A stretch of DNA of 64,000 nt from Xestospongia bergquistia. Taxonomy: Eukaryota; Porifera; Demospongiae; Haplosclerida; Petrosiidae. The notes under the pieces were generated by a model. It saw only the letters and a list, made by a program, of their open reading frames with translations, did no database searches and was not told where the DNA came from. The position numbers were made by a program, and so were the translations under genes. Where the stretch lies: NCBI GenBank assembly GCA_963965975.1, contig OZ014415.1, positions 7,073,001 through 7,137,000 of the forward strand. The letters are read 5' to 3'. This document shows positions 1 through 64,000 of this stretch, in pieces (positions within the stretch are counted from its first letter, which is position 1; the number at the start of each line of letters is the position of its first letter).

Positions 1-507
1 GTTTGACAACTTAGGAAATGTAGAAGGTAACTACCGATTCTACAATTATCAAAGGAGAATGTCTTGTACTAATTGTAGCTCAATGAATGAGTTTGTACAA
101 GTAGGCTATTGGAATGGGAGTATCAGCACACCACAGCAGCGTATAACATTTAATACAAATATTAGGTTACAGTTTGGTCTCAATATGTCTGGTCATATTA
201 TTTATGAACTTAACTCTCAATGTCAAGTTTGTAATCCTGGATTCTTTAGACGTGAAGTTGTGTCATAATGTTGTGGTACCTGTGATCCTTGTCTTGGACA
301 AAACTACAGTAACACCACCTCTTCAACACTATGTCAAATATGTCATCAATATATGTGGGATAATAACCCTCTTAATGGTAGTAATGGCTGTGTAGATATC
401 GAAGAATCATATCTCAAACCTTCCGATGCATGGTCTATTGTACTAATATTGTTAGCTATAATTGGATTATTAGCTGTAGTATTTGTGAGTGCAGTCTTCA
501 TATATTT
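1..507 (+). pseudogene. truncated mGluR-like receptor copy (ectodomain end to TM1)
   Basis: The window opens inside a class C receptor. The reading frame starts at base 2, and the stretch is about 97% identical by eye to 12317-12823 of the intact receptor at 10937. It covers the end of the ligand-binding lobe, the cysteine-rich linker and the first membrane segment. The serine codon before the linker's CC pair has become a stop (266-268). Homology ends abruptly within TM1 near 507, where the DNA switches to sequence resembling 7216-7325, the flank of another receptor relic. The rest of the copy may continue left of the window, but the internal stop and lost 7TM region mean it cannot encode a receptor. 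Confidence 0.9.
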
Positions 508-1050
508 TACACTATGCTAACATTGATTTAAATTAGAGATTGACAAGGTTAAACCTCGTATATACACCTGGTTACATTGTTACTATTAACTATTACATTA
601 TGTCATCTGTCATCTAAGAATATAACCATCTAATATTAAAATAATTGCTTTGTTAATTGTTTTGTGTTTTTTAACGTTTTAAGACACCTTAGCTCATTAT
701 GATATCCTATATGTAACACAACATTTTTATTTTAACACTCAAATGGACTATTGTGCCATTAGTGTATATGTACATTCAACGTTATACTATTTACTTTTCA
801 CAGATATTTTACCAAAATTTGACAAACTTAAAAATAATGTGTAACAAGATAAAAATAGCTTTATTGCTAATGCAATTTTGTAGAAAATATTAAAAAATAT
901 AACTCCAGATCTACTAACAATACAAACAGTGATACATATACATGAGAGGCGAAGTCATATGATAACATGATATGTATTTGCGTGTATCCCAGGAATAAAT
1001 AATGTTAAAATACAAACTATTAGAATGTCAATTTATTATCTAAAATAGCT
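508..1050. other. non-coding receptor-flank DNA
   Basis: No gene is seen. Bases 510-660 resemble the region after the receptor relic near 7216-7325 and the tract near 6520-6600, so this is duplicated receptor 3' flank. The rest is AT-rich and unremarkable. Confidence 0.6.
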
Positions 1051-2360
1051 TGAGATGAGACAATATTAGGTGAGAAAAAAGTTAGTTTACATTGTGTGTG
1101 CGTGTGTGCATGTGAGAGAGAGAAAGAGAGAGCTAATAATTAAACGTTACCTTTAACTTCACACCTACACCCTTTGATTGTTTCTTTACAAACAGAACAA
1201 TCAGACAATGATATTGTAAGGTCTTAAATACACTCAAATGTATATAATTATGTTTAAAGAATACCACACTCATTTTAAAGAAAATATAATAAATTGAATA
1301 GCACTTTATAAAATCTCAAAACAAAATTTAATTTGTTTAGTTTTTTTCTTGGCTCAATCCAAATCAGATAAATAGAGATTTTAAAGCATAAGACTGGTAT
1401 AACTGTCACATTACCAATACAGACTGTGCAAATAAAAAAAATTGAGCATTCTTAGAACAATAAAAAGTTAGAGTATAATTAGTAAGATAAACTACTATGA
1501 TAAAATGCAAAACAGTGGGAGAAGTCTGATGTCATTGTATTATTTATAATAACATGAGATGAGACAAGATTAGGTGAGAAAAGTTGATGTGTATCTATGT
1601 GTGTGTATGTGTATGTGTGCATGTGTGCATGTGTATGAGAGAGAGCTACTATATTAATAAGGTTGTTTTGATTAATGCTTCACACATACATACTACACTT
1701 CAATGTTAACCTCACAAACAAAACAAATAGCCAATGATAATGTAAAGTTTTAAAAACACTCTATTATATATAATTATGTTTTAAGAAAACCACACATATT
1801 TGAAAAAGAAAATACTACTTATAATATACGCCCCAAACCAAACTTACTTTGTTTCTTGGCTTAATCCAGATTTATGGATGTACAGAAATAAGAATCTAAC
1901 ACTTATACACATACAGATGACATGAGTCAGATGATAAGTTGATAACATGATATGATTGGCTGTATGTACTTTATGCATATAGAAGTTACAAACTTACAAT
2001 GAGGGACAATTTTATGATAAAGCAGTAAGAGAATTTTTTTGGTGATACTCCAAGGAGTGTCTGATGTAATTATGTAGTTTATAATAACATAAGATGAGAC
2101 ATGATGAGATGAAGAAAGAAAAGAGAGAGAGAGAAGATAACAATAATATTGTTTTGATTAATGCTTCACACCTACATACAACACTGACTGTACAAACAGA
2201 ACAAACAGTCAATGGTTATATAATGTCTTAAATACACTCTAATATATATAATTATGTTTTAAGATGCCCACATGCTATTTTTTTAAAAATATAATTAAAT
2301 TGAATACAACTAATTGTATATATGTAGTTTGTTTTTTGGCTCATTCTAAATTTATGATGC
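1050..2360. repeat. three diverged tandem units of ~520 bp with GT/GA microsatellites
   Basis: Three units start near 1052, 1553 and 2088. Each runs in the same order: a 'tgagatgagacaa' start, a purine-rich or GT/GA microsatellite, 'ttgattaatgcttcacac'-like sequence, 'caaacagaacaa', a 'gtcttaaatacactc' box and 'tatataattatgttt'. The units are clearly homologous but substantially diverged, and the third is shorter. No ORF is shared between units. Confidence 0.8.
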
Positions 2361-2762
2361 AAGCAAAGCACATAAAGAAATAAGTAAACCCTATAGTATA
2401 GAAACAAGGTACCAGATGTCAGTAACACAATGGACTTTAAAGCAAAATAAATAAAACAGTGAAAATATTAACTGCATAATTGATATTACTAGTAATTGAC
2501 TGACAGATGTGGAGGGGTATAAATGCAAAACTCAAAAAATATCTGCTTGGTCTAATGATTGATTTCATAGTCAGAAAGGATGAATAGATAGCAGTAGAAG
2601 TTATAGACTTAAAGCATTAAGTTGTTAACCACTAGTACTTCTCAGTACCTCATTACTGATACTTAAATAGATTGAGACCCACACCAATGTCAACACAAAG
2701 TCCATACACTTTTTTATATACAATCATATTAAGTTTACAACAGACTGTTTGATAGAAATTAC

Positions 2763-2890
2763 CTTTGATGGGAATTAATATGAGCTCGAAAAAGTAACAT
2801 CTCTGTAAATGTGTTCATTAATTGAGTTTCCAATCCGTCTATTGTTAACTGACCACTTTCTTCATTTGTTAAAAAATTATTTTGCAATTC
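2763..2890 (-). other. candidate internal coding exon of an unidentified gene
   Basis: On the minus strand this 128-bp stretch is preceded by a good acceptor (TATCTCTATTAG, 2891-2902) and followed by an AAAG|GTAAT donor (next bases 2762-2758). One frame is open throughout and gives 42 codons, beginning ELQNNFLTNEE and ending HINSHQ. I do not recognise the protein. No neighbouring exon joins it in frame within view, so it may be chance. If real, it belongs to a gene running leftwards from the region upstream of the receptor at 3202. Confidence 0.22.
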
Positions 2891-3019
2891 CTAATAGAGA
2901 TAACTTTAAACATTGAAAAAAGGTCATTTCACTAACAAATAATAATCGACTTACAAAGAACGTTTAACAACAATATATGTAACATCTTTTACTCTTCGAT
3001 GTCTACCACATTTATCAAA

Positions 3020-3201
3020 TCTAATGACTCACTAAAACGAATGAGGAATCGTGGGCATCAATTCGGGAAGAGCGTGGGCAGTTTCAGTAGTAGGCGTGTC
3101 GTCCACCTCTCAAGTGTTTATATAATTATATAATAGCTTTCAACCACATTATTAGCAACGTTCAGATTTTCTGTCTATCTATGCAGTAGTTGCTTGCAGC
3201 G
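3020..3201 (+). promoter_or_regulatory. promoter region of receptor 1
   Basis: A relatively GC-rich patch (3030-3110) with a repeated GTGGGC motif is followed by a TATA-like stretch (3118-3136), about 65-85 bp before the ATG at 3202. This patch differs from the shared upstream blocks of the other receptors. Confidence 0.5.
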
Positions 3202-5829
3202 ATGTTGTACGACTACTTGTTTCGTTGGTCGCTTCTACTTGTCACCTTACAAATTACTTTCATCTACTGCGATGAAGTTGAAGTAATTCGCGTAGAAGGT
3301 CGTATTCGAGGTGTTCGAGATCGCTCCAATAAGGATTTCGTTTTAGGTGGACTGTTTCCAGTTCATTCTGATGCCGATAAAGGCGCAAATTGTGGAGCTA
3401 TACGTTTGGAGAGAGGCACAGAGAGAATGGAAGCCATGCTCTATGCCATAGACCTAATCAACAATGATACTAACCTTCTTCCCAATTTTACATTAGGTTA
3501 TGATATCAGAGATACATGTAACAGTGAAAACATTGGACTTGATGAAAGTATTGATTTTCTTGTTGCAGGCAATCAACTTGACTTGGAGAGCTGTGGTGAC
3601 ACTTATGCAAGTGGTCTTGGGAACTCTTCCTCATCTATACCTATTTCTGTTGTAATTGGTGCAGCAGCCAGTGCAGTCAGTGTTCCAGTAGCTACTTTAC
3701 TACGCCTGTTTAAAGTCCCCCAGATCAGCTATGCATCATCCTCTGCACGTCTCAATAACCGACATCGTTACAGATATTTCTTTCGCACTATACCACCTGA
3801 TAACCTCCAAGCTGAGGCCATGATTGATTTGTGCAAGAAATTTGGTTGGAAATATATATCAACCATCTACACAAACGATTTCTATGGAGAACCTGGAATA
3901 GATGAATTTAGAAAATTAGCTGCAAAAAATGACATCTGTATCAACATTAACGAAGGCATTGATTTAGATTTTAATATAACAGACTTTCAAAGACTAGCTA
4001 ATCAGTTGCTTAATTCATCAGCTAATGTGGTAGTACTGTTTGCATCACAAGGTAATGCATATAAACTGTTTAAACAGATAAATATATCAAATAGTTTGAA
4101 TGGAACTAACAGGAGGTTTTTATGGATTGCCAGTGATGCTTGGGCACGCTCAATCAATGTAGTCCATCAATACAATGAATCACTGGCAGGATTATTTGGG
4201 ATTGCTCCACATACTGAAGTTAGCGATGGTTTCATGAATTACTTTTCTCAGTTGACTCCATTAACCAATAAGCGTAATCCGTGGTTTGAGGAATTCTATA
4301 CAGCTTATCGATATCGTAGCTGTATTCTCAATTCTTCCTGCATTCCTTATATACCTATAACTAGTCTCCCAAAATACAAACAAGGTAATTTCATTCCACT
4401 TGTAATAGATGCTGTTTTTAGTGTAGCACATGCTCTTCAGGACTTCATAAATGCCAATTGTGACAAACCATTTACTTGGGACAGGAGTTCCATGACGTGT
4501 AAAGGAGGAAAGAGAGAATTAACTGGTCCAGTTCTGTTAGAGTATTTGAATAATGTGTCTTTTGTGAGTCCCGCAGGAAGGAAGATTAATTTTGATGATG
4601 AGGGCAATACTGAAGGCCAGTATGAGATTCTGAACTATCAGCGTGTTAATAATTCCGCTTATGAATTTATCTCTGTTGGTTTGTGGAATAGTTCCCAACA
4701 ACCAGGTCATAGACTTTCTTTTCATTCTCAATTTGAGTCAAGTCTACAGTTTGGTATCTCAGAGAGTGGAGAGATTCTTACAAGTCGTGAGTCTCACTGT
4801 CTGCTTTGTCGGTATTGGCGTAATAGCCCTCTAAAAGGGATTAACAGTTGTGTGTTAATTGATGAGTCATTTCTTAAATATAATGACCCATGGGCTATTG
4901 TGTTAATGATTATAGCTTGTATTGGTATTCTTGCTATCATTTTTGTAACTATTGTTATGGTTAAATACTGGAACACACCAATTGTGAAGTCTTCTGCAAG
5001 AGAACAGATGATTTTGTTACTAATCGGTATTTCTGCATCATTCCTTAGCACTTTCTTCTTTGTCTCTAAACCCTCCAGTGCTATCTGTTTTTTCCAAAGA
5101 TTTAGCTTGTGGTTCTGTTTCTCATTAATTCTTGGAGCCATTCTAATTAAACTCATTCGGATAGCTCGTATATTTCTCAGAGCAACATCATCTAGTTCAC
5201 GACAAAGATTTACAAAACCCCATTACCAAATTTTATTCACATTTATAGTCGTCCTTGTTCAAATGATATTGTTGTTCATATCATTTTTGGTTGTGCTACC
5301 ACAATTATCAGAGGAGATAAACCTTAACACCAAAAACACTTTAGACTTTCATACTCTCATTATCTCTTGCAAAAATCCTCACATTGCTATGCTCATTATA
5401 CAGGTTATCTATGATACAATGTTAATCATTGCCTGTAATGCTTTAGCTATTGTGACTATTCGTTTCCCAGAGAACTACAATGAGTCTAAGTATGTTTCTT
5501 TCTCCACATTTGCATTGGGATTGATATGGGTAATATTCATACCAACTTATTTTACCACTGAAAATAAATCTCGTAATGCTATAATCTCATTTGCTTTGAA
5601 CCTAAGTGGATTTGTAGTTCTCCTGTGTAATTTTGGTCCTAGAATATTCATCATGATTTTCCTGCCAGAGAGAAATACACAGGACTTTAGAACACAACCT
5701 AGAAAAGGGGCAACTACATCTAGATCTACTTCTCTTGATTTGAAAAATCTTGATACCACAAGTGGTCCTACTACAACTGTTTTTGATGTTCAGTCTGGTG
5801 AGTTATGCAGTTATTACATTATAGCATGA
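3202..5829 (+). CDS. mGluR-like class C GPCR lacking most of the cysteine-rich domain (receptor 1)
   Basis: An 875-residue receptor in one exon. I chose the first ATG (3202); the frame is open to a TTG at 3190, but a eukaryotic start there is unlikely. Domains in order: signal peptide (~1-23), Venus-flytrap ligand-binding domain (~55-490), 7TM_3 domain (~560-825) with the family motif NTPIVKSS.RE in the TM1-TM2 loop, and a cytoplasmic tail. The VIG-x(3)-S, PPD, FYGEPG and SDAW motifs match mGluR glutamate-site positions, and the Arg of GTERMEAM (mGluR1 Arg78 equivalent) is present. The Lys409 equivalent is Phe, and the hinge reads YASSS instead of mGluR1 YSATS. The cysteine-rich linker is cut from the usual ~70 residues to about 30, with the CC and CxxC cysteines missing. 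It is the most divergent intact receptor here and probably acts at the plasma membrane; the ligand is unknown. Confidence 0.93.
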   Translation: MLYDYLFRWSLLLVTLQITFIYCDEVEVIRVEGRIRGVRDRSNKDFVLGGLFPVHSDADKGANCGAIRLERGTERMEAMLYAIDLINNDTNLLPNFTLGYDIRDTCNSENIGLDESIDFLVAGNQLDLESCGDTYASGLGNSSSSIPISVVIGAAASAVSVPVATLLRLFKVPQISYASSSARLNNRHRYRYFFRTIPPDNLQAEAMIDLCKKFGWKYISTIYTNDFYGEPGIDEFRKLAAKNDICININEGIDLDFNITDFQRLANQLLNSSANVVVLFASQGNAYKLFKQINISNSLNGTNRRFLWIASDAWARSINVVHQYNESLAGLFGIAPHTEVSDGFMNYFSQLTPLTNKRNPWFEEFYTAYRYRSCILNSSCIPYIPITSLPKYKQGNFIPLVIDAVFSVAHALQDFINANCDKPFTWDRSSMTCKGGKRELTGPVLLEYLNNVSFVSPAGRKINFDDEGNTEGQYEILNYQRVNNSAYEFISVGLWNSSQQPGHRLSFHSQFESSLQFGISESGEILTSRESHCLLCRYWRNSPLKGINSCVLIDESFLKYNDPWAIVLMIIACIGILAIIFVTIVMVKYWNTPIVKSSAREQMILLLIGISASFLSTFFFVSKPSSAICFFQRFSLWFCFSLILGAILIKLIRIARIFLRATSSSSRQRFTKPHYQILFTFIVVLVQMILLFISFLVVLPQLSEEINLNTKNTLDFHTLIISCKNPHIAMLIIQVIYDTMLIIACNALAIVTIRFPENYNESKYVSFSTFALGLIWVIFIPTYFTTENKSRNAIISFALNLSGFVVLLCNFGPRIFIMIFLPERNTQDFRTQPRKGATTSRSTSLDLKNLDTTSGPTTTVFDVQSGELCSYYIIA

Positions 5830-6437
5830 TATATAATTTGTATCATGTTATTATTCTGAAGTTTATTCATGTTAACTTTGACCTTTGCTTTTCTTGTTTG
5901 ATTTTTTTATAACTTACCAAATTACTTCATTAATATTTTCTTTTAAAGTAAGTAAGTCTATGATCACTACCTTTAAAGTTCCAAAGTTAGTCTGTATTAC
6001 CCATAAGAAAAATATTGGCATTAGAACATGGTGAATTCATTAAAACTTTACAAGATCGTATACTTGATTTTATTTTCTTTAGATCATTCTGAATATATAC
6101 ATCCAATATTTACTAGCCGTCACTTTTAATTTATTTTAGCCTAATTTATTTTTCTCTATGTAAACATTGAATGACTAGAATTAATGTTATATCTATTACA
6201 ATTGAATTCAAAAATATTAAAAAATATTAGGAAACCACAATAATCCATTAATATGTAACACTTTTATCCAAACAGGAAATAATCATGATATTATGTCATC
6301 TTTTTAATAATCAAAATCACGCTTCATAATTATCATCTTCTATCGTAAATAAATATTGGGTATTATTTCTTTTCTTGTCTGTATTGTTAGGCCCAGAGAC
6401 AAAAACTAATGATATTGCCACATCAGTGAGTCCTTAA
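5798..6437 (+). other. possible alternative 3' intron (5798-6390) and terminal exon (6391-6437)
   Basis: Inside the last codons of receptor 1 lies a donor-like CTG|GTGAGT (5798). At 6391 a strong acceptor follows a pyrimidine tract (TTTCTTTTCTTGTCTGTATTGTTAG). Splicing would replace the last 11 residues with 15 others ending TNDIATSVSP, with a stop at 6435-6437. A decayed duplicate of this tail near 6745-7500 keeps matching stretches of both the donor-side coding end and the exon-side sequence (7371 onward), so the exon belonged to the ancestral gene. Read-through gives the single-exon form. Confidence 0.4.
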
Positions 6438-6744
6438 CATATCCATGTTGTTGGTCCTGAGAAGGAAAGTGGGTTACCAAAAATTACTGGTAGTAATGTT
6501 GAGGAGACTACAATTGTCTAATATTAAAACAATTGCTTTGTTAATGATTCAATGTGTGTTTTTAAACATTTTCAATATATGCTAGCTGAATGCTGATATT
6601 ATAACCATTTTAATGATATTTTAACCCTTCTTTATTTGATGCACTTTAACACTTAAATGTGTCATTACTATATATCTGTGCTAGCTGTAAATGTTTTTAT
6701 GCATATTAATCATTACTCTTCATCAAGTAAAACAGCACACAGCA

Positions 6745-7075
6745 TTCACATCATACACCTTTTATGTAAAGAACATCCAACTTCTGACAATTTGCTTCAC
6801 ACAAATCATATATTGCTATTATCTTGTTTCCTTCAAACCTATAAGTGGATTTGTGCTTCTCTTGTATATTTTTGGAACTAAAATATTCGTTGTGATTTCC
6901 TACCAGAGAGATACATGCTGGACTTTAATAAAAAGAGGAGTAAAAGTAATAAAGTAAGTAGTAAAAGGAGGAGCAGTATCTCTTGATTTAAAAAAATTGA
7001 ATGCCAAGTGTTTTCCCAGTCAACTGTACATATTCTTCACGTCCAATCTGGAGAGACATCCAGTCAGGCAGTTAA
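6745..7075 (+). pseudogene. relic of a receptor-1-like C-terminal end
   Basis: The stretch 6835-6960 aligns with 5600-5710 of receptor 1 (the last membrane segment and the tail's first residues), and 7020-7072 aligns with its last codons. The frame is interrupted. It is followed by the duplicate of the putative alternative exon near 7371-7500. Only the end of the gene is present. Confidence 0.75.
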
Positions 7076-8360
7076 TTATTTCAACTTGTTATAAGATGTA
7101 TATACTAGTTATAATAAGTGATGTTTATTGAGTATAGTAGTTCTGTATATATTCATACATGATACATCTATTACCAAATTGATAATTTGTTTAACCTAAG
7201 CAAAAAATTGACTTCACACTATGCTAACATTGAAACTATAAATTAGAGATTGACAAGGTTAAATCTCTTGTATACACTTATATAAAATGGTTACATTACT
7301 ATTAACTATTTCATTATGTCATCTATTTTTATGACATTTACAAAAAAAATTGCATCTCAATAATTGTTCCTAGAACATTGCCCACAATGATATTGAAACA
7401 TCTATGAATCTTAATCATATCCAAGTTTTTAATGCTATGAAAAACTCTGAGTTACCTGAAAGCTCTAATAATAGTATTGGAAGAGTGCAATCATCTTATA
7501 TAGCAATAATTGCATTGTTAATTGTTTTGCCTTTATAATTTATTCATTGCATATATAAGTTGACCATATCTATCATAGATCTTTGTTCAGTAATTGTTTG
7601 TTATTGTAGTAATTCTTAACGTTGCTAGCTTCAATGGTCTTTGCTTGTTATAGTGTAATTGTAAAACAAAGCTCTGTCTGTGTCATTGTATGAATGTACT
7701 TGTCTATTAATTAAGTAAATGAATGATTAGTTCCTATTGATGAAGTAGATTGGCGGAAATGAAAAAGAACAACAATAACAATCCTTTTTCAATCATTTTG
7801 TTTTACTGTTTTCCACACAATAATCATTAAAGCTTTTAGTTTTAATTAAACCTCTATTACAAGTAAACAAAAAGCATATTGATTCATTCCTACATAAAAG
7901 CACAGGTGCAGAATGTAATTGACATATATATATATATATGTATGTATGTATGTATGATTTATATAGCTGTTGAATATTCTTAATTAGTTTGTGGTGCCTG
8001 TAGTCAATGACATCTGGTGCACCTGTACTAGCCTAATGATAATTGTGTAAAAATGGATAATAAAATAAAAGTGATACTAGATATATACAGTATTGACTGC
8101 ATGTCTTTGTCAAAATATTACCAATATAAGCTATATATATATATATATATATATATAAGCCATAATATAAATCATATATATAACCAATATATATATAACT
8201 AATATAAGCTAAGCCTATTATAAGACATATATTAGGTTTTTATAGTAATGTGGTTATGAAAACTAAAATAATGAAAGTGCATAAATAGGAACACAAATAA
8301 TAATCTTTGTCTTTAAGACATTTTATGTTATAACTTGTTATACATACATACCATGGATGT
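7076..8360. other. non-coding stretch with microsatellites
   Basis: No gene is seen. Bases 7216-7325 match the start of the flank at 510-620. The sequence at 7371-7520 is the decayed copy of the receptor 1 alternative exon and following bases. TA/TATG microsatellites occur at 7924-7957 and 8132-8157. Confidence 0.6.
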
Positions 8361-8860
8361 ATCTTATGTACATAAACCCTTACATTCACAACTAGGAGAG
8401 AGTAAACCATTTAGTGAGATGACTCTAATTAAGAGTGAATTATTTTCTTCAAAACTATTCATGTATTATATATAAACTACTTTTATCACTTATTAACAAG
8501 CCATATTAAAAATGATAATGTTTTTATGTATACCAAAGTCATTGTTTACAGAATATACTTATAAATACATGTAGTTTCAGATATCTCTATTCTCTATATA
8601 TTTCATGTGAACAATGTCAAAATTATTATGTTTGAGAAATAATTAAAAAGATTATTATTTCTGAAATGGTATAACAACAAATGACAATGCAATACATTTC
8701 ATATCTAGGATTTGTCTGGAAAAGGTATCCTATCTTTGACAAATTATCAATTTGCTTTAATCTAGATAAGTAGGTTCTTTTAATTTATTGAGAACATCGT
8801 TCAAAACCTTTTGCCATATATAAAAAGCCAAAACATTAGTTTATAATTATACCTATACAC

Positions 8861-9156
8861 AGAATTTCAATGAATCCAAATGAATCCAAATATGTGGCAT
8901 TTTCTACATTTTCATTTGGTCTTATATGGATAGCATTCATCATAACATATTCTACTACTGATGCCCACTTCAACCTGCTGTGACATTGCTTGCCATTCAA
9001 CTAAGTGCTGTGGCTGTTCTGATATGTCTATTTGGTCCACGTGTTTTTATAATGATAGTGTGGCCAAGTCAAAATGTAAATACTACAAGTGCAGCAGCTA
9101 AAAGTGCATCTCTGTCACTTCCAAAAACAACAACAACAGATGAACTGCCAAAATAA
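8861..9156 (+). pseudogene. decapitated receptor: TM6-TM7 and tail, copy 1
   Basis: The fragment starts at the NESKYVAFSTFS segment (TM6) and runs through TM7 (LFGPRVFIMIVWPSQNV) to a TTTDELPK tail and stop at 9154. A stop and a frame change occur after STTDAHF. The tail is of the AAKS.SLSL type seen in the minus-strand receptors, not that of the adjacent receptor at 10937. The preceding ~500 bp are receptor promoter sequence, so the whole ectodomain and TM1-5 have been deleted. Confidence 0.9.
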
Positions 9157-9870
9157 CTTGATTGATGTTGTTTGTTTTCTGCTCTTTCCTACAACTAACG
9201 TTAACTGAGTAAACGTTATTTGTTAATTTTACTCAGAGCTGACACAGTCTTAGCATAATTTGTTTTTCTTTGCACATTTGAATTTTGTATTTTTTAAGCT
9301 GATCATTTTTATTAATTTGTAATTCACACATTCATAATTGTTAGTAATAAGTTTGTTGTTATATCATAATATCTTATGTACATAAACCCTTACATTCACA
9401 ACTAGGAGAGAGTAAACCATTTAGTGAGATGACTCTAATTAAGAGTGAATTATTTTCTTCAAAACTATTCATGTATTATATATAAACTACTTTTATCACT
9501 TATTAACAAGCCATATTAAAAATGATAATGTTTTTATGTATACCAAAGTCATTGTTTACAGAATATACTTATAAATACATGTAGTTTCAGATATCTCTAT
9601 TCTCTATATATTTCATGTGAACAATGTCAAAATTATTATGTTTGAGAAATAATTAAAAAGATTATTATTTCTGAAATGGTATAACAACAAATGACAATGC
9701 AATACATTTCATATCTAGGATTTGTCTGGAAAAGGTATCCTATCTTTGACAAATTATCAATTTGCTTTAATCTAGATAAGTAGGTTCTTTTAATTTATTG
9801 AGAACATCGTTCAAAACCTTTTGCCATATATAAAAAGCCAAAACATTAGTTTATAATTATACCTATACAC

Positions 9871-10166
9871 AGAATTTCAATGAATCCAAATGAATCCAAA
9901 TATGTGGCATTTTCTACATTTTCATTTGGTCTTATATGGATAGCATTCATCATAACATATTCTACTACTGATGCCCACTTCAACCTGCTGTGACATTGCT
10001 TGCCATTCAACTAAGTGCTGTGGCTGTTCTGATATGTCTATTTGGTCCACGTGTTTTTATAATGATAGTGTGGCCAAGTCAAAATGTAAATACTACAAGT
10101 GCAGCAGCTAAAAGTGCATCTCTGTCACTTCCAAAAACAACAACAACAGATGAACTGCCAAAATAA
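9871..10166 (+). pseudogene. decapitated receptor: TM6-TM7 and tail, copy 2
   Basis: Essentially identical to the fragment at 8861-9156, with the same internal break, so the break came before the tandem duplication. Confidence 0.9.
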
Positions 10167-10383
10167 CTTGATTGATGTTGTTTGTTTTCTGCTCTTTCCT
10201 ACAACTAACGTTAACTGAGTAAACGTTATTTGTTAATTTTACTCAGAGCTGACACAGTCTTAGCATAATTTGTTTTTCTTTGCACATTTGAATTTTGTAT
10301 TTTTTAAGCTGATCATTTTTATTAATTATTTGTAATTCACACATTCATAATTGTTAGTAATAAGTTTGTTGTTATATCATAAT

Positions 10384-10936
10384 ATCTTATGTACATAAAC
10401 CCTTACATTCACAACTAGGAGAGAGTAAACCATTTAGTGAGATGACTCTAATTAAGAGTGAATTATTTTCTTCAAAACTATTCATGTATTATATATAAAC
10501 TACTTTTATCACTTATTAACAAGCCATATTAAAAATGATAATGTTTTTATGTATACCAAAGTCATTGTTTACAGAATATACTTATAAATACATGTAGTTT
10601 CAGATATCTCTATTCTCTATATATTTCATGTGAACAATGTCAAAATTATTATGTTTGAGAAATAATTAAAAAGATTATTATTTCTGAAATGGTATAACAA
10701 CAAATGACAATGCAATACATTTCATATCTAGGATTTGTCTGGAAAAGGTATCCTATCTTTGACAAATTATCAATTTGCTTTAATCTAGATAAGTAGGTTC
10801 TTTTAATTTATTGAGAACATCGTTCAAAACCTTTTGCCATATATAAAAAGCCAAAACATTAGTTTACAATTATACCTATACACCTACGCAGTTAATTAAA
10901 TTCACATGCATGATCATGAATCTAATTTAGGACAAA
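10384..10936 (+). promoter_or_regulatory. upstream region of receptor 2 with TATA box
   Basis: A strong TATA-like ATATATAAAAAG lies at 10838-10850, about 90 bp before the ATG at 10937. The same box is present at the matching place in both upstream tandem copies, ahead of the decapitated fragments. Homology to those copies ends near 10883, which leaves about 50 bp of private 5' sequence. Confidence 0.6.
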
Positions 10937-13666
10937 ATGAAGTGGAGCCCTGCCGTCTCTCTCGTTGTGCTCTTCCATTTTCTTTCATTTACCGAGTGCA
11001 CAGTTAATTATAATTATAACACTCCTCCTGAACGTGTTCTCAAAGCTGATAATGGCAATAGAGTGAGAGGAATACAAGATCGTGAAGGTAAAGATATCAT
11101 TTTGGGTGGGTTGTTCGCAGTGCACCATAGTTCAGCTGGTGGTGGACAATGTAGTTCCAATCCAACACTTACAGGAACTGAAAGAATGGAAGCTATGTTA
11201 CATGCCATAGATCTCATCAGCAGTGACCCTTATCTGCTCCCTAACATAACAATTGGCTATGATATCAGAGACACTTGTACGAGTGAGAATATAGGTCTTG
11301 ATGAAAGTATTGAGTTTGTCTTTTCAGATGACTTATGCCGGGATACTTGTTTATCAACTAGTAATGGTTTAAATACTTCAATAACTGCTGTTATTGGAGC
11401 AACAGTGAGTTTTGTTTCCATTCCTGTTGCTAGCTTGTTTCGGCTTTTTAACTTACCTCAAGTGAGCTATAGCTCAACATCATCACTTTTAAGCAATCGT
11501 GATCGTTATAACTACTTCTTTCGTACCATTCCTCCTGATGATCAACAAGCTCAAGCAATGATTGATTTAATAGTATACTTTGGTTGGGATCATGTCTCAA
11601 CTATATATTCAAATAACTTGTATGGTCAACCTGGCATTACTGAGTTTCATCGCCTAGCTAGAAAAGAAAAGATATGTATTGATGTTAATGAAGGTATTGA
11701 TGATAGCTTTGTAACTGCAAATTACACAATCATTGCAAATAAACTGTTTAACTCTTCTGCTAATGTTGTTGTCTTATTTGCTTCTATACATCACGTTCCA
11801 TACCTTTTAACAGAAATTCAAAGTGTTCAAGGGATTTCAACAAGACAATTTCTATGGATTGCTAGTGATTCCTGGGCTACATTTAGAGAAGCTGCTGACT
11901 TTAGCTCTATAGTCAGTGGTATGTGGGGTGTAGCACCACTAACTACAAAATATGATTTGTTTGAAGAATATTACTCAAATCTTACACTGGGAACTAATTT
12001 ACGTAATCCTTTCTTCACAGATTATTATCAGGTATTTTATAACTGCATTGTTGGTATTAATTGCACAAATGACAGCATTACAGAACATCCAATGTATCAG
12101 CAGAATTCCAAGGTACCACTTGTTGTTGATGCTGTTTACAGTGTAGCTCATGCTCTTAGCAACTTCTTCAAAGAAAACTGTAAGCAGCCATTAGTGTGGC
12201 ATAAAATTAACCAAACATGTGTTAGTTGGACTAATGAGACAAGACTTAATGGAAAAGTATTGTTAAAATATCTCAGCAATGTTAGCTTCACCAGCCCTAC
12301 TGGAAATAAAGTTATGTTTGACAACTTAGGAAATGTAGAAGGTAACTACCGATTCTACAATTATCAAAGGAGAATGTCTTGTACTAATTGTAGCTCAATG
12401 AATGAGTTTGTACAAGTAGGCTATTGGAATGGGAGTATCAGCACACCACAGCAGCGTATAACATTTAATACAAATACTAGGTTACAGTTTGGTCTCAATA
12501 TGTCTGGTCATATTGTATATGAACTTAACTCTCAATGTCAAGTTTGTAATCCTGGATTTTTTAGACGTGAAGTTGTGTCATCATGTTGTGGTACCTGTGA
12601 TCCTTGTCTTGGACAAAACTACAGTAACACCACCTTTTCAACAGAATGTCAAATATGTCCTCAATATATGTGGGGTAATAACCCTCTTAATGGTAGTAAT
12701 GGCTGTGTAGATATCGAAGAATCATATCTCAAACCTTCCGATGCATGGTCTATTGTACTAATATTGTTAGCTATAATTGGATTATTGGCTGTAATATTTG
12801 TGAGTGTAGTCTTCATATATTTCTGGAACACACCAATTGTAAAGTCATCAGGACGAGAACAAATGGTACTACTGCTAACTGGAATAACACTTTGTTTTCT
12901 AATAACAGTTATATTTATTTTAAAACCCTCTGTAGCTGTCTGTACACTTCAAAGGATATCTGCATTTTTTTGTTCATCACTAGTTATTTCTTCTCTATTC
13001 ATTAAACTAGTTCGAATTGCTCGGATTTTTTTACATAAAAACATAGCGACAAGGCCGAAATATATCTCTCCCATTTTCCAGATCTTGTTCACATTTATTC
13101 TGGTAGGAGTTCTAATGTTTTTTGAAATAATATCTTTAAGTGTTTTCAATCCACATGTGGAGAATAAAGTGGAGACTAATGAAACTAATCACAATGACTT
13201 TCCAGTCATAATTGTCCGATGTTCTACTCCTCACATTTCAATAATTGTAATACAACTCCTCTATTATACTGCTTTAATGATTGCAAGTAATGCATTAGCT
13301 ATCTTGACAATTCGATTTCCTCAGAATTTCAATGAGTCTAAGTACATAGCATTTTCTACATTTTCATTGGGTCTTATATGGCTAGCATTCCTTTTTCTAT
13401 TTGGTATTTTAGGTACAGAGCTTCATGTTGCACTAGTATCTTTAGCAATTCAGTTAAGTGCTTTAGCTGTTCTAGTATGTGTGTTTGGTCCTCGTGCCTT
13501 CATAATGATTGTCTGGCCAAGCCAAAATGTCATGACTTCAACTGCTACAAATCCTACCACAGCTTCAGTTACAGCTGGACTCCAAATGACTAAAATACCT
13601 ACTGAACATCGTAAAGTGTCACTTGTTCCAACAGTTGCTTCTAATGCTGATAAGAGTGGCAATTAA
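10937..13666 (+). CDS. mGluR-like class C GPCR (receptor 2), complete glutamate-site set
   Basis: A 909-residue single-exon receptor with signal peptide (~1-21), Venus-flytrap domain (~60-500), nine-cysteine linker (~530-595, with SQCQVC, CCGTCDPC and CQICP motifs), 7TM_3 domain (~604-860) and a Ser/Thr-rich tail. Aligned by eye to rat mGluR1, all the glutamate contacts I could place are kept: Arg83 (R78), Ser158 (S165), Ser179 and Thr181 (S186, T188), Asp201 (D208), Tyr229 (Y236), Asp311 (D318) and Lys392 (K409). It is the only receptor in the window with both Arg78 and Lys409 equivalents, so an acidic amino acid such as glutamate is a plausible ligand (inference). DNA from the linker through TM2 is nearly identical to the minus-strand receptors, while TM3-TM7 differ more. 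Confidence 0.95.
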   Translation: MKWSPAVSLVVLFHFLSFTECTVNYNYNTPPERVLKADNGNRVRGIQDREGKDIILGGLFAVHHSSAGGGQCSSNPTLTGTERMEAMLHAIDLISSDPYLLPNITIGYDIRDTCTSENIGLDESIEFVFSDDLCRDTCLSTSNGLNTSITAVIGATVSFVSIPVASLFRLFNLPQVSYSSTSSLLSNRDRYNYFFRTIPPDDQQAQAMIDLIVYFGWDHVSTIYSNNLYGQPGITEFHRLARKEKICIDVNEGIDDSFVTANYTIIANKLFNSSANVVVLFASIHHVPYLLTEIQSVQGISTRQFLWIASDSWATFREAADFSSIVSGMWGVAPLTTKYDLFEEYYSNLTLGTNLRNPFFTDYYQVFYNCIVGINCTNDSITEHPMYQQNSKVPLVVDAVYSVAHALSNFFKENCKQPLVWHKINQTCVSWTNETRLNGKVLLKYLSNVSFTSPTGNKVMFDNLGNVEGNYRFYNYQRRMSCTNCSSMNEFVQVGYWNGSISTPQQRITFNTNTRLQFGLNMSGHIVYELNSQCQVCNPGFFRREVVSSCCGTCDPCLGQNYSNTTFSTECQICPQYMWGNNPLNGSNGCVDIEESYLKPSDAWSIVLILLAIIGLLAVIFVSVVFIYFWNTPIVKSSGREQMVLLLTGITLCFLITVIFILKPSVAVCTLQRISAFFCSSLVISSLFIKLVRIARIFLHKNIATRPKYISPIFQILFTFILVGVLMFFEIISLSVFNPHVENKVETNETNHNDFPVIIVRCSTPHISIIVIQLLYYTALMIASNALAILTIRFPQNFNESKYIAFSTFSLGLIWLAFLFLFGILGTELHVALVSLAIQLSALAVLVCVFGPRAFIMIVWPSQNVMTSTATNPTTASVTAGLQMTKIPTEHRKVSLVPTVASNADKSGN

Positions 13667-14085
13667 CTCTGATTTATCAATATGTTAGTACATACATAAT
13701 ATATGTAATATGTCTTATATATTTTAGTATGTAGTATATCTGAACTATCTACTACTGTTGCTATTATACTATTGTTATTGCTACAATTAAGTGCTTATAG
13801 GGATTCTATTTTAATTCTCTTATAGTAGTTATAATTAGTAGTGTTGATAACTGTCCATATTATGTTTGTAAGTAGTAGAGATTTTTGTTATTATGATTCA
13901 TGTGTAGTTAATGTTATGTTGAAGCAATCTTCTTTTAAGGTACAATTCTGTTAATTTTCTTTGTTCTCTATAATGTCACTCATCAAAAACTTTAGATTAA
14001 TACTAATGAAGTGACATATATATCCATTAAAAATATTCCAAAAAGACCTTACATGTACAAGAAGCCATACATAGAAAATCAGGCC
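13667..14085 (+). other. 3' flank of receptor 2
   Basis: AT-rich non-coding DNA with no second ORF. An ATTAAA at about 14020 is a weak candidate poly(A) signal. Nothing else is recognised. Confidence 0.5.
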
Positions 14086-14300
14086 CTACCATTATAGATC
14101 TTGTTTCAATACTCTATATACTTTAAGCAACCTTAATTTTTTATTTTTCAGTATTATATCAGACTTCAGTAACAGCTGAAAAAATTATTTGGCAGCTGGA
14201 ACCTAGGTAGGATTGGAACCACTCGGTCTAGTAATACAGTGCTGACTCATGCACTGAGGAAGACCAGTTGCCATAGTTATAGTAATTTGATTAACTCTTT
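14085..14300 (-). mobile_element. degraded tRNA-derived SINE-like repeat, copy A
   Basis: On the minus strand, 14195-14285 carries an RNA polymerase III-like A box (CTTCCTCAGTGCATG) followed at tRNA-like spacing by a B-box-like GGTTCCAATCC (consensus GGTTCGANTCC). A related copy lies ~430 bp downstream (14515-14770). Both start with a TCTTGTTTC motif and end in GTAATTT. No clear 3' tail or target-site duplication was found. Confidence 0.4.
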
Positions 14301-14514
14301 GTTTATACAGTGCATAATAAGTCATTGTAAAGTCATCTGTCAGCAGTATAATGAGTATAGTAACTATATATGAATGCATGTGTATATGTAATGAAAATGG
14401 TGAATAATGGCTTTATGTAAAAATCAATATAATTGTCTAGGACTCTGTTATAAAAATTTTAATAATTGTAAGGCAATGAGGTGCAGTTAGTGCATTAGTA
14501 CCTTCATTCTTCAT

Positions 14515-14770
14515 TGCCTATCATAATGGATCTTGTTTCTTTATTTTAATATAGACACAAAATTATTTAATATAAACATGCATTTATTCTACAATATTAC
14601 ATCAGACTTTAATAACAAAGAATATGGATGTCTCACAGCTTGTTTCAAGATATGGCTAAAAAACTTGTTTAGCGTCTGGAAGTTAAATGGGATTATAACC
14701 ACAATCAAAGTTGAGCTATACACTTGGGAAGACCAATTGGTATAATAGTAGTAATTTTTTTATTACACTA
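14515..14770 (-). mobile_element. degraded SINE-like repeat, copy B
   Basis: A diverged copy of 14085-14300, sharing TCTTGTTTC, CATCAGACTT, a GTCTGGAA-type core, GGGAAGACCA and a final TAGTAATTT. The B-box-like part has decayed (GGGATTATAACCAC on the plus strand). Confidence 0.4.
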
Positions 14771-14989
14771 TAATAGTGACATGTCATCATAATTAGTAGG
14801 TTTTGATCCTTTGTCACCAATATTAGTATCATCCAGAGTGTATATATATTGTAGTCAAAATTCATTAACTACTTTTCAGTAAGATAGAAGATTGATTATC
14901 AAATTTGTTTTAATTTAGGTATTATTATTGTCTTATGACACATACACAATATAATATGGTTATGTCACAAAAAGTTATACAGTCAAGAC

Positions 14990-16189
14990 AAACAATCATT
15001 AGATTCTGAATTGTTCTTGCTTATTTTTTATGGATTTTCAACAATCTAGTTCGAGATGGGTTTCAAATGGTCTGGATTGATACATACTCTACATGCAACA
15101 AATTTAGGGTTAATAATTTAAAACTATATGTTTGACAATAAAGAATTTATCAATAACTAGAGCGACATATAGCATAGTTTATCCTCTTGGTAAAAGGATG
15201 TTTAAAATACATATTATTATATATAATGTTACCTATTATTATTATATATTATATATTATATATTATATTATTACATATTATTATTATATTATTGGGTATT
15301 ATTTTCATATTCTGTTCTAATTGCTTATGACATTAAGTTAATGAGCACTTAATAGTATGCATATGTATAATGTACAATGTTTGTGTTAGCTAGTATATAA
15401 GTGGGTGTGGCTTACATCTAACATAGGGCAAGATAACCAGTAGAGTTAGTATTTATATTGCTGTAATCTCCTACTTATCATCACAAACTAAAAATAGCAA
15501 AACAATATACATGTTACTATTTTTAGAGACAGGTATGTTATAGGGATAATTTATGATGTAATCCTGTGACCAGTGATGTACATCATTTATTAAATGAATA
15601 TAGAAACCCAAAATAGGGAATGTCCCTAAATTATCATTGCTAATAAATGCAATACTCATGGTATGATGATGAACAGTAAATACAAACAAAAATCATTTTG
15701 AGTGTAACATTTAACTTCTATATCTGCTGAGCTGAACATTAAAGGGCCAACTAAAGGATTGTAATAAGTTTTATAATAATCAAATAATCTTATCTTTACT
15801 TTATGTGAAAATAATGGCATTGAGCCCTTTATATGATGGAAAGAAAACTATTGTCAATACTTTTATACATTAATCAAACAATAATTCCTTTGGGATATGA
15901 ATGAATGAAGTCATTCCAATTAGTATCAATCATACCAGTAATAACCCTCATAGCACCCCTGTCATTATGAAATTGTTATTCTATGATGGTTCCTGGTTAG
16001 GATTTTTCATATTCCTTGCCTATAGTATAACGTATTGGATAAACATGCCCTTATATGATATGAAACTTATACATCATCAGCACCACATCATAATAATGTG
16101 CATGCATGCTATGTTTACTCAGAGTTACTACAGTTGGGAGAGTATATATATGTTAGAAATTTGCTGTGTCAAGCAAAGAATAAGTCATT
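14990..16189 (+). other. upstream block of the alpha-kinase copy
   Basis: Non-coding. Bases 14990-15380 match 27745-28060, 15380-15730 match 29690-30120, and 15740-16189 match 30140-30516. So this is the kinase upstream block without the ~1.6-kb insert seen in the 28-30 kb copy. It includes an ATT/TA-rich low-complexity stretch (15220-15300). The short ORFs here are not conserved between the copies. Confidence 0.75.
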
Positions 16190-16971
16190 ATGTCTGAGAG
16201 TACAACATTTGATTCAGATCCATTTGCTCAAGGCCGATTTCGATATGCTTATAAAGGAAATTGGACTAATCCACCTTCTAAAGCAGGTCAGCTTTGTGTC
16301 ATCAAGAAGTTTAAAGATTCTTACACCTGGGAGAGAACAGGATGGGACACTACAAAGAAAATATATTCAAAGGCCCAAGAATATGCAAATAATTTTCATG
16401 GAGGAAGAGTTGAGGTTACCAATTGTGATGTTCATGTAGTAACAAGAAGTACAAATCCTCCTAGAGGAGCACAACTAGGGGAATATGTTGTTGCTGAAAG
16501 TATCTTGAAGGGGATTTCAAGAAGTGGTGTAATAATTATGGCTACATATCAAAGGAAGCAAGAGGGGAAGACTACATTTTGCCATCCTTTATGCATTGGA
16601 GTTGGATTCGTAGTAAAGGTCAAGAAATGGTGGGTGACTTACAAGGGGTTAAACAAAGTGGCAGCATGTATAAGTTAACAGATCCTGCTATAATGTCTAT
16701 TAACAGAGAATATGGAGTTACAGATACTGGAATTGAGGGTATGGCCATGTTCTTTTTAGTTCATGGATGTTCTGATATCTGTAGAGGCCTTCCTAAACCA
16801 ACATTAGCACAATTTGTTGGTAAGATACCTGATGATATGATGCAACAAGCATTGGCATTTCAACAGTTGTCAGCAAGAGGAACAACATATAGTCATGAGA
16901 TGAAATTTTCGTATGAAATAAAGCAGGCTCTTGTTCTAGTTTTTACTTCAATTGCTCAAGGTCGGCGTTGA
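16190..16971 (+). pseudogene. alpha-kinase (MHCK/eEF2K-type) copy 1, one frameshift
   Basis: An atypical alpha-kinase catalytic domain of about 261 residues, starting MSESTTFDSDPFAQG. The N-lobe has RFRYAYKGNW and LCVIKKFK (candidate ATP-binding lysine). The C-lobe has GDLQGV, LTDPAI, TDTGIEGMAMFF and HGCSDIC, matching the family's H-x-C-x3-C zinc-binding pattern and the DLQGVG..TDP..H block known from eEF2 kinase and myosin heavy chain kinases. Compared with the copies at 30517 and 52038, one base is missing in the VVAEKYLEG segment (about 16490-16500), so the frame shifts and this copy cannot make the full domain. No other domain is attached. The family phosphorylates Ser/Thr; the substrate here is unknown. 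Confidence 0.88.
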
Positions 16972-18310
16972 GAAAACTGCTAACTTTACAAAAAAAATTT
17001 TTAATTTTTTATATAATCATTAATTGTCTTGTTATTTCAACATTTGATTAGCTCCAAATAATGATGTGTTATTTTTATAATAACTATGTGTGGATTTTTA
17101 AAAAGTTAATAATTTGTAATCTTTAATTTTCTGTGGCTACCACATTTCTTCAGTATGAACAAGCCTTAAAGTTGGAGTGTTCTGACTTGTTTATCCTGAA
17201 TTATTTAATTTGATTTTTATAATGCAGTGAAGACAAATACAATTAACAGGCAGTGGCCCCTCACTCAGACAGACACAGGGAAATGTTTAACATTTCATAC
17301 ATTATTAATTAGTTTTTTGTTATATGACTATTTGCTACAGTTTTAATAGCTGCTATAAATGAAATTGTGATAGTAAAGCTGTGAATTTGTGCGCTGTCTC
17401 ATGTATATATCTGTATATACCTGTGTGTAGTAGTGTAAGATGTTAGCCTTGCTTACATGTAAAGTTTAGTAGATTACTATATTGTATGCATAAAGTATAC
17501 ACTACATTATTAAATGTAAACATTATATCCTCTAATCTATAAAGGAGTATACGCTAATCATAGTGTTTGTAGTGTTTCTTTGTTTCTTACTATAATTAAA
17601 CTCATAGCATATTTGACAATCTATGTATACTCAATAGACACTTTTAATTGGTTTATATACATGCATGCATACAATGGGAGATTGTACATTGATTTTACAA
17701 TATTTATATATCCATGTAATCTGTAAGTTTTCCCTGTGCTCTCCCTTCTCTATCTTTCTCTCAAGTATAACTTATCGGATAAATGTGACCTTATTTGGCA
17801 TGAAACATGGACATATAAACAGCACCACATCATAAGAATGTGGATGTTACGTTTACTAATACTACAGTTTTCATTGCCTAATGGAGTAGAATTTGTTATG
17901 TCAGCATAATACATATCAATATGGACTAGTTGAACAAGAATGAGAAAGTCGGCCAGGAATTAAAGTTGACTTAATTTTCAAACATTGAGTTGTATATAAA
18001 GGACTGTCAATTGATATCAGGATAATACAGTATAATGTACCAAAGTAATTTCATGCATTTGTTTGTAATTGTTTGCTACAAAACTGTTGACTTGCTTATA
18101 ATTGTTTTGTAGCTTTGTATAGGAAACTAAATACAGATTTAAAGCCTTGAGAAAATATCATAATCTCTTCAAAACTTGATGCTTGTATGTGCAAGAAAAT
18201 GAGATAAGTACATGAACATTTGAATGATCCTTTACATTTATCTGTTTAAACAGACTAATTGTATTATCAATTAACTGTTGTCTCAACAGACTTCCTGTAA
18301 CTCCCACACA
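16972..18310 (+). other. alpha-kinase 3' block and intergenic duplicated flank
   Basis: No gene. Bases 17150-17720 match the DNA downstream of the kinase fragment at 36749 (37115-37700). Bases 17790-18330 match 51110-51630, which again precedes the minisatellite and a kinase copy. This shows the kinases were originally a tandem array. Confidence 0.75.
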
Positions 18311-18311
18311 A

Positions 18312-18967
18312 TCATGACTAATATTTGTTCAGTGATAGTAATGAGCATTGTTAGTATTTGTTCCATATATAGTAATATTAATGATCATGGTTAGATTTGT
18401 TCGACATACACTAATAGTAATGATTATGGTTAATATTTGTTCCATATAGTAATGGTAATGATCATAGTTAGTATTTATTCCATATAGTAATAGTAATGAT
18501 CATGGTTAATATTTGTTCCATATATAGTAATAGTAATGATCATGGTTAGTATTTGTTCCACATATAGTAATAGAAATGATCATGGTTAGTATTTGTTCCA
18601 CATATAGTAATAGTAATGATCATGGTTAGTATTTGTTCCACATATAGTAATAGTAATGATCATGGTTAGTATTTGTTTCATATAGTAATAGTAATGATCA
18701 TAGTTAGTATTTATTCCATATAGTAATAGCAATGATCATGGTTAGTATTTGTTCCATATATAGCAATAGTAATGATCATGGTTAGTTCCATATAGTAAAA
18801 GTAATGATTATGGTTAGTATTTGTTCCATACATAGTAATAGTAATGATCATGGTTAGTATTTGTTCCATACATAGTAATAGTAATGATCATGGTTAGTAT
18901 TTGTTCCATACATAGTAATAGTAATGATCATGGTTAGTATTTGTTCCATACAGTAATAGTAACTGTT
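18312..18967 (+). repeat. 40-bp minisatellite, about 16 units
   Basis: Units of 36-41 bp of the form AGTAATAGTAATGATCATGG followed by TTAGTATTTGTTCCATAT. Neighbouring units are nearly identical toward the right end. The same satellite with about four units lies at 51650-51830, also just upstream of an alpha-kinase copy. Confidence 0.95.
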
Positions 18968-19213
18968 CCATACTTGTATGCAAGATAGTGGTGTCATTCT
19001 CTATTGTTCATAGAACATATTCCATATGTGTCATATTCCTTGCCTATAATATAACATATTGGATAAACATGTCCTTATATGGTATGAAACTTATACATCA
19101 TCAGCACCACGTCATAATAATGTGCATGCATGCTATGTTTACTCAGAGTTATTACAGTTGGGGGAGTATATATATGTTAGAAATTTGCTGTGTCAAGCAA
19201 AAAATAAGTCATT

Positions 19214-19796
19214 ATGTCTGAGAGTACAACATTTGATTCAGATCCATTTGCTCAAGGCCAATTTCGATATGCTTATAAAGGGAATCAGACTAATCCACCT
19301 TCTAAAGCAGGTCAGCTTTGTGTCATCAAGAAGTTTAAAGACTCTTACACCTATTTTAGTAACTTATAATGTTAAGTCAGACCATTTATTCAGGAAACTT
19401 AATTATTCCATCATAGATGTTTACTGTAGCTAACCATGAGGGGGTGTGGTTTACATTTAGCAGTACAGTCAGTGCAAAGGGGTTAAACAAATTGGCAGCA
19501 TGACAGATCCTGTCCATTAACAGAATATGGAGTTATAAATACTGAAATTGAGGGTATGGCCATGTTCTTTTTAGTTCATGGATGTTCTGATATATGTAGA
19601 GGCCTTCCTAAACTAACATTGGCACAATTTGTTGGTAAGATACCTGATGATGTGATGCAACAAGCATTGGCATTTCAACGGTTGTCAGTATACGTAAGAG
19701 GAACAACATATAGTAATGAGATGAAATTTTCAGATGAAATAAAGCAGACTAACTCTTGTTCCAGTTTTTACTTCAATTGCTCAAGGTTGGCGTTAA
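19214..19796 (+). pseudogene. alpha-kinase copy 2, internally rearranged
   Basis: The start (MSESTTFDSDPFAQG, 19214) through KKFKDSYTY matches copy 1. At 19353 the coding sequence is replaced by ~120 bp that resemble the upstream block (29600-29750: the AACTTAATTATTCCA and GGTTTACATTTA segments). Kinase sequence resumes near 19477 (GGGGTTAAACAAA) with a small deletion, and the C-lobe (MAMFFLVHGCSDICRGLPK) runs to the stop at 19794. About half the domain is missing, so it is not functional. Confidence 0.85.
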
Positions 19797-19979
19797 GAAA
19801 ACTACCAACTTTACAAAAAATTTTCTTAATGTTTTCATAGTTGTTAAATTGTCTTGTTGATGCAACATTAGACTAACTCTAAGTAATTATGTATTATTTT
19901 GTAATTATATCTGATTTTTAGAGAAATAATTTGAAATACCTTTCCATGGCTGCTATTTTCTATTCTACCAATAGACACT

Positions 19980-20145
19980 CAAACAAAATCTTGGTGAGAC
20001 TTACTTTATAAAAGATACCTGTCATTGCAAGAATATTCAAGTAATTTTAATTTGAACTATTTCAATAAGTAGACCAAAAACTAAATGTAAAAATGCCATG
20101 CTTCTATCCTTTAAAGCATGATGACAACCAAAGAGGGTGCAGTGC
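19980..20145 (-). pseudogene. strongly decayed receptor TM3-TM4 scrap
   Basis: Words such as AAACAAAATCTTGGTGAGA, GAATATTCAAGTAATT and AAAATGCCATGCTTCTATCC keep the order and spacing found in the TM3/intracellular-loop region of the minus-strand receptors (21950-22130). The same scrap follows the kinase copy at 52038 (52890-53085), so it is part of the duplicated unit. Confidence 0.55.
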
Positions 20146-20213
20146 ACATGTACGTCACTATTAAAATTGATTGGTTGATTTAACCATTTTTATGATTATA
20201 CAGGTTGCATGTT

Positions 20214-20302
20214 AAGTCAACATCATACTGTTCTCATTCCTAATATACTATTAGATTGACTATAATAGTACATTAGGAATGAAAACAGTATGGTGTTGAC
20301 TT
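20214..20302. repeat. 89-bp palindrome (~38-bp arms)
   Basis: Arms begin AAGTCAACATCATACTGTT and end AACAGTATGGTGTTGACTT around a short TTAGATTGACTA centre. An 89-bp copy lies at 53146-53234 and a single arm at 26942-26980. In each case the same ~800 bp of receptor 3' flank follows. Confidence 0.85.
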
Positions 20303-20763
20303 TTTACATAAAATAATATGCTATGTACATGCAAGTGATGTAACCTGTATAAGTAAAAATGATTGGTTGATTTAACCAATGTATGGCTATACAGGTTCTG
20401 TGTAGCATGTTATTAGATACAAAAATTAGGGATAATACTGTTTGATGTACTACATAATTGATTGTTATATACTTACGTATATGACTATAAAAATTAGAGT
20501 GCTTTTTAAACTATTTGCATGATTAAGTACAGTTACTGAGTATGCCAACATAATGAACCATATCATGCTGTACTAGAGCTTGTTTATATTTGACCACATG
20601 ACTACATGTTAGTTCAGTTAAAATAGCATCTATCTCCCACTCGTAGCTTTAAGTATTGACCAATTAACTACAAAGACTACTTTCAGGTTACTAATTGGCA
20701 CACTTACTGAATTACACTCAATATATTGCGATGTACATCATGTTATTGAAACAATGACAACTT

Positions 20764-21015
20764 TAGAGTGGGTTATATTGTGGGTTACAGTAGGTCACAA
20801 TGGGCTATAGTAGGTTACAATATGTTACAGTTTGCTACAGTAGGTTACAGTGGGTCACAGCAGGCTACAATAGGTTATGGATATGGTAGGTTACAGTAGG
20901 TTAAAGTAGGTTGGGATGTATTAAAGTGGGTTACATTTGGTTACAGTGGGTTACAGTGGATTACATATGTAGTAGGTTTTAGGGGTTACAATGAGTATTG
21001 CAATTTACTGCCATC
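20764..21015 (+). repeat. GGTTACAGT minisatellite in receptor 3' flank
   Basis: Imperfect ~9-10 bp units (GGGTTACAGT, AGGTTACAGT and variants). Related tracts occur at 27535-27715, 38448-38520, 43222-43330, 53798-54065, 57560-57760 and 62860-63170, each on the 3' side of a minus-strand receptor or relic. Confidence 0.85.
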
Positions 21016-21275
21016 TATATATATAGATAGTTTACTCCACTGTAAGTTATCAGTGTAATACAGTACTGTAACCTACTTTAACCCTGTCATGTCTATAATG
21101 TCCTCTTGTAAAATTATATTTTCTGCAGGGATTCCATAGGTACTTCAACAACAATGATATGTTTATCTTTGTATCTGAGATACAAAGTGCCTTGTTGCAA
21201 TCACAGTGAGTATACATGTACAGGTACATGGAGCCAGCAAACTAAGATGATTGTTATGACATATAGCAGCAACTG

Positions 21276-21281
21276 TTTATT
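21276..21281 (-). terminator. poly(A) signal of receptor 3
   Basis: AATAAA on the minus strand, 150 bp after the stop. The same signal sits at the matching place after the other minus-strand receptors (31347-31352, 38865-38870, 48126-48131). Confidence 0.6.
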
Positions 21282-21430
21282 AAAGGTCACACAATTCTAA
21301 ATTACAAGTAATATGGATCAGCTTAAAAAAACAAAAAATTTAGTTAAGGGTGCCACAAAAAAAACTACAATAAGGTTATGTCAGCAAAGAAACAAATCAT
21401 AAACATTTATAGAATAGTGGTAAAGAAACA

Positions 21431-24094
21431 TTATTCAGGCTGTGTTGGCAGTTCAGAAGTTGTTGTTTTCGCAAGAGACAAAGATGTACTTTTAGCTGCT
21501 GTACTTGCACTTTTTACATTTTGACTTGGCCAAACTATCATTATAAAGACTCGTGGACCAAACAGACATACTAGAACAGCTAAAGCACTTAATTGAATAG
21601 CTAATGATATCACGGCTGGTTGAAACTGAGGATCAGTAGCAAAATATGTTATGATGAATGCTATCCACACAAGACCCAGTGAAAATGTAGAAAATGCTAC
21701 ATATCTTGATTCATTAAAGTTCTCAGGAAATCGAATTGTCAAAACAGCTAGTCCATTACTTGCAATCATTAGAGCAGATAAGTACAGCATTTGTATAGCC
21801 AATACTTCAATATGAGGTGTGGTACATTGGAGAGCAAGTGTTGGAAAGTCATTTGTATCCTGTGTATTATTTACTTGATTTTTCACAACACCAGGATGGA
21901 CAACAATTAGAGATATTAGTTCCAAAACCATTTGAATTCCTACCAATAGAAATGTAAACAAAATCTGATGCATTGGGGAAATAAACCTGGGTCTAGAAGT
22001 AATGTTTTTCTGTAAAAATATTCGAGCAATTCGAACAAGTTTAATGAATACAGCACAGACAATTAATGAAAAGCAAAACCATGCTCCTATCCTTTGAAGA
22101 GTACAGACACCCACTGAGGGTTTTGGCATAAATACAACTGTTATTAGAAAACAAAGAGCTATTCCACTTAGAAGAAGTGCCATTTGTTCTCGTCCTGATG
22201 ACTTTACAATTGGTGTGTTCCAGAAATATATGAAGACTCCACTCACAAATATTACGGCTAATAATCCTATTATAGCTAATAATATTAGTACAATAGACCA
22301 TCCATCAGAAGGCTTAAGATATGACTCTCCAATATCTACACAACTTGTACTACCATTAAGAGGGTTATTTCCCCACATATATTGAGGACAGGTTTGACAT
22401 TCTGTTGAAGTAGAGTTAATGTAATTTTGTCCAAGACAAGGATCACAGGTAACACAACAAGATGATACCACATCACGCTTGATAAATCCAGGACCACAAA
22501 CTTGACATTGAGAGATGACTTTATAATTAATATCACTTGATTCATTAAGACCAAACTGTTTGGAGACATTTGCATAAAAATGAAGACGTTTTCCTGATGC
22601 ACTTCCATCCCAGTAGCCAATATTTACTATGTCAAAAATATTACGACAATTTTTGCATGATATTACTTGGTAGTTATGAATTCCATATTTGGCTTTAACA
22701 TTACCCTCTTCATCAAACTTTATTTGATTTCCAGTTGGACTTGAAAAATTAAGATTTTTGATGTATTGTAATAGATTTTCACCATTAAACTCTAATGTTT
22801 GTCCAAGACATGTTTGGTTCTGGGGATACCATACTAACGGTTGTTGGCAGTTATCATTTAAAAAGTTATTGATTGCATGTGCTACACTATATACAGCATC
22901 AATAACAAGTGGATCAAAAGAATCTTGTTGATAATTGGGATCATCTGCAATACTTCTATTAGTACAATTAACGTTAATATTACACTTATAATAGCGCTCA
23001 TAAAAATCAGTAAACCAAGGATTGCGTAAGTTAGTTGCTGGAGTAAGTTGTGAGTAGTAGTCATCAAAAGAATGTACTTTTTCAGCATACGGTGCTATCC
23101 CCCATTTTCCTATAGTAATATCTGAAAAATCTGTAATTTCTGACCAAGCATCACTTGCAATCCACAAGAATCGCCTTTTTGAAACACCAGAGGTGTACAA
23201 CCTTTGAACTTCTTTTAAGACACTTTTAACATGATTAATAGAGGCAAATAAAACAACAACATTAGCAGAAGAATTGATTAATTTATTAGCCAATGCTGTG
23301 TAGTTAGATAATGTATAACTATCCTCAATCCCTTCATTAATATCAATGCATAAACCATTACTTTGAGCTAGACGATGAAACTCATCAATACCAGGTCGAC
23401 CATACAAATTATTTGAATATATAGTTGAGACATGGTCCCAACCAAAATATATTATTAAGTCAATCATTGCTTGAGCTTGTTGATCATCAGGAGGAATTGT
23501 ACGATAAAAGTAAGTGTAACGATCACGATTGCTTAAAATTGGAGATGTTGATGAGAAACTGATTTGAGGCATATTGAATACACGAAAGAAGCTAGCAACT
23601 GGAATAGACACATAACTAACTATGGCTCCAATAACAGCCACTACTGGAAGTTTAGTTGAACTCAAATCTGAGTCAAGACAACTTTCAAGTTCTAAACGAC
23701 CACTTGAAAGCACAAGGTCAACACTCTCATCAAGAGCTATATTTTCACTTATACAAGTGTCCCTGATATCATAACCAAGTGTTATATTAGGTAAAATGTG
23801 AGGGTCATTGTTGACAAGATCTATTGCAAAAAACATGGCTTCCATATTTTCTACACTCTTGTGTAGCAAAATCTCACCACATTTTCCACCACTTGAATTA
23901 GCTTCATGTGAATGTACTCGTAGTAACCCACCTAAAATGATGTCTTTATCTTCAAGATCTTGTATGCCACTTATTCTAGTACCTCCATCAGCTCTAAGAA
24001 CAGGTACAGAAGTGTTATAATGATATTGAGCTGCACATTTGGTAAGCAAAAGAAACTGGAAGAACACAACAAGAAAAGCAAGAGTCCACTTCAT
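21431..24094 (-). CDS. mGluR-like class C GPCR (receptor 3)
   Basis: An 887-residue single-exon receptor starting MKWTLAFLVV; an in-frame GTG lies 18 bp upstream, but the ATG at 24094 heads the signal peptide shared by all copies. Order: signal peptide, Venus-flytrap domain (~55-490), nine-cysteine linker (SQCQVC, CCVTCDPC, CQTCP), 7TM_3 and a tail ending ELPTQPE. The amino-acid backbone contacts are kept (VIGAIVS, FSSTS, PPDD, NLYG, SDAW), but the Arg78 equivalent is Asn (KSVENMEAM) and the Lys409 equivalent is Phe (QDSFDPLV), so a side-chain carboxylate would not be held as in mGluRs. A broken alpha-kinase faces its 3' end 1.6 kb away. Confidence 0.95.
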   Translation of the reverse strand: MKWTLAFLVVFFQFLLLTKCAAQYHYNTSVPVLRADGGTRISGIQDLEDKDIILGGLLRVHSHEANSSGGKCGEILLHKSVENMEAMFFAIDLVNNDPHILPNITLGYDIRDTCISENIALDESVDLVLSSGRLELESCLDSDLSSTKLPVVAVIGAIVSYVSIPVASFFRVFNMPQISFSSTSPILSNRDRYTYFYRTIPPDDQQAQAMIDLIIYFGWDHVSTIYSNNLYGRPGIDEFHRLAQSNGLCIDINEGIEDSYTLSNYTALANKLINSSANVVVLFASINHVKSVLKEVQRLYTSGVSKRRFLWIASDAWSEITDFSDITIGKWGIAPYAEKVHSFDDYYSQLTPATNLRNPWFTDFYERYYKCNINVNCTNRSIADDPNYQQDSFDPLVIDAVYSVAHAINNFLNDNCQQPLVWYPQNQTCLGQTLEFNGENLLQYIKNLNFSSPTGNQIKFDEEGNVKAKYGIHNYQVISCKNCRNIFDIVNIGYWDGSASGKRLHFYANVSKQFGLNESSDINYKVISQCQVCGPGFIKRDVVSSCCVTCDPCLGQNYINSTSTECQTCPQYMWGNNPLNGSTSCVDIGESYLKPSDGWSIVLILLAIIGLLAVIFVSGVFIYFWNTPIVKSSGREQMALLLSGIALCFLITVVFMPKPSVGVCTLQRIGAWFCFSLIVCAVFIKLVRIARIFLQKNITSRPRFISPMHQILFTFLLVGIQMVLELISLIVVHPGVVKNQVNNTQDTNDFPTLALQCTTPHIEVLAIQMLYLSALMIASNGLAVLTIRFPENFNESRYVAFSTFSLGLVWIAFIITYFATDPQFQPAVISLAIQLSALAVLVCLFGPRVFIMIVWPSQNVKSASTAAKSTSLSLAKTTTSELPTQPE

Positions 24095-24142
24095 GTTAAT
24101 TACTCTGTTCACTTGGTGTCAAGTGAGATTGCGTGCTTTATG

Positions 24143-24150
24143 CTTATATA
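24143..24150 (-). promoter_or_regulatory. TATA box of receptor 3
   Basis: TATATAAG on the minus strand, about 50 bp before the ATG. Related TATA-like boxes in similar context occur at 42112-42119 and 60894-60901, and a box in a different context at about 50989-50999. Confidence 0.55.
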
Positions 24151-24934
24151 TGTTGTGATGATTACTTTAAAGCTTAATTCAATGCTGACTTTAAAGGATA
24201 ACATATGCTAATGTATAAAATGTTTGCTTACAAACAAATAAACATGTACTTAGTGTAGGTGTCATGTTGGTATTTCTCATATGCATTTATCATACTTAAA
24301 CTAAGCCACATTTGCCCATATATGGAAGCTAGACAATGACGATGAATACACAGATATTACCTTTAATTATTGAGGTATTTTATGGTCATAAGAAATAGAA
24401 CAGCTGCAGATCTTATGAGTTAAATAAATAACATATTCAATGAGGCTAACCATGTCATATACAACTTTTGGAACTTATCTTATGACATTCTTGTAGAAAA
24501 ACATTGTGCAATAACAAAAATAGTTGAACAATTGAATATGTTTTGTACTAATAACCTTAAACATTGTGTACACAAACATTAAATGTGTTTTTCTCATACG
24601 GATGCTATAAGCTAGCTGATGATCAACAAATAATGAAAACTGTGAGTACAATTTTTGGCAATACATAGATAGCATTACAATTGTGTGTTATGCCATTTTT
24701 CTGCCCAGCATGCCAAATGGTCCAAAGATGATTTTGGACCAGATGTACATTTATAACTATATATGAGCTGGTAGCATGCTACTCCAATCAGTAAATAAAG
24801 GCTCTCTGGCATGTGATCAAATACCTCTGTAGACAACCAGATACTTTGATCAATGAAATGCACTATAGCGCAGAACGTTTGCAACAGTTTCTGTAGTGAT
24901 ATATTAGTCTACTTGCAATTGCCATGCTGCCAGT
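24151..24934. other. receptor 3 upstream block
   Basis: Non-coding block shared by the minus-strand receptors. GTGTCATGTTGGTATTTCTCA and TTTGCCCATATATGGAAGC words recur at 41790-41810, 42180-42240, 46370-46440, 56570-56640 and elsewhere. No ORF is conserved between copies. Confidence 0.6.
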
Positions 24935-25308
24935 CAGGCCTGGGGTAATAGTAATATGTAATAGTAATAGTAATAGTAATAGAAGGGGAAGTAATATGTA
25001 ATTTCATATTACATCTCTATTACATTACTGTTTAGTCCTATGTTGTGTTAGTTAGCAATTTAGCATATGTTTCTGACTCTCTGATTTGTTAGCAAGGTAT
25101 AGCAAGGTATTTTCCGACCTGACAGGTGCTCCTTGAGTGACTCTGTATTTCAAAAACTAATCACCGTAAAATGTAATGGACATGTTAGTGATGTTACAAC
25201 TGCTTGATTTAATTTCTTAAATACAAATTACAAAATCTTTAACAGAAAAATTTTGAAGTAATAGTAATAGTAATAGATTACATTGCAATGTAATTGACCC
25301 CAGGCCTG
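24935..25308. mobile_element. hAT-like MITE (374 bp)
   Basis: 12-bp terminal inverted repeats CAGGCCTGGGGT at both ends. The flanking octamers CTGCCAGT and CTGTCACT agree at 6 of 8 positions, consistent with a decayed 8-bp target-site duplication as made by hAT transposases. The interior has GTAATA runs near both ends and no ORF, so it is a non-autonomous and fairly old insertion. Confidence 0.75.
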
Positions 25309-25589
25309 CTGTCACTACAGGATAGCTTAATAAATAATAAATATGTAGAGTAAAATAGGCAACAGAATTGTATGAAAACCACTTTTACTTAAGCAAACAT
25401 ATTGTTAAACTATAGGCGTAGCAAGTGCAAGCATAACCTTAATGAGCGCGACAGTGACAGCAGTTAGTAAGACTCTGTTTATTTGCTAATTTACATATAT
25501 TGTAGAGTTGGTGTAGCTTTTGTAACATTTACTATAGCAGTAATCTCAAGGCAGCAACAGCTATTTCTAGATGCATCTTTTGCAAAGAA

Positions 25590-26215
25590 TATGAAATTAT
25601 GAAGTAGAATTGGATGTCCGCCTTCGGCTTCTGTAGAAGCTGAAAGCAGCCATCCATTTCTACTTTGTAATTTCCAATTCTACTTCGTAATTTCTTATTC
25701 TACTTTGAAGTTTTCCAAAATATTCCAATTCTATTTTCTATCTTTCAATGGAATATTTAATAACTATAAAATCTACGGAAGCCGAAGGCGGACATCCAAT
25801 TTTACTTCGTAATTTCCAATTCTACTTCGTAATTTCTTATTCTACTTTGAAGTTTTCCAAAAATATTCTAATTCTATTTTCTATCCTTTGATGGAATATT
25901 TAACAACTAAAATCTTATACCCCACCATAACTGGAAACATGTCGCTTTGCTCCATTCTAAGAGACGGCTTGCAGTGCTCACTTCACTTCATTGAGCTCAA
26001 TTAAGTGAAGTGAGCACTGCGAGCCGTCTCTTAGAATGAAGCAAAACAACATGTTTCCAGTTATGGTGGGGTATAGGATTTTAGTTGTTAAATATTCCAT
26101 CAAAGGATAGAAAATAGAATTGAATATGGAATATTTTGTGAAAACTTCAAAGTAGAATATGAAATTATATAGTAGAATTGGAAATTATGAAGTAGAAATG
26201 GATGGTCGCCTTCGA
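25590..26215. mobile_element. foldback element with ~215-bp arms
   Basis: A near-perfect palindrome centred at 25995/25996 (ATTGAGCTCAAT), with arms 25776-25995 and 25996-26215 ending in GCCGAAGGCGGACATCC-type sequence. A further part copy of the left end lies at 25608-25775. No ORF. One transcript across it would fold into a long hairpin. Confidence 0.9.
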
Positions 26216-26217
26216 TG

Positions 26218-26535
26218 TCCATAATGTAGAATTCAAGGAGTGAATGGTAAGGAGACAATCTCGTTAATATATAGCATGAAGAGCAGGGGCTTAAATAGAG
26301 TCCTGTGGTGCTGGAGTCTTAGAGAGGTGGAAACTTCAACTAAAACTTGTTGCTATTTGCAACTTAAGTAGCTATTTAGATAAGGTATGATTTAAATAGG
26401 GTTGTAAGAGGATAGGGTATTTAGAAGTTGCTGATGGGGGATGAATTCAAAGGCTTTAGTGAGATCAAAGAAAACATTGCAGATGAAGCTTTCAGAATCC
26501 AGAGAAGAGAGCTGCGGATTAGAGCTTTTTCTGTA
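26218..26535 (-). mobile_element. LINE reverse transcriptase relic
   Basis: On the minus strand the translation contains NVFFDLTKAFEFIPHQQLL, then YLSC.K.QQVLVEVSTS and KPLLFMLYINEIV. These are the F.DL.KAFD.V.H, RKQ.V and GPLLFLLYINDI blocks of non-LTR retrotransposon (jockey/CR1-like) reverse transcriptases. In-frame stops and the missing catalytic FADD region show a truncated dead copy. It directly abuts the foldback element. Confidence 0.8.
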
Positions 26536-26939
26536 GCTAAACTTTGCTTAAATACATGTTTGCTATCAGAAAGAATTTTATGTCCATATATAGCAAACAT
26601 TGTATAACCAATAAAGATGTGATATTCATGAAGTATTGTTGACTGATGAGTATAAAAGCTATTATATAGTGCATGATATTTGTTAAAATAAAAGTCATGT
26701 ATAATTTCTGTTGTTAATAACTCGATATGTATGTAACTTGGCAGTTGTGTAATAAATGCATCTGTATGTGTTGATTATTGTTTATGTAATTAAGTTAGGT
26801 GTTAGTGAGTTTGGAAATTTGAATTATTGTTGTTCTCTCTCAAGTTATGTTTTGTTCTTTTCTGTTGTGATCCATTGTACTTCCAATCAGTTTAATAATA
26901 TTGGTCAAAATCTAGCAACAGACTATGCATCTGCCAACA

Positions 26940-27744
26940 GATAGTGCATTAGGAATAAAAACAGCATGGTGTTGACTTTGTACATAAAATAATATGCTAT
27001 GCTATGTACTGCAAGTGATGTAATCTATATAACCAACCAAACAAAAAAAAACAATCCACTTTTACAGTATATACATATATATTACAATATAAAATTAAAA
27101 TTGATTGGTTTATTTAACCAATATATGGTTATACAAGTTGCATATAGCAAAGTTTATATTATACACAGAGAGTAAGGATAATACTGTTTGATGTACTACA
27201 GAATTAACTGTTCATGTAGTTATATTTGTACATATATCACTATAAAAATTAGTGTGTTTATAAACTATTTGCATGATTAAGTACAGTTACAGAGTATGCC
27301 AACATAATGAACCATATGATGCTGTACCAGAGCTTGTTTATATGTGACCACATGACTACATGTTAGTTCAGTTTAATAGCATCTATCTCCCACTCACAGC
27401 TTGAATTATTGAGCAATCAACTACAAAGACTACTTTGGGCTTCTAATTGGGTTCAAATAATTACTTACACTAGTTTTCACTTTGTAGCAAGTCAGTATTG
27501 GGATGCACATCATATTATGGAAACAATGATAACTTTATAGTGGGTTATACAGTAGGTTATGTGTACAGTAGATCACAGTGGGTCACAGTAGGTTACAGTA
27601 GGTTAGTATGGGCTACAGTAGATTATGGGTATGGTAGATTATAGTAGGTGAAAGTAGATTACAGTGAGCTAAAGTAGGCTAGGATGTATTAAAGTGGAGT
27701 ATGCATGCAATGAGTTAAAGCTATATAGACAGTCATTGCTGCAA
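26940..27744. other. orphan receptor 3' flank block
   Basis: Matches 20270-21000 and 53200-54000: palindrome arm, the ATTGGTTTATTTAACCAAT stretch, the GATTAAGTACAGTTAC segment and the TTACAG minisatellite (27535-27715). No receptor follows. The sequence passes straight into the kinase upstream block at about 27745. Confidence 0.75.
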
Positions 27745-30516
27745 GACAAGCAATCATTAGATTCTGTATTGTTCTTGTTCATTTTTTTTATTGATTTTCA
27801 TTATCTAGTTTAGGATGGATTTCAAATGGCCTGGATTGATAAGTACTCTACATGCAACAATTACTGGGGTCAATAATTTAATGTTGACAATAAAGAATTT
27901 ATCATTAACTAGAGTGACAAATAGCATAGTTTGCCCTCCTGGTAAAAGGATGTTTAAAATCAATGGTATCATTATCATATTCTTTTCTAATTGCTTATTA
28001 CATTAAAGCTAATGAGCATTTTATAACATGAATATGTACAATTTGCACAATGTTTGTGTTATTATAATGTATAGGTACATGTATATACAAGCTTTTAATT
28101 ATGTTTAATGTATGTTAACAGAGTATTTAGTGCATATGAAGCCAACTCTCACTAAATGAAACAACGTTAGCATGCTCACACTATAGTCTCACAACAAAAT
28201 TAAGATAATTACAAAATGAGTTACATGATACTATTAGCAGTTGATGTATGTAAGGTATGTGATTATTTATCATCAAAATTCAGTAATTTTGGGATTAAAT
28301 GTCTCAGTGGTTGTGTTTGTTGGAGGGTGATTCTCACTTGGTGTATGGAATGACTTATTTGTAGGACTACTAGGAGTTGCAGTAGTAGTTGTCAACACAT
28401 TTTGATCTGGCTTGAATATGTGTGTATTCAATTCAGCCACAAAAATAATGAAATGCACTAAAGTGCTTAACCTCGCTGCGGTCATATCCAGACACTTCCT
28501 CAAATGACGTAATCCACATGATGTGCAAGATGATTATTGATGACTACAGTACAGTACAGAAGTTTTGCTACCATCCACTGTAGTTTGGTGGGTACCAGTG
28601 CCTTGTTTGCCGAGTTAAAGCAGTTCAAAGCCATTTGCCCTGGTAACAGACACACACACACACATATTGTTTACAGATAATAATATAATTGAGTTAATGT
28701 AAATTTAGTTTCTGCATCTTTGTCTTGAAAGAAGGTAATGTATAATTTCAATATCTTTAAAAAAAATTATACATAGCAGTAATATTATGATGATATTGAA
28801 CTTATAACATTATGGCTAATTTTTGACATATCTCTATTAAAGTTTATATCCACAACTACAAATATAAAATATATATATATAGTATATATACAAATAAAAT
28901 ATTTACTAATTCATTATTGCTGATGTATAAGAAGTAAATAAACAAACAGGCTTATGGTAGAATATAGGTCAGTTTAAATAACTCAACAGTTGAGTAATTT
29001 TATTAGAGTAATCATACATGCCTAATGATCAAAATATGGAGTTACTAGGCAATTTCATCAAAGAAACTCTGACTTCCATTTTAATGTATGGCTGTATGAT
29101 CAACCAGGATGTTACAAATTATGATGTAATGTATGAATAAGTAATAAACATTACAACTGTGTGTAACCAATTATGAGAAGTTAAGTTACAACAGTCAGTA
29201 AAGTGACACCCCTTTAGCTCAATCCAGACCTATACACAGATTGAGCAAGATCAATGAAGGTAATCATCTCAAGTTCACATTTTATGAGGTAACTATATAT
29301 AATATAATATATATTGGGTGAATGAACTTATATATTCTATACATCACAGCATATACTATAGTACTACTTTCAATTTAGATCTAGTTTTAATTTCTGTAAA
29401 GCTCATTTCTCTTATTAACTATTTCTTTCCATAAAATTGTAAACAGAACAATATTGTTTTCAACCACTCTAAATTTTACATGTGTAATGTACATGTACTA
29501 TGATGGATGTGACAATTTGACACTGTTTGAAAGAATAGTGCAAACTAACGAAACTACAACATATCACTCCAATAGTGAGAATATAGATGTAGATATGTAT
29601 ATTGCCATTATAGTAACTTGTTCTGTTAAATCAGACTCTTCATTAAGGAAACTCAATTATTCCACTATAGAGATTTATCATTGTAGCTAGTATATAAATG
29701 GGTGTTGTTTACATTTAACATAGGGCAAGATAACCATTACAGTCAGTATTTGGATTGCTTTTTCATGTAATCTTTTCCTTAGCATCACAAGCTAAAATAG
29801 TAAAATAATATACATGTTACTATTTTAGGGATAATTTATGATATAATCCTATGAACAGTGACATACATGATTTAGTAAATGAATATAGAAACACCAAAAT
29901 ATACTGATACAATAGATGCCATAAAATGGATGCATAGAAGATAATGGACAAATAATACCCATCCACTCACCTTAATTATTAGAAGCAATGTACTTGCCTA
30001 ATAAAACTTAAATAGGGAATGTCCCTAAATTATCTTTACTAACAAATACAATTATCATGGAATGATGATAAACAGTAAATAAAAACAAAAATCATTGTGA
30101 GAGTAATAGTTAACTTCTATATCTGTCTGAGCTGAACATTAAAGGGCCAACTAAAGGATTTTAATAAGTTTTATAATAATCAAATAATATTATCTGTACT
30201 TTATGTGAAAATAATGGCATTGATCCCTTCATATGATGGAAAGAAAACTATTGTCAATACTTTTATACATTAATCAAACAATAATTACTTTAGGATATGA
30301 ATGAATGAAGTCATTCCAATTAGTAGCAACCATACCAGTAATAACCCTCATAGCGCCCCTGTCATTATGAAAATGTTATTCTATGATGGTTCCTTATACA
30401 TCATCAGCACCACGTCATAATAATGTGCATGCATGCTATGTTTACTCAAAGTTATTACAGTTGGGGGAGTATATATATGTTAGAAACTTGCTGTGTCAAG
30501 CAAAGAATAAGTCATT
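27745..30516 (+). other. kinase copy 3 upstream block with inserted receptor-tail region
   Basis: Bases 27745-28060 and 29690-30516 match 14990-16189. The intervening ~1.6 kb is absent at 15 kb and holds a receptor tail relic (28268-28440), a CA microsatellite (28650-28662) and AT-rich DNA resembling 36440-36600 and 43000-43200. No gene. Confidence 0.65.
28268..28440 (-). pseudogene. C-terminal tail relic of a lost receptor subfamily
   Basis: The minus-strand frame gives FKPDQNVLTTTTATPSSPT and a Thr/Ser/Pro-rich end TNTTTETFNPKITEFDDK, which resembles the start of receptor tails (WPSQNV, then Ser/Thr-rich). Related pieces at 35890-36055, 36230-36300 and 47475-47570 share the same tail, which none of the intact receptors in the window carries. 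Confidence 0.5.
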
Positions 30517-31263
30517 ATGTCTGAGAATACAACATTTGATTCAGACTCATTTGCTCAATGCCAATTTTGATATGCTTATAAAGGAAATTGGACTAATCCA
30601 CCCTCTAAAGCAGGTCAGCTTTGTGTCATCAAGAAGTTTAAAGATTCTTACACCTGGCAGAGAACAGGATGGGACACTACAATGAAAATATATTCAAAAG
30701 CTCAAGAATATGCAAATAATTTTTATGGAGGAAGAGTTGAGGTTACCAATTGCAATGTTCATGCAGTAACAAAAAGTGCAAATGCTCCTAGAGGAACAAG
30801 ACTAGGGGAATATGTTGTTGCTAAAAAGTATCTTGAAGGGGATTTCAAGAAGTGGTGTAATAATTATGGTTACATATCAAAGGAAACAAGAGGGGAAGAC
30901 TACATTTTGCCATCCTTTATGCATTGGAGTTGGATTCGTAGTAAAGGTCAAGAAATGGTGGGCGACTTACAAGGGGTTAAACAAAGTGGCAGTATGTATA
31001 AGTTAACAGATCCTGCTATAATGTCCATTAACAGAGAATATGGAGTTACAGATACTGGAATTGAGGGTATGGCCATGTTCTTTTTAGTTCATGGATGTTC
31101 TGATATCTGTAGAGGCCTTCCTAAACCAACATTAGCACAATTTGTTGGTAAGATACCTGATGATGTGATGCAACAAGCACTGGCATTTCAACAGCTGTCA
31201 ACAAGAGGAACAACATATAGTCATGAGATGAAATTTTCAGATCCTGAGATAACAAGGCCATGA
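30517..31263 (+). pseudogene. alpha-kinase copy 3, one nonsense codon and a replaced C-terminus
   Basis: Starts MSENTTFDSDSFAQCQF. The Arg codon of the RYAYKGNW segment is TGA (30568-30570). After it the frame is open through LCVIKKFK, GEYVVAKKYLEGDF, LPSFMHWSW, GDLQGV, LTDPAI and HGCSDIC to MKFSD. The last ~20 residues found in the other copies (EIKQAL...) are absent, because the DNA passes at 31243 into receptor 3' flank (CAGATCCTGAGATAACAAGG) and stops at 31261. An internal ATG at 30682 would give 193 residues lacking the N-lobe. It ends only 239 bp from the stop of the receptor at 31502, in convergent orientation. Confidence 0.88.
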
Positions 31264-31501
31264 CGCAATTATCATCACAGTGAGTAATACATGTATATGT
31301 AGCCTGTAAGCTAAGATAATTATTATAACAGATATAGCAACAACTTTTTATTAAAAGTCACACAACTCTAAATTACAAGTCATATGTATCAGCTTTAAAA
31401 GGTAAAATAAAAATTAAGGGAGTAACAAAATAAGCTACATTAAGATTATGTCAGTAAAGTAACCAAGACATAAACATTTACTGAATTGTGGTAAAGTAAT
31501 A

Positions 31502-34168
31502 TTAATCAGGCTGTGTTGGCAGTTCAGTAGTTGTCTTTACAAGTGACAAGGATGTATGTTTAGCTAATATACTTGCACTTTTTATATTTTGACTTGGCCA
31601 CACTATCATTATAAAGACTCGTGGACCAAACAGACATACTAGAACAGCCAAAGCACTTAATTGAATAGCTAATGATATGACAGCTGGTTTAAACTGAGTA
31701 TCAGTAGCAAAATACGTTATGATAAATGCTATCCATATAAGACCCAATGAAAATGTAGAAAATGCTACATATCTAGATTCATTAAAGTTTTGAGGAAATC
31801 GAATTGTAAAGATGGCTAGTGCATTACTTGCAATCATTAGAGCAGATATGTATAGCATTTGTATAGTCAGTATTGCAATATAAGGTGTTGTACATTGGAG
31901 AGCAAGTATTGGAAAGTCATTGGTATCCTGTGAATTATTTACTTGACTTTTCAGCACATCAGGATAGATAACCATTAGAGATATTAGTTCTAGAGCCATT
32001 TGAATTCCCACCAATAAAATTGTAAATAAAATTTGATGCATTGGTGAGATACACTTAGGTCTGGAAGCAATGTTCTGCTGTAGAAATATTCGAGCAATTC
32101 GTACTAGTTTAATGAAAACAGCACAAACAATTAATGAAAAACAAAACCATCCTCCTATCCTTTTAAGAATACAGACAGTTACAGAGGGTTTTGGAATAAA
32201 TACAACTGTTATTAGAAAACAAAGAGTTATTCCACTCAGAAGTAGTACCATTTGTTCTCGTCCTGATGACTTTACAATTGGTGTGTTCCAGAAATATATG
32301 AAGACTCCACTCACAAATACTACAGCTAGTAATCCAATTATAGCTAACAATATTAATACAATAGACCACGCATCAGAAGGTTTAAGATATGACTCTTCAA
32401 TATCTACACACCCATTACTACCATTAAGAGGATTATTGCCCCACATGTATTGAGGACATATTTGACATACTTTTGAAGAGGTAGAGTTGGTGTAGTTTTG
32501 TCCGAGACAAGGGTCACAAATATCACAACAAGTCACAACTTTTCGTTTAATAAGACCAGGCTTACAACCCTGACACTGTGATTTAAATTGATACATAATA
32601 TTACCTGATTCATCAAGACCAAATTGTTTTGTAATATTGTTTTTAAATTTAAGATGATTGTGTGGTAAATTTCCATCCCAATAACCAACATTTACAATCT
32701 CATATGATTTGCTACAATTTTGACATGAAGATACTACTTGATAATTGTAGATGTTGTATTTTGGTTTTATGCTGCCATGTTCATCAAAACTAATTTCATT
32801 ACCAGTTGGGCTGGTAAAGTTAAGAATTTTTATATACTCTAAAAGGTTTGAGCCGTTTAATGTTCTATTTTGTCCAAGACATGTTTGATTTTCAGGGTAC
32901 CACACTAATGGTTGATTACAGTTATCATTTAAAAAGTTATTTATTGCATGAGCTACACTATAAACAGCATCAATAGCAGGAGCATCATAAGAATCCTGGT
33001 GAAAATTATAACTAGAATCATTTACAAAGCTAATGTTGCTACAGTTAACCCCAATTTCGCAGCCATGATAGCGCTCGTAAAACTCACTAAACCATGGATT
33101 ACGTAAGTTAGTTGCAGGAGTTAATTGCGAGTAGTAGTTACTAAAAGCAGGGAATGTCTTGGAGTATGGTTTCGTGCCCCATTTTCCAATCGTAACATCC
33201 TTGTAATTTACATCAAGCTCTTGAGACCAGGCATTACTGGCAATCCACAAGAACCGCTTATTTGATCGACCAGAAGAGTGTAACGCTTGCACTTCTATCA
33301 ACAGCTTATCAACATGATTAGGCCAAGCAAACAACACGACAACATTAGCAGAGGAATTCGTTAGGTTATTAGCCAGGAGAGCATAGTCAGTGCTATCATC
33401 AATACCTCTATTAAGATCAATGCACACACCTTTAGTATCTGCTAAATCATGAAATTCTTTAATACCAGGTTGACCATACAAACCATTTGAATATATAGTT
33501 GAAACGTAGTCCCAACCAAAATATAGCATTAAGTCAATCATTGCTTGAGCTTGCTTACTATCTGGAGGTACAGTACGATAAAAGTAAGTGTAAAGATCAC
33601 GATTACTCAAAAGAGGAGATGATGATGTAAAACTAACTTGAGGCATGTTGAATAAACGAAAGAAACTAGCTAGTGGAATAGACACAGAGCTATATGCTGC
33701 ACCAATAACAGCCACAACTGGAACTTTAGTTGAAAAATTGCGATTCAACTCGGATTGAAAGCAACTTTCAAGCTCTAAACGACCACTTGAAAGCACAAGG
33801 TCAACACTTTCATCAAGAGCTATATTTTCACTTATACAAGTATCTCTGATATCATAACCAAGTGTTATATTAGGTAAAACGTGAGGATCATTGTTGACAA
33901 GATCTATAGCAAACAAAACGGCCTCCAAGTGTTCTAAAGACTTGTCTAAAAAAATCTCACCACATTTTCCAATACCATCACTTTTATGTACTCTTAGTAA
34001 CACACCTAAAATGATGTCCTTATCTTGACGATCTTGTATTCCACTTATTCTAGTACCTCCATCAGCTCTAAGAACAGATCCAGGAGTGCCATAATGATAC
34101 TGAGCTGCACACTCAGTAAGCAAAAGAAACTGGGAGAACACAACAAGAAAGATCAGAGTCCTTGTCAT
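31502..34168 (-). CDS. mGluR-like class C GPCR (receptor 4)
   Basis: An 888-residue single-exon receptor starting MTRTLIFLVV. Signal peptide (~1-21), Venus-flytrap domain, cysteine-rich linker (CQGC, CCDICDPC, CQICP; one residue shorter before the CC than receptor 2), 7TM_3 and a tail ending TTELPTQPD. Pocket changes relative to mGluR1: Arg78 to His (KSLEHLEAV), Lys409 to Tyr (QDSYDAPA), Asp318 to Asn (WIASNAW) and Thr188 to Ser (FTSSS). Loss of the acidic partner for the ligand amino group makes a standard amino-acid ligand less certain. AATAAA at 31347-31352 is a likely poly(A) signal. Confidence 0.95.
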   Translation of the reverse strand: MTRTLIFLVVFSQFLLLTECAAQYHYGTPGSVLRADGGTRISGIQDRQDKDIILGVLLRVHKSDGIGKCGEIFLDKSLEHLEAVLFAIDLVNNDPHVLPNITLGYDIRDTCISENIALDESVDLVLSSGRLELESCFQSELNRNFSTKVPVVAVIGAAYSSVSIPLASFFRLFNMPQVSFTSSSPLLSNRDLYTYFYRTVPPDSKQAQAMIDLMLYFGWDYVSTIYSNGLYGQPGIKEFHDLADTKGVCIDLNRGIDDSTDYALLANNLTNSSANVVVLFAWPNHVDKLLIEVQALHSSGRSNKRFLWIASNAWSQELDVNYKDVTIGKWGTKPYSKTFPAFSNYYSQLTPATNLRNPWFSEFYERYHGCEIGVNCSNISFVNDSSYNFHQDSYDAPAIDAVYSVAHAINNFLNDNCNQPLVWYPENQTCLGQNRTLNGSNLLEYIKILNFTSPTGNEISFDEHGSIKPKYNIYNYQVVSSCQNCSKSYEIVNVGYWDGNLPHNHLKFKNNITKQFGLDESGNIMYQFKSQCQGCKPGLIKRKVVTCCDICDPCLGQNYTNSTSSKVCQICPQYMWGNNPLNGSNGCVDIEESYLKPSDAWSIVLILLAIIGLLAVVFVSGVFIYFWNTPIVKSSGREQMVLLLSGITLCFLITVVFIPKPSVTVCILKRIGGWFCFSLIVCAVFIKLVRIARIFLQQNIASRPKCISPMHQILFTILLVGIQMALELISLMVIYPDVLKSQVNNSQDTNDFPILALQCTTPYIAILTIQMLYISALMIASNALAIFTIRFPQNFNESRYVAFSTFSLGLIWIAFIITYFATDTQFKPAVISLAIQLSALAVLVCLFGPRVFIMIVWPSQNIKSASILAKHTSLSLVKTTTELPTQPD

Positions 34169-35889
34169 CTTAAGTCTTTTCTCTTTATGACATAAAAGTG
34201 GTTTAGTCTTTTATGTTTAGTTATCTTGTTATGATTTTTTTAAAATACTTTAAATGTAGACTCTGCTCATTGTAAACATATTGATTCATTTAACTAATAT
34301 AATATTACATGATGTTGATGTTAATTAATGTTATTAATGTTGCATGATGCAAACTGAAAGTAAAATAATTCTATTTTGATGACTATTGTCCTATCAAATC
34401 AAATTAATTTATCAATATTTTCTTTAAAATATCATTGCTAAGTTTCAATATTTTGTAAACAATTTACATCATGTCATCTATAAATCCAAACATTTATTTT
34501 AATCAAGAGTAATCAGTTTTTCAGTGGAAATGATAGTATATATATTTTGATATAGAAAATTTGCTGTTTATCAATATGAATAGTGTCAGTTTTTCTCACA
34601 TGTATTTGGCATACTTAAAGTAAATAGCCAACTTTTGACCATATATAGCAGCAATATATAATAGAAGTTGATCTCACTGATATTGCCTTTATATATGGAG
34701 GTTTTTTACAGTCATGGGAGTTAGAACATCTGCATATCTGAGGAGTTACATAACATACATGTGACATGTCGTATACATATTTTGGAACTTGTATTATGAA
34801 TGACATTCTTGTAGGAAAGCATTGTACAATAATAAAAATAATCTAGCAATTAAATATGTTTTGGTACTAATAATCCTGCATGAACATTATTCACACATTT
34901 ATAGTTTTTTTCTCATGTGGATATTAAAAAAAGCTGGCGATCAACAAATAATGAAAACATAACATAGATTTTTGCCAATGTTCTTTTATAATATAACACG
35001 GTACTGTCAGCATTGCATGTAATGCTGACAGTAGTGTTTTTCAGTCTAATTTCTAAACTGTTTATTTAACTAATTAATTAAATAGGCCAGATCCCTTGTG
35101 CATGAAAGTAGTTATATGTGATGCAAATTCCATCTCCATAAACAAAGCAGCTAATATCACTCTTAAGTATACTTAATAAAGTATTAAGAAGCACAATTAT
35201 TCATTTATGTAGTCAGTTAATGGATTATTCTCTGATATGTGGATCACAGGTATATACAGATCCCACCATTCTACACAAATATCCTCTCATTATACAGTAA
35301 AAACATTTATATATTACAGTATATAAGTGGTTAAAGTATTTGGAGGTTTGGCTCTTCGATATCTATTACTACCAGTATAAACATATTTAGCATTCTTTTG
35401 AAAAGATACTGTTAGAAACAACATTAATTGGTCATAAACTACATACAACATAGATTCTAACATTTCTATCACAGGATGTTGTTTTCTGGCTTTTTAAACT
35501 TTCATTATGGAGTTTTGTGTTATTCAACATTCCTCCTGACATTATTTTGGCAATTAATGTATTTCCTATATTAGAGGACTACATTATGATAATGGTAAAG
35601 ACATGATTTGGGCACACTTCAATTTTATGATTGACTTAAAACTCCTGGTGGACAAGTCATGTTGAAGAATGAAAATGAATATATTAATTGTATATTTCAC
35701 AATAGCAGTATAAACATGCTTTTCAAAAAATGTAATGTTGTAACAAAGTAATTATATATTGCATTTAAAAGTAAATTCTCATTAAATAAAACAAAAGCAA
35801 TATTATATCATGTTATTGTTATAAAAAAATTAAGATATTGGTAATTAAAGAATATGAGCTACATGATAGTAGCAGTTGATGTATGTAAG
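34169..35889. other. receptor 4 upstream DNA
   Basis: Non-coding. Bases 34580-34930 match the shared receptor upstream block (as at 24280-24640). A small perfect hairpin (ACTGTCAGCATT, GCATGT, AATGCTGACAGT) lies at 35003-35032. The remainder is AT-rich with no supported feature. Confidence 0.6.
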
Positions 35890-36380
35890 GTATAGCATTA
35901 TCATCAAGATTATATGTCACCACAGTTGCATTTGTTGAAGAGGGATTCTCATTTGTATGTTGAGTGACTTATTTGTAGGACCACTAGGAGTTACAATAGG
36001 GGTTGTCAGAACATTTTAATCAGGACAGAATATCATTATAAAGATGCGCATGTGTAAGCAAGCTTTATATTATATTTAATGTATGTTAACAAAGTATTTA
36101 TTGCATATGAAGGTCAATTATCCCTAAAAAAAAGAAGAAAAACAATGCTAGTAGAGTAGTGTTAAAACAAAAGTAAGATAGCAACAATTACAACAAAATG
36201 TGTTATATGATAGCAGCAATTGGTGTATGATTATTTATCATCAAATTCAGTAACTGGTAGATTAAGTGTCACAGCAGTCATGTTCATTGGACAGAGACAA
36301 TTATCAACTAATTTAGTAAGCAGAACTTAAACAATTATTGAAAAAAGCAATGTTCATATCCTTTTAAGAGCTTTTAGCCT
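35890..36380 (-). pseudogene. fragments of a lost receptor subfamily (tail and TM3 scrap)
   Basis: Bases 35890-36055 on the minus strand read RIFIMIFCPD followed by a stop and NVLTTPIVTPSGPTNKSL, that is the end of TM7 plus a tail of the 28268-28440 type. Bases 36230-36300 repeat the last part of that tail. Bases 36310-36380 resemble the TM3 region (AACAATTATTGAAAAAAGC, CATATCCTTTTAAGAG). All are decayed. Confidence 0.5.
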
Positions 36381-36654
36381 GTAAAAATAAAGATATGACA
36401 ATAACATGTTATACACACTATACACTGACCCATTATTGCTAAAGTATGAGTAATAAACAAATAAACAGACACATGGTATAATATAACAAGATCATTACTT
36501 ACAGCTGAAATAGTTCAAACAGTTAATTTTTTTTATTAGTTTTATATGTCTTAATCTGATGAACCAGTCTGTGGTTATTATATAACCACTATGTAATCAA
36601 AAAACTAATACTTCTCTCACTCTCATCTATTATATATTATATCTAACTACATTA

Positions 36655-36747
36655 AGGTTATGTCAGCAAAGTATCAAAACAAAAGTATTTACTGAATTGT
36701 GGTAAAACACATTATTCAGGGTGGTTGGGTGTTCAGTAGCAAAGTTC
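36655..36747 (-). pseudogene. receptor 3'-end scrap fused to kinase fragment
   Basis: Contains the conserved 3' UTR words (TTATGTCAGCAAAGTA, TTTACTGAATTGTGGTAAA) and last codons (CATTATTCAGGGTGGTTGG). At 36747 it joins alpha-kinase coding sequence directly. Confidence 0.8.
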
Positions 36748-37103
36748 CAGAAATGGTGGGTGACTTACAAGGGGTTAAAGAAAGTGGCAGCATGTATAAG
36801 TTAACAGATCCTGCTATAATGTCCATTAACAGAGAATATGGAGTTACAGATACTGGAATTGAGGGTATGGCCATGTTCTTTTTAGTTCATGGATGTTCTG
36901 ATATCTGTAGAGGCCTTCCTAAACCAACATTAGCACAATTTGTTGGTAAGATACCTGATGATGTGATGCAACAAGCACTGGCATTTCAACAGTTGTCGGC
37001 AAGAGGAATAACATATAGTAATGAGATGAAATTTTCAGATGAAATAAAGCAGGCTCTTGTTCTGGTTTTTAATTCAATTGCTCAAGGCATGAAGAAGCTT
37101 TAA
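36748..37103 (+). pseudogene. alpha-kinase copy 4, C-lobe only
   Basis: Begins within the segment before GDLQGV and runs through LTDPAIMS, TDTGIEGMAMFF, HGCSDIC and PDDVMQQAL to a stop at 37101. The N-lobe and ATP-binding part are absent, replaced by a receptor 3' end. The open frame to 36699 uses receptor-derived bases. It is probably dead. Confidence 0.85.
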
Positions 37104-39018
37104 ATTTTTATTGTTCAGTTATTTATCCTGAATTATTTAAGATAGCTGATATTCATACTCATAGTGAGGACAAACTACAATTAACAACAGGCAGCAGCTC
37201 TCTAATGTTCAAACACAGGGAAAATATATATAATTACATAGTAAGAAACGTATGTGAATATGTTGGAATATCATTATAAAAGCTATATAAATGTTTAGAA
37301 ATCTCACATTTCATACATTACTGATTACTTTTTGTTAATGTAAATGTTTTCTAGAGTCACAATAGCTGCTATGAGTGAAATTGTGATTAAAATTGTGATT
37401 GTCAATTTGTGCACTGTCTCATGTTTGTAAATTATTAAATTATATGCATAAAACATACACTACATTATTAAATGTAAACATTATATCCTCTACTCTATGA
37501 AGGAGTATATACTAATCATAGTGTTCATAGTGTTGATTTGTTTCTTATCATAATTAAACTCATAGTATCTACAACAATAATGGTATCTATGTATACTTTA
37601 CAGACACTTTTAATTGGTTAATATATGCATGCATGCAATGGGAAATTGTTTATTGATATTAAAATAATTAAGTATCCATGTAACTTGTAAACTTGTATGC
37701 ATTTTCCATAAATGTTACCTAAAAACTGCTGACTTGTTTATAATGGTGTTGTAGTTTTGTACAGGAAACTCAGTACAGACTTAAAGCTTTGAGCAAATGT
37801 TATTGACTCTTAAATCTAATATTGTATTATTGATAATATAAATGTAGATATGTAGATTGCACTATAGTAACTTGAAATATTAAGTAAGTCCCTACAATAA
37901 GGACACTCAATTATGTCCACTATGGAGAGTTTTGGCTGTAGCTAGTACACATGTGGACAGAGGATACAGCTTATAGTTAACAGATGTTATATGTCTATAC
38001 ATATAATCTGTTACTTAACAATACAAGCTAATTAACATACATGTTATTATTTTAGGGTTTAGGAAAGTTTTGCACTGAGTCTAGGTTATAGGGAATGATT
38101 TATAATAAACCTTGTGAACAGCTACATACATGATTCAGTAGGTCAATAACTGACTAAAATATATCACATGTTGATGGCAGTTGTGTCTACCCACTCACAT
38201 TAATTACTAAAAACAAACGTTATTTCTTTTAACATTATTACAATAACTAAAATTAGGGAATGTCCCTAAGTTATGATTGCTCAAAAAGTCACTATAATAA
38301 CAATATTATAATATGACAATGAACAGTACATGCACTCAAAATTTGCTGAATCATTGCAAGCGTTGTGTGACATCTATAACAGGATGAATTTCATGTTACA
38401 TAGCAAGACCCTATGTGAATTTTTTGACTGTAAATTAGTAAATGCATAGGTAGGTTACATAGGTTACAGTGAGTTACAGTGTGTTACAGTAGATTACTGT
38501 GAGTTACAGCAACCTACTTTACTCAACCATATAACACTGTAACAAAAATACTATAACCTTGTAGTGAGTCTTAAGACCCTGTAGAAAACATATACTTAAT
38601 GCAGGAATTCCATAGGCTACAATATTTATTATCTATTGTAATATACAATACAATAGATAACAAGGCCATGATGCTATTATAAACAAAATGAATTCATATG
38701 TACAGGTATATGTAGCCACTTAGCTAAGATGATTCTTGTTATAAGATGAAAGTTTCAGATCCTGATATAACAAGGCCATGATGCAATTATCATCACAGTG
38801 AGTAATACACGAACATGTAGCCAGCAATCTAAGCTAGTTATTAGAACAGATATAGCAGTAACTTTTTATTAAAAGTCACAAAAATTAAAAGTATAAGTCA
38901 TATGTATCAGCTTTAAAAAGCAAAAGTAAATTAAGGGAGTAACAAAATAAACTATATTGAGGTTATGTCACCAAATTAACAAAAACATAAACATTTACTG
39001 AATTGTGGTAAAGAAACA
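37104..39018. other. kinase 3' flank, upstream-block scrap and receptor 3' flank
   Basis: Bases 37115-37800 match 17150-17720 and 18045-18130. Bases 37800-38300 match the kinase upstream block (29560-29900). Bases 38448-38520 carry the TTACAG repeat. Bases 38745-38800 repeat the kinase/receptor junction seen at 31243 (AAAGTTTCAGATCCTGATAT). AATAAA for the next receptor is at 38865-38870 (minus). Confidence 0.7.
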
Positions 39019-41682
39019 TTATTCAGGCTTTGTTGGTAGTTCAGTAGTTGTCATTGCTGTCTTTCCAAGTGACAAAGATGTACTTTTAGCTGCTATACCT
39101 GCACTTTTGACATTTTGACTTGGCCAAACTATCATTATAAAGACTCGTGGACCAAACAGACATACTAGAACAGACAAAGCACTTAGTTGAATAGCTAATG
39201 ATATCACAGCTGGTTGAAACTGAGCATCAGTAGCAAAATATGTTATGATAAATGCTATCCATACAAGACCCAATGAAAATGTAGAAAATGCTACATATCT
39301 AGATACGTTAAAGTTCTGAGGAAAACGAATTGTCAAAATGGCTAGCGCATTACTTGCAATCATTAGAGCAGATAAGTACAGCATTTGTATAGACAATAAT
39401 GCAATATGAGGTGTGGTACATTGGAGAGCAAGTGTTGGAAAGTCATTTGTATTCTGTGTATCATTCACTTGATTTTTGAGTACATCAGGATGACGAACAA
39501 CTAAAGATATTAGTTCTAGGGCCATTTGAACTCCTACTAACAGAAATGTAAACAAAATTTGATGCATTGGCGAGACAAACTTGGGTCTAGAAGTAATGTT
39601 TTGCTGTAAAAAGATTCGAGCAATTCGAACAAGTTTGATGAATACAGCACAGACAATTAATGAAAAGCAAAACCATGCTCCTATCCTTTGAAGAGTACAG
39701 ACACTCACAGAGGGTTTTGGAATAAATACAACTGTTATTAGAAAACAAAGAGTTATTCCACTTAGTAGTAGTACCATTTGTTCACGTCCTGATGACTTTA
39801 CAATTGGTGTGTTCCAGAAATATATGAAGACTCCACTCACAAGTATTACAGCTATTAATCCAATTATAGCTAACAATATTAGTACAATAGACCATGCATC
39901 AGAAGGTTTAAGATATGACTCTTTGATATTTACACAACTAGTACTACCAATAAGAGGGTTATTACCCCACATATATTGAGGACATATTTGACATTCTTTT
40001 GAAGAGGTGGAGTTAGTGTAGTTTTGTCCAAGACAAGGACCACAGATATCACAACAAGTCACAACTTTTCGTTTAATATGACCAGGCTTACAACCTTGAC
40101 ACTGTGATTTAAATTGATACATAATATTACCTGATTCATCGAGACCAAATTGCTTTGTAGTATTGGGATTAAATTTAAGACGATCATGAGGTAAATTTCC
40201 ATCCCAATACCCAACATTTACAATCTCATATGATTTGCTACAATTTGGACATGAAGATACTACTTGGTAATTGTAGATAAGATATTTAGCTTTGACATCA
40301 CCATCATCATCAAAACTTACTTCATTGCCAGTTGGGCTGGTAAAGTTGAGTTTTTTAATATACTCTAGAAGATTTGAGCCATTTAATGTTCTATTTTGTC
40401 CAAGACATGTTTGATTGTCAGGGTACCACACTAATGGTTGATTACAGTTATCATTTAAGAAGTTATTGATTGCATGAGCTACACTATAAACAGCATCAAT
40501 AGCAGTAGCATCAAATGAATCCTGTTTATAAGTAGAATCATTTACAATGCTCATTTTGCTACAGTTAACACCAACAATGCAGTCATAATATTTTTCATAA
40601 AACTCACTAAACCATGGATTACGTATATTAGTTGCAGGAGTTAGTTGTGAATAGTAGTAATCAAACTTAGAGAATGTTTTGGTGTATGGCCTTGTGCCCC
40701 ATTTTCCAATCGTAACATCTTTATATTTGTTAACAAGGTGAGACCAACTATCACCAGCAATCCACAGGAACCGCTTATTTGATCGACCAGAAGAGTACAA
40801 CGTTTGCATTTCTGTCAAGAGTTTAACAACATGATTAGGCCAAACAAAAAACACCACAACATTAGCAGAGGAATTCATTAGGTTATTAGCCAGGAGAACA
40901 TAATCAGTCTTATCATCAATACCTTTAATAAGATCAATGCACACACCTTTAGTATCTGCTAAATCATGAAATGCTTTATAACCAGGTTGACCATACAAAC
41001 CATTTGAATATATAGTTGAGACATAGTCCCAACCAAAATATAATATTAAGTCAATCATTGCTTGAGCATGCCCACTATCTGAAGGTATAGTACGATAAAA
41101 GTATGTGTATAAATCACGATCACTCAAAAGAGGAGATCCTGATGCAAAACTGACTTGAGGAATGTTGAATAAACGAAAGAAACTAGCAACTGGGATAGAC
41201 ACAGAGCTATACACTGCTCCAATAACAGCGACAACAGGAGGCTTAGTTGAAACATTATTTGACTGAGATTCTTGGCAACTTTCAAGTTCTAAACGATCAC
41301 CGGAAAGCACAAGATCGACACTTTCATCAAGAGCTATATTCTCACTTATACAAGTATCTCTGATATCATAACCAAGTGTTATATTAGGTAAAACATGGGG
41401 ATCATTGTTGACAAGATCTATAGCAAACAGAACAGCCTCCAAATGTTCCAAAGCCTTGTCTACAAAAATCTCACCACATTTTCCGTTACCATCACTTTTA
41501 TGTACTCTTAGTAACCCACCTAAAATGATGTCCTTATCTTCAAGATCTTGTATACCACTTATTCTAGTACCTCCATCAGCTCTAAGAAAAGATCCAGGAG
41601 TATCATAATGATACTGAGCTGCACATTTGGTAAGCAAAAGAAACTGGAAGAACACAACAAGAAAGACAAGAGTCCACTTCAT
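39019..41682 (-). CDS. mGluR-like class C GPCR (receptor 5)
   Basis: An 887-residue single-exon receptor from the ATG at 41682 (MKWTLVFLVV); an in-frame GTG lies three codons earlier. Signal peptide, Venus-flytrap domain, cysteine-rich linker (CQGC, CCDICGPC, CQICP), 7TM_3 and a tail ending TTELPTKPE. Pocket: Arg78 to His, Lys409 to Phe, Thr188 to Gly (FASGS), while Asp318 is kept (WIAGDSW). The core upstream region lacks the TATA-bearing ~25-30 bp present at the same place in the related fragment at 42071, so its transcription may be changed. Confidence 0.94.
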   Translation of the reverse strand: MKWTLVFLVVFFQFLLLTKCAAQYHYDTPGSFLRADGGTRISGIQDLEDKDIILGGLLRVHKSDGNGKCGEIFVDKALEHLEAVLFAIDLVNNDPHVLPNITLGYDIRDTCISENIALDESVDLVLSGDRLELESCQESQSNNVSTKPPVVAVIGAVYSSVSIPVASFFRLFNIPQVSFASGSPLLSDRDLYTYFYRTIPSDSGHAQAMIDLILYFGWDYVSTIYSNGLYGQPGYKAFHDLADTKGVCIDLIKGIDDKTDYVLLANNLMNSSANVVVFFVWPNHVVKLLTEMQTLYSSGRSNKRFLWIAGDSWSHLVNKYKDVTIGKWGTRPYTKTFSKFDYYYSQLTPATNIRNPWFSEFYEKYYDCIVGVNCSKMSIVNDSTYKQDSFDATAIDAVYSVAHAINNFLNDNCNQPLVWYPDNQTCLGQNRTLNGSNLLEYIKKLNFTSPTGNEVSFDDDGDVKAKYLIYNYQVVSSCPNCSKSYEIVNVGYWDGNLPHDRLKFNPNTTKQFGLDESGNIMYQFKSQCQGCKPGHIKRKVVTCCDICGPCLGQNYTNSTSSKECQICPQYMWGNNPLIGSTSCVNIKESYLKPSDAWSIVLILLAIIGLIAVILVSGVFIYFWNTPIVKSSGREQMVLLLSGITLCFLITVVFIPKPSVSVCTLQRIGAWFCFSLIVCAVFIKLVRIARIFLQQNITSRPKFVSPMHQILFTFLLVGVQMALELISLVVRHPDVLKNQVNDTQNTNDFPTLALQCTTPHIALLSIQMLYLSALMIASNALAILTIRFPQNFNVSRYVAFSTFSLGLVWIAFIITYFATDAQFQPAVISLAIQLSALSVLVCLFGPRVFIMIVWPSQNVKSAGIAAKSTSLSLGKTAMTTTELPTKPE

Positions 41683-41735
41683 TTTAAACACTTTGTTAAC
41701 TTGTTGTCGTAAAAGTAATTAGAAGATGGTGTGAT

Positions 41736-41954
41736 GCTTGCTTTAAATGTTAATATCGAAATGATAGTATATATTTAGTGTAGGTGTCATGTTGGTATTT
41801 CTCATGTGTGTTTATCATATCTGTTCAATTGTAAATTTACGACAGCAAATGAACAGATATGATAAACACACATGAGAAATAAAAAACATGACACCTACAC
41901 TAAACATATACTATCATTTCGATATTAACATTTAATTTAGTATTTAAAGCAAGC
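41736..41954. repeat. large inverted repeat of receptor upstream sequence
   Basis: Left arm 41736-41827 and right arm 41850-41954 (with a ~12-bp insertion near its end) flank a 22-bp loop. The arms contain the receptor upstream words GTGTAGGTGTCATG and ATTTCTCATGTGTG, so this is an inverted duplication of a promoter-proximal block rather than a transposon end. Confidence 0.9.
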
Positions 41955-42071
41955 ATCCATCAGCTTTAAGAATTAATTCAGAGGAGTACCATAATGATAC
42001 GGAGCTGTACACTCAATAAGCGAAAGAAACTGGAAGAACACAACAAGAAAGGCAAAAGTCCACCACTTCAT
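41955..42071 (-). pseudogene. receptor N-terminal scrap (signal peptide)
   Basis: ATG at 42071 starts MKWWTFAFLVVFFQFLSLIE, the family signal peptide, followed by CTAPYHYGTPLN and a stop. Homology continues a few codons and then ends at the inverted repeat. TATATA at 42112-42119 and the shared upstream block follow. Confidence 0.85.
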
Positions 42072-43728
42072 ATTAAACACTCAGGAGATGGTGTGATGTT
42101 TTATGCCTATATATCATACAATGTTTGCTTTAAAAATTAATTGCTGACTCCAAAATGATAACATTTATTTAGTAAGGTGTCATGTTGGTATTTTTCATGT
42201 ATATTTATTATGCATAGTCACTAGGTATTTGCCCATAAATGGAAACAAGGTAATTAATAGACAATGATCTTACAAATATTACATTTAATTATTGAGGTGT
42301 TTTATTGTCATGAGAATTAGAACATGCTGCAGGCCTAATGAGTTAAATAATATTTACAGTGAGACTTGTGATATACCAAGTTACCTGGTAAACTTTGAAC
42401 TTTCATCTATTAATTATATATTAATTATTGCATATTATTACGTTATTGTATCGATTAAAAACACATGCTTTTATCACTATTTGTCAGTTGCTTTAGTTGT
42501 CATGCTTGTCCCCTTGCTATACTTATTGTTACTGTTATTATTATTATTGTCATTTGGGTCAGTTGTCAGTTGTACCAATAGACGGTTCAGTAACACTTCG
42601 AGTTCTCAGGTCAAGTTTGTGACTACTACGTTTCATAATTCTTCCCTCAATTCACTCGGTCACCACAAGACTAACCATGTTATATACAACTTTTGGAACT
42701 TGTATTATGAATGACATTCTTGTAGAAAATCATTGTACAATAGTAAAAATAATCTAACAATTAAATATGTTTTGGTACTAATAATCCTGAACATTATCCT
42801 CATAATTCCAACCATCCTTAATAACAATTGTACATAACAGGAATATCATGATGATATTAAACATAATATTATATGACTCAAATATATTATTTACCTGCAT
42901 CTGTAAATTGTGTAATTGCAGACATTATCATAATTATTATTTATAATTTATATTTGTCAAGTTTATGATTTATACACACTATACACTGACTCTTCATTAC
43001 TGATGTATGAGAGATAAATAAATAAGCACACATATGGTTATAATATAACAGGATGATTACTTAAAGTTGAAATAGCTCATACAGATAAGTAATTTTTTTA
43101 TTCCTATTATATGTCTAGATCTGATGAAGTAGTCTGTGGTTGCTAGGAAACCACTATATGTAATCAAAGAAAACTGTTACTTGTCATTCTATTATATATG
43201 ATATCTGTATTTGATCTATCAAGATTACAGTAAGTTAGAGTAAGTTTCAGTAAATTACAGCAGGTTTCAGTAGGTTACAGTGGGTCATATGGTAAGTTAC
43301 AATGGGTTTTAGTGGATTGTGACATTGTTGTCTTAGGTATACATGTATAAATGTATTGTTGAAGTACATTATGTTATTGTAGCAGAAACTATATGTTTTC
43401 TACCAGTCTTCAGATACAGTACTGGGTTACTGTGATTTACAGTTGCAGTAACATATTATAGGTTGCAGCAGATTATAAAACAATTGTAACCCCTGTACCC
43501 CAATTATCACATTGAACATACATGTACAGTAGCCAGCAAGGTAAGATGATTATTATGACAAATATAACAGCAACTGTTTATTAAAAGTCACACAACTCTA
43601 AATTACAAGTCATATTACTTAGCTTAAAAAACAAGATTCTAATAAGGGTGTAACAAAACAAACTACATTAAGATTATATCAACATAGAAACAAAAACATA
43701 AATATTTACTGAATTGTGGTGAAAAACA
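42072..43728. other. upstream block, solo LTR, and 3' flank of the next receptor relic
   Basis: Bases 42110-42366 and 42668-42800 are the receptor upstream block, interrupted by an insertion (separate entry). Bases 42950-43200 resemble 36440-36620. Bases 43222-43480 carry the TTACAG repeat and 43490-43700 the receptor 3' UTR-like block. Confidence 0.65.
42367..42667. mobile_element. solo LTR-like insertion (301 bp), fossil
   Basis: The insert begins TGTG and ends CACA and is flanked by a perfect 5-bp repeat, AGACT (42362-42366 and 42668-42672). The paralogous flanks near 24445-24452 and 46688-46695 are uninterrupted at this point, giving empty sites. Short TG...CA ends, a 5-bp target duplication and no coding capacity fit a solo LTR of a retroelement. 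The exact target duplication suggests it is younger than the surrounding duplications. Confidence 0.75.
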
Positions 43729-44447
43729 TTATTCAGGCTGAGTTGGCAGTTCAGTAGATGTCATTTTTGTCTTTTGAAGTGACAAAGATAAACTATTAGC
43801 TGCCATAGTTGCATTTTGTACATTTTGTCTTGGCCATACTATCATTATGAAGACTCGTGGACAGAAGAGGCATACTAGAACAGCTAAAGCAAGCACTTAG
43901 TTGAATAGATAATGATATCACAGCTGATTGAAACTGGTCATCAGTAGCAAAATAAGTCATGATGAATGCTATCCATATAAGACCCAATGAAAATGTAGAA
44001 AATGCCACATATTTAGATTAATTGAAGTTCTGTGGAAATCGAATTGTAAAGATGGCTAGTGCATTACTTGCAATCATTAGAGCAGATATGTATAGCATTT
44101 GTATAACCAATAATGCAATATGAGGTGTGGTACATTGGACAGAAAGTACTGGAAAATTGTTAGTGTTTTGTGTATTATTCACTTAATTTCTCACCACACC
44201 AGGATGGACAACAACTAGAGATATAACTTCCAGAAAAAGTTCAGCTATGAAATGTAAACAAAATCTGATGCATCGGGGAGATAAATTTAGGTCTACAGGT
44301 AACGTTTTTCTGTAAAAATATTCAAGCAATTCGTACTAGTTTAATGAACACAGCACAGACAATTAATGAAAAGCAAAATCCTGTTCCTATCCTTTGAAGA
44401 GTACAGAGAGCTATAGAGGGTTTGGGGATAAATACAGCTGTTATTGA
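43729..44447 (-). pseudogene. receptor 7TM-half pseudogene
   Basis: The last codons (PTQPE, stop 43729-43731) back to TM2 of a minus-strand receptor. Frame is lost by a 4-bp insertion in TM7, and stop codons occur in the TM5 and TM6 segments. At 44447 it changes to unrelated AT-rich DNA, so the ectodomain is gone. Confidence 0.9.
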
Positions 44448-44601
44448 TATACTATGTTTATGCATCTAATTATTTACTTGAGCTGCTTAATATGCTGTAT
44501 TTGAAATAATAACATATGTTTATAAAATGATTAAAAGTGTTTATTTGTATAATGTGATGTTAGTGCTTATCATATCCATATATAGTCACTAAGAGAATAA
44601 A

Positions 44602-44603
<2 letters not shown>

Positions 44604-44651
<48 letters not shown>

Positions 44652-44664
44652 TTACGTATACATA

Positions 44665-44692
<28 letters not shown>
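44604..44692. repeat. TA microsatellite
   Basis: Two (TA)n runs (44604-44648 and 44668-44690) around GTTACGTATACATACG, together forming an imperfect palindrome. The short ORF across it is an artefact. Confidence 0.95.
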
Positions 44693-44695
<3 letters not shown>

Positions 44696-45089
44696 ACTTC
44701 AACAAGAATGATATGTTTACCATATATAATACCTGAGACAACAATGCATGTCTTGATATCAATATATATGATCATAATAAGTGTACATGTAACTATTAAA
44801 TATATAGTGGCTATATTATGATAGCAACAAATATACTAATAACAGTCATATATCTCTAAATTACAAATGAAATCAAAAAAAATATATGAATTAATTTAAA
44901 GAATACAAAATTCAATAATTAGGGTGTAAACAAACACAAACTACACAAAGGATATATCAGCTCTGAGAAAAAGATACATATAGTTTACTCAGTTAGTTGT
45001 AGAAAGGTTATATCAGCTCTGAGAAAAAGATACACAATAATGTTTATTCACTTAGTTGTCGAAAACAGTAGACAATAAATGATTTGGTT

Positions 45090-45196
45090 ATTCTGGCAGT
45101 GTTGGCAGCTCAGTTGTTGTTTTTACAAAAGACAAAGATACATTTTTATTTGCTGTACTTGCACTTTTTACATTACATTTTGACTTGGCCAAACTG
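45090..45196 (-). pseudogene. receptor tail scrap
   Basis: The last ~35 codons (tail, LPTL.. and KSASTANKNVSLSFVKT-like) with the start of TM7's WPSQNV region, cut at 45196. DNA resembling 43119-43200 and 57448-57550 follows, then a short TTACAG tract. Confidence 0.7.
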
Positions 45197-45761
45197 ATGA
45201 GCCAGTGTATGGTTGTTAGGCAACCACTTTACAATCAAAGAAATGATACTTCTCTCTCTCCTATGCTATTATATATTATATCTGTTTTTGATCTATCTAG
45301 ATTACAATAGGTTACAGTAAGCTATTTGTAATCTACTGCAACCTATAGCTACTTTACTCCACTGTAAATCATTTCAATACAGTATTATAACATACTGTAA
45401 CCTTATGCTGTGTCTGATGACTCAATCTAAAATTACACTTTCTGCTGGTATTCCATAGGTACTTCTAAATCAATGATATGTTAACCTTTATTCTTGTATA
45501 CTCAAAATAACAATACATTGCTGCAATTATGATCACAGTCAGTATACATGTACACATACTTATAACCATCAAGCTAAGATAATTATTATAACAGATATAG
45601 CAACAAACATTTATTAAAAGTCACACAACCCTAAATTACAAGTAATATATATCAGCTTAAAAAACATAATTCAATTAAGGGAGTAACAAAACAAACTACA
45701 TAAAGGTTATGTCAACAAAGAAACAAAATGTAGACATTTATTGAATAGTGTTAAAGAAACA

Positions 45762-46312
45762 TTATTCAGGCTGTGTTGGCAGTTCAGTAGTTGCCGTTGT
45801 TGTCTTAGCAAGTGACAAAGATACACTTTTATCTGCTGTACTTGCACTTTTTACATTTTGACTTGGCCAAACTATCATTATGAAGACTCGTGGACCAAAC
45901 AAACATATTAGAACAGCTAAAGCACTTAGTTGAATAGATAATGATATCACAGCTGATTGAAACTGGGCATCAGTAGCAAAATAAGTCATGATGAATGCTA
46001 TCCATATATAAGACCCAATGAAAACGTTGAAAATGCCACGTACTTAGATTCATTAAAGTTTTCAGGAAATCGTATTGTCAAGACTGCTAGTGCATTACTT
46101 GCAATCAGTAGAGTAGATAAGTACAGCATATGTATAGCAAGTAATGCAGTATGAGGTGTGGTACATTGCACAGAAAGTACTGGAAAATTATTAGTATCCT
46201 GTGTATTATTCACTTGATTTTTAGTCACACCAGGATGGACAACAATTAGAGATATTAGTTCCAGAACCATTTGAACTCCTACCAGTAGAAATGTAAACAA
46301 AATCTGATGTAT
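45762..46312 (-). pseudogene. receptor TM5-tail pseudogene fused to an upstream block
   Basis: Tail (ELPTQPE, stop at 45762) back to TM5, with a 2-bp insertion near 46005. At ~46313 the coding DNA joins receptor upstream sequence (GATAGCATATATTATTGAC, then the GTTGGTATTTCTCATATG block), so the ectodomain and TM1-4 are deleted. This is the same kind of product as at 8861 and 9871. Confidence 0.88.
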
Positions 46313-47440
46313 CAGAAATGATAGCATATATTATTGACACAACACTTTGGCAGGCACTTAGGTGTAATGTTGGTATTTCTCATATGAATTTGTCATAATT
46401 AAGGTATAATATATAGTCATCAAATATGGAAGCATGATAATAGACAGTGATTGTGATAACTTCGGTTATAACTTTATTATTCTGAACAAAAACAATAACT
46501 CGACTTACATAAATAGAGAAACTATCAAAACACATTACATCATTACAAAACACATTACATCACTAAATAAACAATGCATGTATAGAGTCACTACAGTGAT
46601 CTTACAGATATTGCTATTAATTACTGAGGCATTTTATTGCAATTAGAATTAAACTGCTACAGATCTATTTAGATAAAATGACAAATACATTGCATGAGAC
46701 TATCCATGTCATATATAATTATATCACAGTAATACAAGGTCATAGTTATGAAGACATCACTTTGTGTAGACATTTATGATTTACTTGCTTCATGGTGGAC
46801 CATGTCATGTTAATGAATAATTATATTAATTACAATAACCTTAATTTAAAATTATGTAATCGTAGACATCCTTCATGTTTTAGGTCTTATATACAGCAAC
46901 AAAGTTAATAAACGCTTTATAACATGCATGCATAAAATGTATAGCTGTCATGCAGTGCTATTATTATATATGTGTACACAAAGAAACTAATCTATTGTAA
47001 TCTATAGCTACTTTACTCCATTGTAAATCATTATAACCCAGTACTGTAAGCTACTACAACATAACACTGTACTGTGTCTGATGTCAAAGTGTAAAAATAA
47101 GCTTCTACTGGGATCTCATAGATATTTCAACATCCTCTTTGACAAAGAATATTTAATTTTGACAGTAGTATAAACATCCTTCATATTCTATCTAGCTCGT
47201 ATGTATAACAACAGAGTTAATGGACACTATAACAAGCATGTGTACAATGTGAAATATTTATGTTATCGTAATGTATACAAATATATATAAACAAGCTTTC
47301 ATTGTATGTAATATATGGTAACAAAATATTTTTTGCATCTGAAAGTCATGATCAATTTGCACTAAACAAAACAAAAAAATGTTTGCTCCTAGCGTTATAA
47401 CAAATTAAGACAATAGTAACTACAACAAAATGAATTACAT
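46313..47440. other. upstream block and AT-rich flank
   Basis: Bases 46330-46760 are the shared receptor upstream block. Bases 46980-47120 resemble receptor 3' flank (CTACTTTACTCCA... and GTACTGTAA words). No gene. Confidence 0.6.
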
Positions 47441-47474
47441 GATAGCATCAGTTGATGTATGTATAAGGTAAGTG

Positions 47475-47825
47475 ATTATTTATCATCAAATTCAGTAATT
47501 GATGGATTAAATGTCACAGCAGTTGTGTTTGTAGGAGGATGATTCTCACTTTGTATGTTGAATAATTTAAATTTGTTTTGACTGTAATCAATACCACTAA
47601 TGATACTAAATATAGGTACAATTAATCCCAAAAAATACAATCAGCCAATCCTTGAGCCCACTGGTTACATACATTGTTAACTGGAAACAATTGTGAAAAA
47701 TAGTCACCAAATGATTCTTCATTAAAGGACTCAGCAGACCTCCACATGCCTACAAAAGAGTCACTGTATTTAATATGATGTTGACTTTGACATCCGGTAT
47801 ATGCAACCTGTGTATGTATAACCAT
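47475..47825 (-). pseudogene. diverged receptor fragments (tail and ligand-binding lobe)
   Basis: Bases 47475-47570 match the lost-subfamily tail at 28268. Bases 47622-47780 translate on the minus strand to DSFVGMWRSAESFNE, FGDYFSQLFPVNN and NQW, matching GMWGVAP, YYSNLT and LRNPWF of the Venus-flytrap domain. They are too diverged from the intact copies to be recent. Confidence 0.5.
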
Positions 47826-48277
47826 TGATTAAATCAACCAGTCAATTTTTCAGTGATATATCTCAAGAGGGGGTTACAATGAGTATTACAATCTACTACC
47901 ATCTATATATAGTTAGTTTATTACACTGTGTAAGTGTATTATATGATGTTCTGTAGTAAAATTATACTTTCTGCATGGGATTCCATAGGTACTTCAACAA
48001 CAATGATATGTTTATCTTTGTATACGAGATCACAGCGCCTCGTTGCAATCACAGTGAGTATACATGTACAGGTACATGTAGCCAGCAAACTAAGATGATT
48101 TTTATAACAAATATAGCAACAAATGTTTATTAAAAACAACTCTAAATTACAAGTCATATGCATGCATCACCTTAAAAAACAAAGTTCAATTAAGAGTACA
48201 ACAAAAAAAACTACAATGAGGTTATGTCAGCAAAGAAGCAAAAACGTAAACATTTACTGAATAGTAGTAAAGAAACA

Positions 48278-50947
48278 TTATTCAGACTGTGTGGGCAGTT
48301 CAGAAGCTGTTGTCTTTGCAAGAGACAAAGATGTACTTTTAGCTGCTCCACTTGCACTTTTTACATTTTGACTTGGCCACACTATCATAATAAAGACTCG
48401 TGGACCAAACAGACATATTAGAACAGCTAAAGCACTTAGTTGAATAGCTAGTGATATGACAGCTGATTGAAACTGGGCATCTGTAGCAAAATATGTTATG
48501 ATGAATGCTATCCATATAAGACCCAATGCAAATGTAGAAAATGCTACATATCTTGATTCATTAAAGTTCTGAGGAAATTGAATTGTCAAAATGGCTAGCG
48601 CATTACTTGCAATCATTAGAGCAGATAAGTAGAGCATTTGTATAGCCAGTAATGCAATATGAGGTGTGGTACATTGGAGAGCAAGTGTTGGAAAGTCATT
48701 TGTATCTTGTGTATTATTTACTTGACTTTTCACCACACCAGGATGAATAACTATTAGAGATATTAGTTCCACAGCCATTTGAACTCCTACTAATATAAAT
48801 GTAAGCAAAATCTGATGCATTGGTGAGATAAATTTGAGTCTAGAAGTTATATTTTTCTGTAAAAAAATTCGAGCAATTCGAACAAGTTTAATGAATACAG
48901 CACAGACAATTAATGAAAAGCAAAACCATGCTCCTATCCTTTGAAGAGTACAAACACCCACAGAAGGTTTAGGAATAAATACAATAGTTATTAGAAAACA
49001 AAGAGTTATTCCGCTTAGTAGTAGTACCATTTGTTCTCGTCCTGATGACTTTACAATTGGTGTGTTCCAGAAATATATGAACACTCCACTCACAAATACT
49101 ACAGCTAACAATCCAATTAGAGCTAACAATATTAGTACAATAGACCATCCATCAGAAGGTTTAAGATATGACTCTTTGATATCTACACAACTAGTACTAC
49201 CATTAAGAGGGTTATTACCCCACATGTATTGAGGACACATTTGACATTCTTTTGAAGAGGTAATGTTAGTGTATTTTTGTCCAAGACAAGGGTCACAAAT
49301 ATCACAACAAGTCACAACTTTTCGTTTCATGAGACCAGGCTTACAGCCCCGACACTGTGATTTGAATTGATACATAATATTACCTGATTCATCAAGACCA
49401 AATTGCTTTGTAATATTGGGATTAAATTTAAGACGATCATGAGGTAAATTTCCATCCCAATACCCAACATTTACAATCTCATATGATTTGCTACAATTTG
49501 GACATGAAGATACTACTTGGTAATTGTAGATAAGGTATTTAGCTTTTACATCGCCATGCTCATCAAAACTTACTTCATTGCCAGTTGGGCTGGTAAAGTT
49601 GAGTTTTTTAATATACTCCAAAAGATTTGAGCCATTTAATGTTCGATTTTGTCCAAGACATGTTTGATTGTCAGGATACCACACTAATGGTTGATTACAG
49701 TTATCATTTAAGAAGTTATTGATTGCATGAGCTACACTATAAACAGCATCAATAGCAGGAACATCATAAGAATCTTGTTGATAATTATAACTGGAATCAT
49801 TTACAAAGCTTATATTGCTACAGTTAACACTAACATTGCAGCCATAATAGTTTTCATAAAACTCAGTAAACCATGGATTACGTAAGTTAGTTGTAGGAGT
49901 TAATTGCGAGTAGTAGTAATCAAACTCAGGGAATGTTTTGGAGTATGGCCTCGTGCCCCATTTTCCTATTGTAACATCCTTGTAATTTGAATCAAGCTCT
50001 TGAGCCCAAGTATTACTAGCAATCCACAGGAACCGCTTATTTGATCGACCAGAAGAGTACAATATTTGCACTTCTGTCAACAGCTTATCAACATGATTAG
50101 GCCAAGCAAACAACACGACAACGTTAGCAGAGGAATTCGTTAGGTTATTAGTCAGAAGGACATAGTCAGTCTTATCATCAATACCTTTAATAAGATCAAT
50201 GCACACACCTTTAGTATCTGCTAAATCATGAAATTCTTTAATACCAGGATGACCATACAAACCATTTGAATATATAGTTGAGACATGATCCCAACCAAAA
50301 TATAGCATTATGTCAATCATTGCTTGAGCTTGCTCACTGTCTGGAGGTACAGTACGATAAAAGTAAGTATAAAGATCACGATCACTCAAAAGAGGAGATG
50401 ATGATGTAAAACTAACTTGAGGCATGTTGAATAAACGAAAGAAACTAGCTAGTGGAATAGACACAGAGCTATATATCGCACCAATTACAGCCACAATTGA
50501 AGCTTTAGTTGAAATGTTGTGGTTGAACTCGGAATGAGCGCAACTTTCAAGTTCTAAACGACCACTTGAAAACGCAAGGTCAACACTCTCATCAAGAGCT
50601 ATATTCTCACTTATACAAGTGTCTCTGATATCATAACCAAGTGTTATATTAGGTAGTATGTTAGGGTCACTGTTGACAAGATCAATAGCAAACAGAACAG
50701 CCTCCAAATGTTCCAAAGCCTTATCTAAAAAAATCTCACCACATTTTCCACTACCATCACTTTTATGTACTCTTAGTAACCCACCTAAAATGATGTCTTT
50801 TTCTGTGAGATCTTGTATGCCACTTATTCTAGTACCTCCATCAGCTCTAAGAACAGATCCAGGAGTATCATAATGATACTGAGCTGCACATTTGGTAAGC
50901 AAAAGAAACTGTAAGAACACACTAAGAAAGACAAGAGTCCACTTCAT
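48278..50947 (-). CDS. mGluR-like class C GPCR (receptor 6)
   Basis: An 889-residue single-exon receptor from the ATG at 50947 (MKWTLVFLSV); the frame is open to a GTG three codons earlier. Signal peptide, Venus-flytrap domain, cysteine-rich linker (CRGC, CCDICDPC, CQMCP), 7TM_3 and a tail ending SELPTQSE. Its closest relative is receptor 4: both share Arg78 to His, Lys409 to Tyr, Asp318 to Asn (WIASNTW) and FTSSS. TATATA-containing sequence at 50989-50999 and AATAAA at 48126-48131 frame the gene. It has no kinase copy facing it. Confidence 0.95.
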   Translation of the reverse strand: MKWTLVFLSVFLQFLLLTKCAAQYHYDTPGSVLRADGGTRISGIQDLTEKDIILGGLLRVHKSDGSGKCGEIFLDKALEHLEAVLFAIDLVNSDPNILPNITLGYDIRDTCISENIALDESVDLAFSSGRLELESCAHSEFNHNISTKASIVAVIGAIYSSVSIPLASFFRLFNMPQVSFTSSSPLLSDRDLYTYFYRTVPPDSEQAQAMIDIMLYFGWDHVSTIYSNGLYGHPGIKEFHDLADTKGVCIDLIKGIDDKTDYVLLTNNLTNSSANVVVLFAWPNHVDKLLTEVQILYSSGRSNKRFLWIASNTWAQELDSNYKDVTIGKWGTRPYSKTFPEFDYYYSQLTPTTNLRNPWFTEFYENYYGCNVSVNCSNISFVNDSSYNYQQDSYDVPAIDAVYSVAHAINNFLNDNCNQPLVWYPDNQTCLGQNRTLNGSNLLEYIKKLNFTSPTGNEVSFDEHGDVKAKYLIYNYQVVSSCPNCSKSYEIVNVGYWDGNLPHDRLKFNPNITKQFGLDESGNIMYQFKSQCRGCKPGLMKRKVVTCCDICDPCLGQKYTNITSSKECQMCPQYMWGNNPLNGSTSCVDIKESYLKPSDGWSIVLILLALIGLLAVVFVSGVFIYFWNTPIVKSSGREQMVLLLSGITLCFLITIVFIPKPSVGVCTLQRIGAWFCFSLIVCAVFIKLVRIARIFLQKNITSRLKFISPMHQILLTFILVGVQMAVELISLIVIHPGVVKSQVNNTQDTNDFPTLALQCTTPHIALLAIQMLYLSALMIASNALAILTIQFPQNFNESRYVAFSTFALGLIWIAFIITYFATDAQFQSAVISLAIQLSALAVLICLFGPRVFIMIVWPSQNVKSASGAAKSTSLSLAKTTASELPTQSE

Positions 50948-52037
50948 ATTAAACACTCGATCTGTTTACTTGAAAATGTAAAAGTAAAGGTATATATAGT
51001 TTGATGATTTATATTCAGATATCCTGTTATGATTTACTTTTAAAAAAACTACTTTGTATACTGCCTCTACAAACTGTAAACATATTATGGTTATATAAAC
51101 AGCACCATGGTATGGCTATACAAACATGGACATATAACCACGTCATAAGAATGTGCATGTTATGTTTACTAATACTACAGTTTCCATTGCCTAATGGAGT
51201 AGAATTTTGTTGTGTCATCATGTCAGTATAATACATATTATATATATGGGCTAGTTGAACAAGAATGAGAAAGTACGCCAGGAATTAAACTTGACTTAAT
51301 TTTCAAACATTGAGCTGTATATAAAGGACTGTCAATTGATATCAGGATAATAAAGTATTATGTATCAAAGTAATTTCATGCATTTTTTTGTAATTGTTTG
51401 CTTAAAAACTGCTGACTTGCTTATAATGGTTTTGTAGTTTTCTATAGGAAACTAAATACAGATTTAAAGCCTTGAGAAAATATCATAATCACTTCAAAAC
51501 TTGATGTTTTTATGTGCAAGAAAATGAGATAAGTACATGATCATTTGAATGATTCTTTACATCTAGCTGTTTAAATAGACTAATTGTATTATCAATTAAC
51601 TATTGTCTCAACAGACTTCCTGTAACTCCCACACGATCATGACTATTTCAGTGATAGAAATGAGCATTGTTAGTATTTGTTCCATATATAGTAATAATAA
51701 TGATCATGGTTAGTATTTGTTCCACATATAGTAATAGTAATGATCATGGTTAGTATTTGTTCTATATAGTAATAGTAATGATCATGGTTAGTATTGATCC
51801 ATACAGTAATAGTAATTGTTCCATACTTGTATGCAAGATAGTAGTGTCATTTTCTATTGTTCCAATTAATATCCTATCACATCCTGCTTATGTACACTCA
51901 TACTCTATTTAGTGCATGCATATGCCATTATCTAGAAAGAAGTAGACAGTTTTGGTCTGTGATTAACTTAATTTCATAAAATGTTTATTATTTTCAACAT
52001 GATGATGATGATGATGTCCTATGGTCCTTTAAATTAG
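50948..52037. other. receptor 6 upstream DNA, kinase upstream flank and short minisatellite
   Basis: Bases 51110-51630 match 17790-18330. Bases 51650-51830 hold ~4 units of the 40-bp minisatellite. Bases 51830-51880 match 18966-19010. A GATGAT run lies near 52000. No gene. Confidence 0.75.
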
Positions 52038-52718
52038 CCTTGTGTCATCAAGAAGTTTAAAGATTCTTACACCTGGGAGAAAACAGGATGGGACACTACA
52101 ATGAAAATATATTCAAAACCTCAAGAATATGCAAATAATTTCCGTGGAGGAAGAGTTGAGGTTACTAGGTGCGATGTTTATGTTGTAACAGAAAGTACAA
52201 ATGCTCCTAGAGGAGTGCAACTAGGTGAATATGTTGTTGCTGAAAAGTATCTTGAAGGGGATTTCAAGAAGTGGTGTAATAATTATGGCTACATATCAAA
52301 GGAAGCAAGAGGGGAAGACTATATTTTGCCATCCTTTATGCATTGGAGTTGGATTCATAGTAAAGGTCAAGAAATGATGGGTGACTTACAAGGGGTTAAA
52401 GAAAGTGGCAGCATGTATAAGTTAACAGATCCTGCTATGATGTCCGTAAACAGAGAATATGGAATTACAGATACTGGAATTGAGGGTATGGCCATGTTCT
52501 TTTTAGTTCATGGATGTTCTGATATCTGTAGAGGCCTTCCTAAACCAACATTGGCACAATTTGTTGGTAAGATACCTGACAATATGATGCAACAAGCACT
52601 GGCATTACAACAGCTGTCAGCAAGAGGAACAACATATAGTCATGAGATGAAATTTTCAGATGAAATAAAGCAGGCTTTTGTTCCAGTTTTTACTTCAATT
52701 GCTCAAGGTCGGCGTTAA
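52038..52718 (+). pseudogene. alpha-kinase copy 5, 5'-truncated but otherwise open
   Basis: The frame is open from CVIKKFKDSYTW (just after an in-frame TAG at 52035) to the stop at 52716, 226 codons. It keeps GEYVVAEKYLEGDF, LPSFMHWSW, GDLQGV, LTDPAMMS, TDTGIEGMAMFF and the HGCSDIC zinc motif. The first ~37 residues, including the RFRYAYKG strand, are absent, replaced by unrelated DNA. An internal ATG at 52101 could give 205 residues without the ATP-binding strands, so catalysis is unlikely unless an upstream exon supplies them. It is the best-preserved C-lobe in the window. Confidence 0.82.
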
Positions 52719-54503
52719 GAAAACTTTACAACTTTACTCAAAATTTTCCTAATGTTTTCATAGTTGGCAAATTGTCTTGTTGTATGCAACATTTGACTAG
52801 CTCCAAATCCAAGTAATTATATATTATTTTTATAATTATGCTTGATATTTAAAGAAAAATAATTTGAAATAGTCTTCTGTGGCTGCCATTCTAGAAATTC
52901 AAGCAAAATCTGTCAGATACACTTAGGACATACTGTATAAAGAGATTATTTGTCATTGAAAAAATATTCAAGTAATATAATTTGAACTATTTGAATAAAT
53001 AGACCACAGACAATAGATGTAAAAATGCCATGCTCCTATCCTATCCTTTGAAGAGTACAGACAACCAAAGAGGGTACATACATATGTCACTATAGAAATT
53101 GATTAGTTGATTTAACCATCATTATGACTCTGCAGGTTGCATGTTAAGTTAACGTCATACTGTTCCCATTCCTAATATACTATTAGATTGACTATAATAG
53201 TACATTAGGAATGAAAACAGTGTGGTGTTGACTTTGTGCATAAAATAATATGCTATGCACATGCAAGTGATGTAACCTGTATAACCAACCATACAAAATA
53301 ATCAATCAATTAACCAATTTACAGTATATACATATACATGACTGTTATTACACTATAAAATTAAAATTGATTGGTTTATTTAACCAATATATGGTTATAC
53401 AAGTTGCATATAGCAGAGCTATTATATACAGAGAGTAAGGATAATACTGTTTGATGTACTACAGAATTGACTGTTCATGTAGTTATATATGTACATATAT
53501 CACTATAAAAATTAATGTGTTTATAAACTATTTGCATGATTAAGTACAGTTACAGAGTATGCCAACATAATCAACCATATAATGCTGTACCAGAGCTTGT
53601 TTATATGTGACCACATGACTACATGTTAGTTCAGTTTAAATAGCATCTATCTCCCACTCACAGCTTGAATTATTGAGCAATCAACTACAAAGACTACTTT
53701 TGGGTTTCTAATTGGGTTCAAATAATTACGTACACTAGTTTTCACTTTGTAGCAAGTCAGTATTGGGATGCACATCGTATTATGGAAACAATGATAACTT
53801 TATAGTGGGTTATACAGTAGGTTATGTGTACAGTAGATCACAGTGGGTCACAGTAGGTTACAGTAGGTTAGTATGAGCTACAGTAGATTATGGGTATGGT
53901 AGGTTATAGTAGGTGAAAGTAGATTACAGTGAGCTAAAGTAGGCTAGGATGTATTAAAGTGGAGTATGCATGCAATGGGTTAAAGTGGGTTACAGTAGGT
54001 TACAGTAAGTTACAGTGTGTTTCAATGGGTTAAATATGTAGTAGGTTATATAGTTGGTTACAATGAGTATTGCAATCTACTACCATCTATATATATAGTT
54101 AGTTTATTACACTGTGTAGGTCATTGTAATACAGTACCGTAACCTACTTTAACTCTGTCATGTGTATTATATGATGTCCTGCATGTAGTAAAATTATACT
54201 TTCTGCATGGGATTCCATAGGTACTTCAACAACAATGATAGGTTTATCTTTGAATACGAGATCACAGTGTCTCATTGCAATCACAGTGAGTATACATGTA
54301 CAGGTACATGTAGCCAGCAAACTAAGATGATTTTATAACAAATATAGCAACAAACGTTTATTAAAAACAACTCTAAATAACAAGTCATATGCATCACCTT
54401 AAAAAACAAAGTTCAATTAAGAGTGCAACAAAAAAAATACAATGAGGTTATGTCAGCAAAGAAGCAAAAACGTAAACATTTACTGAATAGTGATAAAGAA
54501 ACA
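52719..54503. other. kinase/receptor intergenic block
   Basis: Matches 19797-21430 in order: decayed receptor scrap (52890-53085), 89-bp palindrome (53146-53234), ATTGGTTTATTTAACCAAT stretch, TTACAG repeat (53798-54065) and the receptor 3' UTR-like block. No gene. Confidence 0.8.
53146..53234. repeat. 89-bp palindrome, second copy
   Basis: Same arms and centre as 20214-20302 with a few substitutions that mostly keep pairing outside the AAGTTAACG end. Confidence 0.8.
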
Positions 54504-55428
54504 TTATTCAGACTGTGTGGGCAGTTCATAAGCTGTTGTCTTTGCAAGAGACAAAGATGTACTTTTAGCTGCTACACTTTTTTTTTACATTTTGACTAGA
54601 GCAATTCGAACAAGTTTAATGAAAACAGCACAGACAATTAATGAAAAGCAAAACCATGCTCCTATCCTTTGAAGAGTACAGACACCCACAGAAGGTTTAG
54701 GGATAAATATGACTGTTTTAGAAAACAAAGAGCTATTCCAGTTAGTAGTAGTACCATTTGTTCTTGTCCTGATGACTTTATAATGTGTCTGTTCCAGAAA
54801 TATATGTAGACTCCACTCACAAATACTACAGCTAATAATCCAATTAGAGCTAACAATATTAGTACAATAGACCATGCATCAGAAGGTTTAAGATATGACT
54901 CTTCAATATCTACACAACCATTACTACCATTAAGAGGGTTATTACCCCACATGTATTGAGGGCACTTTTGACATTCTTTTGAAAAGGTAATGTGTTAGTG
55001 TAGTTTTGTCCAAGACAAGGGTCACAGATATCACAACAAGTCACAACTTTTCGTTTCATGAGACCAGGCTTACAGCCCCGACACTGTGATTTGAATTGAT
55101 ACACAATATTACATGATTCATCAAGACCAAATTGCTTTGTAGTATTGGGATTAAATCTAAGACGATCATGAAGTAAATTTCCATCCCAATACCCAACATT
55201 TACAATCTCATATGATTTGCTACAATTTTGACATGAAGATACTACTTGGTAATTGTAGATAAGGTATTTAGCTTTTACATCGCTATGCTCATCAAAACTT
55301 ACTTCATTGCCAGTTGGGCTGGTAAAATTGAGCTTTTAATATACTCCAGAAGATTTGAGCCATTAAATGTTCGATTTAATTTGTCCAAGACATGTTTGAT
55401 TGACATGTTTGATTGACAGGGTACCACA
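54504..55428 (-). pseudogene. receptor pseudogene, TM3 fused to tail
   Basis: The last codons (stop 54504-54506) and tail are joined at about 54598 to the TM3/intracellular-loop segment, deleting TM4-TM7. It continues through TM1, the cysteine-rich linker and the end of the ligand-binding domain, with several small indels, then stops at 55428 where LTR-element DNA begins. Its closest relative is receptor 6. Confidence 0.9.
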
Positions 55429-55429
55429 G

Positions 55430-55984
55430 CTCTTCTACCAAACATTAGTTCAAATGGTGTATGTAGAGAGGATACACACTTGGATGTATTATATGCAAAC
55501 ACAAAGGTCTTTAAAAATAAATCGCATTCAGCCTTCTTGTCATTGCCAATTGGTACCACAGAGAATGTGCTGGTATTGGATAAAGCTCATGACAATTGGG
55601 ATTTTGTTCATCCTCTGATATTCATTACCTACATGTGTTGATATAAGACAATACCAAATTTTAAACAAACTTACCACTTCTTTGACATCATTCCATATGC
55701 CTTTCCACATAAATCATTCCCTGATTCATCCTACTGTTTTCTTAAACCCCATATGTCCTGATGTTAGATCAATGTGATGGGATTTCACAATCCTTAATTG
55801 CTCACTTAAAGACTGTATATATTTAACTATCCACAATAGTGCCAACATGCCCAACAACCATTTAAACTTTATTTTACAAATATTTGTCATTTCATCAGCT
55901 TCTCTCTTCCAGATTTGTAGCACAACTCTCCATCAATTATTACAATTTTTGTCTTTTTCTTAATTATTCTTTCCCTAGTTGCAC
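55430..55984 (-). mobile_element. Ty3/gypsy-type integrase fossil
   Basis: On the minus strand two short stretches are recognisable: SGHMGFKKTV (integrase N-terminal zinc-binding region) and AYNTSKCVSSLHTPFELMFG (the end of the catalytic core and its C-terminal side). Order and spacing fit a Ty3/gypsy integrase with most of the core gone. It is broken in several places and no LTRs are seen. It lies between two pieces of one receptor relic and is probably old. Confidence 0.8.
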
Positions 55985-56235
55985 TGTCTCCATACAGTTA
56001 GGGTCAATGTTGACAATATCGATAGCAAACAAGACTGCCTTTAAATTTTCTACAGTCTTGTTTACATAAACCTTGCCACATTTTCCAATACCATCATGTT
56101 TATGTACTATTAGTAACGCACATAAAATGATGTCTTTATCTTTAAGATCTTGTATAGAACTTATTCTAGTACCTTCATCAGCTTTGAGAACTGATGCAGA
56201 AGGAGAACCATAACAATACTGAACTACAAACTCGA
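55985..56235 (-). pseudogene. receptor N-terminal relic beyond the gypsy fossil
   Basis: Resembles the first ~100 codons of the minus-strand receptors (KIGKCGKVYVNKTVENLKAV and IDIVNIDPN-like) but with a weakened start region. Together with 54504-55428 it frames the Ty3/gypsy fossil; the middle of the ligand-binding domain is missing. Confidence 0.8.
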
Positions 56236-56699
56236 TCAGTACTTTAAATACTGACTCTGCTCACAGTAAACATATTGGTTGATTTAACTTATATGATTAT
56301 ACAGGCTGCATAATCTGTACTGAAAGTAAACATGCTTTGATTATTATTGACCTATGGAATTTAAAATTTAATTGTTTAGCACATATTCATGTTTTTTATT
56401 TCTTTAAAAAACATTATTACTTTTAACATTTTGTAAACATTTTACATCATACAGTCTGTATAACCAAAAATTGGTTAAACCAAGTGATCAGTTTTTACAG
56501 TGGAAATAACAGCATATGTTTTTAATATGGACTGATTGGTTATCAATATGTAACAACCACTTAGTGTTGGTTTTACTCATGTGAATTTGTCATACTTAAA
56601 CTCTAATCAGTAACCATATTTTGCCCATATATGGAAGCATGATAATAGATGGTGATCTTAATAATATTGCAATATTGAAGTGTTTTTCTCTTGTTTGTA
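56236..56699. other. receptor upstream block
   Basis: Non-coding and similar to 34240-34640 and 46370-46460 (GTTTTACTCATGTGAATTTG, CCATATATGGAAGC). Confidence 0.6.
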
Positions 56700-57030
56700 G
56701 AAGTCTTCAGACCAAAGATTATGCAAGTTAGTGTTTGAAAGTTGTTTGAAATGCAACAGCATATGTTATCACTTTCTGCGTACTGTCCAGATGACAAAAG
56801 TATTACAATATTAGGGATTTCTTGTGCTAATTCCCAGTATTTGATTGAACTGGTCCTCATATACAAATGTCTATCTTCACCGAGTTTATGAAATCGTTTA
56901 ATACCAGGTTGACCATATAGATTAAGATATGAAACTTTCAAACCCTCCTATAACAGCTGATACTGGCACTGAATTGGAAATGTTACCGACTATTAACTGT
57001 GACAGCCTTCCAGTTCTAGCCGAGTGATTC
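56700..57030 (-). pseudogene. receptor ligand-binding-domain relic
   Basis: The minus-strand translation holds SYLNLYGQPGIKRFHKL and PNIVILLSSGQYAE, matching SNNLYGQPGI.EFH.L and ANVVVLFAS of the intact receptors, preceded by NSVPVSAVIGG (matching VVAVIGA). The stretch in between is shortened and diverged. Confidence 0.7.
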
Positions 57031-58147
57031 ACATCATAATACTATATTATATAGTTGATAATAAAGACTTGATGCCTAATATACACTTGGTTTCGTCATA
57101 AGAGATATTTGTGTGTAAGTGTGAAAATGTAGCTAATGGATGAATAATTGCTTTTGTGATTAATAAAACAGAACATACAATTATTGGCAATATATATAAA
57201 ACATTAAAATTCTGTGCAGTGCCATTTTTGTTCAACATGCATGTACAGTATCTCAGGTGGTCCAAAATTATTTTGGAGTATGCACAACTATATATGATAC
57301 AGTGGTGCACCTGTCCAATAGCATCCATTCAAATATCTCAATGTTCTACTTTGAGCAATGATAGGGGGATACGAGGCTTTAATTAATATGAAGAAAAGCT
57401 TATATACTCAATATAATTGATAATTTTTAATTACAATTAAATATCTCAATCTGATGAACAGTCTGTGGTTGCTAGGCAACCACTTTGTAATTAACGAAAA
57501 CTGATGCTTCTTTTACTCTCATTTTGTTATAAATTATATCTGTGTTTGATCAATCTAGAAAAGAGCAGGTTAAAATAGGTCACAGAGCACATGAATTACT
57601 GTAAGTTACAGTGGGTTTCAGTAGGATACACTAGGTCACAATAGATTACATATAAGAGGTTACAGTAGGTCATTGTGGGTTACAGTGGGTTCTAGCAGGT
57701 CACATTAGCTAACAGTAGATTACTGTGGGTTATTGTAATTTACTGCGACCTATACTTTACTTCACTGTAAATCATTATAACCCAGTACTGTAACCATGCT
57801 TGTGCTGTTTCTGAAGATCCAGTAGAAAATATACTCTCTGTTGAGATTCCATAGGTACTTCAACATTAATTATATGTTTACCTTTATACATGTATACCCA
57901 AAATAACAATACATTGTTGCTATTATGATCACAGTGAGACAGAAAACTAAGATGATTACAATAACAGATATAGCAGCAAACATTTACTAAAAGCCACACA
58001 ACCTTAATTAAATTACAAGGCGTATGTATCAGTTACAAAAACAAAATTTGATTAGGAAATTAAGAATCCAATAAAACAAACTACATTAAGGTTATGTCAA
58101 CAAAGAAACAAAAATGTAGACATTTATTGAATAGTGTTAAAGAAACA
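57031..58147. other. flank with TTACAG repeat
   Basis: Bases 57150-57310 resemble 24675-24800. Bases 57448-57550 match 43119-43210. Bases 57560-57760 hold the TTACAG repeat and 57800-58147 the receptor 3' UTR-like block. No gene. Confidence 0.65.
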
Positions 58148-60828
58148 TTATTCAGGCTGTGTTGGCAGTTCAGTAGTTGCCGTTTTTGTCTTTCCAAGTG
58201 ACAAAGATGTACTTTTAGCTGTTTTACTTGGAGTTTTTACATTTTGACTTGGCCAAATCATCATTATGAAAACTCGTGGACCAAAAAGACATACTAGAAC
58301 AGCTGAAGCACTTACTTGAATAGCTAATGATATCACAGCTGATTGAAACTGGGCATCAGTAGCAAAATAAGTCATGATGAATGCTATCCATATAAGACCC
58401 AATGAAAATGTAGAAAATGCCACATACTTAGACTCATTAAAGTTTTCAGGAAATCGTATTGTCAAGATGGCTAGTGCATTACTTGCAATCATTAGAGCAG
58501 ATAAGTACAGCATTTGTATAGCAAGTAATGCAGTATGAGGTGTGGTACATTGCACAGAAAGTACTGGAAAATTGTTAGTGTTCTGTGTATTATTCACTTG
58601 ATTTTTTGATCACACCAGGATGGACAACAATAGAGATAGTACTTCCACAACCATTTAAATCCCAACTACTACTAATAGAAATGTAAACAAAATCTGATAT
58701 ATTGGGGAGATAAACTTGGATCTAGAAGTAATGTTATTTTGTAAATATATACAAGCAATTTGAACCGGTTTAATAAATACAGCACAAACAATTAATGAAA
58801 AGCAAAACCATATTCCTATCCTTTGAAGAGTACAGACAGCTACAGAGGGTTTTGGAATAAATACAATTGTTATTAGAAAACAAAGAGTTATTCCAGTTAA
58901 TAGTAGTACCATTTGTTCACGTCCTGATGACTTTACAATCGGTGTGTTCCAGAAATATATGAAGACTCCACTCACAAATACTACAGCTATTAATCCAATT
59001 ATAGCTAACAATATTAGTACAATAGACCATCCATCAGAAGGTTTAAGATATGACTCTTCAATATCTACACACCTATTACTACCAGTAAGAGGATTATTAC
59101 CCCACATGTATTGAGGACACATTTGACATTCTGTTGAAGAGGTGATGTTAGTGTAGCTTTTTCCAAGACAAGGGTCACAGGTACCACAACAAGATGACAC
59201 AACTTTTCGGTTAATAAAACCAGGGCTACAACTCCGACACTGTGATTTCAATTGATACATAATATCATCTGACTTATCAAGACAAAATTGCTTTGTAATA
59301 TTGGGATTAAATTTAAATTGCGACACAGTCCCATCCCAATACCCAACATTTACAATCTCAAATGATTTGCTACAATTTTGACATGAAGATACAACCTGAT
59401 AATTGTAGATATTGTATTTAGGTTTTACAGCACCATGTTTATTAAAACTTATTTCTTTGCCTGTTGGACTGGTAAAGTTGAGTTTTTTAATATACTCCAA
59501 AAGATTTGAGCCATTTAATTTTCGCTTTTCTCCAAGGCATGTTTGATTTTCACGGTACCACACTAATGGTTGATTACAGTTATCATTTAAAAAGTTATTT
59601 ATTGCATGAGCTACACTATAAACAGCATCAATAGCAGTACCATCATAAGAATCTTGGTGAAATTTATTTCTAAAATCATTTACAATGCTTGTATTGCTAC
59701 AGTTAACACCAATTTTGCAGTCATAATAGTGCTCATAAAATTCACAAAACCATGGATTACGTGCGTTAGTTGCTGGTGTTATTTGCGAGTAGTAGTCATT
59801 AAAAAGAGGAACTTTCTCAGAATAAGGAGCTGTGCCCCATTTTCCTATTGTAATATCCTTGTATTTGGTATCATGCTCTTGAGACCAACTCCCACTTGCA
59901 ATCCACAGGAACCGCCTTTTAGAAATACCAGAAGAGTACAAAGTATGCACTTCTGTCAATAGCATTTCAACATGATGAACTGAACCAAATAATACAACAA
60001 CATTAGCAGTGGAATTTATTAGGTCATTAGCCAGGACAACGTAGTCAGTACTATCATCAATACCTTTATTAAAATCAATGCACACACTTTTACCTTTTGC
60101 TAGTTTGTGAAACTCATCAATAGCAGGTCGACCATACAAATTATTTGAATAAATAGTTGAGACATATTCCCAACCAAAGTATACTATTAAGTCAATCATT
60201 GCTTGAGTCTGATATTTATCAGAAGGTACCGTACGATAAAAGTAAGTGTAAAGATCTCGATCACGCAAAAGAAGAGATGTTGATGCAAAACTGATTTGAG
60301 GCATGTTGAATACACGAAAGAAACTAGCAAGTGGAATGGATACATAGCTATCTATGGCTCCAATAACAGCCACAACTGGAGGTTTAGTTGAATTGTTCTT
60401 GTAAAAATCAGAATCAAAGCAACTTTCAAGTTCTAAACGACCACTTGAAAACACAAGGTCAACACTTTCATCAAGAGCTATATTCTTACTTCTACATGTA
60501 TCTCTGATATCATAACCAAGAGTTATATTAGGTAGTATGTTAGGGTCACTGTTGACAAGATCAATAGCAAACAAAACAGCCTCTAAATTTTCCAAAGTCT
60601 TGTCTAAAAAAATCTCGCCACATTTTCTGTTACCATCACTTTTATGTACTCTTAGTAACCCACCTAATATGATGTCCTTATCTTCAAGATCTCGTATACC
60701 ACTTATTCTAGTACCTCTATCTTTTGTGAGAACAGATTCAGAGAAATGCCATAACAATACAGAACTGTACACTCAGTCACTAAAAAGAACTGGAAGAATA
60801 CAACAAGAAAGACAAGAGTCCACTTCAT
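58148..60828 (-). pseudogene. near-full-length mGluR-like receptor pseudogene (receptor 7)
   Basis: ATG at 60828 starts MKWTLVFLVVFFQFFLVTEC. A frameshift near 60740 separates the signal peptide from a long open stretch (Venus-flytrap, linker and TM1-TM4), and two more indels near 58600-58660 separate that from TM5 to the tail (ELPTQPE, stop 58148). Changes at conserved places agree with loss of function: IKPVQIACIY where others have IKLVRIARIF, SDAW as SGSW, and CQVC/CQGC as CRSC with CLDKS upstream. Arg78 and Lys409 equivalents are Asn and Tyr. The decay seems recent because the 705-codon middle is still open. Confidence 0.88.
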
Positions 60829-61384
60829 GTTAAACAATCTTTTTACTTGTTGATTTAAAAGTAGGTCAGATGGTGTCATGTGATGTTTATGTTTATATAT
60901 CTTGTTATGGTTCACTTAAAAAAACTACTTTAATGGATGAATCGGAAATTATAGCATTTATTATTGACACGACACTATTGCTTACCAATATGAAAACAGA
61001 CACTTAGATGTTATGTTGGTATTTCTCTTATTCATTTGTCACAATGAAACCATAATACAAAAAGAAAGACAAACTGTTAACCCGTTGACATAAAAATGGT
61101 TTGATGATTTATGCCACTGTAAAAACATATTAGTTAATTTAACTAATATATTGTTATACAGGTTGTATGATGCATACTGAAAATAAACATAATACATGTA
61201 GTTATACACTTTATAATTATTGTCCTATGGAATTGATTGTTTAACAAATGAAAATGTTTTTGTTATTTCTTTAATTTAAAAAAACATTATTAAAATTCAA
61301 GGGTGTAATAAGGCAAACTACATTAAGGTTATGTCAGCAAAGAAACAAAAACAAAAACATTTACTGAATAGTTTGTAAAGAAAC
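60829..61384. other. upstream DNA of receptor 7 and 3' flank of the next relic
   Basis: TATA-like TATATA at 60894-60901, then upstream-block words (GATGTTATGTTGGTATTTCTC, 61007-61027). Bases 61300-61384 are receptor 3' UTR-like (CATTAAGGTTATGTCAGCAAAG). Confidence 0.6.
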
Positions 61385-62440
61385 AGGTTGTGTTGATAGT
61401 TCAATATAGTCGTCATCATTGATCTCTTTGCAAGTGATAAAGATACACTTTTATTTGCTGTACTTGCACTTTTTACATTTTGACTTGAAGTTCTAAAGAA
61501 ACCAAATTGTCAAGACTGCTAGTCCATTACTTACAATCATTAGTGCAGATAAATAACAATTTAATAACAAGTAATGTTGTATAAGGTGTGGTACATTGGA
61601 CAGAAAGTACTGGAAAAGTGTTAGTATTATTCACTCGATTTTTTTATCACACCAGGATGAACAACAAGTAGAGATAATATACTTCCCAACCATTTAAATC
61701 TCAACTCCTACCAATAGAAATGTAAACAAAATCTGATGTATTGGGGAAAAGTAATGTTATTTTGTAAAAATATACAAGCAATTCAAACCAGTTTAATGAA
61801 CACAGCACAGACAATTAGTGAAAAACAAAACCATGTTCCTATCCTTTGAAAAGTACATATAGCCACAGAGGGTTTCATAATAAATACAACTGTTATTAGA
61901 AAACAAAGAGTTATTCCACTCAGAAGTAGTATCATTTGTTCTTGTTCTGATGACTTTACAATTGGTGTGTTACAGAAATATATGAAGACTCCATTCACAA
62001 ATACTACAGCTAATAATCCAATTATAGCTAACAATATTAGTACAATAGACTATAATTTAGAAGGTTTAAGATATGACTCTTCAATATTACTAATGTTATG
62101 AGGGTCATTACCCCACATGTACTGAGAACATATTTCACAATCAGTTGAATAGGTAATATTAGTGTAGTTTTGTCCAAGACAAGGATCACAGGTGCCACAA
62201 CGTTTTAGTTAATAAAGCCGGAGTTACAGCTCTGACATTGTGATTTGAGTTGATACATAATATTATCTGATTCATTGGGACTAAATTGCTTTGTAGTATT
62301 GGGATTAAATTTAAGACAATTTAGTGGCAAATTTCCTTCCTAATAACCAACTTTTACAATCTCAAATGATTTGTTACAATTTAGACAAGAAGATGCCACC
62401 TGGTAATTGTAGATAAGGTATTTAGCTTTGACATCACTAG
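61385..62440 (-). pseudogene. receptor pseudogene, linker through tail
   Basis: Contains the tail, parts of TM5-TM7 (with a large deletion of TM6-TM7), an open 83-codon TM1-TM3 stretch (61783-62034), the cysteine-rich linker (some cysteines lost) and the end of the ligand-binding domain. Many indels. It ends near 62440. Confidence 0.85.
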
Positions 62441-62514
62441 GACTTTTCATAATCCCTTCCCTAAAAGGTCTTTAAATATAACTTTATAGATAAATATCCC
62501 CTGGAATTCAGAAC

Positions 62515-62730
62515 CATCTGTTCAAGACCAAATACAATATGCTTATAAAGGAAAGGGAACTATTCCATCATCTAATGTAGGTCAACCTTGTGTCATCAAA
62601 AAATTTAAAGACTCATAAACCTGGGAGAGCTAGAACAGGCTGGATGGGACATTACAATGAGAATTATTTAAAAGCACAAAAATATGCAAATAATTTCGGT
62701 GGAGGAAGAGTTGAGGTTATCAATTAACAG
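62515..62730 (+). pseudogene. alpha-kinase copy 6, N-lobe scrap
   Basis: Decayed sequence matching QYAYKGK, PCVIKKFKDS and YANNFGGGRVEV of the kinase N-lobe, with a stop in place of the residue after DS and small insertions. The last ~170 residues are missing. The sequence then turns into a small inverted repeat (AACAGTTACTACATAG / CATGTAGTAACTGTT) and the TTACAG repeat. Confidence 0.8.
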
Positions 62731-62859
62731 TTACTACATAGTAACAACATGTAGTAACTGTTAATTGACTTCACATATTGATTTACAATAGTTTTGGGTT
62801 GATAGTAAGTCAGTGTTGGATGTATATCCCATTGATGAAACAACAATAAACTTATAGTG

Positions 62860-63170
62860 GATTACAGTGAGTTACAGATGGTTACAGTGCATTACAGTGG
62901 GTTACAGTGGGTTACATATGCAGTAAGTTACAATGAATTACAGTTGGTCAAAGTAGGTTACATTAGGTCACAGTAGATTACAGTAGATTATAGTGTGTTA
63001 CAGTGGTTACTGTGGGTTACACACGCAGTAAGTTAAAATGCATATTACAGCAATTCAGTGGCTAATATTGGGTTAAAGTTATAGTAGGTTAACATTACTG
63101 TGAACTACATTCAATTACTACAGTAGGTGACTATATTCAATAGGTTATAATGATGGGTTACAATGGGTTA
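62860..63170 (+). repeat. GGTTACAGT minisatellite
   Basis: About 30 imperfect units of GGGTTACAGT/AGGTTACAGT, followed by reverse-complement words (GTAACCT) near 63220, as in the other receptor 3' flanks. Confidence 0.85.
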
Positions 63171-63544
63171 TTGTAATCTATTGCAACCTATAGTACTTTA
63201 CTCCACTGTAAGTCATTGTAATCTAGTACTGTAACCTTGTATTGTGTATGATATCCCAGTATAAAATTATACTTTCTGCTGGGATACTTCAACATCAATG
63301 ATATGTTTAACTTTATACATGTATACCTGAGAGAACAATAACTTGGTGCAATCACAATTAGTATACATGTATATATATACGTATTATAGGCTGCAACAGA
63401 TTACAGCACCTATATTGTAACCTGTATAGCCCAATTATGATCAAATTGAGAATATATGTATACGTAGAAGTAGTCTGCAAGCTAAGACAACCAATTATTA
63501 TGACAAATATAGCAGCAAACATTTATGAGAAGTCACATAACCCT

Positions 63545-63888
63545 CATTACTACCATTAAGAGGGCTATTACCCCACATGTATTGAGGACATACTTGACAT
63601 TCTCTTGTTAAAGAGGTATACTATAGTTAATGTAATTTTGTTCAAGACAGGGGTCACAGGTAACGCAACAAAATGACACCACATGACGTTTGATTAATCA
63701 GGATTACAAACTTGACATTGAGAGATGACTTTATAAATAATATTACCTAATTCATTAAGACCAAATTGTTCGGTGACATCTTCATAAAAATGAAGACGTT
63801 TTCCTGATGAACTTCTATCCCAGTAACCAATATTTACTATGGCGAAACGTTTACTACAATTTTCGCATGATGTTATCTGGTAGTTATG
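63545..63888 (-). pseudogene. receptor cysteine-rich linker fragment
   Basis: Closest to receptor 3 (VISQCQVC, VVSFCCVTCDPC and CQVCPQYMWG-like), with small indels. At about 63888 it joins directly to signal-peptide codons, so the whole ligand-binding domain is deleted. Confidence 0.85.
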
Positions 63889-63989
63889 AGAACAGATTCA
63901 GGAGAAATGCCATAATGATACTGAACTAAACATTCAGTAATCAAAAGAAACTGGGAGAACACAATAAGAAAAAGAAGAGTCCACTTCAT
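63889..63989 (-). pseudogene. receptor signal-peptide end fused to linker
   Basis: ATG at 63989 begins MKWTLLFLIVFSQFLLITEC, followed by ~10 codons that match the start of the mature receptor and then the linker fragment. The upstream region lies outside the window. Confidence 0.85.
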
Positions 63990-64000
63990 TTTAAACACTT

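What the first reader, a model, noticed from the sequence alone, without database searches (positions are those of the whole stretch)
19214..63989. Recurring convergent pair: alpha-kinase (+) facing mGluR-like receptor (-)
At five places a plus-strand alpha-kinase copy is followed by the 3' end of a minus-strand receptor or receptor relic (19214/21431, 30517/31502, 36748/39019, 52038/54504, 62515/63545). The intergenic DNA shares the same order of parts at the best-preserved sites. This two-gene block is the unit that was copied. Linking a class C receptor to an atypical kinase in one amplified unit is not a known arrangement to me. A functional link is only inference; simple hitch-hiking would give the same picture.
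Basis: partly seen in the sequence, partly recalled or inferred. Interest (0 to 1): 0.8.

Follow-up and report, generated by a model that had tools for sequence, protein, structure and literature searches.

The report
Decaying kinase passengers in receptor array
Broken copies of one small kinase gene sit between members of a long tandem array of glutamate-receptor-like genes in an animal genome; the repeated kinase-receptor neighbourhood is real but looks like co-copied passengers, not a working gene pair.

Summary
In detail: all five convergent sites are in the window. Twelve alpha-kinase copies or relics lie within about 87 kb, and 11 of 12 face the 3' end of a minus-strand class C receptor.

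(1) Around six kinase loci elsewhere (C2, C13) no class C receptor was found in the stretches searched; in the array 21 of 32 receptor 3' flanks have no directly facing kinase.

(2) The pair was not consistently the copied unit. A colinear duplication carried two whole pairs, but its best-matching part ends between a kinase and its facing receptor: k8 and k12 differ by 0.004, the receptors they face by 0.226. With one site per block, kinase distances do not track facing-receptor distances (r=0.01).

(3) None of 12 kinases has an open full-length frame with all zinc ligands; the one open copy, outside the window, lost a zinc-ligand cysteine and shows no constraint. Receptors are constrained (dN/dS 0.23-0.52); 6 of 11 facing receptors keep full frames.

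Best reading: a kinase captured by a receptor array, spread by duplication and exchange while functional, now decaying. Interest modest.

The parts
16226..16968 (+). k1: alpha-kinase copy, full length but with a frameshift; faces no receptor (the next element is the k2 relic)
19748..21433 (.). spacer between k2 and receptor r21; homologous along its length to the k5 spacer; holds a 10-bp repeat array (20783-20965)
21431..24118 (-). r21: class C (mGluR-like) receptor in one open frame of 895 codons
30556..31242 (+). k3: alpha-kinase copy with a stop codon near its start and its C-terminus cut near 31242, where the receptor 3' flank is joined on
31243..31504 (.). 262-bp receptor 3' flank; homologues also lie beside receptors that have no kinase
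31502..34189 (-). r31: class C receptor, open frame
36699..37094 (+). k4: alpha-kinase C-terminal half only
39019..41706 (-). r39: class C receptor, open frame
30393..41718 (+). block A (two kinase-receptor pairs); second copy at C5:7154404-7165751, 97.0% identical
48278..50962 (-). r48: open receptor of the same clade with no facing kinase
52038..52718 (+). k5: alpha-kinase copy; the N-terminal segment is replaced by unrelated sequence
52719..54506 (.). k5 spacer, colinear with the k2 spacer (78-82%), with 10-bp repeats
54504..56248 (-). r54: receptor relic, longest open frame 141 aa
58148..60751 (-). r58: receptor with a broken frame and no facing kinase
62586..62718 (+). k6: alpha-kinase relic (about 40 codons recognisable)
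63549..64000 (-). r63: receptor relic running to the window end

Best explanation
A tandem array of class C receptors, each in one open frame, in an animal that is probably a sponge (recalled, not tested), took in one solo alpha-kinase gene. Its nearest intact relatives in this genome are on C13, at 47-49% amino-acid identity. The array then grew and shuffled by segmental duplication and unequal exchange or conversion. These carried kinase and receptor DNA together, but with breakpoints that often fell between the kinase and the receptor facing it. The kinase was a functional gene for part of this time and has since decayed at all twelve sites, while many receptors remain under selection. The convergent pairing is a by-product of where the kinase landed, kept by shared descent and not by joint function. 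Shown: copy anatomy, block boundaries, discordant distances, lesions and selection contrasts. Inferred: single capture, its direction (C13-like gene into C5), past function from the constraint signal, and present loss of function.
For: Twelve copies lie in one 87-kb stretch, 11 of them facing a receptor 3' end. The receptor 3' flank occurs at receptors without kinase, including one on C4, so it probably predates the kinase. Colinear matches: 20141-74500 against C5:7146705-7176701; block A 97.0%, the next two long pieces 94.6% and 97.7%, the first 4.2 kb 87%, smaller pieces 85-96%; about 22 kb is missing from copy 2. k8 and k12 differ by 0.004 while their facing receptors differ by 0.226 (one of them a relic, 1256 bp compared) and their left-hand receptors by 0.044. 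Mantel, kinase against facing receptor: r=0.01 (55 of 120 permutations as high) with one site per block; r=0.31 (333 of 5000) for eight sites; on seven sites the left-hand receptor does as well, 0.38 (345 of 5040) against 0.37 (279 of 5040). Frames are broken or truncated in k1-k5 and in the fragments. k9 is open, but 13 of 15 changes assigned to its branch with k1 as reference are amino-acid changes, 11 of 12 in the four-way count, including loss of a zinc-ligand Cys. k1-k5 show past constraint, 19 N / 16 S, p=0.0014 against neutral. Receptor dN/dS is 0.23-0.52 over 91 pairs. No class C receptor was found beside the six kinases elsewhere in the stretches held.
Against: Kinase copies show past constraint, so kinases were functional while some of the amplification took place, and an earlier working association cannot be excluded. 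Sites k2 and k5, and largely k8 and k12, keep the kinase-spacer-receptor order, and block A moved two whole pairs. With all eight comparable sites kinase and facing-receptor distances are weakly correlated (r=0.31). The k2-k8 pair goes the other way: receptors (0.064) are closer than kinases (0.083). Single capture is not proven for k4/k10, whose spacer differs, or for k6/k7/k11, whose kinases are 11-21% diverged from the others compared. The search for receptors near kinases elsewhere was limited in length and used receptors of the C5 kind, and the family list was capped. One individual's assembly was seen; intact alleles may exist in others.
Confidence: 0.8

Rival explanations
1. The kinase-receptor convergent pair is a functional module (receptor signalling through, or co-regulated with, its neighbour kinase), copied as a unit and only recently failing at the sites.
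For: Past constraint on kinase codons (k1-k5 19 N / 16 S); the same order of parts at k2 and k5 and largely at k8 and k12; block A copied with both genes of two pairs.
Against: None of 12 kinase copies has an open full-length frame with all zinc ligands. The copy with least damage and a constrained branch, k1, faces no receptor. 21 of 32 receptor flanks lack a directly facing kinase, and open frames of at least 820 aa are no commoner at paired than at unpaired receptors (6 of 11 against 16 of 21). Kinase and facing-receptor distances are discordant.
Confidence: 0.07
2. One large recent duplication explains the pairs, with no older repeated copying.
For: The chain of colinear matches 20141-74500 against C5:7146705-7176701 reads as one tandem duplication with an internal deletion; it explains k9, k10, k11 and k12 as copies of k3, k4, k7 and k8.
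Against: The sites within copy 1 (k2-k8) have facing receptors 0.06-0.28 apart, most over 0.11, so they were made earlier. The r21/r75 part is 87% against 97% for block A, so it is either an older copy or later altered by conversion.
Confidence: 0.08
3. Kinases were inserted repeatedly and independently beside receptor 3' ends (a mobile or preferred-site process).
For: In 9 of 10 comparisons kinases are more alike than their facing receptors; spacer types differ at k4/k10 and k3/k9; no intron is seen in the kinase, as in a retrocopy.
Against: Homology continues upstream and downstream of the kinase between sites (for example k1-k9 95% from 615 bp upstream; k2-k5 spacer 78-82% to the receptor), as expected from DNA duplication and not from separate insertions. 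The C13 kinases also lie in one open frame, so lack of introns may be inherited. No target duplication or poly-A was looked for.
Confidence: 0.05

Closest known systems
Tandem gene arrays in which a neighbour gene is co-duplicated and then decays (birth-and-death evolution with passenger genes; recalled)
   Same: Segmental copies, unequal exchange or conversion, a mix of intact and broken members, one family maintained while the passenger decays
   Different: The particular neighbours (class C receptor and alpha-kinase) and the convergent orientation
Sponge class C / metabotropic glutamate-like receptors (PMC4302439, passages seen: 33 Glutamate-family members in Amphimedon, only seven of them homologous to GRMs)
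   Same: Lineage-specific sets of mGluR-like receptors
   Different: The passages seen describe adjacent genomic clustering for Rhodopsin-type receptors; none mentions a kinase neighbour. The species here is not identified
Solo alpha-kinases of this genome on C13 (and kinases on C2 with about 190 residues of open frame before the domain)
   Same: C13: Alpha_kinase of 260 aa in one frame, 47-49% identical to the window copy
   Different: Two of three intact; beside an AAA_11/AAA_12 helicase-like gene and not a receptor
Venus kinase receptors (PMC3703292, seen only as a search listing with the start of its abstract)
   Same: A Venus-flytrap module linked with a kinase
   Different: There one protein with a tyrosine kinase; here two separate genes of which the kinase is an alpha-kinase

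Membership tests
Alpha-kinase family (PF02816) | Domain match above the curated cut-off | tested here: met
   126.9 bits against cut-off 21.3 for window 52038-52715; 15 matches in the genome
Alpha-kinase family (PF02816) | Zinc-module HxCxxxC and DLQG...LTDP segments (roles recalled; aligned to 4kuj and a TRP kinase, 1ia9) | tested here: met
   Present in k1, k3, k4 and k5; k9 and k10 have Tyr for the first Cys
Functional alpha-kinase gene | Intact reading frame over the whole domain under constraint | tested here: not met
   0 of 12 copies: frame broken, truncated or fragmentary in 11; k9 open but zinc ligand lost and no constraint on its branch
Class C GPCR, mGluR-like | Venus-flytrap (ANF_receptor) plus 7tm_3 | tested here: met
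   3 of 3 window receptors scanned; mGluR7 is the best solved relative of r21, E 7.9e-134
Class C GPCR, glutamate-binding | Arg in the binding lobe that holds the distal carboxylate (R78 of mGluR4/7; recalled) | tested here: not met
   r21 has Asn at that aligned position and r31, r39, r48 have His in the same motif by eye; p3 at 3190 keeps Arg. Ligand unknown
Co-copied gene pair as amplification unit | Both genes within each duplicated block, with concordant histories | tested here: not met
   Met for block A, broken at k8/k12, distances uncorrelated with one site per block
Conserved functional linkage | Kinase-receptor linkage at other kinase loci within 3 kb | tested here: inconclusive
   None found at 6 of 6 loci, but flanks held were 1.5 kb or somewhat more for the C2 kinases and under 3 kb on one side of the C13 relic, the queries were five C5 receptors, and one search was capped
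Conserved functional linkage | The same linkage in other species | not tested
   No relatives of this genome are held

The most novel reading that the evidence does not exclude
The solo kinase was a working partner of these receptors (for example a desensitising or downstream kinase encoded tail to tail with its receptor) while the array grew, and its present decay at every site records the recent loss of a receptor-linked signalling step in this lineage; the open k9 copy facing a receptor 262 bp away may still be expressed.
Probability: 0.05. Interest if true: 0.65.

Novelty: new member of a known kind. Interest (0 to 1): 0.25.

Why it matters
It is a clear natural example of how a recurring gene neighbourhood can arise with no functional link: copies share descent, so five or eleven pairs count as about one event. 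The useful tests are comparing the histories of the two partners, finding block edges, and comparing selection on each partner. The array itself (at least 42 class C match rows over about 240 kb of one chromosome) may interest those who study receptor expansions in early-branching animals.

Tried and rejected
Considered and rejected: functional pair; pure one-step duplication; separate insertions (see rivals). A Mantel test on all eight comparable sites gives a weak positive correlation (r=0.31, 333 of 5000 permutations as high), which vanishes when the recent block is collapsed. k1 was left out because it has no facing receptor, and k6, k7, k11 because their kinase pieces do not overlap all the others; the distance table kept only kinase overlaps of at least 120 bp. 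The kinase DNA tree has support of only 0.60-0.77 on several branches and was not used for the argument. Left out of the receptor tree: a partial plus-strand receptor at -1378..508, rm49 (cut by the region edge), relic r45b and short fragments; left out of the flank test: rm44 and rm49, whose flanks run off the region held. Branch counts also gave k3 4 N / 2 S and k5 11 N / 6 S, neither different from neutral; six codons with more than two states were set aside, and the p values are not corrected for several tests. A possible splice link between the C13 helicase-like gene and the kinase behind it was looked at and left open.

Literature: searches. No paper in that library holds 'alpha-kinase' with 'Amphimedon' (0), or 'alpha-kinase', 'metabotropic glutamate receptor' and 'tandem duplication' together (0). 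This is a limited library and wording. Three papers were seen as passages only: PMC4302439, PMC11883242, PMC6307864; PMC3703292 only as a listing.
Full report
SETTING. The window is C5:7073001-7137000 of a 146-Mb genome in 21 contigs. Add 7073000 to a window coordinate to get the C5 position; coordinates above 64000 or below 1 are on the same scale outside the window. The genome is an animal's, probably a sponge's; that is recalled knowledge of such receptor sets, not a test. C5 carries at least 42 class C (7tm_3) match rows between 6.97 and 7.21 Mb, some of them pieces of one gene; only 150 of 298 candidates genome-wide were scored and the listing was cut. I joined the window to 150 kb of flank, C5:7023001-7237000.

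OBSERVATION. tblastn with the 52038 kinase finds 12 places in 214 kb, all plus strand: k1 to 16968, k2 19523-19747, k3 to 31242, k4 36699-37094, k5 52038-52718, k6 62586-62718, k7 67088-67299, k8 73475-73695, k9 81633-82253, k10 87678-88073, k11 96876-97090, k12 102613-102833. The domain profile starts k1 at 16226 and k3 at 30556, and a C13 kinase query adds the k2 piece 19223-19360. In 11 of 12 the next element to the right is the 3' end of a minus-strand receptor or relic, 0.26 to 2.0 kb away. The exception is k1, whose next neighbour is kinase relic k2. Pfam confirms both families. The order and orientation are far from random, but because the copies are related they are not independent.

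WHAT THE SPACERS SHOW. The kinase-to-receptor spacer is alignable along its whole length between k2/r21 and k5/r54, and over all but its first 350-390 bp at k8/r75 and k12/r104. The match of k1, k2, k4, k5 and k10 to k3 stops at 31238-31242, and the next 262 bp at k3 are the receptor 3' flank; k9 aligns with k3 straight through, so these two share one joining event that removed the kinase C-terminus and the rest of the spacer. k4 and k10 keep only the C-terminal half and have a mostly different spacer. The receptor-proximal flank is also found at receptors without kinase, including a plus-strand receptor of the same array and a receptor on C4, so it is probably older than the kinase's arrival. 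Of 32 receptor 3' flanks examined over 3 kb, 11 directly face a kinase; a twelfth, r65, has k6 at 2.8-3.0 kb but with relic r63 between; 20 have none.

WHAT WAS COPIED. Self-comparison shows 30393-41718 against 81404-92751 at 97.0% (two pairs each), 64135-71289 against 93960-101090 at 94.6%, and 71952-74084 against 101089-103224 at 97.7%. Chaining gives one colinear path: 20141-74500 against 73705-103701, the two copies touching, with about 22 kb (42-64 kb) absent from copy 2. I read it as a tandem duplication. Identity is not even along it: the first 4.2 kb (r21 against r75) is 87% and the pieces just before block A 85, 91 and 96%, so the left end was either older or altered later. The 97.7% tract ends about 390 bp beyond k8/k12, inside the spacer. 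Beyond it identity is 93% for the first 0.4 kb and 88% over the rest of the spacer, and the facing receptors r75 and r104 are 77% alike and belong to different clades. k8 and k12 differ by 0.004, their left-hand receptors by 0.044, their facing receptors by 0.226. Here the kinase travelled with the receptor on its other side.

DISCORDANT HISTORIES. Among k2, k3, k4, k5 and k8, kinase distances are 0.037-0.083 while facing-receptor distances are 0.064-0.217; kinases are the closer in 9 of 10 pairs, the exception being k2-k8. Synonymous distances show the same contrast (k3-k4 dS 0.067; r31-r39 dS 0.259). The Mantel correlation is 0.01 (55 of 120 permutations as high) with one site per block, 0.31 (333 of 5000) with eight sites, and on seven sites the left-hand receptor does as well as the facing one (0.38, 345 of 5040, against 0.37, 279 of 5040). 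Kinase relics k6, k7 and k11 are 11-21% diverged from the other types although the receptors facing k7 and k11 are not unusually diverged (0.11-0.12). So kinase stretches were probably exchanged between receptor units, by unequal crossing-over or conversion; I did not separate these two, and stronger constraint on the kinase in the past would add to the contrast.

DECAY AND SELECTION. k1: one frameshift. k2: middle missing. k3: stop near the start, C-terminus cut. k4, k10: N-terminal half missing. k5: N-terminus replaced. k6, k7, k8, k11, k12: fragments. k9, outside the window, is open (250 codons stop to stop), but it shares the C-terminal cut, has Tyr for a Cys of the HxCxxxC zinc motif (ligand assignment recalled; alignment with solved kinases) and Gly for a Trp that k1, k3, k5 and the C13 kinases have. 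Of 15 changes assigned to its branch with k1 as reference, 13 change an amino acid (at one of these k5 has the same state as k9); the four-way count over the shared codons gives 11 N / 1 S. k1 against k5 shows past constraint (19 N / 16 S, p=0.0014 against a neutral share of 0.782), and the k1 branch alone gives 2 N / 5 S (p=0.007); k3 and k5 branches (4 N / 2 S, 11 N / 6 S) do not differ from neutral. These are counts, not codon-model tests. Receptor pairs give dN/dS of 0.23-0.52. Open frames of at least 820 aa are kept by 6 of 11 paired and 16 of 21 unpaired receptors: pairing with a kinase does not go with receptor survival.

KINASES ELSEWHERE. Six other alpha-kinase loci: three on C2 with about 190 residues of open frame before the domain (29-35% identity) and three on C13, two intact at 47-49% and one relic. 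No class C match lies near them in the capped list, and tblastn with five C5-type receptors found none in the stretches held: 1.5 kb either side of five kinases, 10 kb round each of two C13 kinases, 6 kb round the C13 relic and round one C2 kinase. A more distant class C gene, or one further than 1.5 kb from two of the C2 kinases, could have been missed. On C13 the kinases instead follow, on the same strand, a gene with AAA_11/AAA_12 helicase domains (Pfam on one of the three; same layout by sequence in the second intact copy). Ten non-kinase open frames from the C13 loci gave no match in the C5 region.

CONCLUSION. The recurring convergent pair is real, but it is best explained as a passenger kinase in a receptor array: captured probably once, spread by duplication and exchange while functional, now decaying at all twelve sites.

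Noticed in passing
L024:4423-5244 (-) with L024:5631-8512 (-); L025; L026: On C13 two intact solo alpha-kinases lie 461 and 475 bp behind a helicase-like gene (AAA_11/AAA_12) on the same strand and seem to be copied with it; a relic kinase (L026) also lies near helicase-like frames. A splice link or fusion was not excluded.
   Followed up: partly
window 21431-24118, 31502-34189, 39019-41706, 48278-50962: These receptors have Asn (r21) or His (r31, r39, r48) where mGluR2/7 and the receptor at 3190-5829 have the Arg of the glutamate-binding lobe, which suggests a ligand other than glutamate (inference).
   Followed up: partly
window 18331-18962 and 51650-51816: A 40-bp minisatellite lies just upstream of kinases k2 and k5.
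   Followed up: no
window 20783-20965, 38463-38509, 53830-54032, 62852-63021: 10-bp TTACAGTGGG-like arrays recur in receptor 3' flanks, also at receptors without kinase.
   Followed up: partly
window 8360-9870 against 9370-10883: A 1.5-kb tandem duplication at 99.7% identity holding a receptor C-terminal fragment.
   Followed up: no
C5:7154564-7155121 (k9) and C5:7160678-7161073 (k10): Both kinases of block A copy 2 carry the same Cys-to-Tyr change in the zinc motif that their copy-1 partners lack, as local conversion would give.
   Followed up: no
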